Virus record (IMG/VR): IMGVR_UViG_3300021478_000003
Span: 1-62,244 of that record
DNA from: a virus
DNA length: 62,244 nucleotides
Reading direction: 5' to 3' (one strand)
Shown here: piece after piece, positions 1-62,244 of the stretch
Position numbering within the stretch: the stretch's first letter is position 1
How the letters are laid out: each line of letters opens with the position of its first letter
The notes under the pieces: generated by a model
Database searches by the model: none
The model's input: the letters and a program-made list of their open reading frames with translations, nothing else
Told to the model about the DNA's origin: nothing
Made by a program: the position numbers and the translations under genes

Positions 1-153
1 GCGGCACCGGCAGCCAAGACCGTAGTTGCTAAAACGGCACCAAAGGCAGCGGCCGCCACACCGACCGCCAGCCCTGCTGTCATAGAGGGCGGCGACGTAC
101 CGGCCGGTCTGGCCAGCCTGATGGATAACTGGGGCAGTGACGACCCGGAATAA
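1..153 (+). CDS. C-terminal end of putative ssDNA-binding protein (gene split by window ends)
   Basis: This is the continuation of the frame that starts at 61133. Codons from position 1 are in phase with the right-end frame across a 20-base identity, and the stop is TAA at 151-153. The segment encodes an Ala/Pro/Thr-rich linker and an acidic end (DNWGSDDPE). A negatively charged C-terminal tail after a flexible linker is typical of single-stranded DNA-binding proteins such as T7 gp2.5 and bacterial SSB, where it contacts replication partners. The joined protein would be about 414 residues. The role is inferred from this tail and from the replication-gene neighbourhood. Confidence 0.75.
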   Translation, partial: AAPAAKTVVAKTAPKAAAATPTASPAVIEGGDVPAGLASLMDNWGSDDPE

Positions 154-165
154 TCGGGTTATAGT
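137..165 (+). promoter_or_regulatory. candidate sigma70-like promoter
   Basis: A -35-like GTGACG (137-142) and a -10-like TATAGT (160-165) are separated by 17 bp, followed by TGCAC. It lies between the stop at 153 and the gene at 220. The -35 match is weak. The TATAGTTGCA string also belongs to the TAGTTGCA motif found at other gene boundaries. Confidence 0.35.
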
Positions 166-219
166 TGCACTGGGGGGAGCCGAGCGCTCCCCTCTTTTCC
201 CTCATAACAGGAGTCCATA

Positions 220-567
220 ATGGGCCGCATCATCAACGCCGAAAAAGTAGCACAAATCAAAGCAGCGCGTTTGAGCAATCCCGAACTGCTTGGCCCAGCC
301 CTGGGCGAGCTGGTCATCGAAAGCAACGTGCCAGTGGTCGCCGTGGCCGAGCTGCTTCACGTGGCCGAACCGACGATCTACCGTTGGATGTATGGCGAGA
401 GCGAACCCCGCGACGCCGACAAGGTGCTGAAGTTGAAGCGCCTCCTGGCTCTGCTGCGCAAGGCGCGCAAAGGTAAAGAATTTCCGCTGCTCGGCACCAC
501 CGAAGCACGGGTTGAACTTGTCGTGCAACTCATTGAGAAATACAAGCCTGCGCCTCGCCCTGCGTAA
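220..567 (+). CDS. small helix-turn-helix protein
   Basis: 115 residues. Residues about 38-68 (VPVVAVAELLHVAEPTIYRW and following) have the helix-turn-helix pattern of Cro/XRE or transposase-type DNA-binding domains, with a basic helix (KLKRLLALLRKARKGK) after it. AGGAG lies 7 bases before the ATG. The gene sits alone between the ssDNA-binding-protein gene and the primase-helicase, behind a possible promoter. It could be a phage regulator, and it is one of two HTH candidates for binding the dispersed dyads in this genome. The target is unknown. Confidence 0.7.
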   Translation: MGRIINAEKVAQIKAARLSNPELLGPALGELVIESNVPVVAVAELLHVAEPTIYRWMYGESEPRDADKVLKLKRLLALLRKARKGKEFPLLGTTEARVELVVQLIEKYKPAPRPA

Positions 568-631
568 CACCAGTACCCCTCTCTTAGAATGACCAAGGGA
601 GTTCCATCAGGTCGACCCACGGGGGCATCCA

Positions 632-3595
632 ATGACAGCACAAGAGTTTCTAACGTTACTGCTACCCCAGTCCGGGTACGTGGTAACGGCAACGCCGAAC
701 GCGGGCGGCAAGGGATGGCTCAACACATGCCATTCAAATATACCCTCGGCAGTACAGCACGTCACCGCGCTGACGTATTCAGGGAAGCAAGCGTATTACG
801 CGCTGTCCACCTACAAAGAGAAGAAAGTCTGGGACGACACGTGGAAGAATCCGGCCGGCGAGATCGTCGGCAAGTGGCGCACCCGCACACAGACCAACAC
901 CCTCAACATCAAGTCGTTCTTCCTCGACCTTGATGTTGACCCGGAAGACGACGCGAAGTTCAACTCGAAAGTCGACGCACTGACCGCACTGCGTGAGTTC
1001 TGCACCTTGGTCGGTTTGCCCAAGCCGATGGTCATCGACAGCGGCGGCGGCATTCATGCGTACTGGCCGCTGGCGCAAGAGGTAGCCACGTCGACCTGGC
1101 GTCCAGTGGCTGACATCTTCAAGGCGATCTGTATCCATGAACGCTTCAAGGCTGACCGCAGCCTGACTTCAGACCAGGCCCGCGTGCTACGCTGTCTCGG
1201 TGGCTTCAACTTCAAGCGCGATCATCCTGTGTCGCTCATCACGCTGTCGAACGGTCCGTATGACTTCGACCGCATCGCCGACATCTTGATCGATTACAAG
1301 AACCAGAACAGCATCAATGTCAATGCGACGCACGCCCCGAGCGTAGCGCGTGCAGCGGCCGGACCCGCCATGGATGGTGCGCCGGTAGCGCTGGAAGACA
1401 TGGACAGCAATCTAGGGAGTTACCAGAATGAACCGCTTAACTTTGACCGTATCGCGTTTTCTTGCGAACAACTGGGTGCGCAGATGGCTTGCCGTGGCGC
1501 TGGAGTCGGCGAGCAATTATGGCGCGCCGGTCTCGGCATCGTTAAGTTCTGCGAGAACCCGCGCCTCGCTTATCGGTCGATTTCGGATGGCTACAATGGT
1601 TATGATGAGGCGGCGACTGAGCAGAAGATTGAGAACTGGCGAACCGGCCCTACGGCGTGCTCGCATTTCCATGCAGAGAATCCTCTCACGTGCGAAGCTT
1701 GCCCATCGTGGGAAAAGATTACGTCTCCGGCGCAGCTTGGTCGTCAGGTTAAAGAAGCCGCACCGGCAATCGTATCGATTGTCGACGAGGACGGAGAGGT
1801 TCAAGTCTTTAAAGTACCGCCGCCCCCGGAAAAATACAGCCGTAAGAGAGGTGGCGGCGTAGTCATCGCCACGGAGACAGATAACGGCGATCCGATCTTC
1901 GAGGTGGTCTGCCCCTACGATCTGTTCCCGATTAAAATCCTCCGGCAGAATGGCCACGAGCAGCAGGTCGATGAGCGCAGTATGTGGCGCGTCGACATCC
2001 CGCGTGTCGGTATCGTGGACCTCGACATCTCGCAGCAGATGATCTCCGACACTCGCAAGCTCACGGCGCACCTGATGTCCAAGGGTGTTCACCTCACACA
2101 AGATCAAGGAAAGGCGTCGCAACTTTATATGAGCGCATACCTGCAAATCCTCGCCGCTGCGGCCGACCGCGAGAAGCTGTACGAACGCCTTGGCTGGCAT
2201 GAGAACCATGGCGTCTTCGTGCTTGGCCAACACGTGATACACCGCGACGGGAAGACCAGCCCGCACATCCCGAGCAACGCTATCCGTACCGCGACCAAGG
2301 ACTCCATCACCTCGGCCGGATCGCTCGGCGGCTGGCAGCAGGCCATGAACTTCTACAAGCAGCCAGGCATGGAAGGCCATCGGTTCTTCATCTACGCCGC
2401 CCTCGGCGCGCCGCTGTTCCACATGAACGACACCGGCAACAAGGGCGCGCTGCTGACGGCCAGCGGTCCGTCCGGGCGCGGCAAGACCACGTGCCTCAAG
2501 GCGTGCGCGTCGTTGTGGGGTAAGCCCGAAGGTATGGTCATCAACGGCAACAATGACGGCACAACGATCAACGCGTTGTACAGTATCCTCGGCACCTACT
2601 GCAACCTGCCGCTGTTGTGGGATGACATCACCGAGCGCGAGCCGGACGCCCTGCGGCGCTTCTTGTTGAACGTCTCCCAGGGCACTGGCAAGGTGCGCAT
2701 GACGGCCGCTGCCGAGATCAAGGACAAGGCCGTGGAATGGCAGACCTTGGTACTGGCCACAGCGAATACCGATGACATGAGCCGCATCATGTCGAGCGGT
2801 AAGGACGTGAACCCACATTTGATGCGGCTGGTCGGCGTCGAGTTCGGCGACATCGACGCCAGCCCTGCCGGCAAGGAAAAGGCAGACCGGCTGCTGCGCG
2901 CCCTGAATCAGAACTATGGCCATGTCGGGCCGCTGATGATGAAGGCCGTGGTGCAGAACTACAAGACCATGGTGAGCGGCTACATCAAGAACGTGGCCAA
3001 GGTCGACCGCATGCTCAACTCGAACAACGCGTCGGCCGAGCGCTACTGGTCGGCCGTGGTGGCCGCCGCCTACACCGCAGGCTTGATCGCCAAGGGCATG
3101 GGCATACTGGACTTTCCAGTCGAGGAAGACTTAGCATGGATGGTCGACCACATGGTCCAGCAGCGTGTCCACGTCAACGATAGTTCGTCGTCGGCCAAGG
3201 ACTTGCTGGTTGAGTTCTTGAACGGCCACGTGCGTGACACCTTGACCCTCTCATCGAAGTCCGCGATGAACGTGGACAACGTGGTGCAGCGTCCGACGAA
3301 CGCGCTGTTGATCCGGCATGACATGGATAACAAACTGATCTACGTGGCCCGCAGCGCGATATTGGACCACTGCACTGAGATCAAGACCAGCTTCCGCAAA
3401 ATGGAGCAGGAGCTGGAGCAGCAAGGAATCTTGACCCACAAGAACACACAGAAAGTTCTTGGGGCAGATACGGTGCTGGCAAAGGGGCAAACCCGATGCT
3501 GGCGAATTGACGCAACACGACTCGGCGGCGACCTGGCACTTGTGCCAGACTCTCTACCCGCAAACGTTACAGCCATTGGAGGCGCAACATCATGA
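632..3595 (+). CDS. primase-helicase fusion (AEP-like primase plus DUF927/SF3-like ATPase)
   Basis: 987 residues. The N-terminal part has an archaeo-eukaryotic-type primase pattern: the acidic FFLDLDVDPED at about 97-107 and SGGGIHAYWPL at about 136-146. A Cys/His cluster (CSHFHAENPLTCEACP) lies near 350. The C-terminal part is a P-loop ATPase with Walker A SGPSGRGKTT near residue 610 and Walker B PLLWDDITE near 660, followed by a sensor-like LVLATANT. This resembles DUF927-type phage helicases related to SF3. It probably primes and unwinds DNA for the family A polymerase at 52 kb. The stop overlaps the next start (ATGA). Confidence 0.8.
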   Translation: MTAQEFLTLLLPQSGYVVTATPNAGGKGWLNTCHSNIPSAVQHVTALTYSGKQAYYALSTYKEKKVWDDTWKNPAGEIVGKWRTRTQTNTLNIKSFFLDLDVDPEDDAKFNSKVDALTALREFCTLVGLPKPMVIDSGGGIHAYWPLAQEVATSTWRPVADIFKAICIHERFKADRSLTSDQARVLRCLGGFNFKRDHPVSLITLSNGPYDFDRIADILIDYKNQNSINVNATHAPSVARAAAGPAMDGAPVALEDMDSNLGSYQNEPLNFDRIAFSCEQLGAQMACRGAGVGEQLWRAGLGIVKFCENPRLAYRSISDGYNGYDEAATEQKIENWRTGPTACSHFHAENPLTCEACPSWEKITSPAQLGRQVKEAAPAIVSIVDEDGEVQVFKVPPPPEKYSRKRGGGVVIATETDNGDPIFEVVCPYDLFPIKILRQNGHEQQVDERSMWRVDIPRVGIVDLDISQQMISDTRKLTAHLMSKGVHLTQDQGKASQLYMSAYLQILAAAADREKLYERLGWHENHGVFVLGQHVIHRDGKTSPHIPSNAIRTATKDSITSAGSLGGWQQAMNFYKQPGMEGHRFFIYAALGAPLFHMNDTGNKGALLTASGPSGRGKTTCLKACASLWGKPEGMVINGNNDGTTINALYSILGTYCNLPLLWDDITEREPDALRRFLLNVSQGTGKVRMTAAAEIKDKAVEWQTLVLATANTDDMSRIMSSGKDVNPHLMRLVGVEFGDIDASPAGKEKADRLLRALNQNYGHVGPLMMKAVVQNYKTMVSGYIKNVAKVDRMLNSNNASAERYWSAVVAAAYTAGLIAKGMGILDFPVEEDLAWMVDHMVQQRVHVNDSSSSAKDLLVEFLNGHVRDTLTLSSKSAMNVDNVVQRPTNALLIRHDMDNKLIYVARSAILDHCTEIKTSFRKMEQELEQQGILTHKNTQKVLGADTVLAKGQTRCWRIDATRLGGDLALVPDSLPANVTAIGGATS

Positions 3596-3861
3596 GTTCC
3601 GACGCACAAGTTTTCCCTGATAAAAACCCGGACCTGCCGCAGGAAGAGCAGGGTATCTACAACAAGTACAAGGTCACTCGTGTCGACGGCAGCGATCTGC
3701 CTGGCGGCCGACACCATGGCCAGCGCTACTTCGTGCTGAACATCGACAACGACTTTCATGCACGCAGGGCGCTCGCCGCCTATGCTGATTCCTGCCGCCA
3801 CACCCACCCGAATCTGTCGGCCGACATCAAGGCGCTGCTGCATCAAATGGGTGCCACATGA
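3592..3861 (+). CDS. conserved phage hypothetical protein
   Basis: 89 residues. The central part (KYKVTRVDGSDLPGG, then YFVLNIDNDFHARRALAAYA) matches a small protein type I recall as common in phages and often near replication genes; its function is not known to me. It starts inside the stop of the primase-helicase (ATGA) and its own stop overlaps the next start, so it is translationally coupled on both sides. No membrane segment or metal-binding cluster is visible. Confidence 0.75.
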   Translation: MSSDAQVFPDKNPDLPQEEQGIYNKYKVTRVDGSDLPGGRHHGQRYFVLNIDNDFHARRALAAYADSCRHTHPNLSADIKALLHQMGAT

Positions 3862-4025
3862 CAGCCATCGGTTTTGTTTTGTTCGTCCTGTTCCGCTGGG
3901 GTGCGTCGGTAGCCATTGAAGGCGGCTACGACACGCCTGCGTACTACGCAGCGGGTGGTATGTTGGTCGGCGCTGCCGTATGTCTCATCGGCATTGCCAT
4001 AAAGCTTTGGGAGGTGATGCCATGA
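3858..4025 (+). CDS. small two-helix membrane protein
   Basis: 55 residues read directly from the sequence. Two hydrophobic segments (IGFVLFVLF at the start and MLVGAAVCLIGIAI near residue 40) flank a short loop rich in Tyr and Gly, consistent with a small inner-membrane protein. ATG and stop overlap the neighbouring genes by ATGA at both ends, which supports the gene despite its size. Function unknown. Confidence 0.65.
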   Translation: MTAIGFVLFVLFRWGASVAIEGGYDTPAYYAAGGMLVGAAVCLIGIAIKLWEVMP

Positions 4026-4513
4026 GCGCAGTCATCAGCGAAGACGGGTTGTACCGATATCTCTTGACACGTGGGCCGGAGCCAACACCCTCCAACACCA
4101 CCGACATCTGGGTGATGCTCAACCCGTCGACGGCCGACGCCGATACGGATGACCCGACCATCCGGCGCGTCGTCAGCTTTGCCGAGAATCGTGGCCATGA
4201 ACGGGTCGTGGTGGCAAACCTGTTCGCCTACCGCGCTACGCGGCCGCACGATCTGCTGATCCACGGCAGGCCAGTCGGTGCCGACAACAAGACTTACCTG
4301 TCCCAGATTGTCGCCGGCAATCGCCATGTGGTTGTGGCCTGGGGCACGTGGGGCGAGCGCGTCGACCCGGACATGGTGAAGTGGTTCTGCGACCTGTGCA
4401 AGCGGGCCGGGACGACGATGTGGTGCCTGGGCACGAACAAGGACGGCTCGCCGAAGCACCCGCTCTATGTGGCTGGCGCACAAGAGTTTGTGGAGTACCA
4501 TCATGGCCGCTAA
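4022..4513 (+). CDS. DUF1643-like protein
   Basis: 163 residues. The diagnostic segment VMLNPSTADADTDDPTIRR, followed by NLFAYRAT, and a later WGTWG, matches the DUF1643 family seen in phages and bacteria. Its activity is not established as far as I know. GGGAGG precedes the ATG, which overlaps the stop of the membrane-protein gene. Its position at the end of the replication operon suggests an accessory role. Confidence 0.8.
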   Translation: MSAVISEDGLYRYLLTRGPEPTPSNTTDIWVMLNPSTADADTDDPTIRRVVSFAENRGHERVVVANLFAYRATRPHDLLIHGRPVGADNKTYLSQIVAGNRHVVVAWGTWGERVDPDMVKWFCDLCKRAGTTMWCLGTNKDGSPKHPLYVAGAQEFVEYHHGR

Positions 4514-4934
4514 TGCCATACCTCCACTCCACATCTGTGGCCAGGCTGGCTTTAACCCATTGCACCACGGCAACTGCGCGGCATGCATACTCGAATGGCA
4601 GAAGGAGAATTTGCCGAAGATGGCGACGCGCCGAGGTGATCCATGGAAGGAGGCGGTGATCGACTACTGCGCTATCGCCGGCATTACCTTAACCTCGGAA
4701 GACCCCCGCCGCACCGTCGAGCGCTTGATCCAGTGGCACATCGAAGTAGCGCTGGACCCTTCGGTCAGCAAGGCAGCCCGGAAGCTCCTGAACACGCAAC
4801 CTACGTCTATCTGGCAACGGCTTGGGAAGTTATTCGAGAGGCGTGAGCCGGAGGCGCTGTACTGCGAGCATGGCCAATCGTACTACGACAAGTCCGGCAA
4901 TGAGCGGTGCATAGGCTGTGGCGAGCTGATGTAG
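4503..4934 (+). CDS. hypothetical protein with two cysteine clusters
   Basis: 143 residues from the ATG at 4503, preceded by GGAG and overlapping the DUF1643 gene. N-terminal C-x13-C-x2-C (HICGQ to NCAAC) and C-terminal C-x14-C-x2-C (CEHGQ to CIGCGELM) look like zinc-ribbon knuckles around a helical middle. It is the last gene of the plus arm and runs toward the convergent terminator. Function unknown; nucleic-acid or protein binding is an inference from the zinc-like clusters. Confidence 0.65.
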   Translation: MAANAIPPLHICGQAGFNPLHHGNCAACILEWQKENLPKMATRRGDPWKEAVIDYCAIAGITLTSEDPRRTVERLIQWHIEVALDPSVSKAARKLLNTQPTSIWQRLGKLFERREPEALYCEHGQSYYDKSGNERCIGCGELM

Positions 4935-4936
4935 AT

Positions 4937-4973
4937 AAAAAGAGGCCCGCGATTCCATCACAGATCGCGGGCC
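4937..4973 (-). terminator. intrinsic terminator between convergent arms
   Basis: Perfect 10-bp inverted repeat GGCCCGCGAT (4944-4953) and ATCGCGGGCC (4964-4973) with a 10-base loop. Read on the minus strand, the stem is followed by TCTTTTTA, a classic rho-independent signal ending the late transcript. On the plus strand the stem has no T-run, although it could still slow incoming plus transcription. Confidence 0.85.
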
Positions 4974-5006
4974 GACTCGGAGACAAACAGCAAGGAGACA
5001 GTTGCA

Positions 5007-5174
5007 CTATAACGGATTTTCCAGTACCGGGATAGTGGCTTGCATCTTTTCGTAAGTGGCCGCCACCTCTTGCTGGAACAAAAGGTACAGCCGGTCCATC
5101 GCGGTGTCGATTGTGATCTGGCCGCTGTTGGCCAATATCTTCAGCTCCTGCAGTTTATCGAATGTCAGTGCCAT
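5007..5174 (-). CDS. small hypothetical protein, last gene of the late arm
   Basis: 55 residues starting MALTFDKLQELK, with GGAGGG before the ATG. It is predicted helical and charged, with no membrane segment. It overlaps the end of the i-spanin gene by 20 bases and ends just before the late terminator. Homologues are not recognised. A longer in-frame upstream start exists but lacks a ribosome-binding site. Confidence 0.6.
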   Translation of the reverse strand: MALTFDKLQELKILANSGQITIDTAMDRLYLLFQQEVAATYEKMQATIPVLENPL

Positions 5175-5769
5175 GATTACCCTCCATAAGTTCAATGATC
5201 TGCGCGTCGATCTCGGCGCGTGCAACCTGTAAGCCTAACTCCACCTTGTCCACTTGTGCCTTTACATCAGGATCACCGTAGAACCCGTTTGCCTTTACCC
5301 ACCCTTGCAGGCCGCGAAGCTGTTCTGCCAGCATATCGGCCCGCTTGGTCATGGCATAAAGATGCTCTGTAACTCCGTCAGAAAGCTGGACGGTGCCGGT
5401 GCTGGGAGCATCAGGTCCGCTGGTGCTTGCGGCTTTGGTGCCTGGGGCAGCGGGATGACAGATGCCGTGGGAGTCGCGCAACCCGCCAGCAGACTTGCGC
5501 TGAGCCACAAGAACATCATACTTTTGTTGAAGAGCTGAGAGAGCCGTTTCATGATCTGCCGTCGCCTTTCGTGCTTTAGCCTGGTCTGCAATCACGGTGG
5601 CTTTCACCTGCGCCGCAGCCTCACTCAACGCTTTGATGTTCCCGTTCGCGGTAGCCAGCTTTTCCGCTTGGGTCTTGACCAGTTGGGCGTTGGAACCAAC
5701 ATGGTCGCCTGATACAAAGCCGCCACCGAACACAAGGACGATGGCCAGCAGGATATAGAATGCTTTCAT
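5155..5769 (-). CDS. Rz: Rz-like i-spanin
   Basis: 204 residues. An N-terminal membrane anchor (FYILLAIVLVFGGGFVSG) is followed by a long Ala/Gln/Lys-rich helical region (residues about 35-100) typical of the periplasmic coiled coil of inner-membrane spanins. A second helical stretch at the C-terminus makes it longer than lambda Rz. AAGGAG precedes the ATG. The o-spanin frame is nested inside it, and the endolysin gene lies just upstream. It would join the o-spanin to fuse inner and outer membranes in the last step of lysis. Confidence 0.8.
   Translation of the reverse strand: MKAFYILLAIVLVFGGGFVSGDHVGSNAQLVKTQAEKLATANGNIKALSEAAAQVKATVIADQAKARKATADHETALSALQQKYDVLVAQRKSAGGLRDSHGICHPAAPGTKAASTSGPDAPSTGTVQLSDGVTEHLYAMTKRADMLAEQLRGLQGWVKANGFYGDPDVKAQVDKVELGLQVARAEIDAQIIELMEGNHGTDIR
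5349..5552 (-). CDS. Rz1: Rz1-like o-spanin lipoprotein nested in the i-spanin gene
   Basis: 67 residues in another frame wholly inside the i-spanin gene. A basic start (MKRLSQLFNK) leads to a hydrophobic signal and the lipobox LLAGC, then a short Pro-rich mature part (PLPQAPKPQAPADLMLPAPA). This is the usual form of Rz1 outer-membrane spanin lipoproteins. The nested arrangement supports both genes. Confidence 0.85.
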   Translation of the reverse strand: MKRLSQLFNKSMMFLWLSASLLAGCATPTASVIPLPQAPKPQAPADLMLPAPAPSSFLTELQSIFMP

Positions 5770-6374
5770 GGTGCTACTCCTTGGCATACAACGGTGCCCC
5801 AAGTGGTATAGAGCGGCTGATGCTTGAACAGTATCCAGCGTGGATACGAACGCGAGTACACGAAGTTCTTGGCCGTCTGGCCAGCGTTGATGTCCTCGGT
5901 GTAGTTGAACCAAATGCCAGGCTCGGCCGACCTGCGCTGCGCCTTTTGAACGAACCCGACGCCGGCATTATATCCCTTCAGCGCCGCCGCCCACCGCTGG
6001 CACGGCGTATCACCCTTCACCCGATCATAAATCCACAGGTCGTAGCGCACCAAGGCGCGGATCGCCCAGCGTGGATTGTACGGATCAGGCTTGCCCAGCT
6101 CAGGGTAACTTCTAGCAACTTGTTGTGCAGTAGCATCCATGAATTGCGCCAGGCCCCGGCCGTTGTCCCACGCCGTCACGCCTGCGCGCCAGCCGGACTC
6201 TTGACGAATCTGGCCAGCCAACATAGGCACAGGCGCACCTAGACCATAAACGGCCTGGGCTTCGCGGACTAGGGTTGAACGGTACTGCAGCGCTGGATCG
6301 GCTGCATGGACGTTGGTGCAGGAATAGAGCGTGGCCAGGATGAGCAGCCACGCCCCTACCATGGCGCGGTGCAT
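5766..6374 (-). CDS. endolysin, lytic-transglycosylase (SLT) type, with signal sequence
   Basis: 202 residues. A hydrophobic N-terminus (MVGAWLLILATLYSC, then VHAA) looks like a signal peptide or signal-arrest-release segment. The SLT/lysozyme-like domain follows, with IRQESGWR holding the likely catalytic Glu59, then GLAQFM at 74-79 and KGYNAGVG near 135. It would cleave peptidoglycan glycan strands in the periplasm. The start overlaps the holin stop (TAATG). The signal implies export by the host Sec system, with the holin controlling timing. Met4 is an alternative start. Confidence 0.85.
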   Translation of the reverse strand: MHRAMVGAWLLILATLYSCTNVHAADPALQYRSTLVREAQAVYGLGAPVPMLAGQIRQESGWRAGVTAWDNGRGLAQFMDATAQQVARSYPELGKPDPYNPRWAIRALVRYDLWIYDRVKGDTPCQRWAAALKGYNAGVGFVQKAQRRSAEPGIWFNYTEDINAGQTAKNFVYSRSYPRWILFKHQPLYTTWGTVVCQGVAP

Positions 6375-6655
6375 TACAGCCCCAGGGCGATAGCCAGCAT
6401 GGCCGAGGCGATGATGATGGCGCGGCGAACGCTTTCAAGCGGGTGGGATGAGACGGTGATCCGGGTGCGGAAGGCGGTGCGGTCGATCCAGTAGCCGACG
6501 AACGCGGCGATGGTGATGTGGCCCAGCTTCATTGCCACGATCTGCACTTCGGCATCGGCACCGTAAGTCTTGAACAAGATCGCAGCCAGGTAAAACGTGA
6601 AAGAGATTGCTACCCATTGCAGCATCCGCAGATGCTCTTTAGTCGTGGCGGTCAT
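6374..6655 (-). CDS. holin-like membrane protein
   Basis: 93 residues with two or three hydrophobic segments: about 12-30 (LQWVAISFTFYLAAILF), 42-56 (LGHITIAAFVGYWI) and 80-93 (AIIIASAMLAIALGL). This matches the putative 2/3-transmembrane holin type of phages. It lies directly upstream of the endolysin gene with one-base overlap and directly downstream of another small membrane protein that may be its partner or antiholin. Confidence 0.75.
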   Translation of the reverse strand: MTATTKEHLRMLQWVAISFTFYLAAILFKTYGADAEVQIVAMKLGHITIAAFVGYWIDRTAFRTRITVSSHPLESVRRAIIIASAMLAIALGL

Positions 6656-6996
6656 TATCGTCCTTTGGCTGGAGTGGCCAGCGCCCGCTCCACGTTGGTC
6701 AACCTGAGATCATGGGCGTCAAGGATGCGCTGGTCCTTGTCCATGTTTTCTTTTAGTAGGTCGTACTTGGTATCCCGCTTTTCATTGAGCGTCTTCTGCT
6801 CGGCAAAACTTCCTAGAAGCGTGTCCAGCTTGGCATTCATCGACGTGGACGTATTGTTGAACTGTACCGCTATCCCAATCATCACCACCATGACGGCACA
6901 GATGGAGCTGATGATCCAAGACAGCGGCAACCGCGTGTCGATGATGCTTGGCTTAGCCTCTTCCTGGCTGGTCATAGGGCGGCGGCGATATGGCAT
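6655..6996 (-). CDS. small membrane protein in the lysis cassette (possible second holin or antiholin)
   Basis: 113 residues from the ATG at 6996, which has GGAG 6 bases upstream; longer forms lack a good ribosome-binding site. The N-terminus is basic, one transmembrane segment (LSWIISSICAVMVVMIGIAV) follows, then a charged helical C-terminal tail likely to form a coiled coil. Its stop meets the holin start. Single-TM proteins with a soluble coiled-coil domain at this position can act as antiholins or accessory lysis proteins, but that is inference. Confidence 0.65.
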   Translation of the reverse strand: MPYRRRPMTSQEEAKPSIIDTRLPLSWIISSICAVMVVMIGIAVQFNNTSTSMNAKLDTLLGSFAEQKTLNEKRDTKYDLLKENMDKDQRILDAHDLRLTNVERALATPAKGR

Positions 6997-7057
6997 ATTT
7001 TTCTCCAAAGTAAGCCCGTAAACTTGCCGTAAGATTAGCATTGTTTCCATACTGTAT

Positions 7058-7073
7058 GCAACTATTTAGTTGC
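7058..7073. repeat. 16-bp palindrome GCAACTATTTAGTTGC
   Basis: Perfect inverted repeat (7 + 2 + 7 bp) between the tail-protein stop and the lysis cassette. Each half is the TAGTTGC motif seen at other boundaries (157, 36127, 36308, 49918, 60042). On the minus strand TTGCAT and TAATCT, 18 bp apart, could form a weak promoter for the lysis genes. Confidence 0.5.
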
Positions 7074-7791
7074 CCATTGCCATCCACGATACTGAGTCTG
7101 TGCCCGTTCCATGGATAGTGAAGCTGCTCCCGTTTGTCTTGACCACTGAGACGGCTGCTGCGGTGCCCGTATCGTCTGTCACGAACACTTGGTAGGTAGT
7201 GGCATCGGTGAACTGTGCGTTACCGGTCAATGTGATTGTCACAGAACCTGTTGTCAGGGCCGCTTCGCCGCGCACCATGTGCACCGATACCGCGTCGATA
7301 GTGCCGTCCGCAGCCATCGTCTGGATCGCACCGTGGCCACTGAATGACGGAGCCGTCACAGGCCCGTTGAGCGCGATGGCGGTCACGGCCGCTGATGTGC
7401 CGGTGATCTGGATCGCATCTATCAGCGCGCCCAGGGCATCATCGGCGAACGATATGTGGAAGTTGTTGCCAGCAAAGTACACGATGCACCGTCGCTGATT
7501 CGCGGTGCCGCTGGCGTTATACAGGTCAAAGACGCACTCGTTGCCGTCACCAAAAATATTCATCGCCACACCTGGCGATTGGAACGTGCCACCATTGAAC
7601 TGGATCGCTCCAGTCATTGTGCCGCCCGTGGTAGGTAATCCGCTCACACCGCCTCCGCTGCCTGGTAATGGATGGTCCGTGGATACAATGATCCACTCGC
7701 CGCTGGGTTCGTCAAAGAATTGATTCGGGATAAGTTGGCCGCTGCTGTTAGTCTGCATCGGTGTAACGTTTGCTATGGTCGGGCCTGGCAT
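7066..7791 (-). CDS. putative tail fibre / receptor-region protein
   Basis: 241 residues from the ATG at 7791, preceded by GAGGTGAG; a GTG at 7800 is the alternative start. The protein is Gly/Ser/Thr rich and beta-prone, with a GTMTGAIQFNGG-like segment that is common near collars of phage fibre proteins, and no charged helical regions. It lies between a lectin-domain tail protein and the lysis genes, the usual place for fibre or host-recognition proteins. Assignment is by composition and position. Confidence 0.6.
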   Translation of the reverse strand: MPGPTIANVTPMQTNSSGQLIPNQFFDEPSGEWIIVSTDHPLPGSGGGVSGLPTTGGTMTGAIQFNGGTFQSPGVAMNIFGDGNECVFDLYNASGTANQRRCIVYFAGNNFHISFADDALGALIDAIQITGTSAAVTAIALNGPVTAPSFSGHGAIQTMAADGTIDAVSVHMVRGEAALTTGSVTITLTGNAQFTDATTYQVFVTDDTGTAAAVSVVKTNGSSFTIHGTGTDSVSWMAMGN

Positions 7792-7796
7792 GATGC

Positions 7797-9557
7797 TCAC
7801 CTCGTTGGATAGGAAAGAGACCTAATGGTTCTCGCGTAAGCCACCACGGCTTCTGACCTGAAGTAAATCCTGACCAGCGGTTGATGAATAAAAGGCGCTC
7901 GCGTCGTCGTGCGAACATACACTGGAATCTGGTCTAGGCGCATATGCGATTGCACGTATCCTATACCAGACTGGATGCGAAAACCAGTGATTGGCAGCGT
8001 GACATCTTTACCTGTGGGAATAAGATTTCCATAGAGGAAAGTTGCCAGGTCGCCCGCGAGCGGATTCAAGCGCGTCGACGGCGCGGCGGTGCCGGCAGCC
8101 GAAGCGGCCGATACCCCAACTGCACGTGCAGCAACGCCTGGTCCTACAGCGCCTATCGCCGAAGTGATCGCGGCTCCGGTGAGGGCGAGCGTCAGGCTGT
8201 GCGCCATGCTCCCTGCCGTGCTGGCTGCGGAAACACCTTGTAGGGAATAGGATGGGGAAGGGGTAACGGTGCCCTCGGCTGTAGCGCTCGAATTGCCTGT
8301 AACTGACAACACGTTTGTAGGAAGGAATACGCCCGGAGCCGACACCGCCGAAACACCAGGCAGCACGGCCGAGCGGGAAGGGGCCACGGTACCCACACTG
8401 CCGGTAGCGGCTTGGCCAGCCAAGAGTACTGATGGTGACGGCACGACAGCGCCAGGCGTAGCGGCCGCCGACTGGCCGGTGAGCAGGTAGCCGCCGATCA
8501 TGGTGCCAGCGCTCGACGTGGCGGCCACACCTACTAGACCGAAACCGATGCCGAAGCCCACGGTGCCCGGAGCAGAGGTCAAGGCGTTGCCGGTCAATGC
8601 CAGGGTGAGAGTAGGTGCCACGGTGCCAGCGGCTGATGTGGCCACGACGCCGGAGAGCGGCGGCACCATGTTACCCACGGATGAGGTCATCGAGACGCCC
8701 ACCAGTGGCAGGGTCAAGTCCGGCGACGGCGCGTAGTAGGCCCGCGACGGTGCCTTGAGAACCTGATAGTGGTTATTGTGCAGCGCCAGCACCTCGGTGG
8801 CGTTCAGCACACGGTTGTAGAACGCAGCGCACTCGACAGCGCTGTTCGATGCCGCAGGTGTGTAAGGCACCGCGCCGCCGCCCGAGGTCGCATTGTTCGC
8901 GGTGCCCAGGAACAGAGGGTACGCTGCGTCGGTGATCGATGACACAGTGCCGTTGCGGCCGATGCCGATGCCGATGTTGATCCCGTTGAGATAGCCGACG
9001 ATGTCGGATGAGCTGGCCGGCAGCGTGCCGTCGAACGTGATGCACAGCGAGCAGGGCTGGCCAGGCGGCAGGAAGTTCGGGTAGTTGTATCTCGCGTAGA
9101 GCGGATCACTGCCGCACTTATCGAACGCAGGATAGCCATCGTTTGTCACATAAATCTGCCAGCCTGCGGAGCTGCCACCAAGACCGGAAGACTGGCCGTC
9201 GCTCTTGTCCGCGATACCGCCGACCCACGTTACGCCTGGTGCTTGCCAGAGGTAGAAAAAATACGTGGCGGGGCCGCTGCCAAGATCAAGTGCCTTCACC
9301 CCGGTGCCGAACGATGAGTAGCTGGCAGTCGGACCACCACCGGCATACTTCGCCACTTTGCCACTCGGCGTACCTTGGATGATCGGTGGGGTAGTACCGA
9401 GCGGCGCGCCGATCAGATTGGTCATCAGGTCGATCATGACGCCGCCCACCGGCAGCGCGTAGAACACTAGCCCCCGCGCAAGCGGATTGCCGCCGTCGAT
9501 AGCTGGGATATTCGACGGCTGCTGCGTGAAGCGGCGAGGAACTAGAAGGCGGCCCAT
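7797..9557 (-). CDS. LamG/lectin-like tail protein with tandem repeats
   Basis: 586 residues. Residues about 25-265 resemble a concanavalin/LamG jelly-roll domain, ending in the typical VECAAFYNRVLNATEVLALH. Residues about 285-515 are about ten imperfect tandem repeats of roughly 20 residues, with the pattern LxGxxATSxxGTVxPS. A beta-rich tail (VTLPITGFRIQSG to the end) follows. The likely role is a fibre or virion-surface protein that binds host glycans. The stop lies 5 bases before the next ATG, and the start overlaps the upstream stop (TAATG). Confidence 0.7.
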   Translation of the reverse strand: MGRLLVPRRFTQQPSNIPAIDGGNPLARGLVFYALPVGGVMIDLMTNLIGAPLGTTPPIIQGTPSGKVAKYAGGGPTASYSSFGTGVKALDLGSGPATYFFYLWQAPGVTWVGGIADKSDGQSSGLGGSSAGWQIYVTNDGYPAFDKCGSDPLYARYNYPNFLPPGQPCSLCITFDGTLPASSSDIVGYLNGINIGIGIGRNGTVSSITDAAYPLFLGTANNATSGGGAVPYTPAASNSAVECAAFYNRVLNATEVLALHNNHYQVLKAPSRAYYAPSPDLTLPLVGVSMTSSVGNMVPPLSGVVATSAAGTVAPTLTLALTGNALTSAPGTVGFGIGFGLVGVAATSSAGTMIGGYLLTGQSAAATPGAVVPSPSVLLAGQAATGSVGTVAPSRSAVLPGVSAVSAPGVFLPTNVLSVTGNSSATAEGTVTPSPSYSLQGVSAASTAGSMAHSLTLALTGAAITSAIGAVGPGVAARAVGVSAASAAGTAAPSTRLNPLAGDLATFLYGNLIPTGKDVTLPITGFRIQSGIGYVQSHMRLDQIPVYVRTTTRAPFIHQPLVRIYFRSEAVVAYARTIRSLSYPTR

Positions 9558-10009
9558 TACGCCACCGTGCTGCTGATCTCACTGGTCCATGCGGTGCCCG
9601 AAGTCAGCGCGACGCCTAGATCGTTTTTCAGCACGATGAAGAACTTGGCCGGGACATAACCCAGCGCCTGCGCGATGCTGAAGGTGGCGATCTCCGTGGT
9701 CGACGCCGTGGTCAGCGGCACCACGCCAAGGAATTTCAGATTCGGCTCGCGGGTCGTGGTCGTGCCGCTGGTCGGGCCGCTGCGGTAGTTCGTGCCATCC
9801 AGTGACTCTTGGATGAAAGCGACTACCTGCTTGTTACCGGCCGGCGTGTTCGTGGTGGCCACGTCGACTTCCACGATCACGTCGATAGGCTGATTGGCCG
9901 TGCAGTCGTAGGCCGTGGTATTCTGCACGTAAGTGCCAGAGGCCAGCGCAGCCAGGCCGGTGTAGGCCAGCGAGGTGCGCGTGCCGACTATCTGTTTGAT
10001 CGTGGCCAT
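9557..10009 (-). CDS. virion structural protein, hypothetical
   Basis: 150 residues, beta-rich, no charged clusters. The pattern (polar N-terminus, FIQESLDGTNYR, and FFIVLKNDLGVAL near the end) resembles small phage tail or decoration proteins that occur in strings beside fibre genes. Coupled to the lectin-like gene by TAATG. The exact place in the particle is unknown. Confidence 0.55.
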   Translation of the reverse strand: MATIKQIVGTRTSLAYTGLAALASGTYVQNTTAYDCTANQPIDVIVEVDVATTNTPAGNKQVVAFIQESLDGTNYRSGPTSGTTTTREPNLKFLGVVPLTTASTTEIATFSIAQALGYVPAKFFIVLKNDLGVALTSGTAWTSEISSTVA

Positions 10010-10018
10010 GACGGCTCC

Positions 10019-10465
10019 TTATGCCAGTTGCACAAGCGCGTTGCCAGCAGTGTTGCCTGGCATCGTGAGCGTGAACGTACCGGCAGTGATTGTTTGTGGC
10101 CCGAAGTTGTGGGATGACACAGCCTTGTTGGCCTGGGTCGAGTTGTAGATCAGCACCGTGTCGAACGCCGAGGCCAGCGTCAGGCCTGCCCACACCAGAC
10201 TACCCGAGGGTGTCCAGCATGCGGTAGAGCCGGACAAGGCCGGTGCCGACGCGTTGGTGACAGCCGCGCCGCCCGCCGTGTAGCCGGTGCCACTGGCTTC
10301 GCCGGTAGCGGAGTAAGCCGCAGTGGCAGCGCCGATGGACTGGTTGATGAGATAGAGGGCAGCCTTGAACGCGTCTGCCGCACGGTAGGCCGCGCTGAAT
10401 GCGTGGTAGCCGTTGAGCAGATCGGTCTTGAAGCTGTTGCAGATTGCAGGTACGTTTGCGGCCAT
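10019..10465 (-). CDS. conserved phage structural hypothetical
   Basis: 148 residues. An N-terminal helix (FKTDLLNGYHAFSAAYRAADAF) is followed by a Gly/Thr/Ala-rich beta region (ATGEASGTGYTAGGAAVTN) and a C-terminal FTLTMPGNTAGNAL. I recall this layout as common among uncharacterised phage proteins encoded in tail or capsid clusters. It lies in a run of four small structural genes, each with a short intergenic gap. Confidence 0.6.
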   Translation of the reverse strand: MAANVPAICNSFKTDLLNGYHAFSAAYRAADAFKAALYLINQSIGAATAAYSATGEASGTGYTAGGAAVTNASAPALSGSTACWTPSGSLVWAGLTLASAFDTVLIYNSTQANKAVSSHNFGPQTITAGTFTLTMPGNTAGNALVQLA

Positions 10466-10474
10466 GACGTTCTC

Positions 10475-10684
10475 CTAGAAGTGACCGGCAGCGGACTCGC
10501 TGGGCGGTAGTTTGTGAACCGTTGCGTGGGCGCTGCGGTGGACCATCAGCATCGAATGAGGCAGGTAGTACTCAACCCAGTCGACGCGGGTGTATTCATC
10601 GTCCTGCATGCCCCAGCGCTTGAACAGCAGCGACTCATCCATCTCGCTGCGCTCACCATTTATCTCCACTAATATCATTGCCAT
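10475..10684 (-). CDS. small hypothetical protein
   Basis: 69 residues, charged and compact, with a WGMQDDEYTRVDWVEYYLPH core. No family recognised. It is kept as a gene because it fills the space between two structural genes on the same strand with 8-9 base gaps and has normal composition. Confidence 0.6.
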   Translation of the reverse strand: MAMILVEINGERSEMDESLLFKRWGMQDDEYTRVDWVEYYLPHSMLMVHRSAHATVHKLPPSESAAGHF

Positions 10685-10692
10685 TGCAGCCC

Positions 10693-11280
10693 CTATTGAA
10701 TCGTCAAAATGCCGTCCATGATCTGGGTCACGATGCCGCTTGTGTCAGTCACGTCGAGCCGGAAGTACGCGGAGTTCCACAGCAGGCCAGCAGTTGCCAG
10801 CAACGGGTTGATCGTCTTGCCGGTGAAGTCGAGCGTGATCCCGCTGCCGCTGGTTAAGGTCAACAACGGCGTGCCGGTAGGCGTCGTCGGATCGTAGAAC
10901 GACATCGTTGCGGTCATGCCCGCTTGCAGGCCGGGGGTGCTGTACACCAGAAAACCACCGGACGCATAGACAGTCGCATTGGCCGAATTGGTATCGACTA
11001 GCGCCACGTTGTTCGCATCGATCACCGAAACCTCATCCCAATCATTACCGGAGGGCGGGTAGCGTGTCGCATTGATCTGCGTCATGCCAAGCGCAGAGAC
11101 CACAGCGGCCTGCCAGCCGTCAGGGATGCCATGATTGTTTGCAGTCACCACGGCCGGCGCGGACTGTGAGATCGCCGAGATCGGTTTGCTGATGAGCACG
11201 TCAGTCCCCCACCGGATCACCGGATGGAACGTAGCGCCGATCCCGACGCAAAAGTTTTGAGTGTTTCCGCAGCAGCTCAT
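10693..11280 (-). CDS. putative tail protein
   Basis: 195 residues. It starts with a Cys cluster (MSCCGNTQNFC) and continues beta-rich. The segment VTANNHGIPDGWQAAVVSAL is like phage tail proteins with a 'HGIPDGW' turn, and a repeat-like FRLDVTDTSGIVTQIMDG closes the protein. It would belong to the tail or neck, next to the giant ejection-type protein. Family assignment is approximate. Confidence 0.55.
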   Translation of the reverse strand: MSCCGNTQNFCVGIGATFHPVIRWGTDVLISKPISAISQSAPAVVTANNHGIPDGWQAAVVSALGMTQINATRYPPSGNDWDEVSVIDANNVALVDTNSANATVYASGGFLVYSTPGLQAGMTATMSFYDPTTPTGTPLLTLTSGSGITLDFTGKTINPLLATAGLLWNSAYFRLDVTDTSGIVTQIMDGILTIQ

Positions 11281-11304
11281 GACCTACTCCTTAGTTGACC
11301 GCCA

Positions 11305-14300
11305 TTATGGCATAGCGGCGTTGCTGCCCTTGGCAAATCGCAGCTTCTGATTCTGCACTGCGAACTGTTTGGCGTTCGTCGCCCCCACGCCAGTACCTGA
11401 CATCAGCCCTGACGCCTGCAGCATGATGTGCTGCCGCAGTGTGTTCATCAGCGCGTCGCCAGTGATCGGCTGGTAGGGGTTCTTCTGGTTGTATTCGCGC
11501 ATCTCCTGCATCGCATCCTGCATCGCCTCGGGATCACCCTGCGCCTGCATGATGTGAGTACGGATCACGTTCGAGCGATCAGCCAGGCGCTCCTGATCGG
11601 CCATGCTGTACTCTTGCGCTTCAGCCTGCACAGCTTTGTCCGCTGGCCGCAATCCGACGCTCTGCCATGCGATGTCGCTGTTCGTCACCGGCAGGCCGAT
11701 AGGGTTGCCCTTGCTATCGGTGTAGCCCTTCTGCGACAGCTCCCAGGCTTTGAAGTAACCCTTCAGGCCGGACGGGAGCGCCGCCTCAATCCCCTTCATG
11801 TAGTACCCATCATGAATCTTCACGGCCGCATTGGTCACGTCGATAGCGCCGTTGAGCGCTGGGCCGAGGAGACTCTGCGACAGATCGTCCAGTCGATCCT
11901 TCATCAAGCGGCGGCTGGCGATAAACTCGGAACCTGGCAGCAGATTCTGGAGACCGAACGTCGAGGTGTCCACACCGACAGCGGAGCCGATGCCGTGCGA
12001 CAGCACGTTGCCGATCTCAGGGCCGAACATGTCGGCCAAGCCGTTGCGTGCGCTCTCACGGATGTCGGTCGGGTTATCTTCGTCCGAGGTCAGCATGTTA
12101 TAGACGCCGGCTGCGGCGTTGACGAACGGGAGGCCCATCGCGCCGGAGATCATGGCGGTGGTGGCGAACAGGCCGGCGAACTCTTTCTTCGCTTCCTTGG
12201 AACGCTGCAGACCCTCCGGCGACTGGTCGCGGTTGAACATACCATCGTGCACCGTGCGAGCGATCTGCTGCATCGTCTGCATGGAGTAGTTCATGAACTG
12301 CGTGGCCAGCGGTGTGACTTTGCCGAACACACCGTTCTTGCCGATGTCGCGGGCGGTGTTGTAGGAGTCGAAGTTGTCCATCGCGTTGACGATGGCATTG
12401 CGGGCGTAGTCCACATTCGCTTCGTACCCTTGCTGCGTCACATCCGGGCGGCCCTTTTCAGCAAGCCGGAAAGCAGCCAGGCCGGTAATGAGCCGGTTCG
12501 TCATCTCCGCGTACTGTGCTGTCATCGACGCCACACGGGTCAAGTCCTGCACTTTCTGGCTACCACCGAGGACCATCTTCTGAAGCTGCTGTGCCTGACC
12601 AAGCTTCAGATCACCACTATCGTGCAGGTCTTGGACGAATTGTTCCTCCCGTGGAGTCAAGCCCATGTCCTTGAATTTCATGCTGCCGTTGGCCAGACCG
12701 GCCAAGCCATCGCTGGCCCAGCCTTGCTGAATCGAATTCTTGATGATGTTGAGCGATACGGGCGTGGCACCGAACATCTCTTTCGATGCGTTGGCAAAGC
12801 CATAGCGCGAGCCGAGGATCGGGATGCCACGGTGCCACGGTTGCGCCATGGTGCGGATATAAAATGCGGGTGCGACAGCCAGGTAGAAGCTGTGACCGAG
12901 CGAGTTGATGAGGTTCACCGTCGAATTGTCGACTGGCTGCATGGAGTTGGCGTGCCGCGTGTTGATTTCATCCGCGACGATCTGGCCCTTCTCCTGCATC
13001 TCAGGATTGCCGGCGCGGGACAAGTTATCCATGGCTGCACCGATCTGCTTGAACGCATCCGAGAACGCTGGAGCCGAGTATATGTTCGCGGTATCGTTGA
13101 CGCCGCCACCGGCACGCCGAGCGAAATTTCCTTGGAAGTCACCATCGTAGCCGGGGATACCCATACGCTTGATGGACGACAGCTTAGTCGAAGTCTCAGG
13201 CAGCATTGACAGGAACTTGCGGGTCATCGCTTCCTTCATCAGATCAGCCTGCGGCCCCTGCAAGCCTGGGTTGTTATCAATGCTTTCGTGCAGAGTAGCC
13301 AGCACTGAGCGTAACGCTTCGGAGATGCCGGCGCGGCTCGACAGGTTGCTCTTGTCGGATAAGACCCCGGAAGCGAGCGAGTCCTGCGAGAGTTTGTCAC
13401 CCATCGCAGCGACCATCTTGGCGCGCATGCCCACAGCCTGGTCCATCGTATCGAACCGGAAGAATGCATGGTCTTGGTTCGTATAGTCGCCCAGCACTTT
13501 GTTGGTGCCCGACAGCGCTTTCTCCATCTTCGCCCACGTCGCATCGTCCATGTTCTCGAAGCCCACGTGCAGGAAATAGTTGCCATCACGGCCGGCGCTG
13601 TAGTACGGGTTGCGCACGAGGTTGTCGTAGATGTCGGCTTGCGCTTCGATCTGGGTGCGCAGCGCGTTACCTTCCGGCAGCTTGCCGGCATCGGCGATAG
13701 CTGCACGGATGCGGCCATCTAACGTAGCGCTATGACCGTCGAAGAACATTTTGGTATTCGTGTTGCGTTGGTTCTGCAAATCCTTGTTCATGAAGTCGAG
13801 ACCAGGGACGTGCTGCGCCATGCTGGCGTTCTCATCCGACTGATTGCTCTGCGCGGTAATCAGGTTCTTAATGATCGACGCGGTGTCGATGATGGTAGCC
13901 TGGCGGTGAATTTTCGCCCCGTCCACGATGGCCTGTGCTGCGGCTGGATCGGACCGCGACAACTGTGTGAACTTGCGATAAATGCCATCGATATACGGCT
14001 TGTTCGACGGCGACAGCTCAGGCCGATCCCGTGCGTTATCGTTGAAATTCATCGTCGGATCGAAGCCACCGATAGAGCTGCCGGTGCCGATCTCGGCCAT
14101 CTGTTTATTGAGGGACCGCGCATCCTCGTTCTTCATGCCACGGAACATTTTCTGGAGACGATCGTTAAACAAACCGGCGTTCTCACCCGCACGTAGCGCC
14201 GCCTGGCGCTGGCCGGCGTGGGCATCAATGATACCGTCGACACCCTTGTCGAGTCCGGCCGCCACCATCTCAGGCAGAGCGCGCACGCGGTCGGCCATAT

Positions 14301-17178
14301 ACATCATGGTCTTGGCACCGGATAGCACGCGGAACACGGCTATGTCTAATCCCTTGATGCTGACCTTGTTGCCGATGGTGTCGATAGCCTTGGCGATGCC
14401 GGTAAGCGAATCATCGGTGACATCACCCGCACCCTTCATGGATGAGTTGAACTGGCTGTCGCGCTGAATAGCCGTCTTTTGCGAAGCTATCAAATCCTTG
14501 TAAGTGTCGCTGGAGAAGAACGGGCCTTGCAAGTCCATCGCCTTTTCTAACGCGGTCTTCTGATTCGGCTCCATGCCCAGCAGCTTGCGCACTGCGTCCA
14601 CAGTGCGGCCCCACAAGCTCTTGGTGTCCAAGAACTTTTGGAATTCAGGGTTCGTGTTCAGTTCGGCCAAAAACTCCTTTGGGTCGGTCAAGCCGTATGG
14701 CTTTTCTCCAAAGGTGCGGTCGATGGCAGCGATGCGAATTTTGTTCAGCTCTTTGTAATTCTGCTTGAGCTGCGCTTCCACTTGGTTGCGCGGCTTGTCG
14801 ATCTGCGACGCCGCCACCAGCCGCATAGTCGTCGCGGCATGGGTCAATTCGTGCAGCACCACGTGTTCAGATTCGCCGCCTTCAGCGAAACTGGCTTTGT
14901 CGTTTATGCCGTCATAGAAACCCAGAGTGCCGTGGTTCAATTCGCCTGGCTCGGCCATGCCCATCTTCGTCTTCAGACCATACGACTGAAGCTTGGTAGC
15001 CAAATCGCGCACCCATGGTTCAGAGCCGTTATCGGCCAGGTGCTGAAGCATACTGGAAGCGTCGGCGTTCGGCGCAAGTAACTGCTTGACGATGCCTACA
15101 CTCCGGGCTTCCGAATTGACTGGGGCTTGGTACTCGGACCGGAACGACTTGGTGTAAGGAGTCGCGGTTTGATTGGCGAAATCGGTGATGTCTTTGATGT
15201 AGGCGTCGGCATCATTGCGCGTACCGCTCAACGATTTGTTGAGTGTGGTGCGTAGCCCTTGCGCATCTTCAAAGCGCTCCTGCTCCAGTGGCGTCAGCTC
15301 TTCACCAGCGCGCAGGCGCTCATTGAACGAAGCCACGGTGGCGTCCAGCTTATCGGCGGCGGCCTGCGCGTTCTCACGCACGGATGAGGTAGATGGCACA
15401 GGCTCTGCCGGTGGCTTGGCAGTGTTGGTTTCAGGCGGCACGGTGGCAGTGATATCGGCCGCAGCCTTGACCACCGGTTCAGTTGCGGCGGCCGCAGTAG
15501 CCACATCAGATGCAGCACCTGGGATATCCGAAGCAGGGATCACCGGGGTGGCAGCAGCCACTTGCTGGGCTTCCACTTCTGGCGTTGGAGCCGCCTCGCC
15601 CTTCAGGTTCTGGGCCAGCGTATCGTAGATCGAATATGACAGGGTGCTTTGCTTGGTCGCATCGCGGGCCGTTTCCAGCGCAGCGATCTTCTCGGCCGGT
15701 GTACCTAGCGCGTCGACGGCGGCGACCGTCTTGTTCAACTTAGCCAGGTACTGGCCGCGCAGACCGGATGGGTCGATCTGCGCATCCGACATCTGCTGTT
15801 GCCATGTTGCCTTGAGTGAATTGGCTTCTGGCTCGATAGGCTGGGCACCGTATCCCAACAGCTTGGCGCGAGCGGCGACCTGCTGATCCTCCGGCAAGCC
15901 TGCGATATAGGCGTCAGCCTGGGCGCGAGTACCCAAGGAACCGTCCGGGAACGCAATCAGCGGGTTCGGCTTGTTCTCGATACCCAGCGGCGCTGCCGGC
16001 GCGACGGTCTGATGCTCTGACAAGAGGTTGTCAATTGGCGTAGTCTCGACGCTTTTGAGCGTGTCCACAGGTACTGTGCTGAGACCTGCTTGGAAGCTAT
16101 CCTGCTGTTGAGCCTGGGCTTCCCTGCGTATCTGCTCCATGGCTCCGGCGACGCCTGCTTCCGGGCCGATAGTCGATGGTGCCTCGGTAGGCGTTGTGGC
16201 ATGCATCGCGGTCAATTGATCCTCAATCGACGCCGAGGACGCTTTGCCTTTGTTCAATGTTTGATCCACAACAGCTTGACCGCCAGTTACCGGGGCCGGT
16301 GGTGTTTCAGGTGTACCTGGGTTCGGCAGCGGCTCGCCTGCAGCCATGTCGGCGTTAGCCGAATCGGTCATGCCCTTGAGCGCTTCCTTCTGCGGGTTCG
16401 AGCCAAGCAAGGTGCCTAGGAGCGCACCGGTCACGCCGCTCACAGCAGCATTGGTCCAGTCAAACGGTTGCTGTAGTTCAGGGTGATCGCCCAGCACTGC
16501 GTTCTGCGCGACGCGGCCGGCTTCGCTAGTGGCCACACCTGACGCAGCTCCAGTTGCAGCGCGCAACAGTTTGCCCCCTTGGGCTGCCATCGGCACCGCG
16601 CCTGTTACAGTACCTGTCACAGCCTGCACCAAGCCCGAAGCCCCCGCAGTTTCTGTGTCAACACCTTGACGTACAAGGTTGCCTGCCTGCGCCACACCTG
16701 ATAGCGCAGACGGCGTAGCCATCGCACCCATGCCGGTGATCGCACGGCCCGCGAAGCCTGCAACGGCTGGAGCGTCAAGCGCGCCGCCCGTGGCAATCGC
16801 AGCGACCGCTGCCGGCACCATGCCGCCGACGCCATACGCGACCTTGTTCCCGAACGTATCTTCGCCAGGCTGAAGTGCCTGCTTGTCCGCATAGTTGGCG
16901 AGCGGATCGACGGCGTGTTTGAAATACCAGTCCTGCGCTGAAGTCGTGTCCTGACCAGTGAACGCACTGCGCGCTGCGTCGAGCGCGATGGCCGGAACGC
17001 TACCCACTAGCGCTGCACCTTCACCGAGGCCGGCGACGCCCGCTTTCAGGCCGCTCATAGCCGAACCCACCAGTCCGCGTTTCACTGGTGGGCGGGGCTG
17101 ATCTATCGTCACGGTATTAGGGTCAATCACACCTGTGACGGGTGCATCAGGGATTACTGAGTTTTGGTCGATATCCAT
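11305..17178 (-). CDS. giant internal virion / ejection protein with HExxH metallopeptidase-like motif
   Basis: 1957 residues, the largest gene. The first third is Ala/Gly/Thr/Pro rich with low complexity. Near residue 770 is HVVLHELTHAATTMR, an HExxH zinc-peptidase-like motif, with a later acidic LTDPKEFLAEL that could supply the third ligand. The last 1000 residues are helical. Proteins of this size in podoviruses are stored in the capsid and form a conduit for DNA entry, and some carry enzymatic domains acting on the host envelope or proteins. It is followed 3' by a run of tail genes and preceded by two more ejection-like proteins. Confidence 0.75.
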   Translation of the reverse strand: MDIDQNSVIPDAPVTGVIDPNTVTIDQPRPPVKRGLVGSAMSGLKAGVAGLGEGAALVGSVPAIALDAARSAFTGQDTTSAQDWYFKHAVDPLANYADKQALQPGEDTFGNKVAYGVGGMVPAAVAAIATGGALDAPAVAGFAGRAITGMGAMATPSALSGVAQAGNLVRQGVDTETAGASGLVQAVTGTVTGAVPMAAQGGKLLRAATGAASGVATSEAGRVAQNAVLGDHPELQQPFDWTNAAVSGVTGALLGTLLGSNPQKEALKGMTDSANADMAAGEPLPNPGTPETPPAPVTGGQAVVDQTLNKGKASSASIEDQLTAMHATTPTEAPSTIGPEAGVAGAMEQIRREAQAQQQDSFQAGLSTVPVDTLKSVETTPIDNLLSEHQTVAPAAPLGIENKPNPLIAFPDGSLGTRAQADAYIAGLPEDQQVAARAKLLGYGAQPIEPEANSLKATWQQQMSDAQIDPSGLRGQYLAKLNKTVAAVDALGTPAEKIAALETARDATKQSTLSYSIYDTLAQNLKGEAAPTPEVEAQQVAAATPVIPASDIPGAASDVATAAAATEPVVKAAADITATVPPETNTAKPPAEPVPSTSSVRENAQAAADKLDATVASFNERLRAGEELTPLEQERFEDAQGLRTTLNKSLSGTRNDADAYIKDITDFANQTATPYTKSFRSEYQAPVNSEARSVGIVKQLLAPNADASSMLQHLADNGSEPWVRDLATKLQSYGLKTKMGMAEPGELNHGTLGFYDGINDKASFAEGGESEHVVLHELTHAATTMRLVAASQIDKPRNQVEAQLKQNYKELNKIRIAAIDRTFGEKPYGLTDPKEFLAELNTNPEFQKFLDTKSLWGRTVDAVRKLLGMEPNQKTALEKAMDLQGPFFSSDTYKDLIASQKTAIQRDSQFNSSMKGAGDVTDDSLTGIAKAIDTIGNKVSIKGLDIAVFRVLSGAKTMMYMADRVRALPEMVAAGLDKGVDGIIDAHAGQRQAALRAGENAGLFNDRLQKMFRGMKNEDARSLNKQMAEIGTGSSIGGFDPTMNFNDNARDRPELSPSNKPYIDGIYRKFTQLSRSDPAAAQAIVDGAKIHRQATIIDTASIIKNLITAQSNQSDENASMAQHVPGLDFMNKDLQNQRNTNTKMFFDGHSATLDGRIRAAIADAGKLPEGNALRTQIEAQADIYDNLVRNPYYSAGRDGNYFLHVGFENMDDATWAKMEKALSGTNKVLGDYTNQDHAFFRFDTMDQAVGMRAKMVAAMGDKLSQDSLASGVLSDKSNLSSRAGISEALRSVLATLHESIDNNPGLQGPQADLMKEAMTRKFLSMLPETSTKLSSIKRMGIPGYDGDFQGNFARRAGGGVNDTANIYSAPAFSDAFKQIGAAMDNLSRAGNPEMQEKGQIVADEINTRHANSMQPVDNSTVNLINSLGHSFYLAVAPAFYIRTMAQPWHRGIPILGSRYGFANASKEMFGATPVSLNIIKNSIQQGWASDGLAGLANGSMKFKDMGLTPREEQFVQDLHDSGDLKLGQAQQLQKMVLGGSQKVQDLTRVASMTAQYAEMTNRLITGLAAFRLAEKGRPDVTQQGYEANVDYARNAIVNAMDNFDSYNTARDIGKNGVFGKVTPLATQFMNYSMQTMQQIARTVHDGMFNRDQSPEGLQRSKEAKKEFAGLFATTAMISGAMGLPFVNAAAGVYNMLTSDEDNPTDIRESARNGLADMFGPEIGNVLSHGIGSAVGVDTSTFGLQNLLPGSEFIASRRLMKDRLDDLSQSLLGPALNGAIDVTNAAVKIHDGYYMKGIEAALPSGLKGYFKAWELSQKGYTDSKGNPIGLPVTNSDIAWQSVGLRPADKAVQAEAQEYSMADQERLADRSNVIRTHIMQAQGDPEAMQDAMQEMREYNQKNPYQPITGDALMNTLRQHIMLQASGLMSGTGVGATNAKQFAVQNQKLRFAKGSNAAMP

Positions 17179-17181
17179 GTT

Positions 17182-18333
17182 TTAGCTGCCTGCTGGTTGC
17201 CACGATCCGTTCTTGAACACGACTGCTTGGCCGCTAGGCGTTTTGCCAGTCATGCCTTCTTTTGGTTTCGCCGCTTCTTGACGCTGCGCCTCCGCACCTG
17301 ATGGCGTAAAGGAGTAGTGGCCGTTGGCGTCACGCACGCGGTTCTGGAATGTAGGCACCACTATCGGTAGCATGCCGCCAGGAGGTACGATACCGACACC
17401 ACCGGCCTGCACAGGTGTGGCTTCCAGCTGTTCGCGCTGCTGTGCGATCTCGGCAGCGGTGCGCGCCGACGCCTGGTCACTGCCGTACATGCTGGCACCC
17501 GCGCCGATACCCGCGCTAGTGATGCCCGCGATAGACTGGTTGAGCGAGTCAGCACCTTGACCCTGTACACCGCCAAAATTGTTGTTGCCGAGGGCAGCGA
17601 CTAAATGGCCGAGGCGATAACTGTAGTTGTCCGGGTTGCCCTGGCGTGCTGCCTCCATGATGTCGGCTAGGCCGTGCTGACGATAAGCTTCCTGTTGCTG
17701 GAAGCCAGTCGCAATCGCACTGCGTGGGTCCACAAAGCCGTTCGGCAGCCCCGGCGTCGCGCCCCAGCTAGATGTGTTCGGCGCGACCTGGCCACCTCGG
17801 ATCACTTCGATATTATTCGGGAATCCGTTACGTGCAGATAGGCTGGCATCGCCTGGCGTTTCACTGGCTGCCGATGGCGTTGACGCCTGAGCTGCAGATG
17901 CCGCGCCTATAGCGCTACCGTTGTTATTGGCAGCGCGAGTAGGCGTCGTGGTCAACTGCGGTAGCGGGGTGGATGGGCCAAAGGTAGTTGGGTCCACCAT
18001 CTTCAGTTGCTGAAGCTGCGTCGGCGACACTTGGCTCAGGTCCAGATTCGCCGTGGAGTACGGGGAACCGGTTGTGTTCAGCGGTGCAGTCGGTGCCACA
18101 TTCATACCTGTGTTCACGCCGGCCGGTGCCGAGGCAGTAGGTGCCACAGGTGCGTTACCGACACCTGGCAGCGAGATGCCTTGCGCCATCAGTTGATTGG
18201 CTAAAGAGCCGAGCGGACTTGTGGCCACGCCTGCGCCTGGGTTGACGATAGGACGTGTGCCAGTCACGTTCAGTTGGTTCAGTGTAGGCAAGCCCTGAGT
18301 GTTCAAGCCCTGCATCGCGTTGAGATCAGCCAT
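17182..18333 (-). CDS. low-complexity virion protein, probable ejection protein
   Basis: 383 residues, rich in Ala, Thr, Pro, Asn and Gly. Only the middle (FQQQEAYRQHGLADIMEAARQG, residues about 210-235, then RLGHLVAALGN) is clearly helical. The final residues (TPSGQAVVFKNGSWQ) look like a short beta element. It lies 3 bases from the 1957-residue gene, as in podoviruses where several internal proteins are encoded together. Function inferred from context only. Confidence 0.6.
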   Translation of the reverse strand: MADLNAMQGLNTQGLPTLNQLNVTGTRPIVNPGAGVATSPLGSLANQLMAQGISLPGVGNAPVAPTASAPAGVNTGMNVAPTAPLNTTGSPYSTANLDLSQVSPTQLQQLKMVDPTTFGPSTPLPQLTTTPTRAANNNGSAIGAASAAQASTPSAASETPGDASLSARNGFPNNIEVIRGGQVAPNTSSWGATPGLPNGFVDPRSAIATGFQQQEAYRQHGLADIMEAARQGNPDNYSYRLGHLVAALGNNNFGGVQGQGADSLNQSIAGITSAGIGAGASMYGSDQASARTAAEIAQQREQLEATPVQAGGVGIVPPGGMLPIVVPTFQNRVRDANGHYSFTPSGAEAQRQEAAKPKEGMTGKTPSGQAVVFKNGSWQPAGS

Positions 18334-18345
18334 GATGTTTGCCTC

Positions 18346-20367
18346 TTACGGATTGTAGTTGTAGTTCATATTGGTGTTAGTGCCCTGCGAAGTCTGCGTC
18401 GAGTTGATCGTACTGTTCGACGTAGCGTTCGTGGTGCTGTTCGATTCGCTAGTGGAACTAGAAGTCACCTGCGAAGCGGAAAGTGAATTGCTGTTCGAGA
18501 AGCCCACGTTGTACGCAGTATGATCGCCGATCTGCGCGGACAGATTGACCGACGACAGAGACGCGGCCGCCAGTTGCGCAGCGACCTGCGCGCCACCTTT
18601 GATCGCTTCGATCAGCAGATTGGTTTCCTGCACCAGCGTCTGTACATTGGCCTTTGCAGCTTCGATCCGCAGATTACCCTCGGCCACTTGTACGTCGACC
18701 TGCGCTTTGAACAGATTGACCTGCGACGCGACGCGGGACGATTCGCCTTGCACCTCAGCCGAATACACCTGGGTGCCGGCTTCCAGTGTCTTGACCACGG
18801 CACCGACGCGTTCGGATTCAGCCTGCACTTCAGTGCGGTACACGTCAGTGCGGACCTTGAATAAGTCGAGCGGCACCTTCTGGCTGATGTCGAGTTCGAT
18901 CTGCTTCTGAGCGACGCCGGCATCGACCATGGCGCGGAATCCATTCACGATGCTGCCGTATGCATCGGCCTGCGTCTTGTAGATGCTAATCTTGGCCACC
19001 TGTGCATTCACTGCAGTTTCGTAGCCTTGGTATTCGGCTGACTTGGCGCGCACGGTTTCGGCATATGCACCCACCTGTGCAGCGAAGCCTTCGATGGTGG
19101 TCTTGTTGACCAGCGCCACCGTGTTGGCAGCGTCGACCTTGGCCTTGAATACATCCACCAAGGTTTGCACACCCAGGAGCTGCGATTTGTAGACCTCGAC
19201 CTGCTGCATGTTCAGCTCGCCGATCAGCTTCTGGCCATCCAGTTGCGCACGATAGATATCCAGCTTGGCCAACTCGGCTTGCAGGGTCGCTTTATAGGCT
19301 TCCACTTCAGCGGCAAATGCCTGTACCTGGGCGGCAAATGCCTGCACCTCTTCGTGGTAGATGTCGATGCCGATCTGCTGCGCGAATTTGGCTGCTTCCA
19401 AAGCGCGAGTGGCGATCTGGCCATTGTAAGTAATGAGACCTTCCTCGACTTTCCACGCTTGGTCGAACGCGAAGCGCCGATTGCTCTGTTCGAGATCAGC
19501 CTGCTTAATCATCACGTCACGGGACAAGTCCGTGTTCGTGGTTTGCGAGTTCTGAAGCGCGTCCGAAATTTCGAGCGACATCGCGCCTGGCGGTTTGCGG
19601 AAGCCACGCTGCGCATAGTTACGGATAGTCTCACGCAGCTTGCGGCCTACGACTGCATTCTCGCGGGTGCGGCCGCGATCCCAGATCGCTTGCTCGACTT
19701 GCGGCGGTAGGCCGGTGTACGTACCGTTGACCCACGTGTCCAGATTGCTGCGCAAGTCCTGCAGCAGATTGGAGGTGTAAGTCTGCTCTTGGAACGCGAA
19801 GATGTACTGCGGCGCGAGTGGCGAGCCAGGGAGGATCGCAGTGAACGTTGGTAGGTTCAGCAGGGGGGCCACAGGTACTTCGATACCCAGCAGGCTAGGC
19901 ACAGCCGGCAGCGGTGTGTCAGGCGCAGCAGGCACAACGACATTCAGCAGCGACGGTGCGAGCGGCGCGGTCTGGGTCAGCGGCACCGGGGCTGGAAAGT
20001 CGAGGTTGACCGGCAGCGGCACGGCGGTGAACTGCGGGGCTGCGCCCACGTCGAGCGGCGCTACCGGGACTAGCGTTGGGTCGGCCGGCACCGGAGGCAG
20101 CGTCATGGCCAGGCCAGGAGGGATTACCGGCACTGGAGGCGGCACGTAGGGGGTCACGACCGCATTAATCGGGGTCAAGTCAACGTTGACAGGCGGGATA
20201 GCCTGAATACGGTTCGCGGCCTGACTAAGCTGGTTAAGGAATGCCTGGGCGTTATTGAAGGCAGAAGACGCATAGCCCTGGGCATTCTGGAAGCCGTCCG
20301 TCACCAGCACAGAAGCCCCTGTGGATTGGGGCGGTGGTGGTAGCGGAAGGCCGGGATCGAGTGCCAT
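18346..20367 (-). CDS. coiled-coil virion protein with Pro-rich head and Ser/Asn tail
   Basis: 673 residues. Residues 1-190 are Pro/Val/Leu-rich. Residues about 195-590 form a long helical rod with recurring units of the type VxAYKAxLQAELAKLDIYRA, each keeping Tyr and Val at regular spacing, suggestive of a coiled coil. The last 60 residues are almost only Ser, Thr, Asn and Gln and include NYNYNP. The domain order fits an internal or ejection protein that can span or assemble into a tube. No enzyme motif is visible. Confidence 0.6.
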   Translation of the reverse strand: MALDPGLPLPPPPQSTGASVLVTDGFQNAQGYASSAFNNAQAFLNQLSQAANRIQAIPPVNVDLTPINAVVTPYVPPPVPVIPPGLAMTLPPVPADPTLVPVAPLDVGAAPQFTAVPLPVNLDFPAPVPLTQTAPLAPSLLNVVVPAAPDTPLPAVPSLLGIEVPVAPLLNLPTFTAILPGSPLAPQYIFAFQEQTYTSNLLQDLRSNLDTWVNGTYTGLPPQVEQAIWDRGRTRENAVVGRKLRETIRNYAQRGFRKPPGAMSLEISDALQNSQTTNTDLSRDVMIKQADLEQSNRRFAFDQAWKVEEGLITYNGQIATRALEAAKFAQQIGIDIYHEEVQAFAAQVQAFAAEVEAYKATLQAELAKLDIYRAQLDGQKLIGELNMQQVEVYKSQLLGVQTLVDVFKAKVDAANTVALVNKTTIEGFAAQVGAYAETVRAKSAEYQGYETAVNAQVAKISIYKTQADAYGSIVNGFRAMVDAGVAQKQIELDISQKVPLDLFKVRTDVYRTEVQAESERVGAVVKTLEAGTQVYSAEVQGESSRVASQVNLFKAQVDVQVAEGNLRIEAAKANVQTLVQETNLLIEAIKGGAQVAAQLAAASLSSVNLSAQIGDHTAYNVGFSNSNSLSASQVTSSSTSESNSTTNATSNSTINSTQTSQGTNTNMNYNYNP

Positions 20368-20396
20368 GGTGGTTCCCCTAGTAATTTTCTAGCACA

Positions 20397-21947
20397 TTAT
20401 AGCGGAGTAATGGGCAATTCTATCTGTTTGCGGTTCATGACAACTTTGCCACTAGTGCCAATGCCTAGCCCCACACCACCTACGGCATCCGGTAGCCCGG
20501 GCGTAGCGGCCTGAAAAGCTGGGAAATATTTGTACAGGGCGTTAAGCCCGTAGCTGAAGGGCACAATCAGCGGTGAACCGTTGGAAATATATAACCCAGA
20601 CGAATCCACCGACTTTACAGGGGTGAACTGAACCCAGGAATTATCGGCGTCGACAATGAAAACCACCGTCTCGTTGTAGTTCGACGGCGCGTCGGCCGAG
20701 GTGAAAAAATGCAGGCGCAGCGTGTAAAAGTATGAGTTTGTCGTGTTGTCGGGGGGTGTGCTGCGCACGTGCTGAGAGGTGTTCGACTCCTGAAAACACA
20801 CACCGCCTGGCGGCATGATCGCACCGATATCATCCATGACCGCGCCGAGGCTCGCATATTTAGTAGCCGGCAGCGACCCATAGTTCTTCGTGGTCCAAGT
20901 CTGGTTGATATTGAAAGCGAAGTAGCCGTCCGGCGTACCGCCGTTGGGGGGCATCGGCTGATTCTGCAAATTCAGTGTGATCGTGTAGGACTGGCTACCG
21001 TGCACCAAGTCTTCCTCGGGAGGGTAGACATTGTGCCCGTCCTGGCCCCAGCTCATAGTGCCATTGAATGGGTACGCGCCATTGGACGGCCCAGCGAGTG
21101 TGAGGCCGTTCGAGATCGACTGGCCATATGCGCCGAAGTCGATGTAGGTGTACTCATAGCTGTGCTTCGGCAGGCCGATTTTTAGTACCGCCGTAACGAC
21201 CTGCGGGACCGGCTCTTTCGTCGTGCCCCTGAATTTGAACTCGGTCATTTTACCGGCCGGCACATTGAAATAAGCAGTAGCAAAATACGGTGGCCCGCTA
21301 TCTGGCAGAGCCGATTGAATCTGGTCAGCGGTGAAGATCAGGATCACAGGTTGATTGGTGCACACCCAATTGGTAGGCTGCTGCTTCTGTGGGAGCTGGC
21401 CGCCGAACTTATTCAACGCGATGAGACCCAACAGCATGATCTGGTCGCTATCGAAACTTGGGTTCTTGAACGTGAAGCTGGAGCCTGACGCAAACTTTAG
21501 ACCGGCTGGGTACGTAGCGTACTGCTTGCCTGCGATTGTCCATGGTAGCGTGCTGGCAAACTGACTTGGGCCGAACGATCCGGGCAGCACATAGAACTCG
21601 GCCGAATTGTTGACGATCTCAGGAATCTCGGGAAGCTCAGGCTCGAACTCAGTAGACTCGTTGATGACATGTGCCTCTTCGCGCACCGCAGGACGCGGGG
21701 TGCTGGCTGCGTTGATGCGTATTGTGTCCTGGCCGTTGGAGGAAGTAACCTGAATAGTCGTGCCATCAGGAAGGTTCACAGTGCGGCTCAGGTGTGTCAC
21801 ACCTCCAAGCTGCATGCGGTTCTTCATTTGGCCAAGAAGAGTGCGTGCAGTGCCGATATAAGGCGACGCGGCCTCGGTAGCGGCGGGGTCGGCACCGTCG
21901 CCTGTTAGCCCCTTGCGGACGACGCCATACTCACGCATCGCCCCCAC
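20397..21947 (-). CDS. virion structural protein, hypothetical
   Basis: 516 residues, mostly beta-type composition with many Tyr, Asn and Pro, consistent with a tail or capsid-associated surface protein. No recognised motif. A short helical start (ARTLLGQMKNRM) precedes an acidic spacer (EFEPELPEIPEI). The first 17 bases overlap the end of the repeat protein. Met4 at 21938 is an alternative start. Confidence 0.55.
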   Translation of the reverse strand: MGAMREYGVVRKGLTGDGADPAATEAASPYIGTARTLLGQMKNRMQLGGVTHLSRTVNLPDGTTIQVTSSNGQDTIRINAASTPRPAVREEAHVINESTEFEPELPEIPEIVNNSAEFYVLPGSFGPSQFASTLPWTIAGKQYATYPAGLKFASGSSFTFKNPSFDSDQIMLLGLIALNKFGGQLPQKQQPTNWVCTNQPVILIFTADQIQSALPDSGPPYFATAYFNVPAGKMTEFKFRGTTKEPVPQVVTAVLKIGLPKHSYEYTYIDFGAYGQSISNGLTLAGPSNGAYPFNGTMSWGQDGHNVYPPEEDLVHGSQSYTITLNLQNQPMPPNGGTPDGYFAFNINQTWTTKNYGSLPATKYASLGAVMDDIGAIMPPGGVCFQESNTSQHVRSTPPDNTTNSYFYTLRLHFFTSADAPSNYNETVVFIVDADNSWVQFTPVKSVDSSGLYISNGSPLIVPFSYGLNALYKYFPAFQAATPGLPDAVGGVGLGIGTSGKVVMNRKQIELPITPL

Positions 21948-23136
21948 CTATACGGCGGCGCAGAACTGTTGGCTTGACCTCAAGCGCGTTGAGTTCAAAG
22001 TAGGAGCCGTTCTGGTTGCGGACCTCGAATTGCCAGTAGCGTGCAGCCAGACCTTTACCGATCCGCGTGTGGTTGCCATGCAGACCAGCGGCCCCGCTCG
22101 CGGCCAGCATGTAGTCGCGCTGATTGATCTCATCGGTGTACACCCGCAGGACAAGATTGCCATCAGCACGGTATCCCACATAGCAGCGGTCGATACGCTT
22201 GAGATGCGAAGTACTAAGGTCGGACATGCCCATGCGCGCTACCGCGTCGATGTTCACACCGTTATCGGTGCTGCCGGCCAGCGCGAAGATGCCGCTGGAA
22301 CTGGCACCCAGGTATAGGTTATTGAACTTGGCGAAGCTGTTGAAGTTGTAACCTTCGTACTGTGTCAGCGCGAAGTTCTCGGTGTGCATGACGATGGTGT
22401 TGGCGACGGTGTTCTCAGGCGTATGACCAGTCGCTTGCAACAGCATGATCGGCAGCGTGATCTGCGCATACCCGACAGTATTTTGGTAGCCCTGGGCGTT
22501 CACCTGCATGACCGGCAGTATCATCTGCGCGGTGCCGAGGCTACCTGTCGCGCCGGACGCAGCAAGAGCGATCTGACGCAGCGCGATGTTCATCTGGCCG
22601 ACATTACCCACGGTGCCAGAAGCAATCAAGGTCGGTTTAGGCATCACGAAGGCTGCACTACCTTGATAGGCAGTCAGGCCTGACGACACTAGCACGGGTG
22701 CAGGCAGCAGCAGATTTGACGCACCCACGGCACCAGTTATACCCTCGGCGCTCAGCACCATCGCTGGCAGTGTGAACATCGCGGCGCTCTGCCCGTATGC
22801 AGCCATGACAGGCAGTGGCATCACAAACACGCCCACCCCAGCGATGCCGGCCAGGCCTTGTGCAGCTAGAACGGGGGCCGGTAACGTGAAAATGCCTGTC
22901 GAATCGCCGGAGGATATCTGCGGCGACGGCAGGGTAAAAGCTGCCGTACCGGCAAGACCGATACTGCCCTGGGCCGAGAAGGTCGGCACCGGCAGACTGA
23001 ACGCGGCACTGTTGGGGACGCTACCTGCGGAATAGACAAAGCGGGGTAAAACTACCGCAGCACTACCCACACTCGCGGTGTAGCCGGAGGCGGCTAGAAC
23101 CGGAGCTGGGAGTGTGAATGCTGCGGCATTGGTCAT
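21931..23136 (-). CDS. repeat-containing virion protein
   Basis: 401 residues. Residues about 5-245 consist of roughly ten imperfect repeats of 20-28 residues built around FxLPxPVLxAxG (for example FTLPAPVLAAQG and LLLPAPVLVSSG). The C-terminal third is different: a beta domain with YEGYNFNSFAKFNNLYLG and SHLKRIDRCYVGYRADGNL, resembling the repeat-terminated tail proteins of other phages. Repeats differ from those of the protein at 7797-9557. Function probably structural. Confidence 0.6.
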   Translation of the reverse strand: MTNAAAFTLPAPVLAASGYTASVGSAAVVLPRFVYSAGSVPNSAAFSLPVPTFSAQGSIGLAGTAAFTLPSPQISSGDSTGIFTLPAPVLAAQGLAGIAGVGVFVMPLPVMAAYGQSAAMFTLPAMVLSAEGITGAVGASNLLLPAPVLVSSGLTAYQGSAAFVMPKPTLIASGTVGNVGQMNIALRQIALAASGATGSLGTAQMILPVMQVNAQGYQNTVGYAQITLPIMLLQATGHTPENTVANTIVMHTENFALTQYEGYNFNSFAKFNNLYLGASSSGIFALAGSTDNGVNIDAVARMGMSDLSTSHLKRIDRCYVGYRADGNLVLRVYTDEINQRDYMLAASGAAGLHGNHTRIGKGLAARYWQFEVRNQNGSYFELNALEVKPTVLRRRIGGGDA

Positions 23137-23142
23137 CGCGGA

Positions 23143-23916
23143 TTACTGCGGTGGAATGGTCATCGACCAGTTGGACAGCGTAGTGGTCGCGCCGGCTACA
23201 AATGCCACGGAGTTGAAGTTCATCTCCGCACCTGAAGTGGCCACAGCGCCATCGATACGAATGTACTGGCCTGTCGAGTCCAGTGTATCCGGGTCAGTGA
23301 CAGAACCATGGAACCGGCACCAGCCGGCGCTGCCTGTCGCACCGTTCGCGCCGCTCCACACCTGTGTGGCCAGCTTGGACAAGACGCCGGCAATCGACTG
23401 GTCGAACAGCAAGCCGTTGACCGGAGCGACGCCGCCTGCCATGTTGCCAGTGGTTGCAGTCAGAGTGGTTGTGGTAGCAGCTACCGTGAAACCGTTTGGC
23501 AAGGTGCCTTTTCCTGGGAGCGCCAGGATCGTGACCACGGCACCGGAAGCGGTAGCGATATAGTCAGGTTCGGATTTGTAACGGTTGATCTGCGATGCAA
23601 CGTCCAGGGCGGTTTGGTTCAGGGTGCTGTTAAACGGCACAGCGGCACCGAGGATATCGACGCCGTTGACGGTCAAGGTGTTGACCGCGCCGCCTGCGCC
23701 ACCTGTCAGGGTGATATTGCCAGAAGACTGCACCTCGTAGGTCAGCGCTCCGCTGTTATTGGTCAGAATGCAGAGCGGGCTGCCTGTTGCGGCCGCATCA
23801 GCCGTGGCCGGCTGGGTGCCGGAATAGATGGTGATCGAGCCGTTACGCAGGGAGCTATCGATACCGCCCTCTTTGTTGATCGCGTTACGGAAACCCGTTG
23901 AGAAGCGTGCTGTCAT
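23143..23916 (-). CDS. phage structural protein, hypothetical
   Basis: 257 residues. N-terminal RFSTGFRNAINKEGGIDSSL, then a 'GSITIYSGTQPATAD' segment, and a beta-rich Thr/Gly remainder ending in NFNSVAFVAGATTTLSNWSM. This layout resembles a virion protein I recall being widely shared in tail/head modules of podoviruses. Neighbours are the stabilisation-type protein upstream and the repeat protein downstream. Confidence 0.6.
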   Translation of the reverse strand: MTARFSTGFRNAINKEGGIDSSLRNGSITIYSGTQPATADAAATGSPLCILTNNSGALTYEVQSSGNITLTGGAGGAVNTLTVNGVDILGAAVPFNSTLNQTALDVASQINRYKSEPDYIATASGAVVTILALPGKGTLPNGFTVAATTTTLTATTGNMAGGVAPVNGLLFDQSIAGVLSKLATQVWSGANGATGSAGWCRFHGSVTDPDTLDSTGQYIRIDGAVATSGAEMNFNSVAFVAGATTTLSNWSMTIPPQ

Positions 23917-23925
23917 GATATTCCC

Positions 23926-25170
23926 CTAGAGGTTTGAATTAGCAATAAAGCGGTTTGGCCCCGGCATAAAGATCGCTGCACCTTGACCGGATGCTGGGAA
24001 CTGAAACTTCGTCCGGGTCAAATTCCTGATTTCCATGTCCGGCATGCCGACGCAAATACCCTGCGTTGTCAGCCACATCGGAAGGGGCCGTGCGCCGGTA
24101 GAGTTGTCCCCGAACAAAGCGCCATCCACGTAGTCTGTTGCCCCAGGGATCGCACCGTATGCCAACTTGTGCACGTACTGAAAATCCTTGGGGTCTGATC
24201 CGACGATAGTACCGCAACTTTCATCGGTGCCGGCGAAGAAACCGCTGTGCTGGCCTTCACCGCCGCGTTCCTTGTCCTCCATCGGGGCCAGCAAGGTGAT
24301 CTGACCTTGCATCGGGATGTTCTCGCGCAAGTCAAACAGCTCGTAGCCGTATTCGATAGAAGGGTAGAGCACGTCGCCCGCGCCGACATACATCCGGCCA
24401 CGATAATACGCCAGAATCTGGCCTGGCGGCGGGGCGCTGAAAAACTGGGTGTTGAGCGGCAGCTCCAGCTCAGTGGTGTCATTGGTGTAGGTGGCTTTCA
24501 CCTGGCTGTTTGGCATGGTCATGGCCAAGAACAAATCACCACCGTTCGGGGTGGTCAGGTATAGCCCCTTGCTGACAACGCCAGGATCAGTAGACATGGG
24601 CATCGTGAAGACCAGGCCGCCCCCGGCAGCCACGCTGATAGCGCCGGCCAGCCCCGCACCGGACTCTTGCCCGTCATCCCGAAAGTATGTGACAACGAAT
24701 TGGTAGATACCGGCCGGAAGGTAGCCCACAGTCGTCGCTACCCCAGGTAGTGGTGGTACTGGCAGCCCCCAGCTCCGCGCCGCGCCGAACTCGAATACGC
24801 CCGACTCCGTGCCATTACTAAAGTAGACCGAGCTATTGACTTCCCAATAGGACATCCGGGCGCTGGGGTTCTGGAGATTGGCCACAGCTACACTGGTCAT
24901 GTCCAGTTTGAGCCACATGAGCTGCGAACCGGTGACGTACAGGCACAGCTTTTCGGTGTCGTCAGCCCAAATGGAGTGCGCGTTGGACGGGATCGCCATG
25001 GTGAACCCTTGGCGGCGCGAGAGGCGGCCAGACTTGTCGATGTCGACATTGACGGCCACGGCCAAGTCGCCCTGCTCGAACCGCTCAGGCGAGACATCGT
25101 TGCGTAGGCCCGTGAACTTCTCGAACGTTACGACATCCTGATCGCGTTGGGTGGCTAGGTTCCCTGGCAT
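23926..25170 (-). CDS. P22 gp10-like / DNA-stabilisation tail protein
   Basis: 414 residues. The opening (FTGLRNDVSPERFEQGDLAV then NVDIDKSGRLSRRQGF) is typical of phage packaged-DNA stabilisation or tail hub proteins, whose remainder is a beta-propeller-like fold. Later features are Gly/Tyr-rich strands (YYRGRMYVGAGDVLYPS and YQFVVTYFRDDGQESG). It would close the portal channel after packaging and hold the tail. It lies between the adaptor-like gene and smaller structural genes. Confidence 0.65.
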   Translation of the reverse strand: MPGNLATQRDQDVVTFEKFTGLRNDVSPERFEQGDLAVAVNVDIDKSGRLSRRQGFTMAIPSNAHSIWADDTEKLCLYVTGSQLMWLKLDMTSVAVANLQNPSARMSYWEVNSSVYFSNGTESGVFEFGAARSWGLPVPPLPGVATTVGYLPAGIYQFVVTYFRDDGQESGAGLAGAISVAAGGGLVFTMPMSTDPGVVSKGLYLTTPNGGDLFLAMTMPNSQVKATYTNDTTELELPLNTQFFSAPPPGQILAYYRGRMYVGAGDVLYPSIEYGYELFDLRENIPMQGQITLLAPMEDKERGGEGQHSGFFAGTDESCGTIVGSDPKDFQYVHKLAYGAIPGATDYVDGALFGDNSTGARPLPMWLTTQGICVGMPDMEIRNLTRTKFQFPASGQGAAIFMPGPNRFIANSNL

Positions 25171-25173
25171 GAT

Positions 25174-25932
25174 TTACCTCGTCCAGCGGAAGCCATTCAT
25201 ACCGTATTTGATTTGCTCGCTTGCGAACATCATGCGCTTGCGCTCTTTGACAGCATCCTTGACGGCTTCGTCAAATGCTTTCTTGTGGTCCGCAGCCGAG
25301 GTAGGCGCACCGGCATCGGCGTCAAATGTTGACTGTGCCAGATAGGCGGCCCAGCGCAGTGCGGAGAGCTGGTAGTCCTCGGGGAGCTGCGACTCGACAT
25401 CCAGATGGTCGCGGTCGTAGCAAGTGGTCGGCACTCGGATGACGCGCATCTTGACCGTATTGCCGTTTTCAGTAGCGCTAGGGACTGGGAAGATCGAAAG
25501 CGTCACACGGTTCGAGCCGGCATATACCAGCGTCTCATCGGTGTAGTACGCGATAGGCTTGCCAGGCGGGTACTGGGCCTGTAGCGCGTCGTTCCAATTC
25601 AGGAACTCAGGTGCATTCAATTGATACAGAAGCGAGTGGCCGGCGCGGGGCAAGTCGTAGCTGTCGAGCTGGTAGCGGCTGGAGATCACCGCGATGATCG
25701 ACTTGTCCAGTGGGTAGTTGCTGACGTTGGCTTCAAGCTTAACCAGGGTGATCGCGGAGGTGTCGCCGTCACGCAGAATCATCGACTGGCGGGCAAAGCG
25801 CCGCTCGGCGTCTTTGATGTACATCAGGAGCGTTTCGTCAGTCCACAGAGAGTCGCTATCCCCCGCGATGATGTCAGACCTGTCGCGGAGGATATTGAAG
25901 CGAAGCTCGGTGAGCTGCTGCCCCAGGTTCAT
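25174..25932 (-). CDS. putative head-tail adaptor protein
   Basis: 252 residues. An N-terminal helical domain (ETLLMYIKDAERRFARQSM) and C-terminal helices (DYQLSALRWAAYLAQS, then DHKKAFDEAVKDAVKERKRMMF) surround a beta region. This is the layout of gp4/gp6-type adaptor proteins that bind the portal ring. It is a common podovirus protein next to the stabilisation protein, as here. No direct motif proves it. Confidence 0.55.
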   Translation of the reverse strand: MNLGQQLTELRFNILRDRSDIIAGDSDSLWTDETLLMYIKDAERRFARQSMILRDGDTSAITLVKLEANVSNYPLDKSIIAVISSRYQLDSYDLPRAGHSLLYQLNAPEFLNWNDALQAQYPPGKPIAYYTDETLVYAGSNRVTLSIFPVPSATENGNTVKMRVIRVPTTCYDRDHLDVESQLPEDYQLSALRWAAYLAQSTFDADAGAPTSAADHKKAFDEAVKDAVKERKRMMFASEQIKYGMNGFRWTR

Positions 25933-25935
25933 GGA

Positions 25936-26364
25936 TTACTCCCGAGCGCTGCGGCCGGTACGTTCCTGAACTAGGCGGTAAGGGAAGCGCAGGCGGTCCT
26001 TGTAGCCCACCACGCGGCGGCCCAAGTCCACCATGGGCACCGACATGATCGCGTCATCCAACACGTTCAAGACCGATTCTGGCACTTCCACTTCCATGCC
26101 TGGCTGGATCAGGTAGCCCACGCCGTCGCAGCCCACGAAGACGCCGCCTGGTGGCGCATTCTCGTTGTCTTCCAGCACGATCTTAAAGCGCTTGATCTGG
26201 CTGGCTGTTTTCGCAGCGGCGATGACCGCTTTGGATTCGCCGGGGGTATCGATCACGCCCGACAGTTCGAGGTTGCCCTCGCCTGGCCAGTCTACCGGCA
26301 TCTTGCTGATCGCTTCCTTCGCTGCCGCGATCTTGCTTGTCCGTGGTTTTGCTTTGGTAGCCAT
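25936..26364 (-). CDS. hypothetical virion protein
   Basis: 142 residues. Basic, lysine-rich N-terminus, then a beta region (VFVGCDGVGYLIQPGMEVEVPES) and ending RTGRSARE. The 'PGMEVEVP' turn occurs in small podovirus structural proteins encoded between the capsid and adaptor genes, but I cannot name a family. Separated from its neighbours by 2-3 bases. Confidence 0.5.
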   Translation of the reverse strand: MATKAKPRTSKIAAAKEAISKMPVDWPGEGNLELSGVIDTPGESKAVIAAAKTASQIKRFKIVLEDNENAPPGGVFVGCDGVGYLIQPGMEVEVPESVLNVLDDAIMSVPMVDLGRRVVGYKDRLRFPYRLVQERTGRSARE

Positions 26365-26366
26365 GA

Positions 26367-26624
26367 TTAATCGTCCTCGCTTTTGGCCGCTTGGTTGAAC
26401 GCCGAGGCATACTCATCGTCATCCGAGGGCTTAGGTTTGAGTTTGTCGAGGTGTTCAGTGACGAACGCTACGACTTCCTCTTTGGTTGAAAAGGCATAGC
26501 CCTTCCAAGGGTCTTGCCAAGACGACTTCGGCTTGGCGTTTTCTTCTTGGATTTTTGGGTCCACGATTTCGACTTCGTAGCCGTTCTCCAGTTTCTCGAT
26601 CCGCAGCACGCAGTCATCGCTCAT
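26367..26624 (-). CDS. small acidic hypothetical protein
   Basis: 85 residues from the ATG at 26624, with GGAG upstream; the longer frame start lacks a ribosome-binding site. The beginning (CVLRIEKLENGYEVEIVDP) is a beta-type unit, followed by a WQDPWKGYAFSTKEEVVAFV segment, a conserved-looking phage pattern. The acidic C-terminus is DDDEYASAFNQAAKSEDD. It sits just downstream of the decoration-like gene. Function unknown. Confidence 0.6.
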   Translation of the reverse strand: MSDDCVLRIEKLENGYEVEIVDPKIQEENAKPKSSWQDPWKGYAFSTKEEVVAFVTEHLDKLKPKPSDDDEYASAFNQAAKSEDD

Positions 26625-26658
26625 GGCTATTGCTCCTAGTTGGCCCATGGAAGTAACA

Positions 26659-26677
26659 CTGGGGGTCTCCCCCCCAG
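26659..26677 (-). terminator. hairpin downstream of decoration-like gene
   Basis: Stem CTGGGGG / CCCCCAG with a five-base loop just after the stop of the gene at 26683-27012. There is no strong T-run on the minus strand (TGTT only), so it is more likely an attenuator or mRNA-stabilising hairpin than a full terminator. Confidence 0.45.
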
Positions 26678-26682
26678 CGCTC

Positions 26683-27012
26683 TTAGCCTTCAGCCCGATA
26701 CAGCAGGGTCGAAGACGCAGCCATCATCACCGCCGAAACAGTGAAGCCGCCTGGCACAATAGTGATGCCGTTACCGCCCGTCACCAGGGTACGGGTGCCT
26801 GCCGCCACGGTGTGAACCGAGCTGCCGGCCGCCATGCCTTCGTAGAACTCATCCTTGACCTGAGTGGTCATGTTCTCGAACGCGACGTAACGCGGGGTAA
26901 AACCTGTGTTGAAGGTGAACGCTGCGGCTGCGGTGCCGTCAGTGGTCATGTAGCTCGATTGCGTGTTGACTACGCCATCCGCATTCGAGGTCTTTTGTGT
27001 GAGGATTGTCAT
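26683..27012 (-). CDS. putative capsid decoration / small virion protein
   Basis: 109 residues, Thr/Ala/Gly-rich and beta-type, starting MTILTQKTSNADGVVNTQ, with VAFENMTTQVKDEFYEGM in the middle and VSAVMMAASSTLLYRAEG at the end. It is directly downstream of the major capsid gene and flanked by hairpins on both sides, which suggests high expression, as expected of a decoration protein. Assignment by context. Confidence 0.5.
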   Translation of the reverse strand: MTILTQKTSNADGVVNTQSSYMTTDGTAAAAFTFNTGFTPRYVAFENMTTQVKDEFYEGMAAGSSVHTVAAGTRTLVTGGNGITIVPGGFTVSAVMMAASSTLLYRAEG

Positions 27013-27040
27013 GATGCGCTCCTGAAATTGATGTCGGTCA

Positions 27041-27071
27041 GAACTACCCCGGCTAGGCCGGGGGTCAGTTC
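27041..27071 (-). terminator. strong hairpin between capsid and decoration-like genes
   Basis: Inverted repeat CCCCGGC / GCCGGGG (27047-27053 and 27057-27063, loop of three), extended by GAACT / AGTTC arms with a small bulge. It starts 2 bases after the capsid stop. No T-run follows, so it may act as a partial terminator or protect the 3' end of the capsid message. Confidence 0.5.
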
Positions 27072-27072
27072 A

Positions 27073-28110
27073 TTACGCGGTTGCAGCGACTTCCAAACGG
27101 GCCATCCAGGCGTCGTTTAGGATCACGCATGCGGTCATGGCTTTCCAGCCAACAGTGCCACGTTGAGCCAGTGGATCGCCTGGCGCTGGCTTCGGATTGA
27201 CCACCATCGGTACCAGGGAGTCTTTGCCCTTCAGCGGCACAATACCGTAGGAATCGCGGCCGATGTACAGCACTGGGTACACGTCAGCGCTGGTGCCCGA
27301 GGTCGAGCGCATGAGGCCGGCTGCACCACCTGCGTCAGGGAACGGCGCGAAAATGGTCGATTGCAGGTAGCGCACGGTTTCGACCGAACCGATTTCGTTT
27401 TCCCAAGGAGTCACAGTACCGTACTGCTTGGTAGGAACGAAGCCGGTCATGTTGCGGATATCGGTTTCGAGGTCAGGGTGGACCAGGCCGATAAACGCAG
27501 CTTCGATAGGCTCTGTGCGGAAGTCAGGCGTCGACTTGACGATCTGAGTGATCCGCTTGGCGTTCTGGCGGGTAAGGCCGGTAGTGACCTTACGTTGCAG
27601 GGCCTGGGTGATCGGGGTGTTGACGCTGGTGCGAGCACCACCGTTTGCCCAGAACACGTTGAGGCCTGCTTTCAGCACGTTGTACCGGATGGTTTCGATA
27701 GTCTGTGCAGCCGATTCGCCGAGCGATTCAGTCATTTGGTTCAGAACTTGATCTTCGGCAGTATCCAGCACCACATCAGTGATGGTTGCGAAGTCACCGT
27801 ACTGCACAAGCGTTACTGTGTAGTCGGTATTGGTCAAGCTCTTGCCAGTTGGCGTCACGCCTTCAACCAGCGGAGTGATTGCCAGTGGCACACCGAAAGC
27901 ATTTGCTGGATTACCGTCACCAGCCGAGCCAGTGGAACCGACCAAATAGTAGCGTCGGAACTTGGCAACCTTGGTTGCATTGGTAGGGATAGGGTAGGTC
28001 TGGCCGAATTTTTCGAGGACCAGATACGGCATACCCCGTTTCAAGAGCTGCGAGACCGCATAAGCGGCTACGCGAGGCGAGATGTCGCCATATTGGGTAA
28101 CAGCAGTCAT
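27073..28110 (-). CDS. major capsid protein, N4 gp56-like
   Basis: 345 residues. N-terminal MTAVTQYGDISPRVAAYAV and LKRGMPYLVLEKFGQ, the middle VTLVQYGDFATITDVVLDTA, and HPDLETDIRNM are typical of the N4-gp56 family of HK97-fold capsid proteins. Length is close to the family norm. It sits between the scaffold-region genes upstream and the decoration-like gene downstream and is bracketed by strong hairpins in the RNA. GGAG precedes the ATG. It would form the icosahedral shell. Confidence 0.85.
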   Translation of the reverse strand: MTAVTQYGDISPRVAAYAVSQLLKRGMPYLVLEKFGQTYPIPTNATKVAKFRRYYLVGSTGSAGDGNPANAFGVPLAITPLVEGVTPTGKSLTNTDYTVTLVQYGDFATITDVVLDTAEDQVLNQMTESLGESAAQTIETIRYNVLKAGLNVFWANGGARTSVNTPITQALQRKVTTGLTRQNAKRITQIVKSTPDFRTEPIEAAFIGLVHPDLETDIRNMTGFVPTKQYGTVTPWENEIGSVETVRYLQSTIFAPFPDAGGAAGLMRSTSGTSADVYPVLYIGRDSYGIVPLKGKDSLVPMVVNPKPAPGDPLAQRGTVGWKAMTACVILNDAWMARLEVAATA

Positions 28111-28132
28111 GATAAACGCTCCTATTCAGGTG

Positions 28133-28182
28133 GGACTACACTTGATTTTCACATCAAATTTTGCGGTTTCGCAGTGTAGTCC
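28133..28182 (-). promoter_or_regulatory. structured 5' leader of the capsid gene (predicted three-way junction)
   Basis: A perfect 10-bp stem, GGACTACACT (28133-28142) with AGTGTAGTCC (28173-28182), encloses two small hairpins: TTGAT / ATCAA (28142-28146 and 28153-28157) and GCG / CGC (28163-28165 and 28170-28172). The RNA would fold as a three-way junction ending 22 bases before the capsid ATG. It could stabilise the message or regulate translation. The fold is deduced by eye. Confidence 0.5.
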
Positions 28183-28234
28183 GTCACCCGCTTGTATAGG
28201 AACGGAACAGTGCTTTTTGGTAAAACGGCGCTTC

Positions 28235-28717
28235 TTAGTTGCACACTATAGCAGAACTTGTGATGATTTTCCCACTAGGTAATTCAAAAGAGATGTAATA
28301 CGTGCCGGCAGCGGCTGTTACGGTGACGCCAAGCAGCCCTGCAGCGCTTGTGATGTACTGGGCCAAATTGCCTGCCTTGGCTTCGTTCCACGCACCGTTT
28401 GTCAGAGTAGCGCCACTGGTAGCGGGGGCGAACGCGGTGCCGGCTGCATTCGAGAAGTATGCGCCGCCAGCCACGGCATGGCCCAAAGAGGCACCCTGGG
28501 CGTCCTTGAACGCGAACTGCACCGCGCAGGTGCCGGTGCCGGGAGTAGTTGCAGTTGTAACTGAGGCTGGCTGGTCGGCCAGTGAACTCAGTTCGGCTGT
28601 CGAAGCGGTGGTGGCGTTAGCCGGGAGGGCATCCACAGCGTCGCAGAGGGCGATAAGACCCAGTTTCTCTTGGATCGTCAGCAAAATGCCCTGCAAAAAG
28701 GTGCGATTGATGGTCAT
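28235..28717 (-). CDS. hypothetical structural protein
   Basis: 160 residues. A helical start (QGILLTIQEKLGLIALCDAV), then a beta region containing the GTCAVQFAFKDAQG turn and a C-terminal TYYISFELPSGKIITSSA. It lies between the scaffold and capsid genes. The pattern with C-x-V-x-F-x-F resembles small phage proteins with immunoglobulin-like beta folds. The end of the gene carries the TATAGTGTGCAACTAA string related to the TAGTTGCA motif. Confidence 0.55.
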   Translation of the reverse strand: MTINRTFLQGILLTIQEKLGLIALCDAVDALPANATTASTAELSSLADQPASVTTATTPGTGTCAVQFAFKDAQGASLGHAVAGGAYFSNAAGTAFAPATSGATLTNGAWNEAKAGNLAQYITSAAGLLGVTVTAAAGTYYISFELPSGKIITSSAIVCN

Positions 28718-28758
28718 GATATTGCTCCTGAAGTTGAGGTGGGTTTAATCCTTAAGCC

Positions 28759-29745
28759 TTAAGCGACCTTGGAATAATCGGCCCAGCCAGCATCAAAATC
28801 ATTGGGGTCAGCCGCAGTCGTCGGTTCGCTACGACCAGATACTACAGGTTTTAGCGCTTTTGCGGCAGCCGCAGCGGCGGCCGACACGGTAGGAGTTGCA
28901 GGCGCGGCAGGAGCTGCGGCAGCTGCGGGAGCTACAGCGCGAGCCGGAGCTGGAGCCGAGGCCGCTGGAGCCACGTAACCTGTCTCTTTTTTGAAGATGC
29001 CGATCATCTCGGCGACTTCCTCGGCGGTGCCGGTATTGGCCACGTCGTGATAGGCTTTCTTCAGGAAGGCAGGCTGTGTTTCCACCCACTCCAGCGTTAA
29101 GTCGCGCACCGTCTCATAGTCCGGCACTAGGCGCACGATGTCATTGTACTGGACCGAATTGTGCGTCACGGCCACGTTGCTTTCGAGCGGCTGCAAGCGG
29201 GCATCGATCTGAGCGAAGATATAGCCCGCCAGATTGACGTACTCCTGCCGGCGCACCAGCGCTTCGCCGCGTGCCATGTCTGGCCATTCCTTGTTGTACG
29301 CATCCAGAATGGCCTTCTCTTCCGCAGTATAGAGCGGAGGCGGCGGTGTCGTGATTTCAGGTGCGGCAGCCGGGGCCGGCACGTTCTTCAGCGCGGCAAC
29401 TTCAGCCTGCAGCGCTTCGATAAGGGCGAATGGATCAGGAGCCGCTGCTGGAGTAGTAACCGGCGCTGTCGTAGATGCCGCAGCAGGATCAGGAGTTGCT
29501 GGTGCTGGGGTAGCATTGGGATCATCCTCGGCCCCGGCTGCTGCAGCAGGAGCAGGTTTAGTCGGATCAGCCTCGACAATCTCACTGGCGGCGTCGGCGG
29601 CAGCAGGCGCGGCAGCGGCAACAGCAGGCTTCGCGTCAGGCGCATGCTCCGGTGGGTTGATCTCACCGAAGGCAGCCGCGAAGTCTTCGTCAGGTGTCAG
29701 CGTTGGGGCAGCAGCCGCTGGAGCTGGTGTGTTTGGCGTAGTCAT
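28759..29745 (-). CDS. probable scaffolding protein
   Basis: 328 residues. The first 130 residues are an Ala/Pro-rich, acidic disordered stretch, followed by a helical core (residues about 140-250, PFALIEALQAEVAALKN upstream and EEKAILDAYNKEWPDMARG in it) and another Ala/Pro linker, ending in an acidic tail. Position between portal and capsid genes, low complexity, and a helical middle are characteristic of phage scaffolding proteins. Assignment by context and composition. Confidence 0.65.
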   Translation of the reverse strand: MTTPNTPAPAAAAPTLTPDEDFAAAFGEINPPEHAPDAKPAVAAAAPAAADAASEIVEADPTKPAPAAAAGAEDDPNATPAPATPDPAAASTTAPVTTPAAAPDPFALIEALQAEVAALKNVPAPAAAPEITTPPPPLYTAEEKAILDAYNKEWPDMARGEALVRRQEYVNLAGYIFAQIDARLQPLESNVAVTHNSVQYNDIVRLVPDYETVRDLTLEWVETQPAFLKKAYHDVANTGTAEEVAEMIGIFKKETGYVAPAASAPAPARAVAPAAAAAPAAPATPTVSAAAAAAAKALKPVVSGRSEPTTAADPNDFDAGWADYSKVA

Positions 29746-29753
29746 GATCGGTT

Positions 29754-29999
29754 TTATACTCCTTGCAATTTAACTGTGTCAAGTACGGTGCCCAAAATGT
29801 CGGCTATGACTTTCGCCTTGGCCTGGGCTGTTGGGAACTCATCCGGTAGGCATTGCCGCAGCACTTGGTCCTGGCGCTGCTGCCACAGGACTAGGAGTTT
29901 GGTTAGGGCCTGCAGCCCCGGTTCCTCCTTGCATGCCTGTATCGTCTGCTGGAGCTGGGCCTCCAGTTCCCGGTTGCGGTTGGTTTTGTGCATTGGCAT
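29754..29999 (-). CDS. small helical protein overlapping the portal 3' end
   Basis: 81 residues, strongly helical (NRELEAQLQQTIQACKEEPG, then LTKLLVLWQQRQDQVLRQCL). It shares 161 bases with the portal C-terminus in another frame, and its own end lies between portal and scaffold. GGAG stands 9 bases upstream of the ATG, and the composition looks like a real protein rather than a shadow. The overlapping layout suggests tight packing of late genes. Function unknown. Confidence 0.55.
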   Translation of the reverse strand: MPMHKTNRNRELEAQLQQTIQACKEEPGLQALTKLLVLWQQRQDQVLRQCLPDEFPTAQAKAKVIADILGTVLDTVKLQGV

Positions 30000-32112
30000 T
30001 TAGCTGTACTCCGTGTTCAACTGCATTGAGAATGGCGTCGACGGTTTGGCCCTCCGCGTTCGCCTGGTTCTTGGTGGCTTGCGAGATGTTCTTGACGATC
30101 TCCGACAACTGCAGTCGGATTTGAGTCTCGATAGCCTTCTGCTGCTGCGCTTGCTGCGCCTGTTGTTGCTGGGCCTCATTCTGGTCGACGGCATCACAGC
30201 CGGCGTCGTCCATCACGATATCGTCGTCATCCAAATCGCGGGCGCGCAGGCGCTCACGCAGGAAGCTGCGGAACTTGATGTACTTTTTCTCTTCCGGCAG
30301 CAGGGTCTGCGCCAGGTTGTCGAGCTGCGCGCCCAGCACTTCCTTGGCGATCAGTGAAGTCGCGCCACGCGCCACCGGCTGAAAGTCGCCCTGCAGCTCC
30401 GGGTCTTGCGAATAGTGCTCGTTGAAAGTAATGATCGCGGAGATCACCGACTCGGTGAACTGATCGAAGTTGCGCACAGCGTCCTTGAACGGCAACGCAG
30501 CGTCGCCGCGCAACATCGACGCGCCGGAGGCGGTGCGGAACGGCTCGCTCGGGCCACGCTGCATGTCGCCGCCAGTAGCCGCGTTGATGAAGGTCTCCTG
30601 ATCTGCGAAGCCTTGGAACATCTCGACCATCTTCTGCAGCTCAGGCAAGTGCATCGGCAGCTCGACGGTGCGAATCGCAGGGTACTGCATGGTCTGCGGG
30701 CTATCATCTTCACGGTAGAAAATTTTGTCCGGTGTGACAGCGCTGATGTCTTGGTCGATCCGCAGCAGCTCGGTGTTGAACTCGAACACCCGCATGACCG
30801 ACGCGTTGTCCAGCACCATGCGCGTCGCGGCGCACAGCCCCATCTGCGAGTCGCGCACGATGTTCGGCAGGCCGTTACCGAGGATGAAGGACTCATCTTT
30901 TTCAAAAATGAAAAAGTGGTACATCGGCATTTCGCCATCAGTCTTCAGAGTCGTCCAAGGGTCGACCATCGCTTTGATGACGGTATCGCCCATGATCCAG
31001 ACGGTCGCTTTCACATCTTCATTCAGCTTGTCGTCCGGGATATCCAAGCCGGCGTCGGCCAGCTCCTGGCCATGCACGTAGCCTTCCCACACGATAGCCT
31101 CGAACTTGACGCGCTCGGACATGGCGGTGTTGATCTGCACGCCGAGGCCACGCAGCTCAGTCTCGTAAGCTTTGCGCATGTAATTGCCGGTCGGCGACTG
31201 CTTCAAAAACTTGTCGATCTGCGACGCGAAAAAGTCCGGCCGCTGCTTCAGCATGACCAACTGGTGCTTTGACATGATGACGCGCTGGAACTGGCCGTCC
31301 ATCTGGTTGAGGTACTTCGCGCCCATGTCCGGGTAGTACTCCCAGATCGGCACGAACTCGAACCGAGGGCGATACGCGGTGTAGGTGATCGCCTGCATTC
31401 GGCCGTCCGCGCCACGCTTCCACTTGCGCTTCTCCTGCTCTTCGATGTACGGCCCCTTGAGAATGCCGGCACCGTACTGGATGCCCGACATCATGACCTC
31501 GCGGCACAGCGACACGTAGTCGAAGGTCTTCGCGCCGCCCAGCTCCTGCAGTTGATCGGTGACTTCACGCTCCAAGTTCTTGGCACGCACTTTGGCGAAA
31601 TTGCGGATCGCCTGTTCGATCACTTCGTCGCTCGGTGGTGGGGGAGGCGGCGCGGCCGGCATGGATGGCGCGGAGAGGCTGGCGGCCGCTGGCGGCGGGG
31701 GCATCAGCGTATCCAAAACAGTTTGCAAGTCCTGCTCGCTCAGGTTCGGCACCGCCGATGCGTCAATCCCCCAGTTCTTGTCACTTGCTTGGAATAGCAG
31801 GTTCATGAGCCGGGAAAGCATTGACACACACTTCCAGCGGGTAAGCTTTGGGTAGGCCTGCGAGCGGTTGATGTCCATCCGCTGGATGATGTCTTGGTCG
31901 TATATACCAAGGAATTGTCGTGCGTTGCGCGTCCACTTCAGTTCGGCCAGACGGCGATCCCACTCATACTGCTTGAACCGGCCGGCGAGCATGGCCCCCA
32001 GCTTCTGAATGCCCTCGGGCTTGATGACCAGTGGGGCTTGCAGTGTGGTGGTCGTGTCAGGCTGCGTCGCTGACTGGATGGCGGTATTTCGTGCTGGCAG
32101 AGCTGTGGCCAT
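29839..32112 (-). CDS. portal protein
   Basis: 757 residues, the length expected of large podovirus portals. The region about 40-120 (FKQYEWDRRLAELKWTRNAR) and about 200-420 (FDYVSLCREVMMSGIQYGAG, EFVPIWEYYPDMGAK, and FEKDESFILGNGLPNIVRDS) follow the usual portal layout. A Pro/Ala insert lies at about 138-160, and the C-terminus is Gln-rich (QQQQAQQAQQQ) then disordered. The 12-mer ring would be the DNA entry channel, with the terminase gene just upstream. Confidence 0.85.
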   Translation of the reverse strand: MATALPARNTAIQSATQPDTTTTLQAPLVIKPEGIQKLGAMLAGRFKQYEWDRRLAELKWTRNARQFLGIYDQDIIQRMDINRSQAYPKLTRWKCVSMLSRLMNLLFQASDKNWGIDASAVPNLSEQDLQTVLDTLMPPPPAAASLSAPSMPAAPPPPPPSDEVIEQAIRNFAKVRAKNLEREVTDQLQELGGAKTFDYVSLCREVMMSGIQYGAGILKGPYIEEQEKRKWKRGADGRMQAITYTAYRPRFEFVPIWEYYPDMGAKYLNQMDGQFQRVIMSKHQLVMLKQRPDFFASQIDKFLKQSPTGNYMRKAYETELRGLGVQINTAMSERVKFEAIVWEGYVHGQELADAGLDIPDDKLNEDVKATVWIMGDTVIKAMVDPWTTLKTDGEMPMYHFFIFEKDESFILGNGLPNIVRDSQMGLCAATRMVLDNASVMRVFEFNTELLRIDQDISAVTPDKIFYREDDSPQTMQYPAIRTVELPMHLPELQKMVEMFQGFADQETFINAATGGDMQRGPSEPFRTASGASMLRGDAALPFKDAVRNFDQFTESVISAIITFNEHYSQDPELQGDFQPVARGATSLIAKEVLGAQLDNLAQTLLPEEKKYIKFRSFLRERLRARDLDDDDIVMDDAGCDAVDQNEAQQQQAQQAQQQKAIETQIRLQLSEIVKNISQATKNQANAEGQTVDAILNAVEHGVQLNANAQNQPQPGTGGPAPADDTGMQGGTGAAGPNQTPSPVAAAPGPSAAAMPTG

Positions 32113-32147
32113 GGCAAACTCCCTGTGATTATTCGCGCCAGTCTACA

Positions 32148-33575
32148 CTATTTCATGTTGTAGTTGGTCGTCCGGCGCTGGGTAGAACGGGGCCGCTCTT
32201 CGCGCCGGCCGGCCTTTTCCTCGCCCTTGCGGAAGTACCGCAGCAGGTAAGTAAAGGCGTCGGCAATGTTACTGTGCAAGTTCTTGGCAGGTGTGTCGCC
32301 CTGCGTTTCGCCGGCTTTGGTCACGGTGTACTTGTAGCCGCCGCCCAATGCCCGGATCAGTTTTATGCAACTGGGATCGATCTGCAGGCTCTCGCCGGCC
32401 ATGGTGCGCGTCATCATGTAGTGCTGGGCCGGTGCCAGCCTCGTTTCGATCTGGTTGTTGCTATCCTCGACAACCACAAAGTGCTTGCGGAGTACTTTCA
32501 TGACCGAGCTGTCCACCGCCTGGGCACGGTTCACCGAGGACGGGTCCGGGATCAAGACCACCTCATAGCTGGGGTACTTGGTGCGCAGCAGGGGCTTCAG
32601 TCGCTCGGAGATCATGCGCTCGGTCGAGAATCCCTCCAGCACGATTTCGTCCAGTATCCGCGCCTGGCCATAGGCATTGTACTGGCCGAGGATGATGCCT
32701 GAGTGCATGCCGGGGTCGTAGCCGATGGCGATAGGCAGGCCGCGCAGCGCGGTGAGCGGCTTCTTGCTGACGTGCAGATCGCGGTCGAACATCGGGAATA
32801 CCGGTTTGCCCGACAGGCTGAAGCCCCAGCACACCTCGATAAACTGCTTGATCCAGTGCTTCGTTTTACCCTTGGCCAAGTTGGTGTAGTACTCGCGCTT
32901 GCCTGGCAGATTGTCGGTGTTCTCGGCGTCGGCCGAAAAGCCTGACGGCTGCACGAAGTACTTCCAGTTCTCCGGTGGCAGCTCGCCCTCGGGCAGCGCG
33001 CCGTGATCTTCCAGCATCGCATACCACCAGTCGGACTCGTTGCCTGGGTTGCTCGCGCCCCACATGCCCCAGTTGGTGGCCCCGCCTTCGATCTCCGGTG
33101 GGTAGCGGCCGCAGCGCGCCGAGAGCGCATCGATAATCGGCCGAGGGAGCTGGATAAATTCATCGACAATGGCGAACGTCACTTCGAGCGACAGCACGCG
33201 GTCGATATCTTCTGGCGTATCAAGCGGCCGGAACATCACCTCGCACTCGACATCGCCGAAGCGCAAAATAAAATTTTTCGGGGTGGCGTGCCACTTGCCG
33301 GCCGTGCCGTCCTTGAACCAGTAGTTGAATGACTTGATCGTCGTGTCGGCGAGCTGCGATGCCGTTGAGCGGACCACCACGCAGCGACTGCGCCGGATGC
33401 CGTCAATGGGGGACCGCTCCTGCAGCCCCGCCATGTGGATCAGCTTCATGAAGATGCCCGTGGTCTTGCCACTACCCACTGGTCCGACGATCCAGTCAGT
33501 GAAGAGTTCACGCGGCTTGTAGTGCTGGATGAACTCGTTGACTGTCGGCGGCGGCGTATAGTGGATAGTGGTCAC
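32148..33575 (-). CDS. terL: terminase large subunit
   Basis: 475 residues. Walker A GPVGSGKT at 31-38, Walker B VTFAIVDEF with Asp138-Glu139, and a C-terminal RNase H-like nuclease with AIGYDPG (Asp287), ILDE (near 309), and ADAFTYLL near the end. All elements of a packaging motor are present. It would cleave concatemeric DNA and pump it through the portal. The genome-end type (cos, pac or repeats) cannot be judged from this alone. Confidence 0.9.
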   Translation of the reverse strand: MTTIHYTPPPTVNEFIQHYKPRELFTDWIVGPVGSGKTTGIFMKLIHMAGLQERSPIDGIRRSRCVVVRSTASQLADTTIKSFNYWFKDGTAGKWHATPKNFILRFGDVECEVMFRPLDTPEDIDRVLSLEVTFAIVDEFIQLPRPIIDALSARCGRYPPEIEGGATNWGMWGASNPGNESDWWYAMLEDHGALPEGELPPENWKYFVQPSGFSADAENTDNLPGKREYYTNLAKGKTKHWIKQFIEVCWGFSLSGKPVFPMFDRDLHVSKKPLTALRGLPIAIGYDPGMHSGIILGQYNAYGQARILDEIVLEGFSTERMISERLKPLLRTKYPSYEVVLIPDPSSVNRAQAVDSSVMKVLRKHFVVVEDSNNQIETRLAPAQHYMMTRTMAGESLQIDPSCIKLIRALGGGYKYTVTKAGETQGDTPAKNLHSNIADAFTYLLRYFRKGEEKAGRREERPRSTQRRTTNYNMK

Positions 33576-33586
33576 GGAAATTTCCT

Positions 33587-33937
33587 TTAGACTTCGATGC
33601 GGTTCAACAGTACATCAAAATCGCGTATCACCTGCTCCAGCCGGCAGCGCAAATACTGCACGCGGTCAGCCATCGGCACCTTCGGCGCGCACGGCTCACC
33701 ATCTACGCCAGGCATCATCGGTTGCGGCACCGGCTCCAGTTCGTCGGCCGCGATGCCGGTGACGTTATAGAGCCGGTTGAGCAGAGCACGTTTTGCATTG
33801 ATGATGTCGTCGATTGCCCCTTCCAGCATGTTCAGCTCCACGTCGACTTGACCGCCCGTGTTGGAAGTGGAAGCACCGTCGACAGCGCGCTTTTGTGCAA
33901 GATTACCTGTTACTTGAAGTTTGATATTGGTGTTCAT
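33587..33937 (-). CDS. hypothetical protein near terminase
   Basis: 116 residues, helical, with VELNMLEGAIDDIINAKRAL and RVQYLRCRLEQVIRDFDVLL at the C-terminus; a Pro-rich linker lies between. No family recognised. It is transcribed just upstream of the large terminase gene with an 11-base gap. Confidence 0.55.
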   Translation of the reverse strand: MNTNIKLQVTGNLAQKRAVDGASTSNTGGQVDVELNMLEGAIDDIINAKRALLNRLYNVTGIAADELEPVPQPMMPGVDGEPCAPKVPMADRVQYLRCRLEQVIRDFDVLLNRIEV

Positions 33938-34001
33938 GATTTAGCCTCTTTAGGGTCGGTTGAGTTGTCCGTCACCTTCACAGGCTTGCGGGGCGAAAAA
34001 A

Positions 34002-34148
34002 CTACGCGTGATACTTGCCGTTGTGGTCGTAGTGCCCAGTCATGTTATGGACCTGTCGGCTAACCACATGCTTGGCACGCCGGAACTCACGGTCATCTAG
34101 GTACTTGACCCAACGGATACGTAACCAAAATTTGATTTGTTCCAGCAT
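34002..34148 (-). CDS. small basic hypothetical protein
   Basis: 48 residues from the ATG at 34148, which has GGAGG 6 bases upstream. Rich in Arg, Lys, His and Trp (FWLRIRWVKYLDDREFRRAK, ending DHNGKYHA). No family recognised. It starts one base before the stop of the gene upstream, suggesting coupling. A longer upstream frame is not favoured because it lacks a ribosome-binding site. Confidence 0.5.
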   Translation of the reverse strand: MLEQIKFWLRIRWVKYLDDREFRRAKHVVSRQVHNMTGHYDHNGKYHA

Positions 34149-34149
34149 G

Positions 34150-34773
34150 TCATCCTCCCAGAATATTCCACTCCGGCCAGCCGTTTGCTTCACGATGATT
34201 GTCGAAGATCGCTTGCATGTCGTCGCGCAAGCCACCGAGCGAATCTGGCATCTCACGTATCACCGACTCGGTATTATGCAGCGTGCGGCGCATATCGCGC
34301 AGCGCTTCATAGTCTGCATCAGCCGCCTGCTTTTTGGCCCACACACTATCCAAGCTCTGCTCAAAAATGGTTTTCTTGGGCGGCAACTTGATCTCGATCT
34401 TCACCGGAATATCGGCCACTTCCTCCAGCTCGCCCAATATCGGGAACCACTTCACGCCCGTGTCGCCTTCCCACACGAAGTGCAGCTTCATCGCGCCTTC
34501 GATCACGCCCACCTCTTCAGGCGTGGCGTCCTTCAGGTGCACGGTATAGAACTTCAGGTGTGGGATGCCTGGGCCAGTCACATAGATTTTGTGCGGCCAG
34601 CCGTACTTGAAATCGGCCCACTCGACTGCAGTGCCTTCGGTTTTCAGCAGTACGGCCAGCGCGCTGGGAGCGACACTGCCGCAATAGGAACAGCGCTCAT
34701 ATCCCTCGCGCATTTGGTAAGTGTGTGGCGCGAACTGCGCCGCTTGCGGGTCTTTATCGTGTGCGATAGTCAT
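34150..34773 (-). CDS. hypothetical protein with an early CxxC
   Basis: 207 residues starting MTIAHDKD. An early RCSYCGSVAP has a CxxC pair as in half a zinc ribbon, then a beta region with WADFKYGWPHKIYV and a helical C-terminus. No recognised family. It belongs to the set of uncharacterised genes between the small and large terminase. The first Met of the longer frame lacks a ribosome-binding site. Confidence 0.55.
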   Translation of the reverse strand: MTIAHDKDPQAAQFAPHTYQMREGYERCSYCGSVAPSALAVLLKTEGTAVEWADFKYGWPHKIYVTGPGIPHLKFYTVHLKDATPEEVGVIEGAMKLHFVWEGDTGVKWFPILGELEEVADIPVKIEIKLPPKKTIFEQSLDSVWAKKQAADADYEALRDMRRTLHNTESVIREMPDSLGGLRDDMQAIFDNHREANGWPEWNILGG

Positions 34774-34814
34774 GATGGATTTTCCGAGTAAGGGCGCTGT
34801 CACCGCCCAGGTGG

Positions 34815-34985
34815 TTATTCGTGGATGTTCGCGGCAGTCTTGGTGACGTGCAGCGCGTGCGCCAGGTTCAGCGCGGCCTGGGAGAACTGCATGGCCTCGT
34901 GGGAGGTGGCGCGAGGGTCGGTGGCCTTAGTTACCATGTGGGTGATCGCACCTTCGAGCATTACAGGGGTGTCGGCGGTAGTCAT
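34815..34985 (-). CDS. small hypothetical protein (missed by length cut-offs)
   Basis: 56 residues read by eye: starts MTTADTPVMLEG, helical and Ala/His-rich (EAMQFSQAALNLAHAL), and ends TKTAANIHE. AGGAG lies about 10 bases before the ATG, and the frame fills the otherwise empty 195-base gap between two genes of the same operon. The length and helical pattern resemble the small Acb2-like or helix-bundle proteins of phages, but that is only an impression. Confidence 0.6.
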   Translation of the reverse strand: MTTADTPVMLEGAITHMVTKATDPRATSHEAMQFSQAALNLAHALHVTKTAANIHE

Positions 34986-34998
34986 AGGGTTTTAACTC

Positions 34999-35466
34999 CT
35001 AAGTGGGTTGAACGACGGGGGTGAGATTGATCTGGATGTTGAAGCCCGTCCCGGCATTGACATCGGTTGCCTTGGCGTCGAGTCCGGCCCAGCGTACCGT
35101 ACTCTTGATGAGGTCGGCCCGCACGGCGTCGCTGGTGCGCCCGTTCTGGACCATCTGATAAGCGGTGGTGAGGTAGCCCTCGGCCATGAGCCTGGCCTTG
35201 ACCCGGAACGCCATGCCCTCGGTCTTGAGCATCTCCACGGCTTCCTGATATGCCTTCACAAACACCGGATGCTTGATGATCTCCCCAAACTCTTGCTTGG
35301 TAATGCCGTACATCTCGCAGACTTCACGCGGCTTGGCGATCTTGAGCGCAAGGTCCATGGCCAGGAGGGGCGGGAAGCCGAGATCGGCCGGATTACGGGC
35401 GAGGGCGTTCAGCAGCTCGCTGTCGCTGTCGGGGTCGTTCGGGTCGATTATGGTGTTCTTGCTCAT
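34999..35466 (-). CDS. terminase small subunit-like DNA-binding protein
   Basis: 155 residues from the ATG at 35466. The HTH-like segment AKPREVCEMYGITKQEF (about 50-66) is followed by the helical EMLKTEGMAFRVKARLMAEG and SDAVRADLIKSTVRWAGLDA, a pattern of podovirus small terminases. It is the first gene of the late arm and lies five small genes ahead of terL, a spacing seen in some phages. No ribosome-binding site is visible, and the -10 box is so close that the transcript may be leaderless. Confidence 0.6.
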   Translation of the reverse strand: MSKNTIIDPNDPDSDSELLNALARNPADLGFPPLLAMDLALKIAKPREVCEMYGITKQEFGEIIKHPVFVKAYQEAVEMLKTEGMAFRVKARLMAEGYLTTAYQMVQNGRTSDAVRADLIKSTVRWAGLDAKATDVNAGTGFNIQINLTPVVQPT

Positions 35467-35474
35467 GCTGGGAT

Positions 35475-35501
35475 AGTATATCAAGGCAATCCGGCTTGCA
35501 A
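35475..35501 (-). promoter_or_regulatory. candidate minus-strand promoter at the divergent start
   Basis: On the minus strand TTGCAA (35501-35496) and TATACT (35480-35475) are 15 bp apart, short for sigma70. The start would fall near 35468-35467, next to the ATG at 35466. TTGCAA is self-complementary, so the same core could serve a plus-strand promoter before 35539. Confidence 0.4.
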
Positions 35502-35538
35502 CTAAGCCATTTTATGGAAAACTCTACAGGAGAATAGC

Positions 35539-35772
35539 ATGGCCAAGCTCAATGCAGCAGAACGCAAGAAAATCGCTCCGTCGAAATTTGCCGGTCCCAA
35601 CAAGTCCTACCCTGTCGAGGACAAAAGCCACGCTCGCAATGCCAAAGCCCGCGTATCCGAGGAAGCGAACAAGGGTAACGCTTCGCCGGCACTGAAAGCG
35701 AAGGTCGACGCGGCAGCGAACAAGGTGTTGGGTAAAGGCGCAGGCATGGTCAAGAAGCCAGGGAGCAAGTGA
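35539..35772 (+). CDS. DUF6582-like small basic protein
   Basis: 77 residues. The motif FAGPNKSYPVEDKSHARNAKARV (shown in full only as its core FAGP...YPVEDKSHARNAKARV) is a pattern common in phage and prophage proteins of unknown function often linked to virions. It starts the plus arm, with AGGAG before the ATG and a stop that overlaps the next start. Basic and Ala/Lys-rich. Confidence 0.65.
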   Translation: MAKLNAAERKKIAPSKFAGPNKSYPVEDKSHARNAKARVSEEANKGNASPALKAKVDAAANKVLGKGAGMVKKPGSK

Positions 35773-36071
35773 TGAGCCGCGCCAAGCTGCTGGCACTGTG
35801 GTTCGTCTGCGCGCTGCTGGTGCCGGTCCTCATGGTGGCCATGTTCTTCCAAGCTCTCGCCGGTTCCGAGACTCGGGCCAAGAGCATGGCCATCGCGCAG
35901 GATGAATGTGGTAACGCTTTGTTCGGTGGTTCGGCCGGCGAGACGATCAGCCAGCGGACCGGGATCGCTTTGGTAGCCGGCAAGCGCTGGGCCAAGATCG
36001 TCGCTCCCTGCATCGACTTCTTTTTCGGGGCTGGGCACTGCTTGAAGAACGTCAACGACGCGCACTACTGA
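35772..36071 (+). CDS. membrane-anchored hypothetical protein
   Basis: 99 residues. An N-terminal hydrophobic segment (LLALWFVCALLVPVLMVAMF) and then a soluble part with DECGNALFGGSAGETISQRT and a Cys near the end (GHCLKN). I recall similar small proteins with a '(D/G)ETISxR' turn being widespread in phages; function unknown. The start overlaps the previous stop (TGATG) and an intrinsic terminator follows. Confidence 0.65.
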   Translation: MSRAKLLALWFVCALLVPVLMVAMFFQALAGSETRAKSMAIAQDECGNALFGGSAGETISQRTGIALVAGKRWAKIVAPCIDFFFGAGHCLKNVNDAHY

Positions 36072-36089
36072 AATCCGTAATAGTTACAC

Positions 36090-36115
36090 GGGGGTTTTGA
36101 GACCCCCAATTTTTT
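36090..36115 (+). terminator. intrinsic terminator
   Basis: GGGGGT (36090-36095), loop TTTGAG, ACCCCC (36102-36107), then AA and six T residues. It ends the first plus operon before the control region. Confidence 0.85.
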
Positions 36116-36126
36116 GCGCGCTAGAA

Positions 36127-36144
36127 TAGTTGCAATTGCAAGTA
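36127..36144. promoter_or_regulatory. 18-bp element copy 1 (TAGTTGCAATTGCAAGTA)
   Basis: This 18-mer is the exact reverse complement of the copy at 36308-36325 and differs at two positions from the copy at 49918-49935. The core TTGCAATTGCAA is palindromic, as expected of an operator. Confidence 0.6.
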
Positions 36145-36267
36145 ATTAGATTTGGGCCTAATCCTCACAGAGCTTTGGGGGAGAATACCGCCCCCTACCC
36201 TCCTTTCGACCCCCTTGGGGGGGTGCCCTCGGCCCGGGAAAAAGAATTCTTTTGGCCCTCCAATACT

Positions 36268-36297
36268 GGACAAGTGGTTGTCAGCAACCACTTGTCC
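36268..36297. repeat. dispersed dyad copy 1 (perfect 13-bp arms)
   Basis: GGACAAGTGGTTG, 4-base centre TCAG, then its exact reverse complement. It is the most perfect copy of the family and ends 3 bp before the -35 box at 36301, as an activator or repressor site might. Confidence 0.8.
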
Positions 36298-36300
36298 GGC

Positions 36301-36329
36301 TTGACTATACTTGCAATTGCAACTAAGAT
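36301..36329 (+). promoter_or_regulatory. sigma70-like promoter for the 36373 gene
   Basis: TTGACT (36301-36306), 17-bp spacer, TAAGAT (36324-36329). The spacer contains the 18-bp TTGCAATTGCAA element (36308-36325), and the perfect dyad lies just upstream. This layout points to tight regulation of the gene at 36373. Confidence 0.6.
36308..36325. promoter_or_regulatory. 18-bp element copy 2
   Basis: Reverse complement of copy 1, lying inside the spacer of the promoter at 36301-36329, so a bound protein would block or modify RNA polymerase. Confidence 0.6.
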
Positions 36330-36372
36330 GAAGACTCACACAATCTGTGTGCTACTTGATAGGAGAATTAAC

Positions 36373-37047
36373 ATGAAAGCCACCACATTCAACGCGGTCG
36401 TTGCCCACGCCGCAAGCGCTTTGCCAGTCGTTAGCGCAAGCATCAACAAGCTGACAGACGATGAGCTGCTGGCAGCACTGCAGGACAACCCACAAGCCAC
36501 TGTCGTCTCACCAGATGGCAAGCACGTGGTCAGCGCATGGCAGACCAGTCTGTATGACCTGCTGTTCGCCCAGGCTGACGAACTCAACACCGTGCAAACC
36601 ACGCAGGCCGACAAGCTGGCCGCCTTCCTCAAAGCCCACTATGGCAAGACCGCGCCAACATTCAAGCAGTTCACGGCCGACCGCGCCGCACTCAAAACGC
36701 TGGCACAGTTTCGCGGGTTGGTAGATGACCAGTGGGTGCGCAAGCCTTACAACTTGGCCATCAAGGCCTTGTATGGTGCGCTCCCGGTCGCCATGACAAC
36801 GGCCGCCATCGCTAAGCGTGCCGCACGCGCCGCCGCTCCTAAAACTGTTGCCGCACCAGTGGGCGCACCAGCAGGCGAAGTCGCACCACGCAACAGCTCT
36901 GTAAGCGAGCAGGTAGAACAGATGGTTGCCAAGTTCGGGGTCTTTGAGACCATGCAAGCCATTACAGCCATTCTCAAGGCTGATGCGAAGACCCACACAG
37001 ACGCGATTGCGCTGGAAGCGATTGCCAAGCACTACAAGGCCGCCTAA
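36373..37047 (+). CDS. unknown early protein
   Basis: 224 residues; AGGAG lies 8 bases before the ATG. It is helical overall and has an Ala-rich basic linker (KRAARAAAPKTVAAPVGAP, residues about 150-170) followed by an acidic/helical C-terminus (SEQVEQMVAKFGVFETMQAI). No family recognised. It is the only gene behind the most elaborate promoter region of the genome and is followed by a dyad and a terminator, so it is probably expressed early and in isolation. DNA binding or host takeover is possible but unproven. Confidence 0.65.
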   Translation: MKATTFNAVVAHAASALPVVSASINKLTDDELLAALQDNPQATVVSPDGKHVVSAWQTSLYDLLFAQADELNTVQTTQADKLAAFLKAHYGKTAPTFKQFTADRAALKTLAQFRGLVDDQWVRKPYNLAIKALYGALPVAMTTAAIAKRAARAAAPKTVAAPVGAPAGEVAPRNSSVSEQVEQMVAKFGVFETMQAITAILKADAKTHTDAIALEAIAKHYKAA

Positions 37048-37052
37048 CGCTT

Positions 37053-37080
37053 GACAGGTGGTTGCTGACAACCAGTTGTC
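37053..37080. repeat. dispersed dyad copy 2
   Basis: GACAGGTGGTTG, CTGA, CAACCAGTTGTC. It begins 6 bases after the stop of the 36373 gene and precedes the terminator at 37090. Confidence 0.8.
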
Positions 37081-37089
37081 GTAAGCCCG

Positions 37090-37127
37090 AAAGCCCTGTC
37101 AAGCGATTGGCAGGGCTTTATTGTTTC
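37090..37127 (+). terminator. intrinsic terminator
   Basis: AAAGCCCTG (37090-37098) pairs with CAGGGCTTT (37111-37119), the stem extending two pairs further, followed by ATTGTTTCT. It ends transcription of the 36373 gene. Confidence 0.75.
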
Positions 37128-37208
37128 TATGGCACTAGTAGGATGTGTAACTATGGTGCAATGCCATAAGTGTTTAGTTGCTTTTGAGAATTCTTGCACG
37201 ACCCCCCG

Positions 37209-37240
37209 GAATAGTAACAGCCCCCCCATGAATAGTAACA
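37209..37240 (+). repeat. iteron-like direct repeats GAATAGTAACA
   Basis: Two identical 11-mers start at 37209 and 37230, 21 bp apart (two helical turns). A third lies inverted at 37740-37750. Each is flanked by a C-run or GC-rich bases. Confidence 0.55.
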
Positions 37241-37502
37241 ATGTTAGTGCCCACTTACTTACAAGTGGTGCAAGAATTATCGGCCGCAAACCCATTGCCT
37301 AAGCCAAACAGGTGTGCTCTGTTACACAAAGTTCAAAAACAACACTTTTAGGTGGTGCAAGTATTTTGGGTATAGTTGCAAGGGCAAACGGGCTGCAAAC
37401 GGCTTGGGATAGCCATATATTCATTCTTTAAAGAGTTTGTATTGTATGGCTGTGCTCGGATAAATCTCACTTTCGCGGTTTCCAGATGATACGACAATAG
37501 AT

Positions 37503-37607
37503 TTTCAATAACTCTAGTATGTAGGCAGTTGCCCGCAAATCCTCTCACCACTCGACTTTCTTCCGGCCCAGAATAGTTGCATTACCTACATACTAGAGTT
37601 ATTGAAA
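37503..37607. repeat. perfect 23-bp inverted repeat with 59-bp spacer
   Basis: Arms at 37503-37525 and 37585-37607 are exact reverse complements (left arm begins TTTCAATAACTC). Base pairing ends sharply at both sides. The spacer 37526-37584 includes GAATAGTTGCA. It could be a hairpin-forming origin, an invertible switch or a recombinase target. Confidence 0.85.
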
Positions 37608-37925
37608 CTGTATAGGTATCTATGTCGGAAACAACGCTTTTTCTGCTTTATTGCTTTTTCTCCTATGAGACCTAGCCACCACCTGCGAGAGCCAACTGTT
37701 TTTTGTGGGGCGTAGGGCTACTGGTGCAACTATTAGCATTGTTACTATTCAGGGGTGGCCTGTAACTATTATTGATGCCATATGCGCAACTCAGTTATCA
37801 CTCTGCCTATGAGTAGCTATTATTCGATCTAAAACTAGCCTTTCCATGGCAAATGATGTAGGATGCCCCTAGGATGTTGGAGGATGTGAAAATGACCTGA
37901 ATACTTACACTGGAATGGAACTATT

Positions 37926-38612
37926 ATGAGCAAAATAAACAACCTACAAGGCCAACGATTTTCTAGGATGTTGGCCGTGGCGCGAGCAGATAACGATTCT
38001 GTCGGGCGGGTGCAGTGGCATTGTTTGTGCGACTGCGGCAAAGTGGCAATCGTTCGTGGAGATAACCTGACAAGCGGCCGTACTACAAGCTGCGGCTGCG
38101 GCAAGGGTCCGAAAGCACCTGAAGACAGGCCAGCAGTTATCCCGCAGTACCGCGTGACCATCTACAAGGGCGAGGATGTTTGGGCTAACCACGCATCGCA
38201 CAGCTACTGCTTTGCCCACGTTCGCACGGCGCTAGGCGAACCGGTCCTGACAACTACTTTAGTGCTGCGTCGCCGGTCGTATCCCAAGATACACCCAGGT
38301 ATCGTCCGTGCCATGACCCAGATGCAGCAGGAGGGCATCATCCCCGAGCAGCGCGACTTATCCATCAACGCATGGATGAGGGCTTGCGGCGTGGTGGCCA
38401 ATGAGATGGGCCAAGTCGATGACCATGAGGTCAAAGTGCAGTACTGGCAGATTACAGGGCGCGGGGTCGACCCGGAGATAGCGAGGGCCAAGCGCGCCGC
38501 GCAGCACGAAGTAAAGTATCTGCCAGACCCACGCACGCCGGAGCAGATAGCCGCCGATCAGGCGCTAGTCGAAAAGCTGATAAAGGATTGGGGATTAGGC
38601 GGCGAGGACTAG
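37926..38612 (+). CDS. protein with AP2/HNH-associated zinc-finger-like domain
   Basis: 228 residues. Residues 7-60 show the pattern GQRFSRMLAVARA, WHCLCDCGKVAIV and TTSCGCG, a C-x-C-x2-C and C-x-C zinc-binding module often fused to phage homing endonucleases (AP2/HNH). Here no nuclease core follows. The rest is charged and helical, ending in RTPEQIAADQALVEKLIKDW. It may bind DNA, and its place just after the repeat-rich region fits an origin- or repeat-binding protein, which is inference. Confidence 0.65.
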   Translation: MSKINNLQGQRFSRMLAVARADNDSVGRVQWHCLCDCGKVAIVRGDNLTSGRTTSCGCGKGPKAPEDRPAVIPQYRVTIYKGEDVWANHASHSYCFAHVRTALGEPVLTTTLVLRRRSYPKIHPGIVRAMTQMQQEGIIPEQRDLSINAWMRACGVVANEMGQVDDHEVKVQYWQITGRGVDPEIARAKRAAQHEVKYLPDPRTPEQIAADQALVEKLIKDWGLGGED

Positions 38613-38701
38613 ATCGAATTCGTTGATAGGGGGAAACTGGAGTCCTGGGTGCAGAACACGGGCACCAGCTACCGCTCTCTAACAATTCGACAACGATCTG
38701 C

Positions 38702-38729
38702 GACACTTGGTTGTCCACAACCACTTGTC
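38702..38729. repeat. dispersed dyad copy 3
   Basis: GACACTTGGTTG, TCCA, CAACCACTTGTC, about 90 bp after the stop at 38612. Confidence 0.8.
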
Positions 38730-38938
38730 CAGATCGGCGAGGATGCAGCACAGGCCGCTTGTATGTCGGCTTGAGTGACAACCATCCTTGCGGTGCGGCG
38801 AACGCACCTCACATACACCATGCCGTGGCCGCTGCCGCCTGATCCCGGGCAACGCCTAACCCAGCTCGCGGGGCTTACCCGCTCAAATCGACTAGGCACG
38901 TTGATCGCCCGCGTGATCGGGCAGTAGTCATGACATGG

Positions 38939-38968
38939 TTGAAGTTCCTTTTTCAAGCGTCTTATATT
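38939..38968 (+). promoter_or_regulatory. sigma70-like promoter
   Basis: TTGAAG (38939-38944), 18-bp spacer, TATATT (38963-38968). It precedes the gene at 39008 and possibly drives the whole run of small genes to 42.7 kb. Confidence 0.55.
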
Positions 38969-39007
38969 AGAGGGCGTTTGAATCCGAAACTTCTAAAGGA
39001 GAAACAG

Positions 39008-39775
39008 ATGTACACATTCCGAGTGCGATACCCGACCGGGGAGTACCACGATGTCGAGGCCGACGATGTGGTCTTGGCGCTTAACCAGTTCAATCTGGCC
39101 CAGCGCAGGAATATCACCCGCGTCACTCGTCTAGGCGTAGTGGAGCGGCCGCAGTCCTACCGCGCCACGTTCTGCAATACACCGGACGCAGTGTTTGAAG
39201 CGACCAACTTCAGCGCGGCGTCTAAATACGTGGTGGAATCCTACCGTGATCGGCAATGCACCGGCCTGGCACTGGAACCTGCACAGCCAGCGCCGAGCGG
39301 CTGGGCCAGCGTCGATACATCGTCCGACGATACGACTGTCGTGCAGCCTATCTTCCGCTTCCGCTCGGGCAACGGGATACTCCGGCACTACAAGGCTGAC
39401 ACCGTGGGCGACGCGGCCCAGCGCATGCTGAAGGATCACCCCGGTGTACACGTGGAAGGGGTCGACGCTAACCTGCGTGACGGCAAGGGCTGGCGCGTTC
39501 TCACCCCACACATGGGAAGCTGGGTGCTGCCAGCCCAGACCAGCGCCGAGCAGTTGCAGAAGTTCGGCGAAGCTGTTCAGACCGGCGACGCGGTGGCGTG
39601 CGATCAGTGCGCCGAGCCAGTGAAAACCGAATGCTGTGTCGCTGTCGTCAAGTCATTGCTGGGCGTGGAACTGTACGGACCTTTTAACAGTATGGACGAA
39701 GCCCGCGCTTTCATTGATAAGCTGCCGATGCAGGCAGAAGCACACTACGTCAACACGCCGCCGACCGGCGACTAG
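39008..39775 (+). CDS. unknown early/middle protein
   Basis: 255 residues starting MYTFRVRYPTGEYHDVEADD; AAAGGAG precedes the ATG. Two related halves may exist: RVRYPTGEYHDVEADDVVLA near the start and RFRSGNGILRHYKADTVGDA near residue 120 have similar spacing, so it may be a duplicated small domain. A Cys cluster (CDQCAEPVKTECC, near 200) follows. No family recognised. The stop overlaps dyad copy 4. Confidence 0.6.
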   Translation: MYTFRVRYPTGEYHDVEADDVVLALNQFNLAQRRNITRVTRLGVVERPQSYRATFCNTPDAVFEATNFSAASKYVVESYRDRQCTGLALEPAQPAPSGWASVDTSSDDTTVVQPIFRFRSGNGILRHYKADTVGDAAQRMLKDHPGVHVEGVDANLRDGKGWRVLTPHMGSWVLPAQTSAEQLQKFGEAVQTGDAVACDQCAEPVKTECCVAVVKSLLGVELYGPFNSMDEARAFIDKLPMQAEAHYVNTPPTGD

Positions 39776-39802
39776 ACATCTGGTCGGTAGCAACCAACTG
39801 TC
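39775..39802. repeat. dispersed dyad copy 4
   Basis: GACATCTGGTCG, GTAG, CAACCAACTGTC. Its first base is the last base of the stop codon of the upstream gene. The asymmetric TCG/CAA pair matches the mirror image of copy 5. Confidence 0.8.
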
Positions 39803-39854
39803 CAACACATACGCGGTGCTAGAATAGGCCGCGTATCTTTTAAGGAGAACTAAC

Positions 39855-40001
39855 GTGAGTCGCAAACACTTCAAGCTGGTCGCCGAAGCCATAGCAGGCA
39901 TCCGCGATCTGGAAGAACGTAAGCGCATGGCGCAACTGATGGCCGGTGTCTGCCGCCAATGCAATGAACGCTTCATGGATGCATGCGGGGTGGCATCGTG
40001 A
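39855..40001 (+). CDS. small helical protein with CxxC
   Basis: 48 residues, GTG start with AAGGAG upstream. Helical (KLVAEAIAGIRDLEERKRMA), then CRQCNERF. The stop overlaps the next start (GTGA). Several phages carry tiny proteins of this kind, with a zinc-ribbon half; function unknown. Confidence 0.6.
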   Translation: MSRKHFKLVAEAIAGIRDLEERKRMAQLMAGVCRQCNERFMDACGVAS

Positions 40002-40219
40002 GCCGCGTCGAGATTACCATCATAGCCGTGGCGCTGATGATAAGCGCCGTGACTATCGGTGTCATTGGTGGCATTGGCTATATAGTGGACTCGTATAGCT
40101 GCCGCGCCAAGACCCAAGACATTGGGCTTGCGTATCGCTATCAGTATATCGGCGGTTGCCAGATCGAAGTCAAGCGTGGCATCTGGATTCCATTGGCCAA
40201 CTATCGAGTGGTGCCATGA
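39998..40219 (+). CDS. small membrane protein
   Basis: 73 residues from the GTG at 39998 that overlaps the previous stop. One strong transmembrane segment (ITIIAVALMISAVTIGVIGG) and a soluble tail with GLAYRYQYIGGCQIEVKRG and WIPLANYRVV, a pattern I have met in other phage membrane proteins. The stop overlaps the next ATG. Confidence 0.6.
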   Translation: MSRVEITIIAVALMISAVTIGVIGGIGYIVDSYSCRAKTQDIGLAYRYQYIGGCQIEVKRGIWIPLANYRVVP

Positions 40220-40287
40220 ACTGGCTCGTGAAGTACTATTGGGCGGTCATTATTATTTGCCTCATCATCGTCGGCTGGCCGGAATGA
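40216..40287 (+). CDS. 23-residue single-span membrane peptide
   Basis: MNWLVKYYW, then a hydrophobic stretch (AVIIICLIIVGW), ending PE. It starts inside the previous stop (ATGA) and its stop overlaps the next start, so both ends are coupled, which supports translation despite its size. Function unknown. Confidence 0.55.
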   Translation: MNWLVKYYWAVIIICLIIVGWPE

Positions 40288-40493
40288 CAGACCTCACCTT
40301 CCACGCACCCATACTCACGCCATTGTGGATCGCGGAGGTGACGGATGAGGACGGCGCAAGGGTCTTGGTGCTCAACTGCCAGGACGACATGGTGTTCGAA
40401 TTACCCGGAGGGATTACTCCGCAGACGCAAATGTGGGCGCGGCATATCGTCACGCTCTTCAACGAAGACTTCACTGGAAGGAAGATGCAATGA
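40284..40493 (+). CDS. small hypothetical protein
   Basis: 69 residues starting MTDLTFHAPILTPLW; acidic with a beta-like centre (EDGARVLVLNCQDDMVFELP) and a helical end. ATGA overlaps at both ends. No family recognised. Confidence 0.6.
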   Translation: MTDLTFHAPILTPLWIAEVTDEDGARVLVLNCQDDMVFELPGGITPQTQMWARHIVTLFNEDFTGRKMQ

Positions 40494-40666
40494 CCAATCA
40501 ATCCAACAAACCCCTGTCGCGTAACGACAAGTTGCTGGCCAAGGCAGCCGAGCTGGACGCCGAGGCTGACTCGCTCAACGCCAAGGCCAAGCGGCAGCAG
40601 GATCAGGCGTGCAAGTTGCGTGTCGAGGCCAACAAGATCAGGGACAACTTGAAGGGAGACACCTAG
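40490..40666 (+). CDS. small coiled-coil protein
   Basis: 58 residues starting MTNQSNKPLSRNDKLLAKAA, a continuous heptad-like helix (LDAEADSLNAKAKRQQDQAC) rich in Ala, Lys and Asp. Possibly an oligomerising partner of the adjacent small proteins. Coupled by ATGA to the upstream gene. Confidence 0.6.
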   Translation: MTNQSNKPLSRNDKLLAKAAELDAEADSLNAKAKRQQDQACKLRVEANKIRDNLKGDT

Positions 40667-40667
40667 C

Positions 40668-40916
40668 ATGCACCCGACTGCCGCAACGCTTGCCTTGTGC
40701 GGGTTCAAGCCCTACCTCAATTACACTGACTGCCGGTATCGCATCAAGCGTGGGCAGAAGAATGGTGAACCCATGCTTACGTTCTCCAATCTACACGGCT
40801 GGCACACCACGCACGGCGCATCGCTGAAGGAATACTCGGAGATAGAGTGGGGAGTCATTGCACCGATCATGGGTGAGATATCCCAGAACGATCTTGACTG
40901 GCTGTTGAATCAATAG
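40668..40916 (+). CDS. paralogous small protein, subfamily A member 1
   Basis: 82 residues. MHPTAATLALCGFKPYL opens the protein with a helix ending in a Gly-Phe. Then YRIKRGQKNGEPMLTFSN and HGW match the subfamily A pattern (aromatic or Leu-Arg-Ile/Leu, RG, Met-Leu, aromatic, Trp). The stop overlaps dyad copy 5. Similar proteins follow at 41341, 41607, 41878 and 46321. Confidence 0.65.
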   Translation: MHPTAATLALCGFKPYLNYTDCRYRIKRGQKNGEPMLTFSNLHGWHTTHGASLKEYSEIEWGVIAPIMGEISQNDLDWLLNQ

Positions 40917-40943
40917 ACACTTGGTTGCTACCGACCACATGTC
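40916..40943. repeat. dispersed dyad copy 5
   Basis: GACACTTGGTTG, CTAC, CGACCACATGTC, starting at the stop codon of the upstream gene. The next ribosome-binding site and start (40967) follow 24 bases later. Confidence 0.8.
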
Positions 40944-40966
40944 TTTCACTTGTTAGGAGAAGAACC

Positions 40967-41344
40967 ATGTTCACATATGCAGACTTCACATCGCAGCGCT
41001 GCACGGCCGCTCAGTATATCGGGCAGTTCGTCGACGACAACGTGCGCCGCTGCGTCACCAAATACATCTCCATCAAGAAGCTGATGGAGACACCATCGTG
41101 CGACGACATCGATGAGCTGGTGTGGGTAGCGATTGCCACCTGCGTCACGCCATTCGTCGCCGCGCCTATTATCCAGTCCGGCTACCCGCATTGCGACGGC
41201 GAGCTGGTGGTGCAGATAGCCCAGTGTGCCGCGTCCCAGATGCGCAAGGCAGCGCTGCACTTCAGTGGCGACAGCGACGACGCCCGCCTCCAGATACAGG
41301 CGTTCAAGATCATGAAGGAATGCCTTGCTCGGGTGATGCGGTGA
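40967..41344 (+). CDS. hypothetical helical protein
   Basis: 125 residues from the ATG at 40967, preceded by TTGTTAGGAGAAG. Helical throughout, rich in Cys (six), with TAAQYIGQFVDDNVRRCV and AASQMRKAALHFSGDSDD. No recognised family. The gene lies between two members of the small paralogous family, but its sequence is unrelated to them. Confidence 0.55.
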   Translation: MFTYADFTSQRCTAAQYIGQFVDDNVRRCVTKYISIKKLMETPSCDDIDELVWVAIATCVTPFVAAPIIQSGYPHCDGELVVQIAQCAASQMRKAALHFSGDSDDARLQIQAFKIMKECLARVMR

Positions 41345-41604
41345 GCAGGTGGGAAGAGATTGTCATGATGTGCACGCTGCTAGGCATCAAGCCCTACCTG
41401 CACACCATGGCCACTTACGATAGGCTTCGTCTCAAGCGTGGGCTGCACGACTGCGAGAAAGTTCTCACGTGTATAGGTGGCATCTGGGGTACGGCCAGCA
41501 GCATGCCTCTTCACAATTACGTCCCCATCAGTTGGGGGGAGGCGTGCGTGACGGACCTGCTGCAGTTGGGTGAAGCCGACATTGAATACATGAGGGAGGG
41601 ATAG
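41341..41604 (+). CDS. paralogous small protein, subfamily A member 2
   Basis: 87 residues, GTG start overlapping the previous stop. SRWEEIVMMCTLLGIKPYL aligns with member 1 (ALCGFKPYL). Then RLRLKRGLHDCEKVLTCIGG and W follow the subfamily pattern. The C-terminus ends in an acidic helix (EADIEYMREG). Confidence 0.65.
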   Translation: MSRWEEIVMMCTLLGIKPYLHTMATYDRLRLKRGLHDCEKVLTCIGGIWGTASSMPLHNYVPISWGEACVTDLLQLGEADIEYMREG

Positions 41605-41606
41605 CC

Positions 41607-41876
41607 ATGATCCGCAGCGAAGAGATGTGGCTCACACTGCGGCTGATGGGCCTGCGCATCTACACGTCACAGGTCAGTTGCCCCACCGTTCAGAGCCTGC
41701 GTATCATGCGAGGCCAACGTGGGTACGAACGCATGCTGCGCTTTGAGGGTGACAAGTGGGTCGTGCGGCGTTCTATCGAGCTGAGTAATTACAAGGAGGT
41801 CGGGCGTCTCGCCATTACAAGAGAGCCGCTGATGATGCTCACCTATGAATTGCTTGACGTATTCAAGGAGGGATAG
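41607..41876 (+). CDS. paralogous small protein, subfamily A member 3
   Basis: 89 residues. MIRSEEMWLTLRLMGLRIY opens it, then LRIMRGQRGYERMLRFEG and DKW. The RG...ML motif is exact. It is 2 bases from the previous stop. This is one of three adjacent members that seem to have arisen by tandem duplication. Confidence 0.65.
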   Translation: MIRSEEMWLTLRLMGLRIYTSQVSCPTVQSLRIMRGQRGYERMLRFEGDKWVVRRSIELSNYKEVGRLAITREPLMMLTYELLDVFKEG

Positions 41877-41877
41877 C

Positions 41878-42150
41878 ATGCACCCTATCGCACTGATCCT
41901 TTCGTTGAAGGGATACAGGCTGTATCGGTTCGAGCCAGGTGTAGGTATGAATACCGGTATCGACAAGTTGTTGCGCATCAAGCAGCAGACACGGCCAGGT
42001 GAAGACATGCTGTCATACCATAATCTACAGTGGATGCGTGTAGATAAACTTTCGTTTGAGCTGGAGCACTACAGCGAGCTGCCGTGGGCCTCAATCGACC
42101 AGTCCATCCTTGATTCAATCACGGATGAAATGATAAACGCACTACCCTGA
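41878..42150 (+). CDS. paralogous small protein, subfamily A member 4
   Basis: 90 residues. MHPIALILSLKGYRLYRFEP has the start of member 1 (MHP) and the GY/GF turn. LLRIKQQTRPGEDMLSYHN and LQW follow. The end is acidic and helical (DEMINALP). The stop codon meets dyad copy 6. Confidence 0.65.
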   Translation: MHPIALILSLKGYRLYRFEPGVGMNTGIDKLLRIKQQTRPGEDMLSYHNLQWMRVDKLSFELEHYSELPWASIDQSILDSITDEMINALP

Positions 42151-42176
42151 CATCTGGTTGCGGGCAACCAAGTGTC
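42149..42176. repeat. dispersed dyad copy 6
   Basis: GACATCTGGTTG, CGGG, CAACCAAGTGTC, overlapping the stop codon of the gene ending at 42150 and followed by CAACTTGCTAGGAGAAC before 42198. Confidence 0.8.
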
Positions 42177-42197
42177 TCAACTTGCTAGGAGAACGTC

Positions 42198-42485
42198 ATG
42201 GAACTGAACACCATCAATATCATCAACAAGACCGGCGACGAGCCAGAGCCGAACATGATGCAAGATGTACTCGCCCATTGCCAGGGTCATCTGGTCGGCG
42301 GCTACAAGATCGACATCAATGTCAACCAACGCACGCCTGTCGACGCGCCGCCCCAAGATCGCCCGGGCTGGCTGCAGTTCGAGATCGTTGTGTACTTCAA
42401 CAAGCTGTCGCCTTTGCGCATCACTGCGATGCAGCGGCATCTTGGCGCATCCACTGAATTCCATCCTGATCGTGAGTACGCCTAA
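42198..42485 (+). CDS. hypothetical protein
   Basis: 95 residues; GCTAGGAG precedes the ATG. A beta-type pattern (INIINKTGDEPEP then YKIDINVNQRTPVDAP and WLQFEIVVYFNKLSPL) suggests an alpha/beta fold. No family recognised. The next gene starts inside it. Confidence 0.55.
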   Translation: MELNTINIINKTGDEPEPNMMQDVLAHCQGHLVGGYKIDINVNQRTPVDAPPQDRPGWLQFEIVVYFNKLSPLRITAMQRHLGASTEFHPDREYA

Positions 42486-42717
42486 CAAGAGCGATCAGCA
42501 AGAGATCGCGGACTATGTGAACGAGTATCTTGCGAACGACTCGCTCACTTACCAAGCCGATGCCCACGCGGAAGAGTGCCAACGCTGGGCTAAGGCGCTC
42601 GCCCCGCGCTGTACACCGCGTCCTGTCTTGAGGCCCAGTCGCCGGCCGCTGGTAATCAAGACCGTAGTTGCGGCGTGCGTGGTGGCCGTATTATGGGTGA
42701 CGCTGCATTTTTTGTGA
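42472..42717 (+). CDS. small protein with C-terminal membrane anchor
   Basis: 81 residues from a GTG at 42472 inside the previous gene. Charged first half (KSDQQEIADYVNEYLANDS), basic linker (RPVLRPSRRPL), then a hydrophobic end (VVAACVVAVLWVTLHFL). It is a tail-anchored layout. Its linker-to-helix DNA contains one CAAGACCGTAGTT copy. Confidence 0.55.
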   Translation: MSTPNKSDQQEIADYVNEYLANDSLTYQADAHAEECQRWAKALAPRCTPRPVLRPSRRPLVIKTVVAACVVAVLWVTLHFL

Positions 42718-42744
42718 TGATAGATTTGAACAAGGGAGGCAATC

Positions 42745-43389
42745 ATGCCGCAAACACGTGAGATACAAGTGTACGATTACGACGAACTATCGACCACGGC
42801 CAAGGCTCGTGCGCTCGACTGGTTCAGGGATCGCTATCTCGATGATGACTGGTCCGATGTCATGTTGGACGACGCCACCATGGTACTATCGCACCTCGGT
42901 CTTGAGCCGGTCAGCGGTCGCGGTAAGCTGGGCTTTCAGTTCGCGCTCGGCGAGGCGCTGGTGTTCGATGCTAACTGGGTGGCGCATCAAGTCACGATAC
43001 CCGGCTTAGTAGGGTATATACCTGAAGCCAGCAACAAGCGCGAGGACGATGTGGTGGACATCTCTGCGGTGTGCGTTGAGCTGTCGGCCATCGCGCTCAA
43101 GTTCCCAGAGGGTACAGGGCAGATACGGATCAGCGGGCGTAGCATCATGTCGAAACACATGACGTTTGAATTTGAAACCAACATCGTGGCAGGCGATACG
43201 CTGGAGCACGACGCGGCCGAGCAGCGCATGTCGGAGTTGTGGCAAGACGTGTGCATCTGGGTGCACAAGAAGCTGGAAAGGGAATACGAGTACGTGACGT
43301 CCGAGTCCGAGCTGGAGGGCGGTATCCGTCACCTTGGTATCGAGTGGCACAAGGATGGCAAGATGTTCGCCATACCACCACACGCTTGA
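42745..43389 (+). CDS. phage antitoxin-like / YDELS-family hypothetical protein
   Basis: 214 residues. The beginning (IQVYDYDELSTTAKARALDW) is typical of a phage protein group often labelled antitoxin-like, with a long alpha/beta remainder rich in acidic residues (DDDWSDVMLDDATMVL). I know the pattern but not its function. It sits just before the DUF3150/MoxR/VWA genes. Confidence 0.6.
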   Translation: MPQTREIQVYDYDELSTTAKARALDWFRDRYLDDDWSDVMLDDATMVLSHLGLEPVSGRGKLGFQFALGEALVFDANWVAHQVTIPGLVGYIPEASNKREDDVVDISAVCVELSAIALKFPEGTGQIRISGRSIMSKHMTFEFETNIVAGDTLEHDAAEQRMSELWQDVCIWVHKKLEREYEYVTSESELEGGIRHLGIEWHKDGKMFAIPPHA

Positions 43390-43459
43390 TCGATTCTTTA
43401 AACCGTTTTAAAGTAGTGACCGCTGCCACTCATTGCAGCTAACTCGATAGGAGAAAATC

Positions 43460-44485
43460 GTGAGCAATTACATCAATAGCAACCTGCTGTATCGTCTGTC
43501 CATCTCGACATGGACGGCACGCAAGAAAGACAAAGATCAGTCGGCCAAGGTGAACACCGAAGCCGGTGCCAGCGAAGGCGCAGCCAATGTCTACAAGCAA
43601 CTGCTGCCCGACTCCAAGGAACTGGACGACGTGCAGAAGTGCGCAACCTCCATCCGCACCTGGGTGTACCATAATACTTCGCCGTGGGATGATGGCGGCT
43701 GGCGTATCGGCCAGTGCTCACGTCACATGGACTTCATGCGTGAGGCTGGCGACAAGATGCGTGAGTACGATGAGCTGGTCGACAAGCTGGTCAACGTCTA
43801 CGCTCAGGCTGTGCAGAATGCCAAGTTCACGCTGGCCGACATGTACAATGAAGACGACTACCCCGGCGTCAACGAAGTACGTGCCAAATACGCGATCAAT
43901 GTCGACGTGAAGTCGCTGCCGAACGTGGAAGACTTCCGTGTGGTCGACGGTATCCCGCAAGAAGAGGTCGACCGCTTGCTCGCTTCGGCCAAGGCAGATG
44001 TCGATGAGCGCGTCAGCGCCGCCATGGAGTCGGCATACTCACGCCTGTTCGACGTGGTATCCAAGATGGCATCGACGTTGACTGCATACGGCGAGAAAGA
44101 TATCAAGAAGTTCAACGATACCTTAACCGGCAACATCTCGGCGCTGATCGCAGTGATGCCGGGGCTGAACATCACCAACGATCCGAAGTTGGCCGCGCTC
44201 GCCGATGAAGCTAAGCGCTTGCTCGACTACGACCTCGGCGATCTGCGCAAGGATGAAGGCGCACGCAAGTGCGCTATCGAAGACGCGACCAAGCTGGTCA
44301 AGAAGTTCGGTCGCGGACATGAGGTTGTCGAACAACCAGTTGTCCTCGCCACCACGTCGCAAGCCGTGGCGTCGCTGAACAAACTGTCGGCCGCGATGAA
44401 GCGCCATGGCGAGAGTGCGCCTAAGTCGCCGGTCTTGACTGACGACGATGCTGACCTGTTGTCGTCCATGTCGGGAGATGACTGA
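43460..44485 (+). CDS. DUF3150-like coiled protein, first gene of MoxR/VWA triad
   Basis: 341 residues from a GTG with TAGGAGA upstream. Almost entirely helical (EYDELVDKLVNVYAQAVQNA and VSAAMESAYSRLFDVVSKM). The last 50 residues are a Ser-rich linker with an acidic tail. Length, helical content and position just before a MoxR-like ATPase and a VWA/HExxH protein fit the DUF3150 type seen in phage and bacterial MoxR clusters; the family call is contextual. It may be a substrate-binding or adaptor subunit. Dyad copy 7 lies inside it. Confidence 0.6.
   Translation: MSNYINSNLLYRLSISTWTARKKDKDQSAKVNTEAGASEGAANVYKQLLPDSKELDDVQKCATSIRTWVYHNTSPWDDGGWRIGQCSRHMDFMREAGDKMREYDELVDKLVNVYAQAVQNAKFTLADMYNEDDYPGVNEVRAKYAINVDVKSLPNVEDFRVVDGIPQEEVDRLLASAKADVDERVSAAMESAYSRLFDVVSKMASTLTAYGEKDIKKFNDTLTGNISALIAVMPGLNITNDPKLAALADEAKRLLDYDLGDLRKDEGARKCAIEDATKLVKKFGRGHEVVEQPVVLATTSQAVASLNKLSAAMKRHGESAPKSPVLTDDDADLLSSMSGDD
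44316..44344. repeat. dispersed dyad copy 7 (inside a gene)
   Basis: GACATGAGGTTG, centre of five (TCGAA), CAACCAGTTGTC. It is within the DUF3150-like coding sequence and keeps the frame, so the coding constraint explains its weaker left arm. Confidence 0.6.
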
Positions 44486-44655
44486 TGGATGCCCCGCGTC
44501 CAGCACAGGGGCATCCGGGGGAAAGGTTCATCGCCCGCATCTGGTTTTTGGAGCTGTCGGTGGCGATAGCCCAGCTTCACCCGAACAAGTGCGGCGAGGC
44601 AGGGAAGGTCGCGCTGACGCAGAGTAGCCTGTTCATGCCGCGCTCTCGGCACTGA
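44485..44655 (+). CDS. small hypothetical protein
   Basis: 56 residues read by eye, ATG overlapping the previous stop (TGATG). Sequence starts MDAPRPAQGHPGERFIARIW and has a helical middle (FLELSVAIAQLHPNKCG). No family recognised. It is kept because of coupling and because it fills the gap before the MoxR-like gene. Confidence 0.5.
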   Translation: MDAPRPAQGHPGERFIARIWFLELSVAIAQLHPNKCGEAGKVALTQSSLFMPRSRH

Positions 44656-44663
44656 CTTAGTTT

Positions 44664-44676
44664 CAAGACCGTAGTT
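44664..44676 (+). repeat. CAAGACCGTAGTT copy (intergenic)
   Basis: One of four copies of the 13-mer; the others are at 15-27, 42657-42669 and 49901-49913. This copy is intergenic, between the small gene ending at 44655 and the leader of the MoxR-like gene. Confidence 0.5.
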
Positions 44677-44715
44677 CAAACTTTCGCACCACCACTCGAT
44701 AGGAGATTTTCAATC

Positions 44716-45846
44716 ATGGCAACACGTCTCAACGATTTACCACAGGTTCTGATCCGCAACTACTTCGCTGGCATCTCGACCTTCATCCACGGCAAGCCTG
44801 CGCTGGGTAAGACCGATACCATCATGGCGTTCGGAGAGAAGATGAAGGCCAAGCTGGGCGAGCGCGGCGAGGACTTCCGGGTGTGGCTGTTCTACGCACC
44901 TACCATGTCGCCGATGGACATCCAAGCGTCGGCCCCGAACTACGAGACCGGCAAGCTGGACCTGTACAACAACGTGGCTCTGCCGAACGCTTACGATGAG
45001 ACCGATGAGGTCAAGTTCAAGGGCGTGATCTTTTTCGGCGAGATGACCAACGCCGATCCGTCGACCATCAAGCTGTTGCAGAAGTACGTGAACCGTGAAG
45101 ACATGAACGGCAAGCTGAAGCTGCCTGACGGCGTGCAGGTAATCGTGGACGGCAACCGGATCGAAGACAAGTCCGGCGTGCAGCAGCAGGGCCGTGCGTT
45201 CATGTCGCGCTTCGAGCATATCGAGGTCTACAGCGAAGCGCAGGACAACATCAACTTCGCGGCGCGCAACGAGTGGCACCCTAACGTCCAGACGTATTTC
45301 AAGGACCATCCGGGCGACATCGACAACTACGACGAAGTGTTCCAGACTTCCGGCTCGGTCAACAAGGTCTCCGGTAAAGCCAACAGCGGCTTGATGGCCG
45401 AGGAAGGCCGCAAGGGTATCTGGGCATCCATGCGTAGCTGGAAGCGCATCAGCGACAAGGAAAAGGTGGCTGACCAACTGAAGTCGCCGATGACCCTGGG
45501 CGAGATGACCGGCAATCTGGGCAGCGGCGTCGGTGCATCGTACATGGCGCATCGCGACTTGATCGGCCGGCTTGCGTCGTTCGATGAAGTCATGGCCAAC
45601 GCGGAACATATCGACCTGCCTACCAAGATCGATGAACAGTACATCTTATCGCTGCTGGTGGCCATGCGTTGCAAGCCGGAGCAGATGGATACCGTGAAGG
45701 CGTTCGGTGTTCGCATGCCGATGGAAATGCAGGCAGTCATGCTGCGCAATCTGGCATGCCGTAAGGGCTTCAACCTGCACCACTCGGCAGCCTACAAGGA
45801 CTGGATATCCAATCCGGAAATCGTGCAGCTTATCAACGGCCGCTAA
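44716..45846 (+). CDS. MoxR/CobS-like AAA+ ATPase
   Basis: 376 residues. Walker A GKPALGKT at 26-33. Walker B position is VIFFGEMTN at 105-113: the usual Asp before Glu is Gly, so the acidic residue is only Glu110. Sensor-1-like QVIVDGNR at 142-149 and an arginine-finger-like FMSRFEH at 163-169 follow. The C-terminal half is helical. It resembles MoxR/CobS ATPases, which pair with VWA proteins as chaperone-like machines. The leader has ACTCGATAGGAGA like that of the DUF3150-like gene. It ends before dyad copy 8. Confidence 0.75.
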   Translation: MATRLNDLPQVLIRNYFAGISTFIHGKPALGKTDTIMAFGEKMKAKLGERGEDFRVWLFYAPTMSPMDIQASAPNYETGKLDLYNNVALPNAYDETDEVKFKGVIFFGEMTNADPSTIKLLQKYVNREDMNGKLKLPDGVQVIVDGNRIEDKSGVQQQGRAFMSRFEHIEVYSEAQDNINFAARNEWHPNVQTYFKDHPGDIDNYDEVFQTSGSVNKVSGKANSGLMAEEGRKGIWASMRSWKRISDKEKVADQLKSPMTLGEMTGNLGSGVGASYMAHRDLIGRLASFDEVMANAEHIDLPTKIDEQYILSLLVAMRCKPEQMDTVKAFGVRMPMEMQAVMLRNLACRKGFNLHHSAAYKDWISNPEIVQLINGR

Positions 45847-45855
45847 TCAAACTCG

Positions 45856-45883
45856 GACATCTGGTTGCACCCGACCAGTTGTC
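45856..45883. repeat. dispersed dyad copy 8
   Basis: GACATCTGGTTG, CACC, CGACCAGTTGTC, 10 bases after the stop of the MoxR-like gene; the next start is at 45899. Confidence 0.8.
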
Positions 45884-45898
45884 CAACTGGAGAACACC

Positions 45899-46318
45899 AT
45901 GCAAGTAACGAATTGGTTTATCGCGGACCCCGATCATAAGGGGTGGTATCAAGTCCGTAACGATATAGTTAAGGCGCAGCTATACCGTTACTGGGCCGGA
46001 GATGGTACCTGGAGTAACGCGCTAACCGAAAAAGATTTCAAGTCGCTGTCGCCGTCCACTGAAATCATCACGTGCTATCTCAACTACAGAGTCGAGTGGC
46101 GTGGGGTACCCGATGCGCCGCGCCACACGTATGCCTTTGATGTAGACATCACGGGCTCGTTTGAGATTGAAGCGCGTGACATTGACGAAGCGAAAGCAAT
46201 GATCCAAGGATGGCTCACGAACGTTGAAGGTTTCAATACCGGCAAAGGTTTTGAAGTAAGCCTGTACGGCGATACTGATATGGCAGTCCTTGAATCGGTC
46301 GACGGTATCAGGCAGTAG
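45899..46318 (+). CDS. hypothetical alpha/beta protein between MoxR and VWA genes
   Basis: 139 residues, starting MQVTNWFIADPDHKGWY, rich in aromatic residues, with FEIEARDIDEAKAMIQGWL resembling a phage 'GxxEI...A.D..EA' unit. CTGGAG precedes the ATG. Not recognised. Its place inside the triad may be accidental or may mark a fourth component. Confidence 0.55.
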   Translation: MQVTNWFIADPDHKGWYQVRNDIVKAQLYRYWAGDGTWSNALTEKDFKSLSPSTEIITCYLNYRVEWRGVPDAPRHTYAFDVDITGSFEIEARDIDEAKAMIQGWLTNVEGFNTGKGFEVSLYGDTDMAVLESVDGIRQ

Positions 46319-46320
46319 CC

Positions 46321-46623
46321 ATGCACTCGAACGCCGCGTTCCTCGCGCTCAACGGGTGCATACTTGCTGTGCCCAAGGGAGCGCCGAGGAACTACAGGAT
46401 ATTTTCTCGGCGTGAGACGCGCAACCCGATGATGCTGAGATACGAGGATAACAGCCGCTGGGTTGCGTCACCACTATCTATCAAACAGGGAGAATATAAT
46501 CGCCTCATTAACGGTGAGGTGTACGTCACGCAAGATTGGGATTACATCCCCGACGATGTGATGGATCGCATGAGCGATAAAGCTATTGAAGAATTTCTCG
46601 GCATACCCCGAGGCTGGATATAA
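46321..46623 (+). CDS. paralogous small protein, subfamily A member 5
   Basis: 100 residues. MHSNAAFLALNGCILAVPKG matches the MHP...LALCG opening of member 1. YRIFSRRETRNPMMLRYEDN and RW align with the RG...ML...W core. It lies 2 bases after the previous stop and directly before the VWA gene. Confidence 0.6.
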   Translation: MHSNAAFLALNGCILAVPKGAPRNYRIFSRRETRNPMMLRYEDNSRWVASPLSIKQGEYNRLINGEVYVTQDWDYIPDDVMDRMSDKAIEEFLGIPRGWI

Positions 46624-46640
46624 CTTGCTAGGAGAAAGAG

Positions 46641-47786
46641 ATGAGTAGGAATCAAAACGTAACGACCGCAGCCGCAGTGCGCATGACCATGATGCACCCA
46701 TTCTGGACGGAGCTGTTCTACTCCATGAATATCGTGGAGGTGCATCCCGACGACCCGCTGGCCAAGCGCTTCAAGACACAGGGGACGGATGGCCGCACGA
46801 TCTGGGTGAACGTCGAGTTCTTCAAGAGCATCCCACTGGAGCAGCAGGTCTCCGAGCTGGTGCACGAGATATGCCACAAGGCGTTCCTGCACACCACGCG
46901 GCGCGGCATGCGCAACCCGAGCCTGTGGAATACTGCGTGCGACTACGTGGTCAACGCCATGATGGCCCAGAACAACTTCGTCATGGACGCTACCTGGCTG
47001 CTGGACATGCAGTATCTCGGCTGGTCTGCTGAAAAGGTCTACTCGCATCTGGAGAAGCAGCAGCGCGAGGGGCAAGGTAGCCCCGGCACATCCGACAGCC
47101 GGATGGACATCGAAGAGTTCAAAGGCTCGCCTGAAGAGAAAGAAGTGGCCGAGACGCAGATCAAAATGCTGGTCGACAAAGCCCTCGCCACGGCCAAGCA
47201 CTTCGGCAACGTGCCTGTTGGCATGGAGCAGGCCACGCTCGACATCTACGAGGCTCCACGTGAACCATGGTACAACGCGTTGCACAGATATATGCAGTCG
47301 CTGACCGTGGCCAATTACAACTGGGCCAAGCTGAATAAGCGCACGCTGCGCACGCACGGCCTGTTTGCCCCGCTCAATACCAGCGAGGCGCTGGGTGTGG
47401 TGGCGCTGTTCATCGACACGTCCGGCTCATGCTTCCAGCGGGCGCAGCAGGCCAACTTCGCCGGCCACCTGAACGCGATCCTCGCCGAGTGCAAGCCGCT
47501 GCGGGTGCACGTGTATTACTTCGACACGGCCGTCTACACTGGGCCGGTCGTGGAGGCGGGTGAGATTGACATTGCGCTCACACCACGGGGGGCAGGCGGC
47601 ACGAACTTCATCCCGATCTTTCAGGCGCTGGAGGACGACGATGTGCTGCCGGAGGTGTGCATCATCCTCACCGATCTGGAGGGTAGCTTCCCATCGCAGG
47701 GGCCGGACTATCCTGTGGTGTGGGCGTCGATCTATGAAGGTGAGAACTATGTGGCACCGTTCGGCGAAACCATTTACGTGGAGTAG
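46641..47786 (+). CDS. VWA protein with N-terminal HExxH metallopeptidase-like domain (DUF2201-like)
   Basis: 381 residues. N-terminal part: VHEICHKAF with HEICH at 75-79, and WNTACDYVVNAMM at 97-108, the latter giving Asp101 and Asn105 of the DUF2201 N-terminal pattern. C-terminal part: MIDAS DTSGS at 259-263, a Thr in GGTNF near 321, and LTDLEG with Asp345. All MIDAS residues appear present. Such proteins work with MoxR-type ATPases, here encoded 0.8 kb upstream. ACTTGCTAGGAGAA precedes the ATG. Confidence 0.75.
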   Translation: MSRNQNVTTAAAVRMTMMHPFWTELFYSMNIVEVHPDDPLAKRFKTQGTDGRTIWVNVEFFKSIPLEQQVSELVHEICHKAFLHTTRRGMRNPSLWNTACDYVVNAMMAQNNFVMDATWLLDMQYLGWSAEKVYSHLEKQQREGQGSPGTSDSRMDIEEFKGSPEEKEVAETQIKMLVDKALATAKHFGNVPVGMEQATLDIYEAPREPWYNALHRYMQSLTVANYNWAKLNKRTLRTHGLFAPLNTSEALGVVALFIDTSGSCFQRAQQANFAGHLNAILAECKPLRVHVYYFDTAVYTGPVVEAGEIDIALTPRGAGGTNFIPIFQALEDDDVLPEVCIILTDLEGSFPSQGPDYPVVWASIYEGENYVAPFGETIYVE

Positions 47787-47788
47787 CC

Positions 47789-48097
47789 ATGGCCACGATC
47801 AAACGCAGCAAGCGTGAAGCGCTGGCCAGGAAGCGCAGGGTCAAGGCTGACCAGCAGATCACCACCATGACGTTGAACGGCTGGCAGCCGGTACGCACCA
47901 GCGCTGAACCCGGGTGTGCGGATGAGGTAGGCATCTACCACCGAGAGCATGGCATTATCGCCCGGACTCGGGGCGGTAGCGTGATCCGGTATCGGCACCG
48001 TAACCCGCCGCGCCACCATGTCACGATCTGGGCCGAGCTGAATGTCTATCGCATCTTCTGGCTGTTCGGCAGGCTGGAAAAGGAGAAGCTACTATGA
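47789..48097 (+). CDS. small basic protein with internal family-like segment
   Basis: 102 residues. A Lys/Arg-rich start (KRSKREALARKRRVKADQ) precedes QITTMTLNGWQPVRTS, which resembles the helix-GW-P opening of the small paralogous family. The rest is Arg/His rich with a hydrophobic C-terminus. It may be a diverged family member with a basic extension. The stop overlaps the next start. Confidence 0.5.
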   Translation: MATIKRSKREALARKRRVKADQQITTMTLNGWQPVRTSAEPGCADEVGIYHREHGIIARTRGGSVIRYRHRNPPRHHVTIWAELNVYRIFWLFGRLEKEKLL

Positions 48098-48324
48098 CCC
48101 GCGAAGACTGCATCACCCTGCTGAAGCTGCGCGGCTGGGAGCCGCACACTGGCTTGACCATCGTGTCGCAGATACACGGCAGGATGATCTTCGTCGGCTA
48201 CTCCGGCATGAACTGCCCGACTATCGAGCGGCGATCTGACAAGACGCGCAGCATCGGCTATGACTGGGACGACTTAACCATCAGCATGCTCAACGATTTT
48301 GTTGAAGCTACTGGCAACCTTTAG
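48094..48324 (+). CDS. paralogous small protein, subfamily B member 1
   Basis: 76 residues. MTREDCITLLKLRGWEPHTG shows the family opening (T-R-E/D, L-x-L, GW). The middle is IHGRMIFVGYSG and the end is acidic. Overlaps the previous stop (ATGA). Subfamily B lacks the RG...ML core of subfamily A. Confidence 0.65.
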   Translation: MTREDCITLLKLRGWEPHTGLTIVSQIHGRMIFVGYSGMNCPTIERRSDKTRSIGYDWDDLTISMLNDFVEATGNL

Positions 48325-48332
48325 GAGGCATC

Positions 48333-48644
48333 ATGTTTGCCGAAATACTCCACAAAATTTATGATGAGCTGAAGAAAATCTCAGACCGCACGACGCGTCT
48401 GGAGACACGCTTCGTCCAGCTCGGCGATCACGTAGGTGCGAACCTACGTATCAAACAGTGCGTCACGGTATCGGTCTCATCTATCGGCGTCGCTGTCGAG
48501 ATTGACGCGCTCGACATGTCGCTCTCGCGTATCGTCGCCGAGCTGCATCGGCAGTGCGACGCCGAGCGCCTGCGCAATACAGCCAAGGTGCCGGTCTGGT
48601 TCGACGGCAAGTGCGTGGCCACGTTGAACATGGGTGCCGTATGA
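48333..48644 (+). CDS. hypothetical protein
   Basis: 103 residues, AGGAGG before the ATG. A helical start (LHKIYDELKKISDRTTRLET) and a beta-like centre. No family recognised. It starts a coupled cluster running to 49401. Confidence 0.55.
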   Translation: MFAEILHKIYDELKKISDRTTRLETRFVQLGDHVGANLRIKQCVTVSVSSIGVAVEIDALDMSLSRIVAELHRQCDAERLRNTAKVPVWFDGKCVATLNMGAV

Positions 48645-48853
48645 CTCGCGGCGACTGGTATGCCAAGAAATACGGCGGTGGCTGGCGCACCGTGCGCAAG
48701 GTGCTGGGTATGAAGTGCGGCCGCTTCGGCTGCTTCCATGTCACGGTGCCAGGCGATCAGCACTTCGATACGCGGCAAGTAACGGAATGGCCGAAGACGT
48801 TGTGCATCTGCGCCAAGTGCGCCAACGAAGAACTCAAGGAGCCGCCACCATGA
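48641..48853 (+). CDS. small cysteine-rich protein
   Basis: 70 residues starting MTRGDWYAKKYGGGW. KCGRFGCF (C-x4-C) and CICAKCAN (C-x-C-x2-C) look like a zinc site. Coupled by ATGA at both ends. Function unknown. Confidence 0.55.
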   Translation: MTRGDWYAKKYGGGWRTVRKVLGMKCGRFGCFHVTVPGDQHFDTRQVTEWPKTLCICAKCANEELKEPPP

Positions 48854-49401
48854 CACGCGATGAAATGCAGGCCCACCTGATCGTGCACGGGTGGCGGCCT
48901 GCGGGATACCTGAGCATCATGCATGATCTGCACACACGCCTGTATATCAACGAGCAAGGCGTTGCCGACATTTACCCGACCAGCGTGGATACAAGCTGGA
49001 AGAGATGGAGCGATGTGCCAGAAGATCACTTGATTGCATTCTGCACGGCGCTTGAATATGGGATGCACCTCTTGTTAGTTGACCCGCAAAAGATGCTGTC
49101 GCTTCGCATCGCTGCGATGGCGAAAACATCACGGCTGGCATTGGAGTCTATCCGGTATGAAATGCTAGACGCGCATTGGGCTTCTAAAATAGGTGTGCAC
49201 GACGAACTGAGGTCAGCTCCGCTGGCGAAGTTCTACATGGATGAATGCACCGACTTCAAGGTGTACCCGGACCCACGCCCTGTCAGACCACTTCGCCATG
49301 CAGGAAAGATAGACCACACGAATAAGTTCGGGACGCCTGAAACCTCGATAGCCAAGAAGGTTTCTGGCTTGTGGGGCAAGTTGGCGGCGAGGTTGAAATG
49401 A
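48850..49401 (+). CDS. paralogous small protein, subfamily B member 2 (extended)
   Basis: 183 residues. MTRDEMQAHLIVHGWRPAGY is the family opening. It carries a longer C-terminal part than the others (helical, basic, ending KKVSGLWGKLAARLK), so it may be a fusion with a second domain. Overlaps both neighbours by ATGA. Confidence 0.65.
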   Translation: MTRDEMQAHLIVHGWRPAGYLSIMHDLHTRLYINEQGVADIYPTSVDTSWKRWSDVPEDHLIAFCTALEYGMHLLLVDPQKMLSLRIAAMAKTSRLALESIRYEMLDAHWASKIGVHDELRSAPLAKFYMDECTDFKVYPDPRPVRPLRHAGKIDHTNKFGTPETSIAKKVSGLWGKLAARLK

Positions 49402-49661
49402 ACATCGACCAGCTTGTCACTACGCTGATGTTGATGGGGTACAGGGTCGGGGAAGACATGGATATCGGCGGCAATGTCGTAGGCTCGCTGCGCAGCATCG
49501 TGCACATCCCTACCGGTGATACGTACAGGGAAATGGGAGTTACAACCCGCTGGTATTTAAGCGTCGTTAAATCAGCCCGCTATAAGGAAGGAGGGTGGGA
49601 AGCTTTTAGTACATCCGAACTTGAGACTTTCTATAACTACGTTAAGATCGGACCGCCGTGA
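49398..49661 (+). CDS. paralogous small protein, subfamily B member 3
   Basis: 87 residues. MNIDQLVTTLMLMGYRVGED opens it, followed by IVHIPTGDTYREMG and a late RW. The IxHxPTGxxYR motif is shared with the next gene. ATGA overlap upstream and TGATG downstream indicate coupling. Confidence 0.65.
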   Translation: MNIDQLVTTLMLMGYRVGEDMDIGGNVVGSLRSIVHIPTGDTYREMGVTTRWYLSVVKSARYKEGGWEAFSTSELETFYNYVKIGPP

Positions 49662-49915
49662 TGAACCGTGACGAACTTATCATCACGCTCAAGCTAATGG
49701 GCTACCGCAGAGGGCCGGATATTAATGGATCAAGTTCGTTTTTCACCTGCATTACGCATGCACCTAGTGGCACCATATATAGGCTGTCTTTCTTAAAAGA
49801 TGACACGTGGTACAAGAGTCAACGGCCACCCCAAGGTTTGGACGATAAGCTGGAAGAGATGGATGCGCGGCACCTAGAAAGCTTCTACGCATTTATAACG
49901 CAAGACCGTAGTTGA
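49661..49915 (+). CDS. paralogous small protein, subfamily B member 4
   Basis: 84 residues. MNRDELIITLKLMGYRRGPD and CITHAPSGTIYRLSF align with the previous gene, the clearest adjacent pair of duplicates in the genome. The C-terminus is acidic (DKLEEMDARHLESFYAF). The start overlaps the previous stop. Confidence 0.65.
   Translation: MNRDELIITLKLMGYRRGPDINGSSSFFTCITHAPSGTIYRLSFLKDDTWYKSQRPPQGLDDKLEEMDARHLESFYAFITQDRS
49901..49913 (+). repeat. CAAGACCGTAGTT copy (gene end)
   Basis: This copy spans the stop codon of the small gene ending at 49915. It is in a different frame from the copies at 15 and 42657, where the same bases encode Lys-Thr-Val-Val. Confidence 0.5.
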
Positions 49916-49940
49916 ATTAGTTGCATTTGCAAGTTATACT
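49912..49940 (+). promoter_or_regulatory. sigma70-like promoter with embedded 18-bp element
   Basis: TTGAAT (49912-49917), 17-bp spacer (49918-49934), TATACT (49935-49940). The spacer is nearly all of TAGTTGCATTTGCAAGTT (49918-49935), a third copy of the 18-bp element. The TSS would fall about 20 bases before the AGGAG of the next gene. Confidence 0.65.
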
Positions 49941-49965
49941 GAAGTTCCATCACAGGAGATTAAAA

Positions 49966-50307
49966 ATGTCTGAACACAAGCAACGCGAAGCAGCCGCCCA
50001 AGCTGCTGGCACACCAACAGCAGTCAAGCCCGTCGACACCAAGAAGATTCTCGACGCACTGCCAGGACTGATCGGCGGCATCGACGGAGCCATCCGTGAC
50101 ATCGCCCAGACCAAAACGCCTGTCGGCTTTGTCCTCATCATCGTGGCTAATGGCCAAGCCATGTACTGCACGAACGGCGATCCTGAGATGGCCAAGAACT
50201 GCATCAAGGAATTGGCCAAGGTGATCGACACGGCAGAGACCAAGCCGGCGTTCGACACCGCACCTGCGGCCGAAGGCGAAGCCGCCCCGGAAACTCCAGC
50301 GGAGTAG
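49966..50307 (+). CDS. hypothetical protein, first gene of the 50 kb operon
   Basis: 113 residues from the ATG at 49966, with AGGAG upstream. Central region (ILDALPGLIGGIDGAIRDIA then GFVLIIVANGQAMYCTNG) is alpha/beta, with an acidic Ala/Pro tail. Resembles no family I can name. It stands directly behind the strongest promoter of the right arm. Confidence 0.6.
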   Translation: MSEHKQREAAAQAAGTPTAVKPVDTKKILDALPGLIGGIDGAIRDIAQTKTPVGFVLIIVANGQAMYCTNGDPEMAKNCIKELAKVIDTAETKPAFDTAPAAEGEAAPETPAE

Positions 50308-50310
50308 ACC

Positions 50311-50664
50311 GTGAAGACAGTGGGCGTCCGGTGCAGCAGGGATAAATGCCGGAAGCGTCGCTGTCTTCCGGTCGACTGGAAAGACTATGAGTTCTCCACC
50401 ACGCCGTACACATGCATCTGCGGCAGCACCAAGTTCGTGGAAGACGCATGGAGAAAGACACGGGGCACGGCGCAGCGATGCGACTGTCTCAACTACAATT
50501 TCCCGCACCGCAAGCATAGCCAGAAGTGCAGGCATCACCCGCTCGCCGAGTGGCACATCGCACGTGACAGGTACGGCGTGCAGGGCGAAGAGTTGCATGA
50601 TATCTGGCTTGAGTGTACGTGGGCAGCCGAGGGAGGGCAATGTAATGAGGCAGTCCCTTTTTGA
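50311..50664 (+). CDS. zinc-ribbon-rich protein preceding the HNH gene
   Basis: 117 residues, GTG start. Cys/His clusters: CSRDKCRKRRC, CICGSTKF, RCDCLNY and the CRHHP turn, with a C-terminal ELHDIWLECTW. Such small metal-binding proteins often precede HNH endonucleases in phages. It overlaps the HNH start by 20 bases. Confidence 0.55.
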   Translation: MKTVGVRCSRDKCRKRRCLPVDWKDYEFSTTPYTCICGSTKFVEDAWRKTRGTAQRCDCLNYNFPHRKHSQKCRHHPLAEWHIARDRYGVQGEELHDIWLECTWAAEGGQCNEAVPF

Positions 50665-51001
50665 CGACGGCTTTCATGTTGGCCCTTTATTCATAGTCAC
50701 CACGCGTAAGCCCAAGGTGGTGCGACCGTCAGGTGGCAAGGAAGTGTGGGCCAAATACAAGCGGGCCACTCCACCGTGGGCTGATAGAAACGCGATACGC
50801 AAGGCGTGGGAACTATCAGCACTGGCCACGGCGATGAGTGGCATACAGCACAGCGTCGACCACATCGTGCCGCTGGTGAACCCGATAGTGTGTGGCCTGC
50901 ACGTGGAGTGGAACCTTCGGGTGATCCCACTGGAGGACAACGTAAAGAAAGGAAATGCGACATGGCCGGATATGCCGATGCAACAGCTAGAGCTGTTATA
51001 G
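50645..51001 (+). CDS. HNH endonuclease
   Basis: 118 residues. VDHIVPLVNP (Asp72-His73) with CGLHVEWNLRVIP (Asn90) and NVKKGN (Asn104) match the HNH motif (D-H-I-x-P-L, N, N). GGAGGG precedes the ATG. It would nick or cut DNA, either as a homing-type enzyme or in packaging or recombination. The terminase is far away, so the first is more likely. Confidence 0.75.
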   Translation: MRQSLFDDGFHVGPLFIVTTRKPKVVRPSGGKEVWAKYKRATPPWADRNAIRKAWELSALATAMSGIQHSVDHIVPLVNPIVCGLHVEWNLRVIPLEDNVKKGNATWPDMPMQQLELL

Positions 51002-51615
51002 AAGAGCGCGAGCGCACGGCGCTTATCATCCTGCGCGGCGGCGTGCTGATCCATGACTGGATCAATCGCAACAGGGCGTTCCGTGCGGCCCACATGCGCG
51101 AGTCACTTGGCTTTGCTGCTATCGAAAAAATTGCGATGACCGCCGATACATACGACACCACTGACGAATTCATTTGCCAGGTAGGTGTGTTCAATCAGGA
51201 GATGCAACATGCCGCTGCCAAACTACGGAGCGAAGCCGACCACGGCTTCATGCTCGCTATCCAGCGAGCCTACCCCGGAATTGTCGTCTTCAAGCCAGTG
51301 GCCGAGTGGAAGAATGGAGTCGAGATTAATGGGTTCTTCTATCATGGAGGGGACTGCGGGGATGCCCGACGCCCAGTTGCGCGCACATCTATTGATACAC
51401 GGACAACCGCTCTTGTTGAAGTGGAGGATTATCGACTCACTGCACTCCGAATGCGTGAACAGCAAGATCGGGTGCGGACTGTACTCCGCAAGTTTGAGAG
51501 ACAGATCGTTGACGAAGCCGCAGCGCGTGCATCTCGCACAATTACTAAGAGACCACAATCGGAAGATTACCTTTATGACCCGCGAATGGGAAAGGATAGT
51601 CTCGGATTCTGGTAA
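50962..51615 (+). CDS. hypothetical protein overlapping two genes
   Basis: 217 residues. The first 130 residues (RERTALIILRGGVLIHDWIN and ADHGFMLAIQRAYPGIVVFK) look like normal protein. After about residue 135 the frame is Arg-rich and overlaps another frame that begins at 51362. Either this is a real overlap or the C-terminal part is an artefact of a frameshift or stop loss. Start has AGGAAA and overlaps the HNH gene. Confidence 0.45.
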   Translation: MAGYADATARAVIEERERTALIILRGGVLIHDWINRNRAFRAAHMRESLGFAAIEKIAMTADTYDTTDEFICQVGVFNQEMQHAAAKLRSEADHGFMLAIQRAYPGIVVFKPVAEWKNGVEINGFFYHGGDCGDARRPVARTSIDTRTTALVEVEDYRLTALRMREQQDRVRTVLRKFERQIVDEAAARASRTITKRPQSEDYLYDPRMGKDSLGFW

Positions 51616-51718
51616 TAGCTGCGAGTGGTTTAACTGGGGCTCGCGCTTGAGCAATGGCCACGAGTATCATTTCACTATGGTAGTGTACGGCGAAGACACT
51701 GTAATCGTTGAGGGGTAG
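51362..51718 (+). CDS. paralogous small protein, possible subfamily B member 5
   Basis: 118 residues in another frame, with GGAGGGG upstream of the ATG. MPDAQLRAHLLIHGQPLLLK resembles MTRDEMQAHLIVHGWRPAG of member 2. The last part (EWFNWGSRLSNGHEYHFT) is beta-like. It shares 254 bases with the previous frame, so one of the two ends is uncertain. Confidence 0.45.
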   Translation: MPDAQLRAHLLIHGQPLLLKWRIIDSLHSECVNSKIGCGLYSASLRDRSLTKPQRVHLAQLLRDHNRKITFMTREWERIVSDSGNSCEWFNWGSRLSNGHEYHFTMVVYGEDTVIVEG

Positions 51719-51721
51719 ATA

Positions 51722-51880
51722 ATGCCAGCACTTGAACCCTACGTCTCCGTCCGCTTCTGGGGCATCGTCTGCCAGAAGCCCACGAAGAAACCGAAGTATC
51801 AGTTCCCAATGCCCGACAAATTATTCCGGGGCTGGGTCAATCCAAAGACAGGCATCACGCCGCATCACTTAGGACTTTGA
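51722..51880 (+). CDS. small basic hypothetical protein
   Basis: 52 residues read by eye: starts MPALEPYVSVRFWGIVCQKP, continues with many Lys and Pro, and ends ITPHHLGL. The ATG is 3 bases after the previous stop. No family recognised. Confidence 0.5.
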   Translation: MPALEPYVSVRFWGIVCQKPTKKPKYQFPMPDKLFRGWVNPKTGITPHHLGL

Positions 51881-51882
51881 AA

Positions 51883-52089
51883 ATGAAACTCTATTGCATA
51901 CGCCGAGCCGAGATTGATGTGGGCTACGATGAAACAGCAGCGATAGTGGTGGCTGCCATGTCACCTAAAGCGGCATGGAGGTTTTTCCCGACCTATAACG
52001 ACCAGTTTCCGCAGACGATCACGTTGATCGGTACAGCTCACAAGTCGCTTAAGGCTGGGATCGTCCTGACTGACTTCCGTGCTGGCTAA
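51883..52089 (+). CDS. conserved small phage protein
   Basis: 68 residues from the ATG at 51883. MKLYCIRRAEIDVGYDETAA and KAAWRFFPTYNDQFP give an alpha/beta pattern familiar from small phage proteins that lie next to polymerase genes. Function unknown. Confidence 0.55.
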   Translation: MKLYCIRRAEIDVGYDETAAIVVAAMSPKAAWRFFPTYNDQFPQTITLIGTAHKSLKAGIVLTDFRAG

Positions 52090-52092
52090 TCC

Positions 52093-54066
52093 ATGGACCT
52101 CTACACGATAGACTACGAGACGTTCTATGGCGACGGCTACACGTTGTCAGGGAAAGAGATGACGACCGAGGCGTATGTGCGTGACATCCGTTTCGAGACG
52201 ATCCTGCTGTCTATCAAGCGCAACGCCGAGCCAGCGTACTGGGTGCCGCGTGACAAGGTGGCCGCAGCCTTGCACAAGATCGAACTGCACAAGCATGCGG
52301 TGTGCATGCACCACGCGCACTTCGATGGCTTCATCAGCAACTTCCATTACGATGTCCGGCCGCGTCTCTTCATCGACACCTTGGGCATGGCGCGTGCGGT
52401 GCACGGTGCCACCGGCAAGGGGCATCTGAGTCTCAAGTCGCTGTCCGAGTTCCATGGCCTGCGCCCCAAGGGTGAGGAAGTTCTGAAGGCGCGCAACAAA
52501 CGCTTCTGTCACTTCACACCACGAGAGCTTGCGGAGTACGGCAGTTACTCCTGTCTCGACAGTGACATCACCTATGACTTAGCGCAGATACTGCTGCCTA
52601 ACTTCGACAGGTCCGAGCTGGAGATACACGACCGTATCATCCGCATGTTCACTGAGCCGGTGTTGGAACTCGACATCGACCTAATGAAAGAGTACGTCAA
52701 GACCATCGGTGCTGAGAAGGCGTCGCTGATGCTGCAGGCCGGGGTGCAGCGCGCTGACCTGATGAGTAACGATAAGTTCGCCGAGCAGTTGCGCATGCTG
52801 GGCGTCGACCCTCCAATGAAGATCAGCCCCGCATGGCTGAAGAAGACCATGGAAGAGCAGATCGCTTCACCTCACAAGCGTGACGTGTATGCCTTTGCCA
52901 AATCCGATGCGCCGATGCAGGCGCTGCAGGAGCATCCCGATGAGCGCGTTCAGATACTGATCGAAGCGCGGCTCAAGAACAAGTCGACCATCGCTGAGAA
53001 GAGCGGCTTGCGGATGATTGCCATGGCAGAGCGCGGGGCGGCCTGCATGTACTTCAAGTACTCAGGTGCATCGAATACGCACCGGCTGTCCGGTGCCGAC
53101 TCGATCAACTGGCAGGCACTAAAGCGGATCGACCGCTCGGTCAAGGAGGCGCTATGGATACGCGATGCGGTCATGGCCCCCAAGGATCACGCCGTGGTGG
53201 TGGGTGACTCATCCAATATCGAAGCGCGGATGCTTGACTGGCTGGCTGGCCAGGAAGACATGGTGAACGTCTACCGCAAGTCCGACAAGATCATCGGCTA
53301 TACCCCGGAGGGCAAGCCGATCCCAGGTGGCCCCGACATGTACTGCGTCATGGGCGAGCGCTTGTACTTGCGGCCGATCAACAAGAAGGATGACCCGGAA
53401 GAGCGCCAGTTCGCCAAGGTCATGAAGCTGGGGCTAGGCTTCGGCATGGGGGCAGCAAAGTTCATCCATACAGTACGTGCTCAGGCCAAGGAGAACGGGC
53501 AACCCAAGATCATCAGTGCCGCTACCTCACAACAAGTTGTGGATGTGTACCGGAAGGCCCATCCACAGGTGCAAGTGTTGTGGAAGCGTGGCGAGAGTAT
53601 CCTGAAGGTCATTGCGAACGGCGTAGAGGGGGTAGCGCTCGACCAGCACGGTGTGGTGAAGACTTGCAAGGATGGACTCATCATGCCGAACGGGCTTAAA
53701 ATCCTGTACCCGGACCTGCAGTATAAGAAAGATGCCAACAATGGCTGGAAGGGCGCGTGGACTTATTGGAATGGCAAAGCCCGTGAGCATATCTATGGCC
53801 CGAAAGTAATAGAGAACGTGGTCCAGTGCCTGGCCCGGATCGTGGTGTTTGAACAGTGCCTGCGCACTGCCAAGATCGTGAAGGGTATTGCCCGCTGGGT
53901 AATGTCGGTGCATGATGAGGGCGTTTTTGTAGCGCACGAATTTGAGGCACCGTGGGTTATGCAGGTCTTGATGGAACAAATGCGCATCCCACTGTGGTGG
54001 TGCGAGACATTGCCGCTCAATAGCGAAGGCGGCTTTAACCGGAGATACGGACATGCTAAGAGCTAA
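52093..54066 (+). CDS. family A DNA polymerase with 3'-5' exonuclease domain
   Basis: 657 residues. Exo motif I is IDYETF (Asp7, Glu9). Polymerase motif A is VVVGDSSNIEARMLDW near 380, motif B ERQFAKVMKLGLGFGMG near 445, motif C VMSVHDEGVFV near 610, whose HDE is typical of family A. Shorter than E. coli Pol I (no 5' nuclease), as in phage replicative enzymes. It would copy the genome with the primase-helicase at 0.6-3.6 kb. The last codons overlap the next gene. Confidence 0.9.
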   Translation: MDLYTIDYETFYGDGYTLSGKEMTTEAYVRDIRFETILLSIKRNAEPAYWVPRDKVAAALHKIELHKHAVCMHHAHFDGFISNFHYDVRPRLFIDTLGMARAVHGATGKGHLSLKSLSEFHGLRPKGEEVLKARNKRFCHFTPRELAEYGSYSCLDSDITYDLAQILLPNFDRSELEIHDRIIRMFTEPVLELDIDLMKEYVKTIGAEKASLMLQAGVQRADLMSNDKFAEQLRMLGVDPPMKISPAWLKKTMEEQIASPHKRDVYAFAKSDAPMQALQEHPDERVQILIEARLKNKSTIAEKSGLRMIAMAERGAACMYFKYSGASNTHRLSGADSINWQALKRIDRSVKEALWIRDAVMAPKDHAVVVGDSSNIEARMLDWLAGQEDMVNVYRKSDKIIGYTPEGKPIPGGPDMYCVMGERLYLRPINKKDDPEERQFAKVMKLGLGFGMGAAKFIHTVRAQAKENGQPKIISAATSQQVVDVYRKAHPQVQVLWKRGESILKVIANGVEGVALDQHGVVKTCKDGLIMPNGLKILYPDLQYKKDANNGWKGAWTYWNGKAREHIYGPKVIENVVQCLARIVVFEQCLRTAKIVKGIARWVMSVHDEGVFVAHEFEAPWVMQVLMEQMRIPLWWCETLPLNSEGGFNRRYGHAKS

Positions 54067-54226
54067 CATCGAAGCGCAACAGTTGGCCAGCGAAGGCGAG
54101 CGCTTGTACAGTGAAGTGGTGCAGGATGTGCGCGCCGGTCGCACCGTGCTCACCCAAGAACAAATGCAGGTGTTGAATAACCTGCGCAACCAGATTGCCG
54201 AGTGTAAGAAGCTCGGCATTGTTTGA
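54053..54226 (+). CDS. small helical protein
   Basis: 57 residues, GGAG upstream, overlapping the polymerase 3' end. Fully helical (NIEAQQLASEGERLYSEVVQ and QVLNNLRNQIAECKKLGIV). Could be a polymerase-associated subunit by position, but nothing shows it directly. Confidence 0.55.
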   Translation: MLRANIEAQQLASEGERLYSEVVQDVRAGRTVLTQEQMQVLNNLRNQIAECKKLGIV

Positions 54227-54262
54227 CCTAGTGTAGTTCCTTTTTAATCTCAGGAGATTCAA

Positions 54263-54778
54263 ATGAGTGACGATCTGCAATCCCAAGTCGACGCCGATGC
54301 AGCCAAGGTGGCCGGCGACGAAGCAACCCTCGCTACCGACCAGTCCCAACTGGCGCAGGACCAGGCAGCACTGGCACAGCAGCAAGCAGCGGCCGCCCAG
54401 GCAGCTCAAGCACAGCAGCAAGCGGCAGTCGCTCCCGTGGTTGACGCTGCTGTGGTTGACGCTGCTGTGGCAGCTCCAGCCATTCCGATGGTCGACACAT
54501 CGGCAGCGCCTACCATCAGCGCTGAAGTTCAAGGCGCAGCCGTGGTAAATCCAGTGCAGACCATGGGCGACTTGATCGCTGCAGCAGCGGCCGCATCAAA
54601 CCCAGTGACGGCAGTTGAAGGCGCTGTGGCTGCGGCCATCGCACCGACCGTCATGTCCGAAGCCGCGCTGGAAGTGCACAAGGCGCTGGACGACATCGTG
54701 ACGTATGCCGAGCGTTTCGGTGGTCTCATCCACCAAGACTTGGTGCGCCTGGTCGCAGCCGTCAAAGCAAAGCTGTAA
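54263..54778 (+). CDS. Ala/Gln-rich low-complexity helical protein
   Basis: 171 residues. The first 60 are nearly pure Ala/Gln/Asp heptads (DQSQLAQDQAALAQQQAAAA), followed by a Val/Pro/Ala spacer and a C-terminal helix (EVHKALDDIVTYAERF). AGGAG lies before the ATG. TTGACC at 54223-54228 could be a -35 box, but no good -10 follows. Function unknown; probably forms a coiled coil. Confidence 0.6.
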   Translation: MSDDLQSQVDADAAKVAGDEATLATDQSQLAQDQAALAQQQAAAAQAAQAQQQAAVAPVVDAAVVDAAVAAPAIPMVDTSAAPTISAEVQGAAVVNPVQTMGDLIAAAAAASNPVTAVEGAVAAAIAPTVMSEAALEVHKALDDIVTYAERFGGLIHQDLVRLVAAVKAKL

Positions 54779-54780
54779 CC

Positions 54781-54993
54781 ATGCAGGTATCCATCCGGTC
54801 GTCTGCGGAGTTATCTGCGCAACTCAGGTCACTTCGCAAGGCGAAGGGATGGAGCCAGGCAGAACTCGGACGCAGGCTAGGTGTCACGCAAGCGCGGATC
54901 GCATATATCGAGGGCGACCCAAGCCGCAAGAACGTGACGTGTGTAATTCAGATGCTGCAATTATTGGACGCACGCATACTGATTTGTTTTTAA
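54781..54993 (+). CDS. XRE/HipB-like helix-turn-helix protein
   Basis: 70 residues. LRSLRKAKGWSQAELGRRLG and VTQARIAYIEG form a clear Cro/CI-type HTH (residues about 15-50), with a helical end. It is small enough to act as a DNA-binding regulator on its own. It is one of two HTH genes that could recognise the dispersed dyads or the 18-bp element. No kinase partner (HipA) follows. Confidence 0.8.
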   Translation: MQVSIRSSAELSAQLRSLRKAKGWSQAELGRRLGVTQARIAYIEGDPSRKNVTCVIQMLQLLDARILICF

Positions 54994-55004
54994 GGGGCCT
55001 CAAC

Positions 55005-55196
55005 ATGCCATGGTATCTAGTGCACACCAAGCACCCACAACTCAAGTGGAAGATCAACAAGTTTGACAAGGTGACGAAGCAAGCAGAGCTTCAGGGTGGC
55101 ACCAGCGCCCCGTTCACTCGCGACATCTCGGATGAGTCGCTGAAGAAACTCAACTACAAAGTTGTGCAACTTCCCGATGAGACTGTTTCTAATTAG
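55005..55196 (+). CDS. small hypothetical protein
   Basis: 63 residues, starting MPWYLVHTKHPQLKWKINKF, basic and Lys-rich, then SDESLKKLNYKVVQLP. No family recognised. It overlaps the next gene by 20 bases. Confidence 0.5.
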   Translation: MPWYLVHTKHPQLKWKINKFDKVTKQAELQGGTSAPFTRDISDESLKKLNYKVVQLPDETVSN

Positions 55197-55380
55197 CCCG
55201 ACCAAACCAGACTGGCCTTATGAGATTCTGGAATACGACCAGAAGCACCATAGGGCCAAGCTGCGCAGCAAAGAGATGGTGATGATTGACCCGAACTTCT
55301 ATCCCAAGGAGTTGCAGCGTGACGGGTTCAAGCTCACCCAAGAAGTACCGGAGTGCTTCAAGGAGCCGTACCATGTTTAA
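55177..55380 (+). CDS. small hypothetical protein
   Basis: 67 residues. MRLFLISPTKPDWPYEILEY and the later FYPKELQRDGFKLTQE. No clear ribosome-binding site before the ATG at 55177; overlapping translation from the upstream gene is likely. No family recognised. Confidence 0.5.
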   Translation: MRLFLISPTKPDWPYEILEYDQKHHRAKLRSKEMVMIDPNFYPKELQRDGFKLTQEVPECFKEPYHV

Positions 55381-55672
55381 AAAATATGCAATAGGCTGGT
55401 GGGCCATGGGTGCGACAGCGCTCTGCCACTATAGCTACTGGACAAGCGGTCCGAACTGGGTGGACTTGTCCATGATGTTCGTCAACCTGCTGTCGCTGTT
55501 TATAGTGTGGCTGATTACGACACCGGCACCCTACGTTATGTTCGTGATCCGCACGGGCATGCCGGACCGCAAGCATCACTATCAATACATGTGGATGGCC
55601 AAGGTGCATGCGTGGATTCTCTTGCGCTCCCACTATCACTTCCACATCTACAAGGATGCCGATCATGCCTAG
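55373..55672 (+). CDS. multi-span membrane protein
   Basis: 99 residues, GGAG upstream. Hydrophobic segments at about 5-22 (YAIGWWAMGATALCHYSYW) and 35-62 (MMFVNLLSLFIVWLI then PYVMFVI), with a His-rich end (HHYQYMWMAKVHAW). Membrane protein of unknown role. It overlaps both neighbours. Confidence 0.6.
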   Translation: MFKKYAIGWWAMGATALCHYSYWTSGPNWVDLSMMFVNLLSLFIVWLITTPAPYVMFVIRTGMPDRKHHYQYMWMAKVHAWILLRSHYHFHIYKDADHA

Positions 55673-55958
55673 CTCTCCTAACTATAAGCGCGACTACAAG
55701 CAGGAAAAGAAAACGTCCGACGCTCGCGGCGAGAAGCCCAAGCGTGCCGAGCGCGACGCCGCCCGCCGCCTCATGGTCAAGAAGGGCATGGTGACGAAGG
55801 GTGACGGCAAGGATGTGGACCACAAGACGCCGCTCGGTAAAGGCGGCGCGCCGCTGGCCCCAAAGAACCTGCGGGTGGAAACTGCTCACGACAACCGCAG
55901 CTTTCCGCGCAAGCCGGATGGCTCCATGGTCAAGAACGTGCCCAAGAAAAAATCATGA
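55665..55958 (+). CDS. HNH-like basic protein
   Basis: 97 residues. Lys/Arg-rich first half, then GKDVDHKTPLGKGGA, NLRVETAHDNRSFPRKPDG, a D-H-K / N / N layout like small HNH proteins from phages. The motif is less canonical than the one at 50645. Possibly a packaging- or recombination-linked nuclease. Confidence 0.55.
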   Translation: MPSSPNYKRDYKQEKKTSDARGEKPKRAERDAARRLMVKKGMVTKGDGKDVDHKTPLGKGGAPLAPKNLRVETAHDNRSFPRKPDGSMVKNVPKKKS

Positions 55959-56176
55959 TTCCTTGTGCGCAACGTAAGGAGGAAAGCGAGCGAAATATGC
56001 ATATGCATGTTAGCCCTGGCCTTCCTAAGCACCGTGAACATCACCCTAATGTGAAAGATCAAAATGGCCCGACCACTCCCGTGGAGTCACAGCGCGCTCG
56101 ACAGCTTCACGACTTGCCCTCGGCAGTACGAAGAGGTCAAGGTGCTGCGAAACTTCCAAGACCTGAAAAACCCTAA
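55955..56176 (+). CDS. doubtful ORF overlapping the Cas4-like gene
   Basis: 73 residues, start overlapping the previous stop; AAGGAGG is at 55976-55982, but the Met that it could serve (55998) is 15 bases away. It overlaps the Cas4-like gene by 113 bases in another frame and its composition (Pro, His, Arg) looks like a shadow. Listed as doubtful. Confidence 0.2.
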   Translation: MIPCAQRKEESERNMHMHVSPGLPKHREHHPNVKDQNGPTTPVESQRARQLHDLPSAVRRGQGAAKLPRPEKP

Positions 56177-56759
56177 CTCGCTTTGGGGTGACGCCTTCCA
56201 CAAGGCAGCAGAACTATTCATCCGCAACACCATTGACGGCGTGCTGGCGTCGATGCCAGGCGACATGACGAAGTACATACCGTACTTGATGGAGTTCGTG
56301 GATCGCCCGGGCATCACGCAGGTGGAGCGCAAGTACGGCCTGAACATCAAGCTGCAGTCGGTGGATTTCTTCGACAAGGACATCTGGCTGCGCGCTGTGC
56401 TGGACGTGGAGACGCTGCACGGCACAACGGCTTGGGTGGACGACCACAAGACCGGTCTGAAGCGCAAGAAGGATATGCAGCAGCTCATCATATTCGCGCT
56501 ACAAACATTCTATCACCACCCGCAGATCAACACGGTCCATGTGTCGTATCGGTGGGTCAAGCTGGGCGCGATGGATGTCGAGACGTTCTATCGGCACCAG
56601 ATACCTGAGATGTGGGAGACGCTTGTGCCACGGCTGAAGAACTACCAACATGCGTTCCATGTCGGTGTGTTCAACCCAAACCCCTCCGGCCTGTGCATCG
56701 CGCACTGCCCTGTTACCACGTGCGAGTTCTGGGGGGTGGGGAAAGGGAAGCGGCGATGA
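56064..56759 (+). CDS. Cas4/RecB-like PD-(D/E)XK nuclease
   Basis: 231 residues. The RecB/Cas4 pattern is present: SALDSFTTCPRQY with Cys, WGDAFHKAAE (His), LRAVLDV with Asp, WVDDHKTG (Asp, x, Lys), MQQL with Gln, and C-terminal CIAHCPVTTCEF (three Cys that with the first Cys could bind Fe-S). It would act in recombination or DNA end processing together with the nearby helicase and exonuclease. The start at 56064 follows an in-frame stop, and the ribosome-binding site is weak. Confidence 0.75.
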   Translation: MARPLPWSHSALDSFTTCPRQYEEVKVLRNFQDLKNPNSLWGDAFHKAAELFIRNTIDGVLASMPGDMTKYIPYLMEFVDRPGITQVERKYGLNIKLQSVDFFDKDIWLRAVLDVETLHGTTAWVDDHKTGLKRKKDMQQLIIFALQTFYHHPQINTVHVSYRWVKLGAMDVETFYRHQIPEMWETLVPRLKNYQHAFHVGVFNPNPSGLCIAHCPVTTCEFWGVGKGKRR

Positions 56760-57028
56760 GCATGACACGCGAGGAATGCGAGATACACTTGCGATTGCTA
56801 GGGTGGTATCCAGCGTGCATGACGTCAGCAAATAGCTGCTACCGAAGCTGCTACGGATGGGCGCATAAAGGCCGTGTGGGTCGCGGCATAGATCATCTCG
56901 GGAATCTATTCTATATGGCGATGGGTGCGGCTGAACCTGCTGACGCCACCATAGCGGCGTGCCATATCGACAGGGTTCAGTTCGCCACCATTTATGTTGA
57001 CATCGTTCACCTGGCAGAAGACCTATGA
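56756..57028 (+). CDS. paralogous small protein, subfamily B member 6
   Basis: 90 residues from the ATG overlapping the previous stop. MTREECEIHLRLLGWYPAC is the family opening (T-R-E-E, L-x-L-x-GW). Then Cys-rich SCYRSCYGWAHKG and FYMAMG. It is the most distant member, located among recombination genes, so the family is not limited to one cluster. Confidence 0.6.
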   Translation: MSMTREECEIHLRLLGWYPACMTSANSCYRSCYGWAHKGRVGRGIDHLGNLFYMAMGAAEPADATIAACHIDRVQFATIYVDIVHLAEDL

Positions 57029-57324
57029 CCACCCCCGAAGGTAAGATGAAGGACAAGATCAAGAAGCTGCTGCATCGCTATAAGGTCTACTTCCACATGC
57101 CAGTGCAGAACGGGATGGGCGCACCGACACTGGACTTCATCTGCTGCCACTGGGGATTCTATATCGGCATTGAAGCCAAGGCTCCGAAGAAAGACCTGAC
57201 GGATCGCCAGTACATAACGAAGGGGGAAATAGAGAACGCGGGCGGGATCGTGCTACGCGTGAGCAGCGACGAAGAACTAGACATACTCGAATGTTATTTA
57301 CAAATCTTGGAGCCATCACCATGA
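57025..57324 (+). CDS. VRR-NUC-like nuclease
   Basis: 99 residues. A Lys-rich start (EGKMKDKIKKLLHRYKVYFH), then GAPTLDFICCHWGFYIGIEA and KAPKKDLTDRQYITKGEIEN, which fit the VRR-NUC PD-(D/E)XK core: Asp of LDF, Glu-x-Lys of IEAK, and Gln of DRQ. It would cut branched or Holliday-type DNA. It overlaps the next gene (ATGA). Confidence 0.75.
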   Translation: MTTPEGKMKDKIKKLLHRYKVYFHMPVQNGMGAPTLDFICCHWGFYIGIEAKAPKKDLTDRQYITKGEIENAGGIVLRVSSDEELDILECYLQILEPSP

Positions 57325-58202
57325 AGCAGGAATATCGATTCAAAGCGTTTCAAGCGGCGACGCTGACCATGCTGGATACCATCAACGATATCGTGGAAGA
57401 CTATGAGAGCCAAGGCTTTCGTCTCACGGTGCGGCAGCTCTACTATCAACTGGTTGCCAAGGACATTATCCCCAACACCTTGCAGGAGTATAAGCGCATC
57501 GCGTCGATCATCAACGATGGCAAGGAAGCGGGCTTGGTGGACTGGGACGCGATTGAAGACCGCACCCGCGACTTCGTGCGGCAGCAGCGCTGGATCAACG
57601 CCAAGCAAATTCTGGAAGCGTCGGTCAGCAGCTACCGCAAGGACTTATGGGTCGAGCAGGAATCACGTGTGTTCGTCATCGTGGAAAAGGAAGCGCTGGT
57701 CGGTGTACTGGAACCTACCTGCCACAAGTATGACGTACCACTACTGGCTGCTCGCGGCTACCCGTCCGGCACTGTGCTGCGTGAGTTCGCTCAATCCGAT
57801 CTGATCCAGTGTATCGAAGACGGCCAAGTGCCGGTTATCCTGCACCTGGGCGACCATGACCCAAGCGGTCTCGATATGACCCGCGATCTGCGTGAGCGCA
57901 TCAGCATGTTCGCCGAGAGCGGGGACGTGGAGCTGCGTCGCATCGCACTGAACATGCACCAGATACAAGCGCTCAAGCCGCCAGAAAATCCGGCCAAGGT
58001 AACGGACTCGCGCTTCACCGATTACGCCAAGCAGTACGGCACAAAGAGCTGGGAATTGGATGCGCTCAGTCCGAGTTTCCTGGCAAACTTGTTGGAGAAC
58101 GAGATCACCCAGTACATCAACTGGACCCCGTGGCGCGCTATCGAAGCAGAAGTTGCAGCGACCAAGGCAAAGATCGTCAAGCTGGCCGCGCAGTTCAAGT
58201 AA
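57321..58202 (+). CDS. Spo11/TopoVI-A-like protein with TOPRIM domain
   Basis: 293 residues from the ATG at 57321 (GGAG 9 bases upstream, start within the previous stop). RLTVRQLYYQLV at 34-45 resembles the winged-helix region of Topo VI-A/Spo11, where a tyrosine attacks DNA (Tyr41 or Tyr42 here). VFVIVEKEAL has Glu122 or Glu124, and HLGDHDPSG has Asp178 and Asp180, giving a TOPRIM metal site. No TopoVI-B partner is visible. I recall similar single-subunit 'Mini-A' proteins from phages and plasmids, which would make this a DNA-breaking enzyme for recombination or decatenation. Confidence 0.7.
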   Translation: MKQEYRFKAFQAATLTMLDTINDIVEDYESQGFRLTVRQLYYQLVAKDIIPNTLQEYKRIASIINDGKEAGLVDWDAIEDRTRDFVRQQRWINAKQILEASVSSYRKDLWVEQESRVFVIVEKEALVGVLEPTCHKYDVPLLAARGYPSGTVLREFAQSDLIQCIEDGQVPVILHLGDHDPSGLDMTRDLRERISMFAESGDVELRRIALNMHQIQALKPPENPAKVTDSRFTDYAKQYGTKSWELDALSPSFLANLLENEITQYINWTPWRAIEAEVAATKAKIVKLAAQFK

Positions 58203-58235
58203 AATACCTGCACCTCCAGACTTCAGGAAAACAAA

Positions 58236-59831
58236 ATGATCGTCCATAAAGCAACGAAGTCTTTGCTGTTGAAACTGAAGCCAGAACTAGTCGCGCAGAT
58301 CAGGGGCATTTTCCCGCAGCACTCCATGGCACTGGACTACCTTGGCCACAACTTGGCGGTCAAGCATGAGCTGCACGTCATCAAGGTGCTGCGCAATATG
58401 GGGATCAAGGCTCCGTCGCCGATCCGCTATTACTATAACTGGCCACGGCCGTCGCGCTTCGCTGAAGTGTTTGACCATCAGTATGCGACGGCCGATTTTC
58501 TGACGATGTACAAGAAGTGCTTCGTGCTGAACGAGATGGGCACCAGCAAGACCGCCTCCATCTTGTGGGCGGCCGACTACCTGATGAAGCTGGGCCTCAT
58601 CAAGCGTGTGCTGATCGTCACCACGATGTCGACCATGACGGACGTGTGGGTCAACGAACTGTTCGACGTGTGTATGCATAGAAGTTGTACGGTGCTACAA
58701 GGTGCGGCAGATCGGCGCAAGGAAAAGCTCGCGCTCAAGTCCGACTTCTACATCATCAACCACGACGCGCTGCGTATCGTCCAAAAGGAAATTCTCGGTC
58801 GCGAAGACATCGACCTCATCATCGTGGACGAAGCGGCCGAGTATCGCAACGCCGACACCGAGCGCTACGCTGTGCTCAAGCGTGTGACAGCCAAGAAAAA
58901 ACTGTGGCTCGCTACCGGTGCACCGTGCCCGAACGCGCCGACCGATGCGTGGGCGCTGGCCCGTCTGGTGGACCCGTCGCGTGTGCCTGCGCACTTCAAC
59001 ACGTTCAAGCGCATGACGATGTATCAGGTGACGCAGTACCGCTGGCTGCCTAAGCCAGGCTCGCACGAGATCGCCTACAACGCGATGCAGCCGGCGATCA
59101 GGTTCAAGAAGTCCGAGTGTCTGAACCTGCCTGCGGTGCTGTACACGAACCGGAGCTGCGACTTATCGCCTGAGCAGAAGGTAGCGTATGCGGCCATGAA
59201 GACGCACCTTGTGGCCGAGGCCGGTAACATCAAGATCACGGCAGTCAACGCGGCCGACAAGATCGGCAAGCTGCGGCAGATTCTGTGCGGCGCGGTCAAG
59301 GACAAGGTGACGGGCGAGTACATCATTATCCCGCATGGCCCACGCCTCAAGGTGTTGATAGAAACGATTCAGCAGTCCAATGCCAAGGTGCTTATCATCG
59401 TGCCGTTCAAGGGTATCCTGCGGGCGCTGGCCGATGAGCTGCAGGCCTGGCACGACTCGAATGGCAAGGGCGGCGACGGCCGGCGTGTCGAGATCGTCAA
59501 CGGCGACATCACCCCCAAGGAGCGCACGCGTATCTTCAGCGAGTTCAAGAACGACGCGTCGCTGACCGAGCTGGTCTGCCACCCTAGGGTCATGGCCCAT
59601 GGCCTGAACTTGATCGAAGCTGACATGGTGATCTTCTACGCGCCGATCCATTCCAATGACCAAGACGCCCAGGTGCGTAATCGCATCGACCGTCCCGGCC
59701 AGACCAAGAGCATGACCATCGCTCGCATCGCGGCGAACGCTATGGAGCGTGCGATCTACGATATCGTGGAGCAGAAGTCGGTGACGCAGGAATCCATCCT
59801 GTCACTTTATAAAAAGGAGTTGCAGCTATGA
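58236..59831 (+). CDS. SF2/SNF2-like DNA helicase
   Basis: 531 residues. Motif I LNEMGTSKTASI near 100, motif II IIVDEAAEYRN near 192, motif III-like WLATGAPCPN near 226, and motif VI RNRIDRPGQTKS near 490. The order and the RxDRxGQ motif fit SNF2-type translocases of phages. It would remodel or unwind recombination intermediates with the flanking nucleases. AGGAAAA precedes the ATG. Confidence 0.85.
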   Translation: MIVHKATKSLLLKLKPELVAQIRGIFPQHSMALDYLGHNLAVKHELHVIKVLRNMGIKAPSPIRYYYNWPRPSRFAEVFDHQYATADFLTMYKKCFVLNEMGTSKTASILWAADYLMKLGLIKRVLIVTTMSTMTDVWVNELFDVCMHRSCTVLQGAADRRKEKLALKSDFYIINHDALRIVQKEILGREDIDLIIVDEAAEYRNADTERYAVLKRVTAKKKLWLATGAPCPNAPTDAWALARLVDPSRVPAHFNTFKRMTMYQVTQYRWLPKPGSHEIAYNAMQPAIRFKKSECLNLPAVLYTNRSCDLSPEQKVAYAAMKTHLVAEAGNIKITAVNAADKIGKLRQILCGAVKDKVTGEYIIIPHGPRLKVLIETIQQSNAKVLIIVPFKGILRALADELQAWHDSNGKGGDGRRVEIVNGDITPKERTRIFSEFKNDASLTELVCHPRVMAHGLNLIEADMVIFYAPIHSNDQDAQVRNRIDRPGQTKSMTIARIAANAMERAIYDIVEQKSVTQESILSLYKKELQL

Positions 59832-60025
59832 GTACCGAAGACAAAACAATCGTGATGCCTGCGAACTGTGCTTTCACCCGCGCCGCCGTGATCGACCATC
59901 TCATCACCATCACCTGCGGCGGCATGACCAAGGTGTGCAAGACGCCGGAAGACTGGGACTTGCGCGAGAAGAACATGCGTGAGTTCGCGGAGCTGCTTCT
60001 GGCTGACGGGATGCCACCAGCGTAG
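59828..60025 (+). CDS. small hypothetical protein
   Basis: 65 residues with coupled start (overlap with the helicase stop). Middle TRAAVIDHLITITCGGMTKV and late LREKNMREFAELLLADGM are typical of helix-containing small phage proteins. No family recognised. Confidence 0.55.
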   Translation: MSTEDKTIVMPANCAFTRAAVIDHLITITCGGMTKVCKTPEDWDLREKNMREFAELLLADGMPPA

Positions 60026-60030
60026 GGCTT

Positions 60031-60059
60031 GCGCCTATTTGCAACTATCCGTATAATAC
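60031..60059 (+). promoter_or_regulatory. sigma70-like promoter
   Basis: TTGCGC (60031-60036), 17-bp spacer, TATAAT (60054-60059). The spacer contains TTTGCAACTAT, a half of the TAGTTGCA element. It precedes the gene at 60090. Confidence 0.6.
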
Positions 60060-60089
60060 TTACATGTGTTACTAATCAGGAGTAGTATC

Positions 60090-60539
60090 ATGGCAGCAGT
60101 CGGCAGGAAAGTACTGGAGCAGTACATGGCCAAGGTCAAGATGATGCCGGTCAACGAACAGGTCCGCTTCTACGTGGCCATCCGGGAGCGCAAGGCAGCG
60201 CTGACCAAGGCATACAAGGAAGAGCATTCAGAGTTCGACCAGCTCATGGATTGCGCTGCCGGCCACCTGCTGGCGCATACGATCCAGCAGAAGATCACCG
60301 GCTTCAAGTCGGAGTTCGGCACGGTGTACACGACTGAGGAAGTCAAGCTGTCCATCGCCGATCCGGTCCTCTTCAACGATTTTGTAATTGCGGAGGGCGA
60401 CATCAGTTTCTTGCAAGCCCGTCCTTCGCAGCAAGCGGTGGCCGACTACATGAAGGCCAATGACAATAAGGTGCCGCTCGGCCTCTCGATCTTCCGGGAG
60501 AACGTGGCACGCGTGAGAAAGCCAGGAGAGAAAGAATGA
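60090..60539 (+). CDS. conserved hypothetical protein
   Basis: 149 residues from the ATG at 60090 with AGGAG. EVKLSIADPVLFNDFVIAEG and ISFLQARPSQQAVADYMKAN, then PLGLSIFRENVARVRK, match a phage protein often found beside exonuclease or ssDNA-binding-protein genes; function unknown to me. N-terminal half is helical. The stop overlaps the next ATG. Confidence 0.65.
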   Translation: MAAVGRKVLEQYMAKVKMMPVNEQVRFYVAIRERKAALTKAYKEEHSEFDQLMDCAAGHLLAHTIQQKITGFKSEFGTVYTTEEVKLSIADPVLFNDFVIAEGDISFLQARPSQQAVADYMKANDNKVPLGLSIFRENVARVRKPGEKE

Positions 60540-61093
60540 CTGAGAATAACCGAATCATGGTGGACATCGAGACGCTGGGCACTGACCCATTCTGCCCGAT
60601 CTTGTCCATCGGCGCATGCAACTTCGACCCGATGGTGGCCGACACCGAAGACCCAGTGGACCATGACAGCACGTTCTACGTGGCCATCACGCTTGAGTCC
60701 AACTTAGCTGCTGGCCTCAAGCCTAGCGCTGACACCATCAACTGGTGGATGACTGAGACCTCCGATGCGGCGCGCCAGGTGTTCAACGATCCACGCGCCG
60801 TATCGCTGGCCATGGGGCTGGATATGTTCACCGACTGGATCAACAGCCGGCCTGAGCTGATCTACGCGAACCCTCCACGCTTCGACATGGGCATCATCCA
60901 AGCGGCCTACAAGGCGCTGGGCAAGGAGATTCCATGGAGCTGGCGCAAGGAGCGGTGCTATCGCACCATCTGCTACCTGGCACCGGATGTGGTGACACCG
61001 CGCTTGACGGTGCACCATAACGCGCTGGACGATGCCAAGTACCAAGCGTACCATTTGACAGCCGTGTATCGGTCGCTGGGTCTCAAAGAGTAA
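60536..61093 (+). CDS. DEDDh 3'-5' exonuclease
   Basis: 185 residues. RIMVDIETLGT (Asp, Glu), ANPPRFDMGIIQ with Asp, and HHNALDDAKYQA with His and Asp make up the DEDDh set. It resembles the RNase T/Rv2179c-type exonucleases common in phages. Likely processes 3' ends in recombination or DNA repair. Overlaps the previous stop (ATGA). Confidence 0.85.
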   Translation: MTENNRIMVDIETLGTDPFCPILSIGACNFDPMVADTEDPVDHDSTFYVAITLESNLAAGLKPSADTINWWMTETSDAARQVFNDPRAVSLAMGLDMFTDWINSRPELIYANPPRFDMGIIQAAYKALGKEIPWSWRKERCYRTICYLAPDVVTPRLTVHHNALDDAKYQAYHLTAVYRSLGLKE

Positions 61094-61132
61094 CGTCACC
61101 GCAGTACAACCCTTCTCTCATAGGAAAAGAAA

Positions 61133-62244
61133 ATGCCTAACGAAATCATCCCCTTTAACTCGCTGCCGGTGACGGCCGGTGGCGACGTGGTTGTACCTAA
61201 GCACATCGCCGATGCCTTTGAAGGCGAGAGCAATATCGACGTGCGCGTCAGTATCGACCAGCTCTCTTACCGTGGCAAAGTATGGCGTCGCGTCGTCGGC
61301 GGCGAAGAAACGGTCATGACGAAACTGGACGCCGACAATGAGCGCGTCAACATGCAGTCCGTCAAGGTCGTCGTGCTGGCCCAGAACAAGGCCCGCTCGC
61401 GTTCGTTCTACGCAGGTGCCTACACCCCCGGCGAGAACAAGGCTCCTGACTGCTACTCGGCCGATGGCATCACTCCTGACAAGAGTGTGCAAGAGCCGTG
61501 CGCGGACAAGTGCGCCGAATGCCCGAACGCGGTGAAGGGTTCCAAGATCACCGATAACGGTAAGGGTACAACTGCTTGCTCGGTGTTCAAGCGTCTGGCC
61601 ATCGTGCCAGGTGGCGTCGCCGGTATCTCGAAGCACCCTGTCATGCTGCTGCGCCTGGCCCAAACCTCCGTGTGGGACAAGGACGACGGCGCGAACGTGG
61701 CCGAAGGCTGGTATGCCTGGGACCAGTTCCAAGAGATGCTGAAGGCACGCGGCGCGAACCACAGTGCCCAGGTGGAAACCCACGTTAAGTTTGACAGCGC
61801 CGTGGAGTATCCGAAGCTGCTGTTCTCCACAAAGCGTTGGCTGTCGGAAGACGAAGTGATGGCGGCCAAGGCGCGCATTAAGTCCGACCAAACCGTCATC
61901 GGCAACATCCTGACGGGCGGCGACCGCGACGGCGTGGCAGGCACTGGTGCCACCAAGGCTATCGCAGCGCCGAAGCCGGCCGCTGAAGATGACGGCTTCG
62001 GTCAGGTGGCCAACAAGCCGAGCGCCGCTGCAGCATTGGCCGAAGCTGAAGCCAATGAGGAAGCTGCAGCGCTGGCGGCCACCGCAGCCGACAAGAAAGC
62101 CAAGGCGCAGGCTAGGCTGGTGAAGGCAGCCAAGGATGCTGAGAAGACAGCTGAGACCGCACGGATCGCAGCGGCCGCCGCAGCAGCGCCGATTGACGAC
62201 GATGACGGCGGCTTCGGCGAAGTGGCGGCACCGGCAGCCAAGAC
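61133..62244 (+). CDS. putative ssDNA-binding protein (N-terminal part; continues at position 1)
   Basis: At least 370 codons to the right end, then about 44 more at the left end. Residues about 90-150 carry the Cys pattern AYTPGENKAPDCYSADGITP, CADKCAECPNAV and ACSVFKRL, which I recall in phage proteins annotated as ssDNA-binding. The C-terminal 120 residues are an Ala/Lys linker with two GFGEV/GFGQV-like acidic patches (DDDDGGFGEV), ending acidic. The start has TAGGAAAAG upstream. Its neighbours are an exonuclease, helicase and polymerase. The role is inferred. Confidence 0.65.
   Translation, partial: MPNEIIPFNSLPVTAGGDVVVPKHIADAFEGESNIDVRVSIDQLSYRGKVWRRVVGGEETVMTKLDADNERVNMQSVKVVVLAQNKARSRSFYAGAYTPGENKAPDCYSADGITPDKSVQEPCADKCAECPNAVKGSKITDNGKGTTACSVFKRLAIVPGGVAGISKHPVMLLRLAQTSVWDKDDGANVAEGWYAWDQFQEMLKARGANHSAQVETHVKFDSAVEYPKLLFSTKRWLSEDEVMAAKARIKSDQTVIGNILTGGDRDGVAGTGATKAIAAPKPAAEDDGFGQVANKPSAAAALAEAEANEEAAALAATAADKKAKAQARLVKAAKDAEKTAETARIAAAAAAAPIDDDDGGFGEVAAPAAK

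Follow-up and report, generated by a model that had tools for sequence, protein, structure and literature searches.

Eleven small genes in the window, by which we mean the whole stretch of 62,244 nucleotides that was analyzed, are almost certainly paralogues of a single superfamily of small proteins, with two subfamilies, A and B. This superfamily has been found only in one clade of uncultured bacterial viruses of about 62 kb. The first-pass annotation had listed eleven genes as products of the repeated duplication of one family. Repeated duplication is confirmed by shuffle z-scores, by HMMs built outside the window and by a profile alignment between A and B. Ten of the listed genes are confirmed as members, the membership of the one at 51362 is not established, and the gene at 47789, previously only a suspected copy, does belong to the family.

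All eleven listed open reading frames are present at the starts first given, one of them (41341) with a GTG codon. Coding usage is best in the named frame in all of them, although 56756 ties with a reverse frame and 51362 is weak. In a non-circular test, HMMs trained without any window sequence were compared with 14,260 ORFs: They rank ten window genes before every non-window ORF. Subfamily A, on the + strand like all genes described here, includes 40668..40916 (82 aa, outside-window HMM E 4.6e-8, z 10–13 to other A genes), 41341..41604 (87 aa), 41607..41876 (89 aa, E 0.17 as the fourth match, z 8–13 to A genes), 41878..42150 (90 aa, E 1.4e-6) and 46321..46623 (100 aa, E 1.5e-12, z 23 to L207_3186), the last one located between the ATPase and DUF2201/VWA genes. 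The gene at 41341 is linked to the others through its window paralogues 40668 and 41607 (phmmer 6.8e-5 and 7e-4 in the 14,260 ORFs). Subfamily B includes 47789..48097 (102 aa with a basic N-terminal extension, E 4.5e-5, z 10.6 to L207_13594), 48094..48324 (76 aa, with an ATGA overlap with the former, E 0.045, z 7–9), 48850..49401 (a B domain in the first ~78 aa, followed by a C-terminal extension of ~105 aa, E 1.3e-6), 49398..49661 (87 aa, E 0.006), 49661..49915 (84 aa, E 0.58) and 56756..57028 (90 aa, E 0.024, z 12 to L199_13635), which lies between RecB-like and VRR-NUC-like genes and has ATGA overlaps at both its junctions. The gene at 51362..51718 is a candidate only: It has an AHLLIHG motif, but its outside-window E is 1.2, its z does not exceed 4.5, its coding signal is ambiguous and it overlaps another open frame (50962-51615) by ~250 nt.

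Members score far above shuffled sequences. The four clustered A genes pair at z 8–13, with one failure in six pairs, 49398 and 49661 pair at z 18, and 48094, 48850, 56756 and 49661 mostly at z 3–8, through their N-terminus. Subfamilies A and B can be aligned end to end by profile: The score is 31.5 over 71 columns, compared with a mean of 7.5 and a maximum of 11.8 for the null, and none of 200 column shuffles equals it (hhalign probability 86, E 4.6e-6, 71 columns). We have detected 27 additional members in four related IMG/VR phages. One orthologous group (L202_13916, L199_13635 and L207_6669) is common to diverged phages, with z 14–19. L194_12273, in G046, has been excluded as unsupported (z 3.3 at best).

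The N-terminal motif L-x-x-x-G-W/Y/F, first described for all listed genes, is present in its strict form in seven of the eleven (40668, 41878, 48094, 48850, 49398, 49661 and 56756). In three others (41607, 46321 and 51362) LxxxG is not followed by an aromatic residue, and the sequence in 41341 is CTLLGI. Only 1.3% of 2,002 control small ORFs have the motif near their N-terminus. A looser anchored helix motif (xxAxLxLxGWxP) is found in 36 of 39 listed sequences, compared with 7% of the small ORFs of the same phages. The T-R-E/D start ascribed to subfamily B appears in 48094, 48850 and 56756, is replaced by NRD in 49661 and is absent from 49398 and 51362. Besides the N-terminal helix, a C-terminal motif is also common to the members.

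The distribution of these genes follows fixed slots. A genes are found solely upstream of the DUF2201/VWA gene (12 of 12 members) and B genes solely downstream of it (26 of 26). This gene, at 46641..47786, codes for a DUF2201 metallopeptidase-like/VWA-like protein (PF13203, 3.5e-28; PF09967, 1e-18). The ATPase gene at 44716..45846 (PHROG 1297 'ATPase', 4.8e-39, with no Pfam match), which by our reading is MoxR-like, is flanked by several A genes. Members are single-gene cassettes at fixed junctions, with variable copy number, connected to the operon largely by start/stop overlaps. The operon is tightly packed and also encodes replication and nuclease proteins. For example, the RecB/VRR-NUC junction, mostly with ATGA or GTGA overlaps, has no copies in G050 and G046, one in the window and two in G041 and G053. 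The synteny comparison includes five phages with the family and four without it, and the number of copies per genome ranges from 0 to 11. The close relatives G049 and G045 have none, so that, on some hosts at least, phages can do without the family. Our first phage sets suggested that the family was unique to the window, but the clade reached by a terminase query overturned this idea. Phages fetched by DNA polymerase or by distant VWA profiles lack the family.

Conservation is very unequal along these proteins. Identity is 33–82% in the first 17 residues and 8–37% in the middle, column entropy goes up past the N-terminal helix, and the middle segment is hypervariable, with indels and a length free to vary. 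In all pairs, synonymous differences are at saturation or close to it (pS 0.56–0.90), and N-terminal residues are retained while only about one quarter to one half of their codons match. The helix has been kept despite this divergence, so it is under purifying selection, the reverse of diversification. Recent gene conversion preserving the N-terminus is ruled out, as codons differ at most shared residues. Diversifying selection, as first suggested, is plausible. Since synonymous sites are saturated in all pairs, relaxed constraint could equally be the cause of the variable middle and would give an identical picture.

Conservation is strongest in columns of L, G, W and Y, which points to non-catalytic proteins, and the members would most likely be binders. 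A role in host interaction or anti-defence would agree with accessory, hypervariable genes of variable copy number in a replication block. That they are a family of binders for host takeover or counter-defence is, taken as a whole, a statement to which we would give slightly less than an even chance. The mechanism involving host targets is itself a tentative proposal. The conserved N- and C-terminal helices would form a scaffold, or a common docking surface, and the hypervariable sheet and loops would bind differing host targets, so that each phage would hold its own set of takeover or counter-defence proteins. Dispensability in G049 and G045, the similar appearance of relaxed constraint and the failure to find a homologue count against it. 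A comparable case is the host-takeover module of phage SPO1, a block of many small genes of unknown fold which are accessory between relatives. SPO1 genes are mostly unrelated to one another, whereas in the A/B array one scaffold has been duplicated repeatedly. Acidic DNA-mimic anti-restriction proteins have been rejected: The net charge of the members averages about -2 and goes from -11 to +7, without the strong negative charge of such proteins.

It is unlikely that these genes have accumulated in a mostly neutral way, as short cassettes which duplicate easily at operon junctions, persist because they are small and keep only a folding core. Their highly variable copy number, with none in close relatives, and the free length of the middle would agree with such accumulation. 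Nevertheless, all of the 38 members have open reading frames, the N-terminal helix has stayed conserved while synonymous sites became saturated, and orthologous groups common to diverged phages are not expected of neutral genes in compact genomes.

A second family must be considered here. Rhizobium phages RHph_TM3_14A, TM27A, TM27B and TM29 and IMG/VR contigs G026 and G036 contain unannotated small proteins, mostly of 65–100 aa, which start with TxEExxxxAMLLGxxY. Like A and B, this AMLLG family shows a genome-specific expansion in the replication region, with 8–16 matches per phage. The B and AMLLG profiles align with a score of 27.7 (null maximum 11.1) across 16 columns at the N-terminus, but the remainder of the AMLLG proteins, with a DAxTLEPLSxxE motif, cannot be aligned with A or B. 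The C-terminal DAxTLEP motif is absent from both, and G041, G046, G050 and G053 contain no match to the AMLLG profile at E≤0.01. Any homology would concern the first helix, whose likeness possibly reflects convergence.

The members might also serve the phage's ATPase and DUF2201/VWA pair as a set of adaptors or clients: The helix would dock on this chaperone-like machine and the sheet would capture host proteins for remodelling. The arrangement of A and B genes around the VWA and ATPase genes points to it, and so does the presence of a VWA gene in every tested phage with A/B or AMLLG proteins (the window, G041, G046, G050, G053, G026, G036 and RHph_TM3_14A). MoxR-VWA pairs have been described as peptide-binding remodelling machines, and the ternary conflict systems in which they take part also place an ATPase and VWA pair beside variable components (PMC7159879). 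However, those systems are bacterial and have a dedicated third component (PMC7159879), while the window has a phage pair which in close relatives occurs without small proteins. G049, G045, G001 and many more distant phages lack the family although they have the pair, or the VWA gene, adjacency may merely reflect a common insertion region, and the co-occurrence sample is biased, since most phages were located through the VWA gene or terminase. We consider this arrangement quite unlikely. A wider version, in which a combinatorial repertoire docks by its constant helix on a common machine such as the ATPase/VWA pair, the sheet picks host proteins for remodelling or inactivation, and the AMLLG family is another such repertoire which uses this docking helix too, seems very unlikely.

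AlphaFold2 models were obtained for 49661 (pLDDT 81.1, pTM 0.71), predicted as a helix, four strands and a helix, and for 41878 (pLDDT 82.8, pTM 0.72). An alignment which included 46321, made from window sequences alone (A6), had misaligned C-termini and was left out of folding. Both models show a similar order of elements: first a helix, then four or five strands, and finally a C-terminal helix. Together with the profile alignment, this suggests that A and B may have similar folds. The HicA toxin and dsRBD have an alpha-beta-beta-beta-alpha fold. They resemble A and B in that the N-terminal helix ends in G-W/Y and leads into an antiparallel sheet, after which comes a C-terminal helix. Members could act as regulators on nucleic acids of the phage or the host, binding RNA or DNA through such a fold, an improbable option: Sequence and structural matches are lacking. 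Among PDB entries, the B model comes closest to an ADAR2 dsRBM, with an insignificant E of 0.66 and a TM-score of 0.29. Foldseek found no match at E <1e-3 for either model in PDB, nor for the B model in BFVD (best A0A8K1BEL2, TM 0.52, E 0.059). Pfam gave no match to either the HicA or the dsRBD family, the HicA search covering ten window members (cutoff E≤1) and 20 B members (cutoff E≤0.5), and a mean pI near 6 does not favor nucleic acid binding.

A mere coincidence of small proteins with alike N-terminal helices is hardly credible and is refuted for ten of the listed genes and 47789: Several B genes do pair only across their first ~18 residues, but the C-terminal motif, the full-length A-B profile alignment, recovery by outside-window HMMs and the same syntenic slots all argue for a family.

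Searches with single members and profiles in Pfam, PHROG, PADLOC and PDB sequences gave nothing significant, including no homology to known defence or anti-defence proteins. PADLOC covers defence systems and may lack anti-defence proteins. A tblastn search of 50,697 phages with 49661, 48094 and 41607 gave no credible match, and our literature searches found no description of the family. A snoZ256 Rfam match at 43536 has been discarded, as it is far under the gathering score and inside a coding gene.

The proteins with which phages counter defence or take over their host are, for the most part, very small orphans, difficult to detect by homology. A constant helix, fixed slots and a variable body offer a systematic route to them: Every gene located at one of these junctions becomes a candidate. 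Should the members recognize different host targets, a single scaffold would account for many functions. Should they have a common docking partner, the phage would have a novel means of steering one machine towards many substrates. Two B domains are fused in one open frame, as might be expected of a modular binder.

The window codes for a family of small proteins with two subfamilies, A and B, whose genes are named here by their start positions. The first-pass annotation proposed eleven genes. All eleven reading frames are present, and the codon signature of the window is best in the proposed frames, weak for 51362 and tied for 56756. A phmmer search of 14,260 ORFs with 40668 gives 41878 (1.8e-4), 41341 (4.6e-4) and 41607 (0.039) as the next matches, and 49398 and 49661 retrieve one another at 3e-7. 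The proposed relatedness stands above that of shuffled sequences: z is 8–13 among A genes, though one pair out of six fails to reach significance, and 18 for 49398/49661; 48094, 48850, 56756 and 49661 mostly give 3–8 among themselves. Among control small ORFs, 1.3% carry the helix motif close to the N-terminus. HMMs built from other phages alone (7 A, 19 B) rank the window genes first among the 14,260 ORFs; since no window sequence was used in training, this confirmation is not circular. 46321 is clearly an A gene (z 23 to L207_3186, from record G053), and 47789, where a diverged copy had only been suspected, clearly contains a B copy (z 10.6). Ten of the eleven named genes are thus retained, 47789 is added (5 A and 6 B genes in the window) and 51362 is doubtful. 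Two open frames overlap in 50962–51718: the codon signal favours the 50962 frame to about 51320, then the 51362 frame, which may point to a frameshift or to a wrongly placed start of 51362.

In the virus, an IMG/VR record of 62,244 bases, the minus strand codes for structural proteins, and a plus-strand block from about 38.9 kb contains replication and nuclease genes. No near relative was found among 50,697 phages; its DNA polymerase shares about 30% identity with its counterparts in Rhizobium phage RHph_TM3_14A and in the Pseudomonas phages KPP25 and Rollin. A terminase query leads to a clade of IMG/VR phages of 61–64 kb, with 56–61% polymerase identity to the window in those with a polymerase match. 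We have read the early regions of G041, G045, G046, G049 and G050, and locus L207 (G053). The family totals 38 members in five phages, the window included. Outside it there are A genes in G046 (3), G053 (3) and G041 (1), and B genes in G046 (5), G053 (6, two fused in one ORF), G041 (7) and G050 (2), with start codons picked by the helix motif. Four of these five records are of 61–64 kb, the fifth, G053, is a 37.5-kb fragment. Whole-record profile searches recover the family genes of relatives, including three absent from the profile (L199 13480, L199 12812 and the first domain of L207 6669); L200 1282, a B gene kept out of the profile, is missed. Such searches detect no members in G045, G049, G051, G001, G002 and 31 other records, some of them fragments. 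The fused gene (L207:6669-7205) is a single open frame of 178 aa, whose first domain is matched at E 6e-5 by a profile lacking it.

Judged from their profiles, A and B form one superfamily. The A profile (12 sequences) aligns with the B profile (25) across 71 columns, at a probability of 86 and E 4.6e-6; the score is 31.5, against a mean of 7.5 and a maximum of 11.8 in 200 column-shuffled controls. The alignment covers both ends: the helix AxLxLxGWxP and a C-terminal W-x-x-I/L-x-D-x-x-L segment. Structures were predicted with AlphaFold2 for 49661 and 41878 only, before the larger alignment existed. The 49661 model (pLDDT 81, pTM 0.71) has a helix (3-12), four strands (15-22, 27-33, 38-43, 49-53) and a second helix (69-81). 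The 41878 model (pLDDT 83, pTM 0.72) has a helix (3-10), five strands (14-18, 32-35, 44-48, 51-55, 65-68) and helices 75-79 and 83-88. Neither has a significant PDB match, nor the 49661 model one in BFVD.

No entry in Pfam, PHROG, PADLOC or PDB matches the family, and tests against HicA and dsRBD are likewise negative. Lineage-specific expansions of small genes are already known from phages. The AMLLG proteins of Rhizobium phages (8–16 hits in each of RHph_TM3_14A, G026 and G036) share the N-terminal helix with B, but not the rest of the protein. They form a separate expansion (L004, from RHph_TM3_14A; L135/L166, from G026; L165, from G036), opening with TxEExxxxAMLLGxxY and carrying DAxTLEP; in L004:21768-22004 the motif is C-terminal instead. 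What is new here is a family with a constant helix and a variable sheet, A and B being segregated by slot; we have found no description of it in the literature searched.

Mapping of conserved neighbour genes across phages places the family in fixed slots. Four A genes of the window lie upstream of 42745. The slot between a 341-aa protein and the ATPase (window 44716-45846) holds two members in G053, one in G046 and one in G041; that from the ATPase to the VWA gene (46641-47786) holds one in the window, one in G053 and two in G046. The stretch from the VWA gene to the 48333 homologue contains two in the window, four domains in G053, five members in G046, four in G041 and two in G050, and between the 48333 and 49921 homologues three in the window. 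One G041 member precedes RecB, and the slot between RecB and VRR-NUC holds one in the window, two in G053 and two in G041. All A members are upstream of the VWA gene, all B members downstream. At the RecB/VRR-NUC junction, G050 joins the two core genes by an ATGA overlap with no insert, the window has ATGA-member-ATGA, G053 has ATGA-member-ATGA-member-ATGA, and in G041 GTGA and ATGA overlaps link two members; G049 and G045 have an unrelated small hydrophobic protein instead. In the A array, direct reading places the ribosome-binding sequence of the next gene in the last codons of the preceding one, as in AAGGAGGGATAG. The operon is tightly packed and apparently coupled in translation. Slot counts and start/stop overlaps indicate that single-gene cassettes, fitted into this operon, are the unit in which the family moves or duplicates.

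As for the neighbours, PHROG labels the ATPase as such, Pfam gives no match, and we read it as MoxR-like. The RecB-like assignment is based on PF12705, the VRR-NUC-like one on homology by position and RHph annotation, not on a Pfam match. PHROG 1314 labels the VWA gene an HNH endonuclease, probably wrongly: Pfam gives DUF2201 metallopeptidase and VWA-like domains. Another small family (MPKYRVLIEELVQYxVxVEA...), duplicated in G050, is found in or near the ATPase-VWA slot (L202:12094-12488, L196:13786-13986, L205 reverse 14117-14317, L194:6520-6708). In a more distant relative, two neighbouring small proteins, duplicates that both end in TxEEAMIWVETTxALxR (L006:794-1033 and L006:1134-1469), adjoin the ATPase/VWA genes; this duplication differs from that of A/B.

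Comparison of fourteen pairs gives 33–82% identity over the first 17 residues, and 8–37% with many indels in the middle. Identical helix residues have matching codons in no more than about a quarter to half of cases, and pS is 0.56–0.90, near or at saturation: The helix is kept by purifying selection, and recent conversion as the source of its likeness is ruled out. Some orthologous groups are common to diverged phages (L202_13916/L199_13635/L207_6669; L207_14010/L200_2252), and other copies lie in tandem (L207_3186/3464; L194_10631/10887). Conservation is highest in columns of L, G, W and Y, and no invariant polar residue suggesting catalysis appears in the alignment. Net charge ranges from -11 to +7, a poor fit to a general DNA mimic.

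Most likely, the family is a non-catalytic binding scaffold in takeover or counter-defence. The variable sheet and loops of its members would contact different host proteins, and copy number would follow host range. Alternatively, the constant helix may dock to a common partner, such as the ATPase/DUF2201-VWA pair, which would account for both the tighter constraint on the helix and the gene neighbourhood; nevertheless, close relatives retain this pair without the family. Neutral accumulation of copies would account for the dispensability of the family, but leaves the open frames, the shared orthologues and the conserved helix unexplained.

An intergenic hairpin of 28 nt, GACA-NN-TGGTTG-variable loop-CAACCA-NN-TGTC, is repeated in the window at 36269, 37053, 38702, 40916, 42149 and 45856 (6 copies; shuffled mean 0.9, maximum 3). 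Hairpins are also found in L207 (12, 2138, 4920), L194, from G046 (4674, 10446), L199, L196, L202 and L205. In other clade phages the outer GACA/TGTC is identical and the inner stem is their own, for example AACGGAG..CTCCGTTT, with 9 copies in L202. Rfam has no family for this hairpin. It looks like a phage-specific regulatory hairpin, and it could co-evolve with a recogniser. Many copies lie directly upstream of a ribosome-binding leader. A conserved translation leader, AACTTGYTAGGAGA(A), common to diverged clade phages, precedes selected genes: It is found at 42179, 46622, 40947 and 43441 in the window, and at L199:5472 and 11624, L196:6831 and 13978, and L194:6738.
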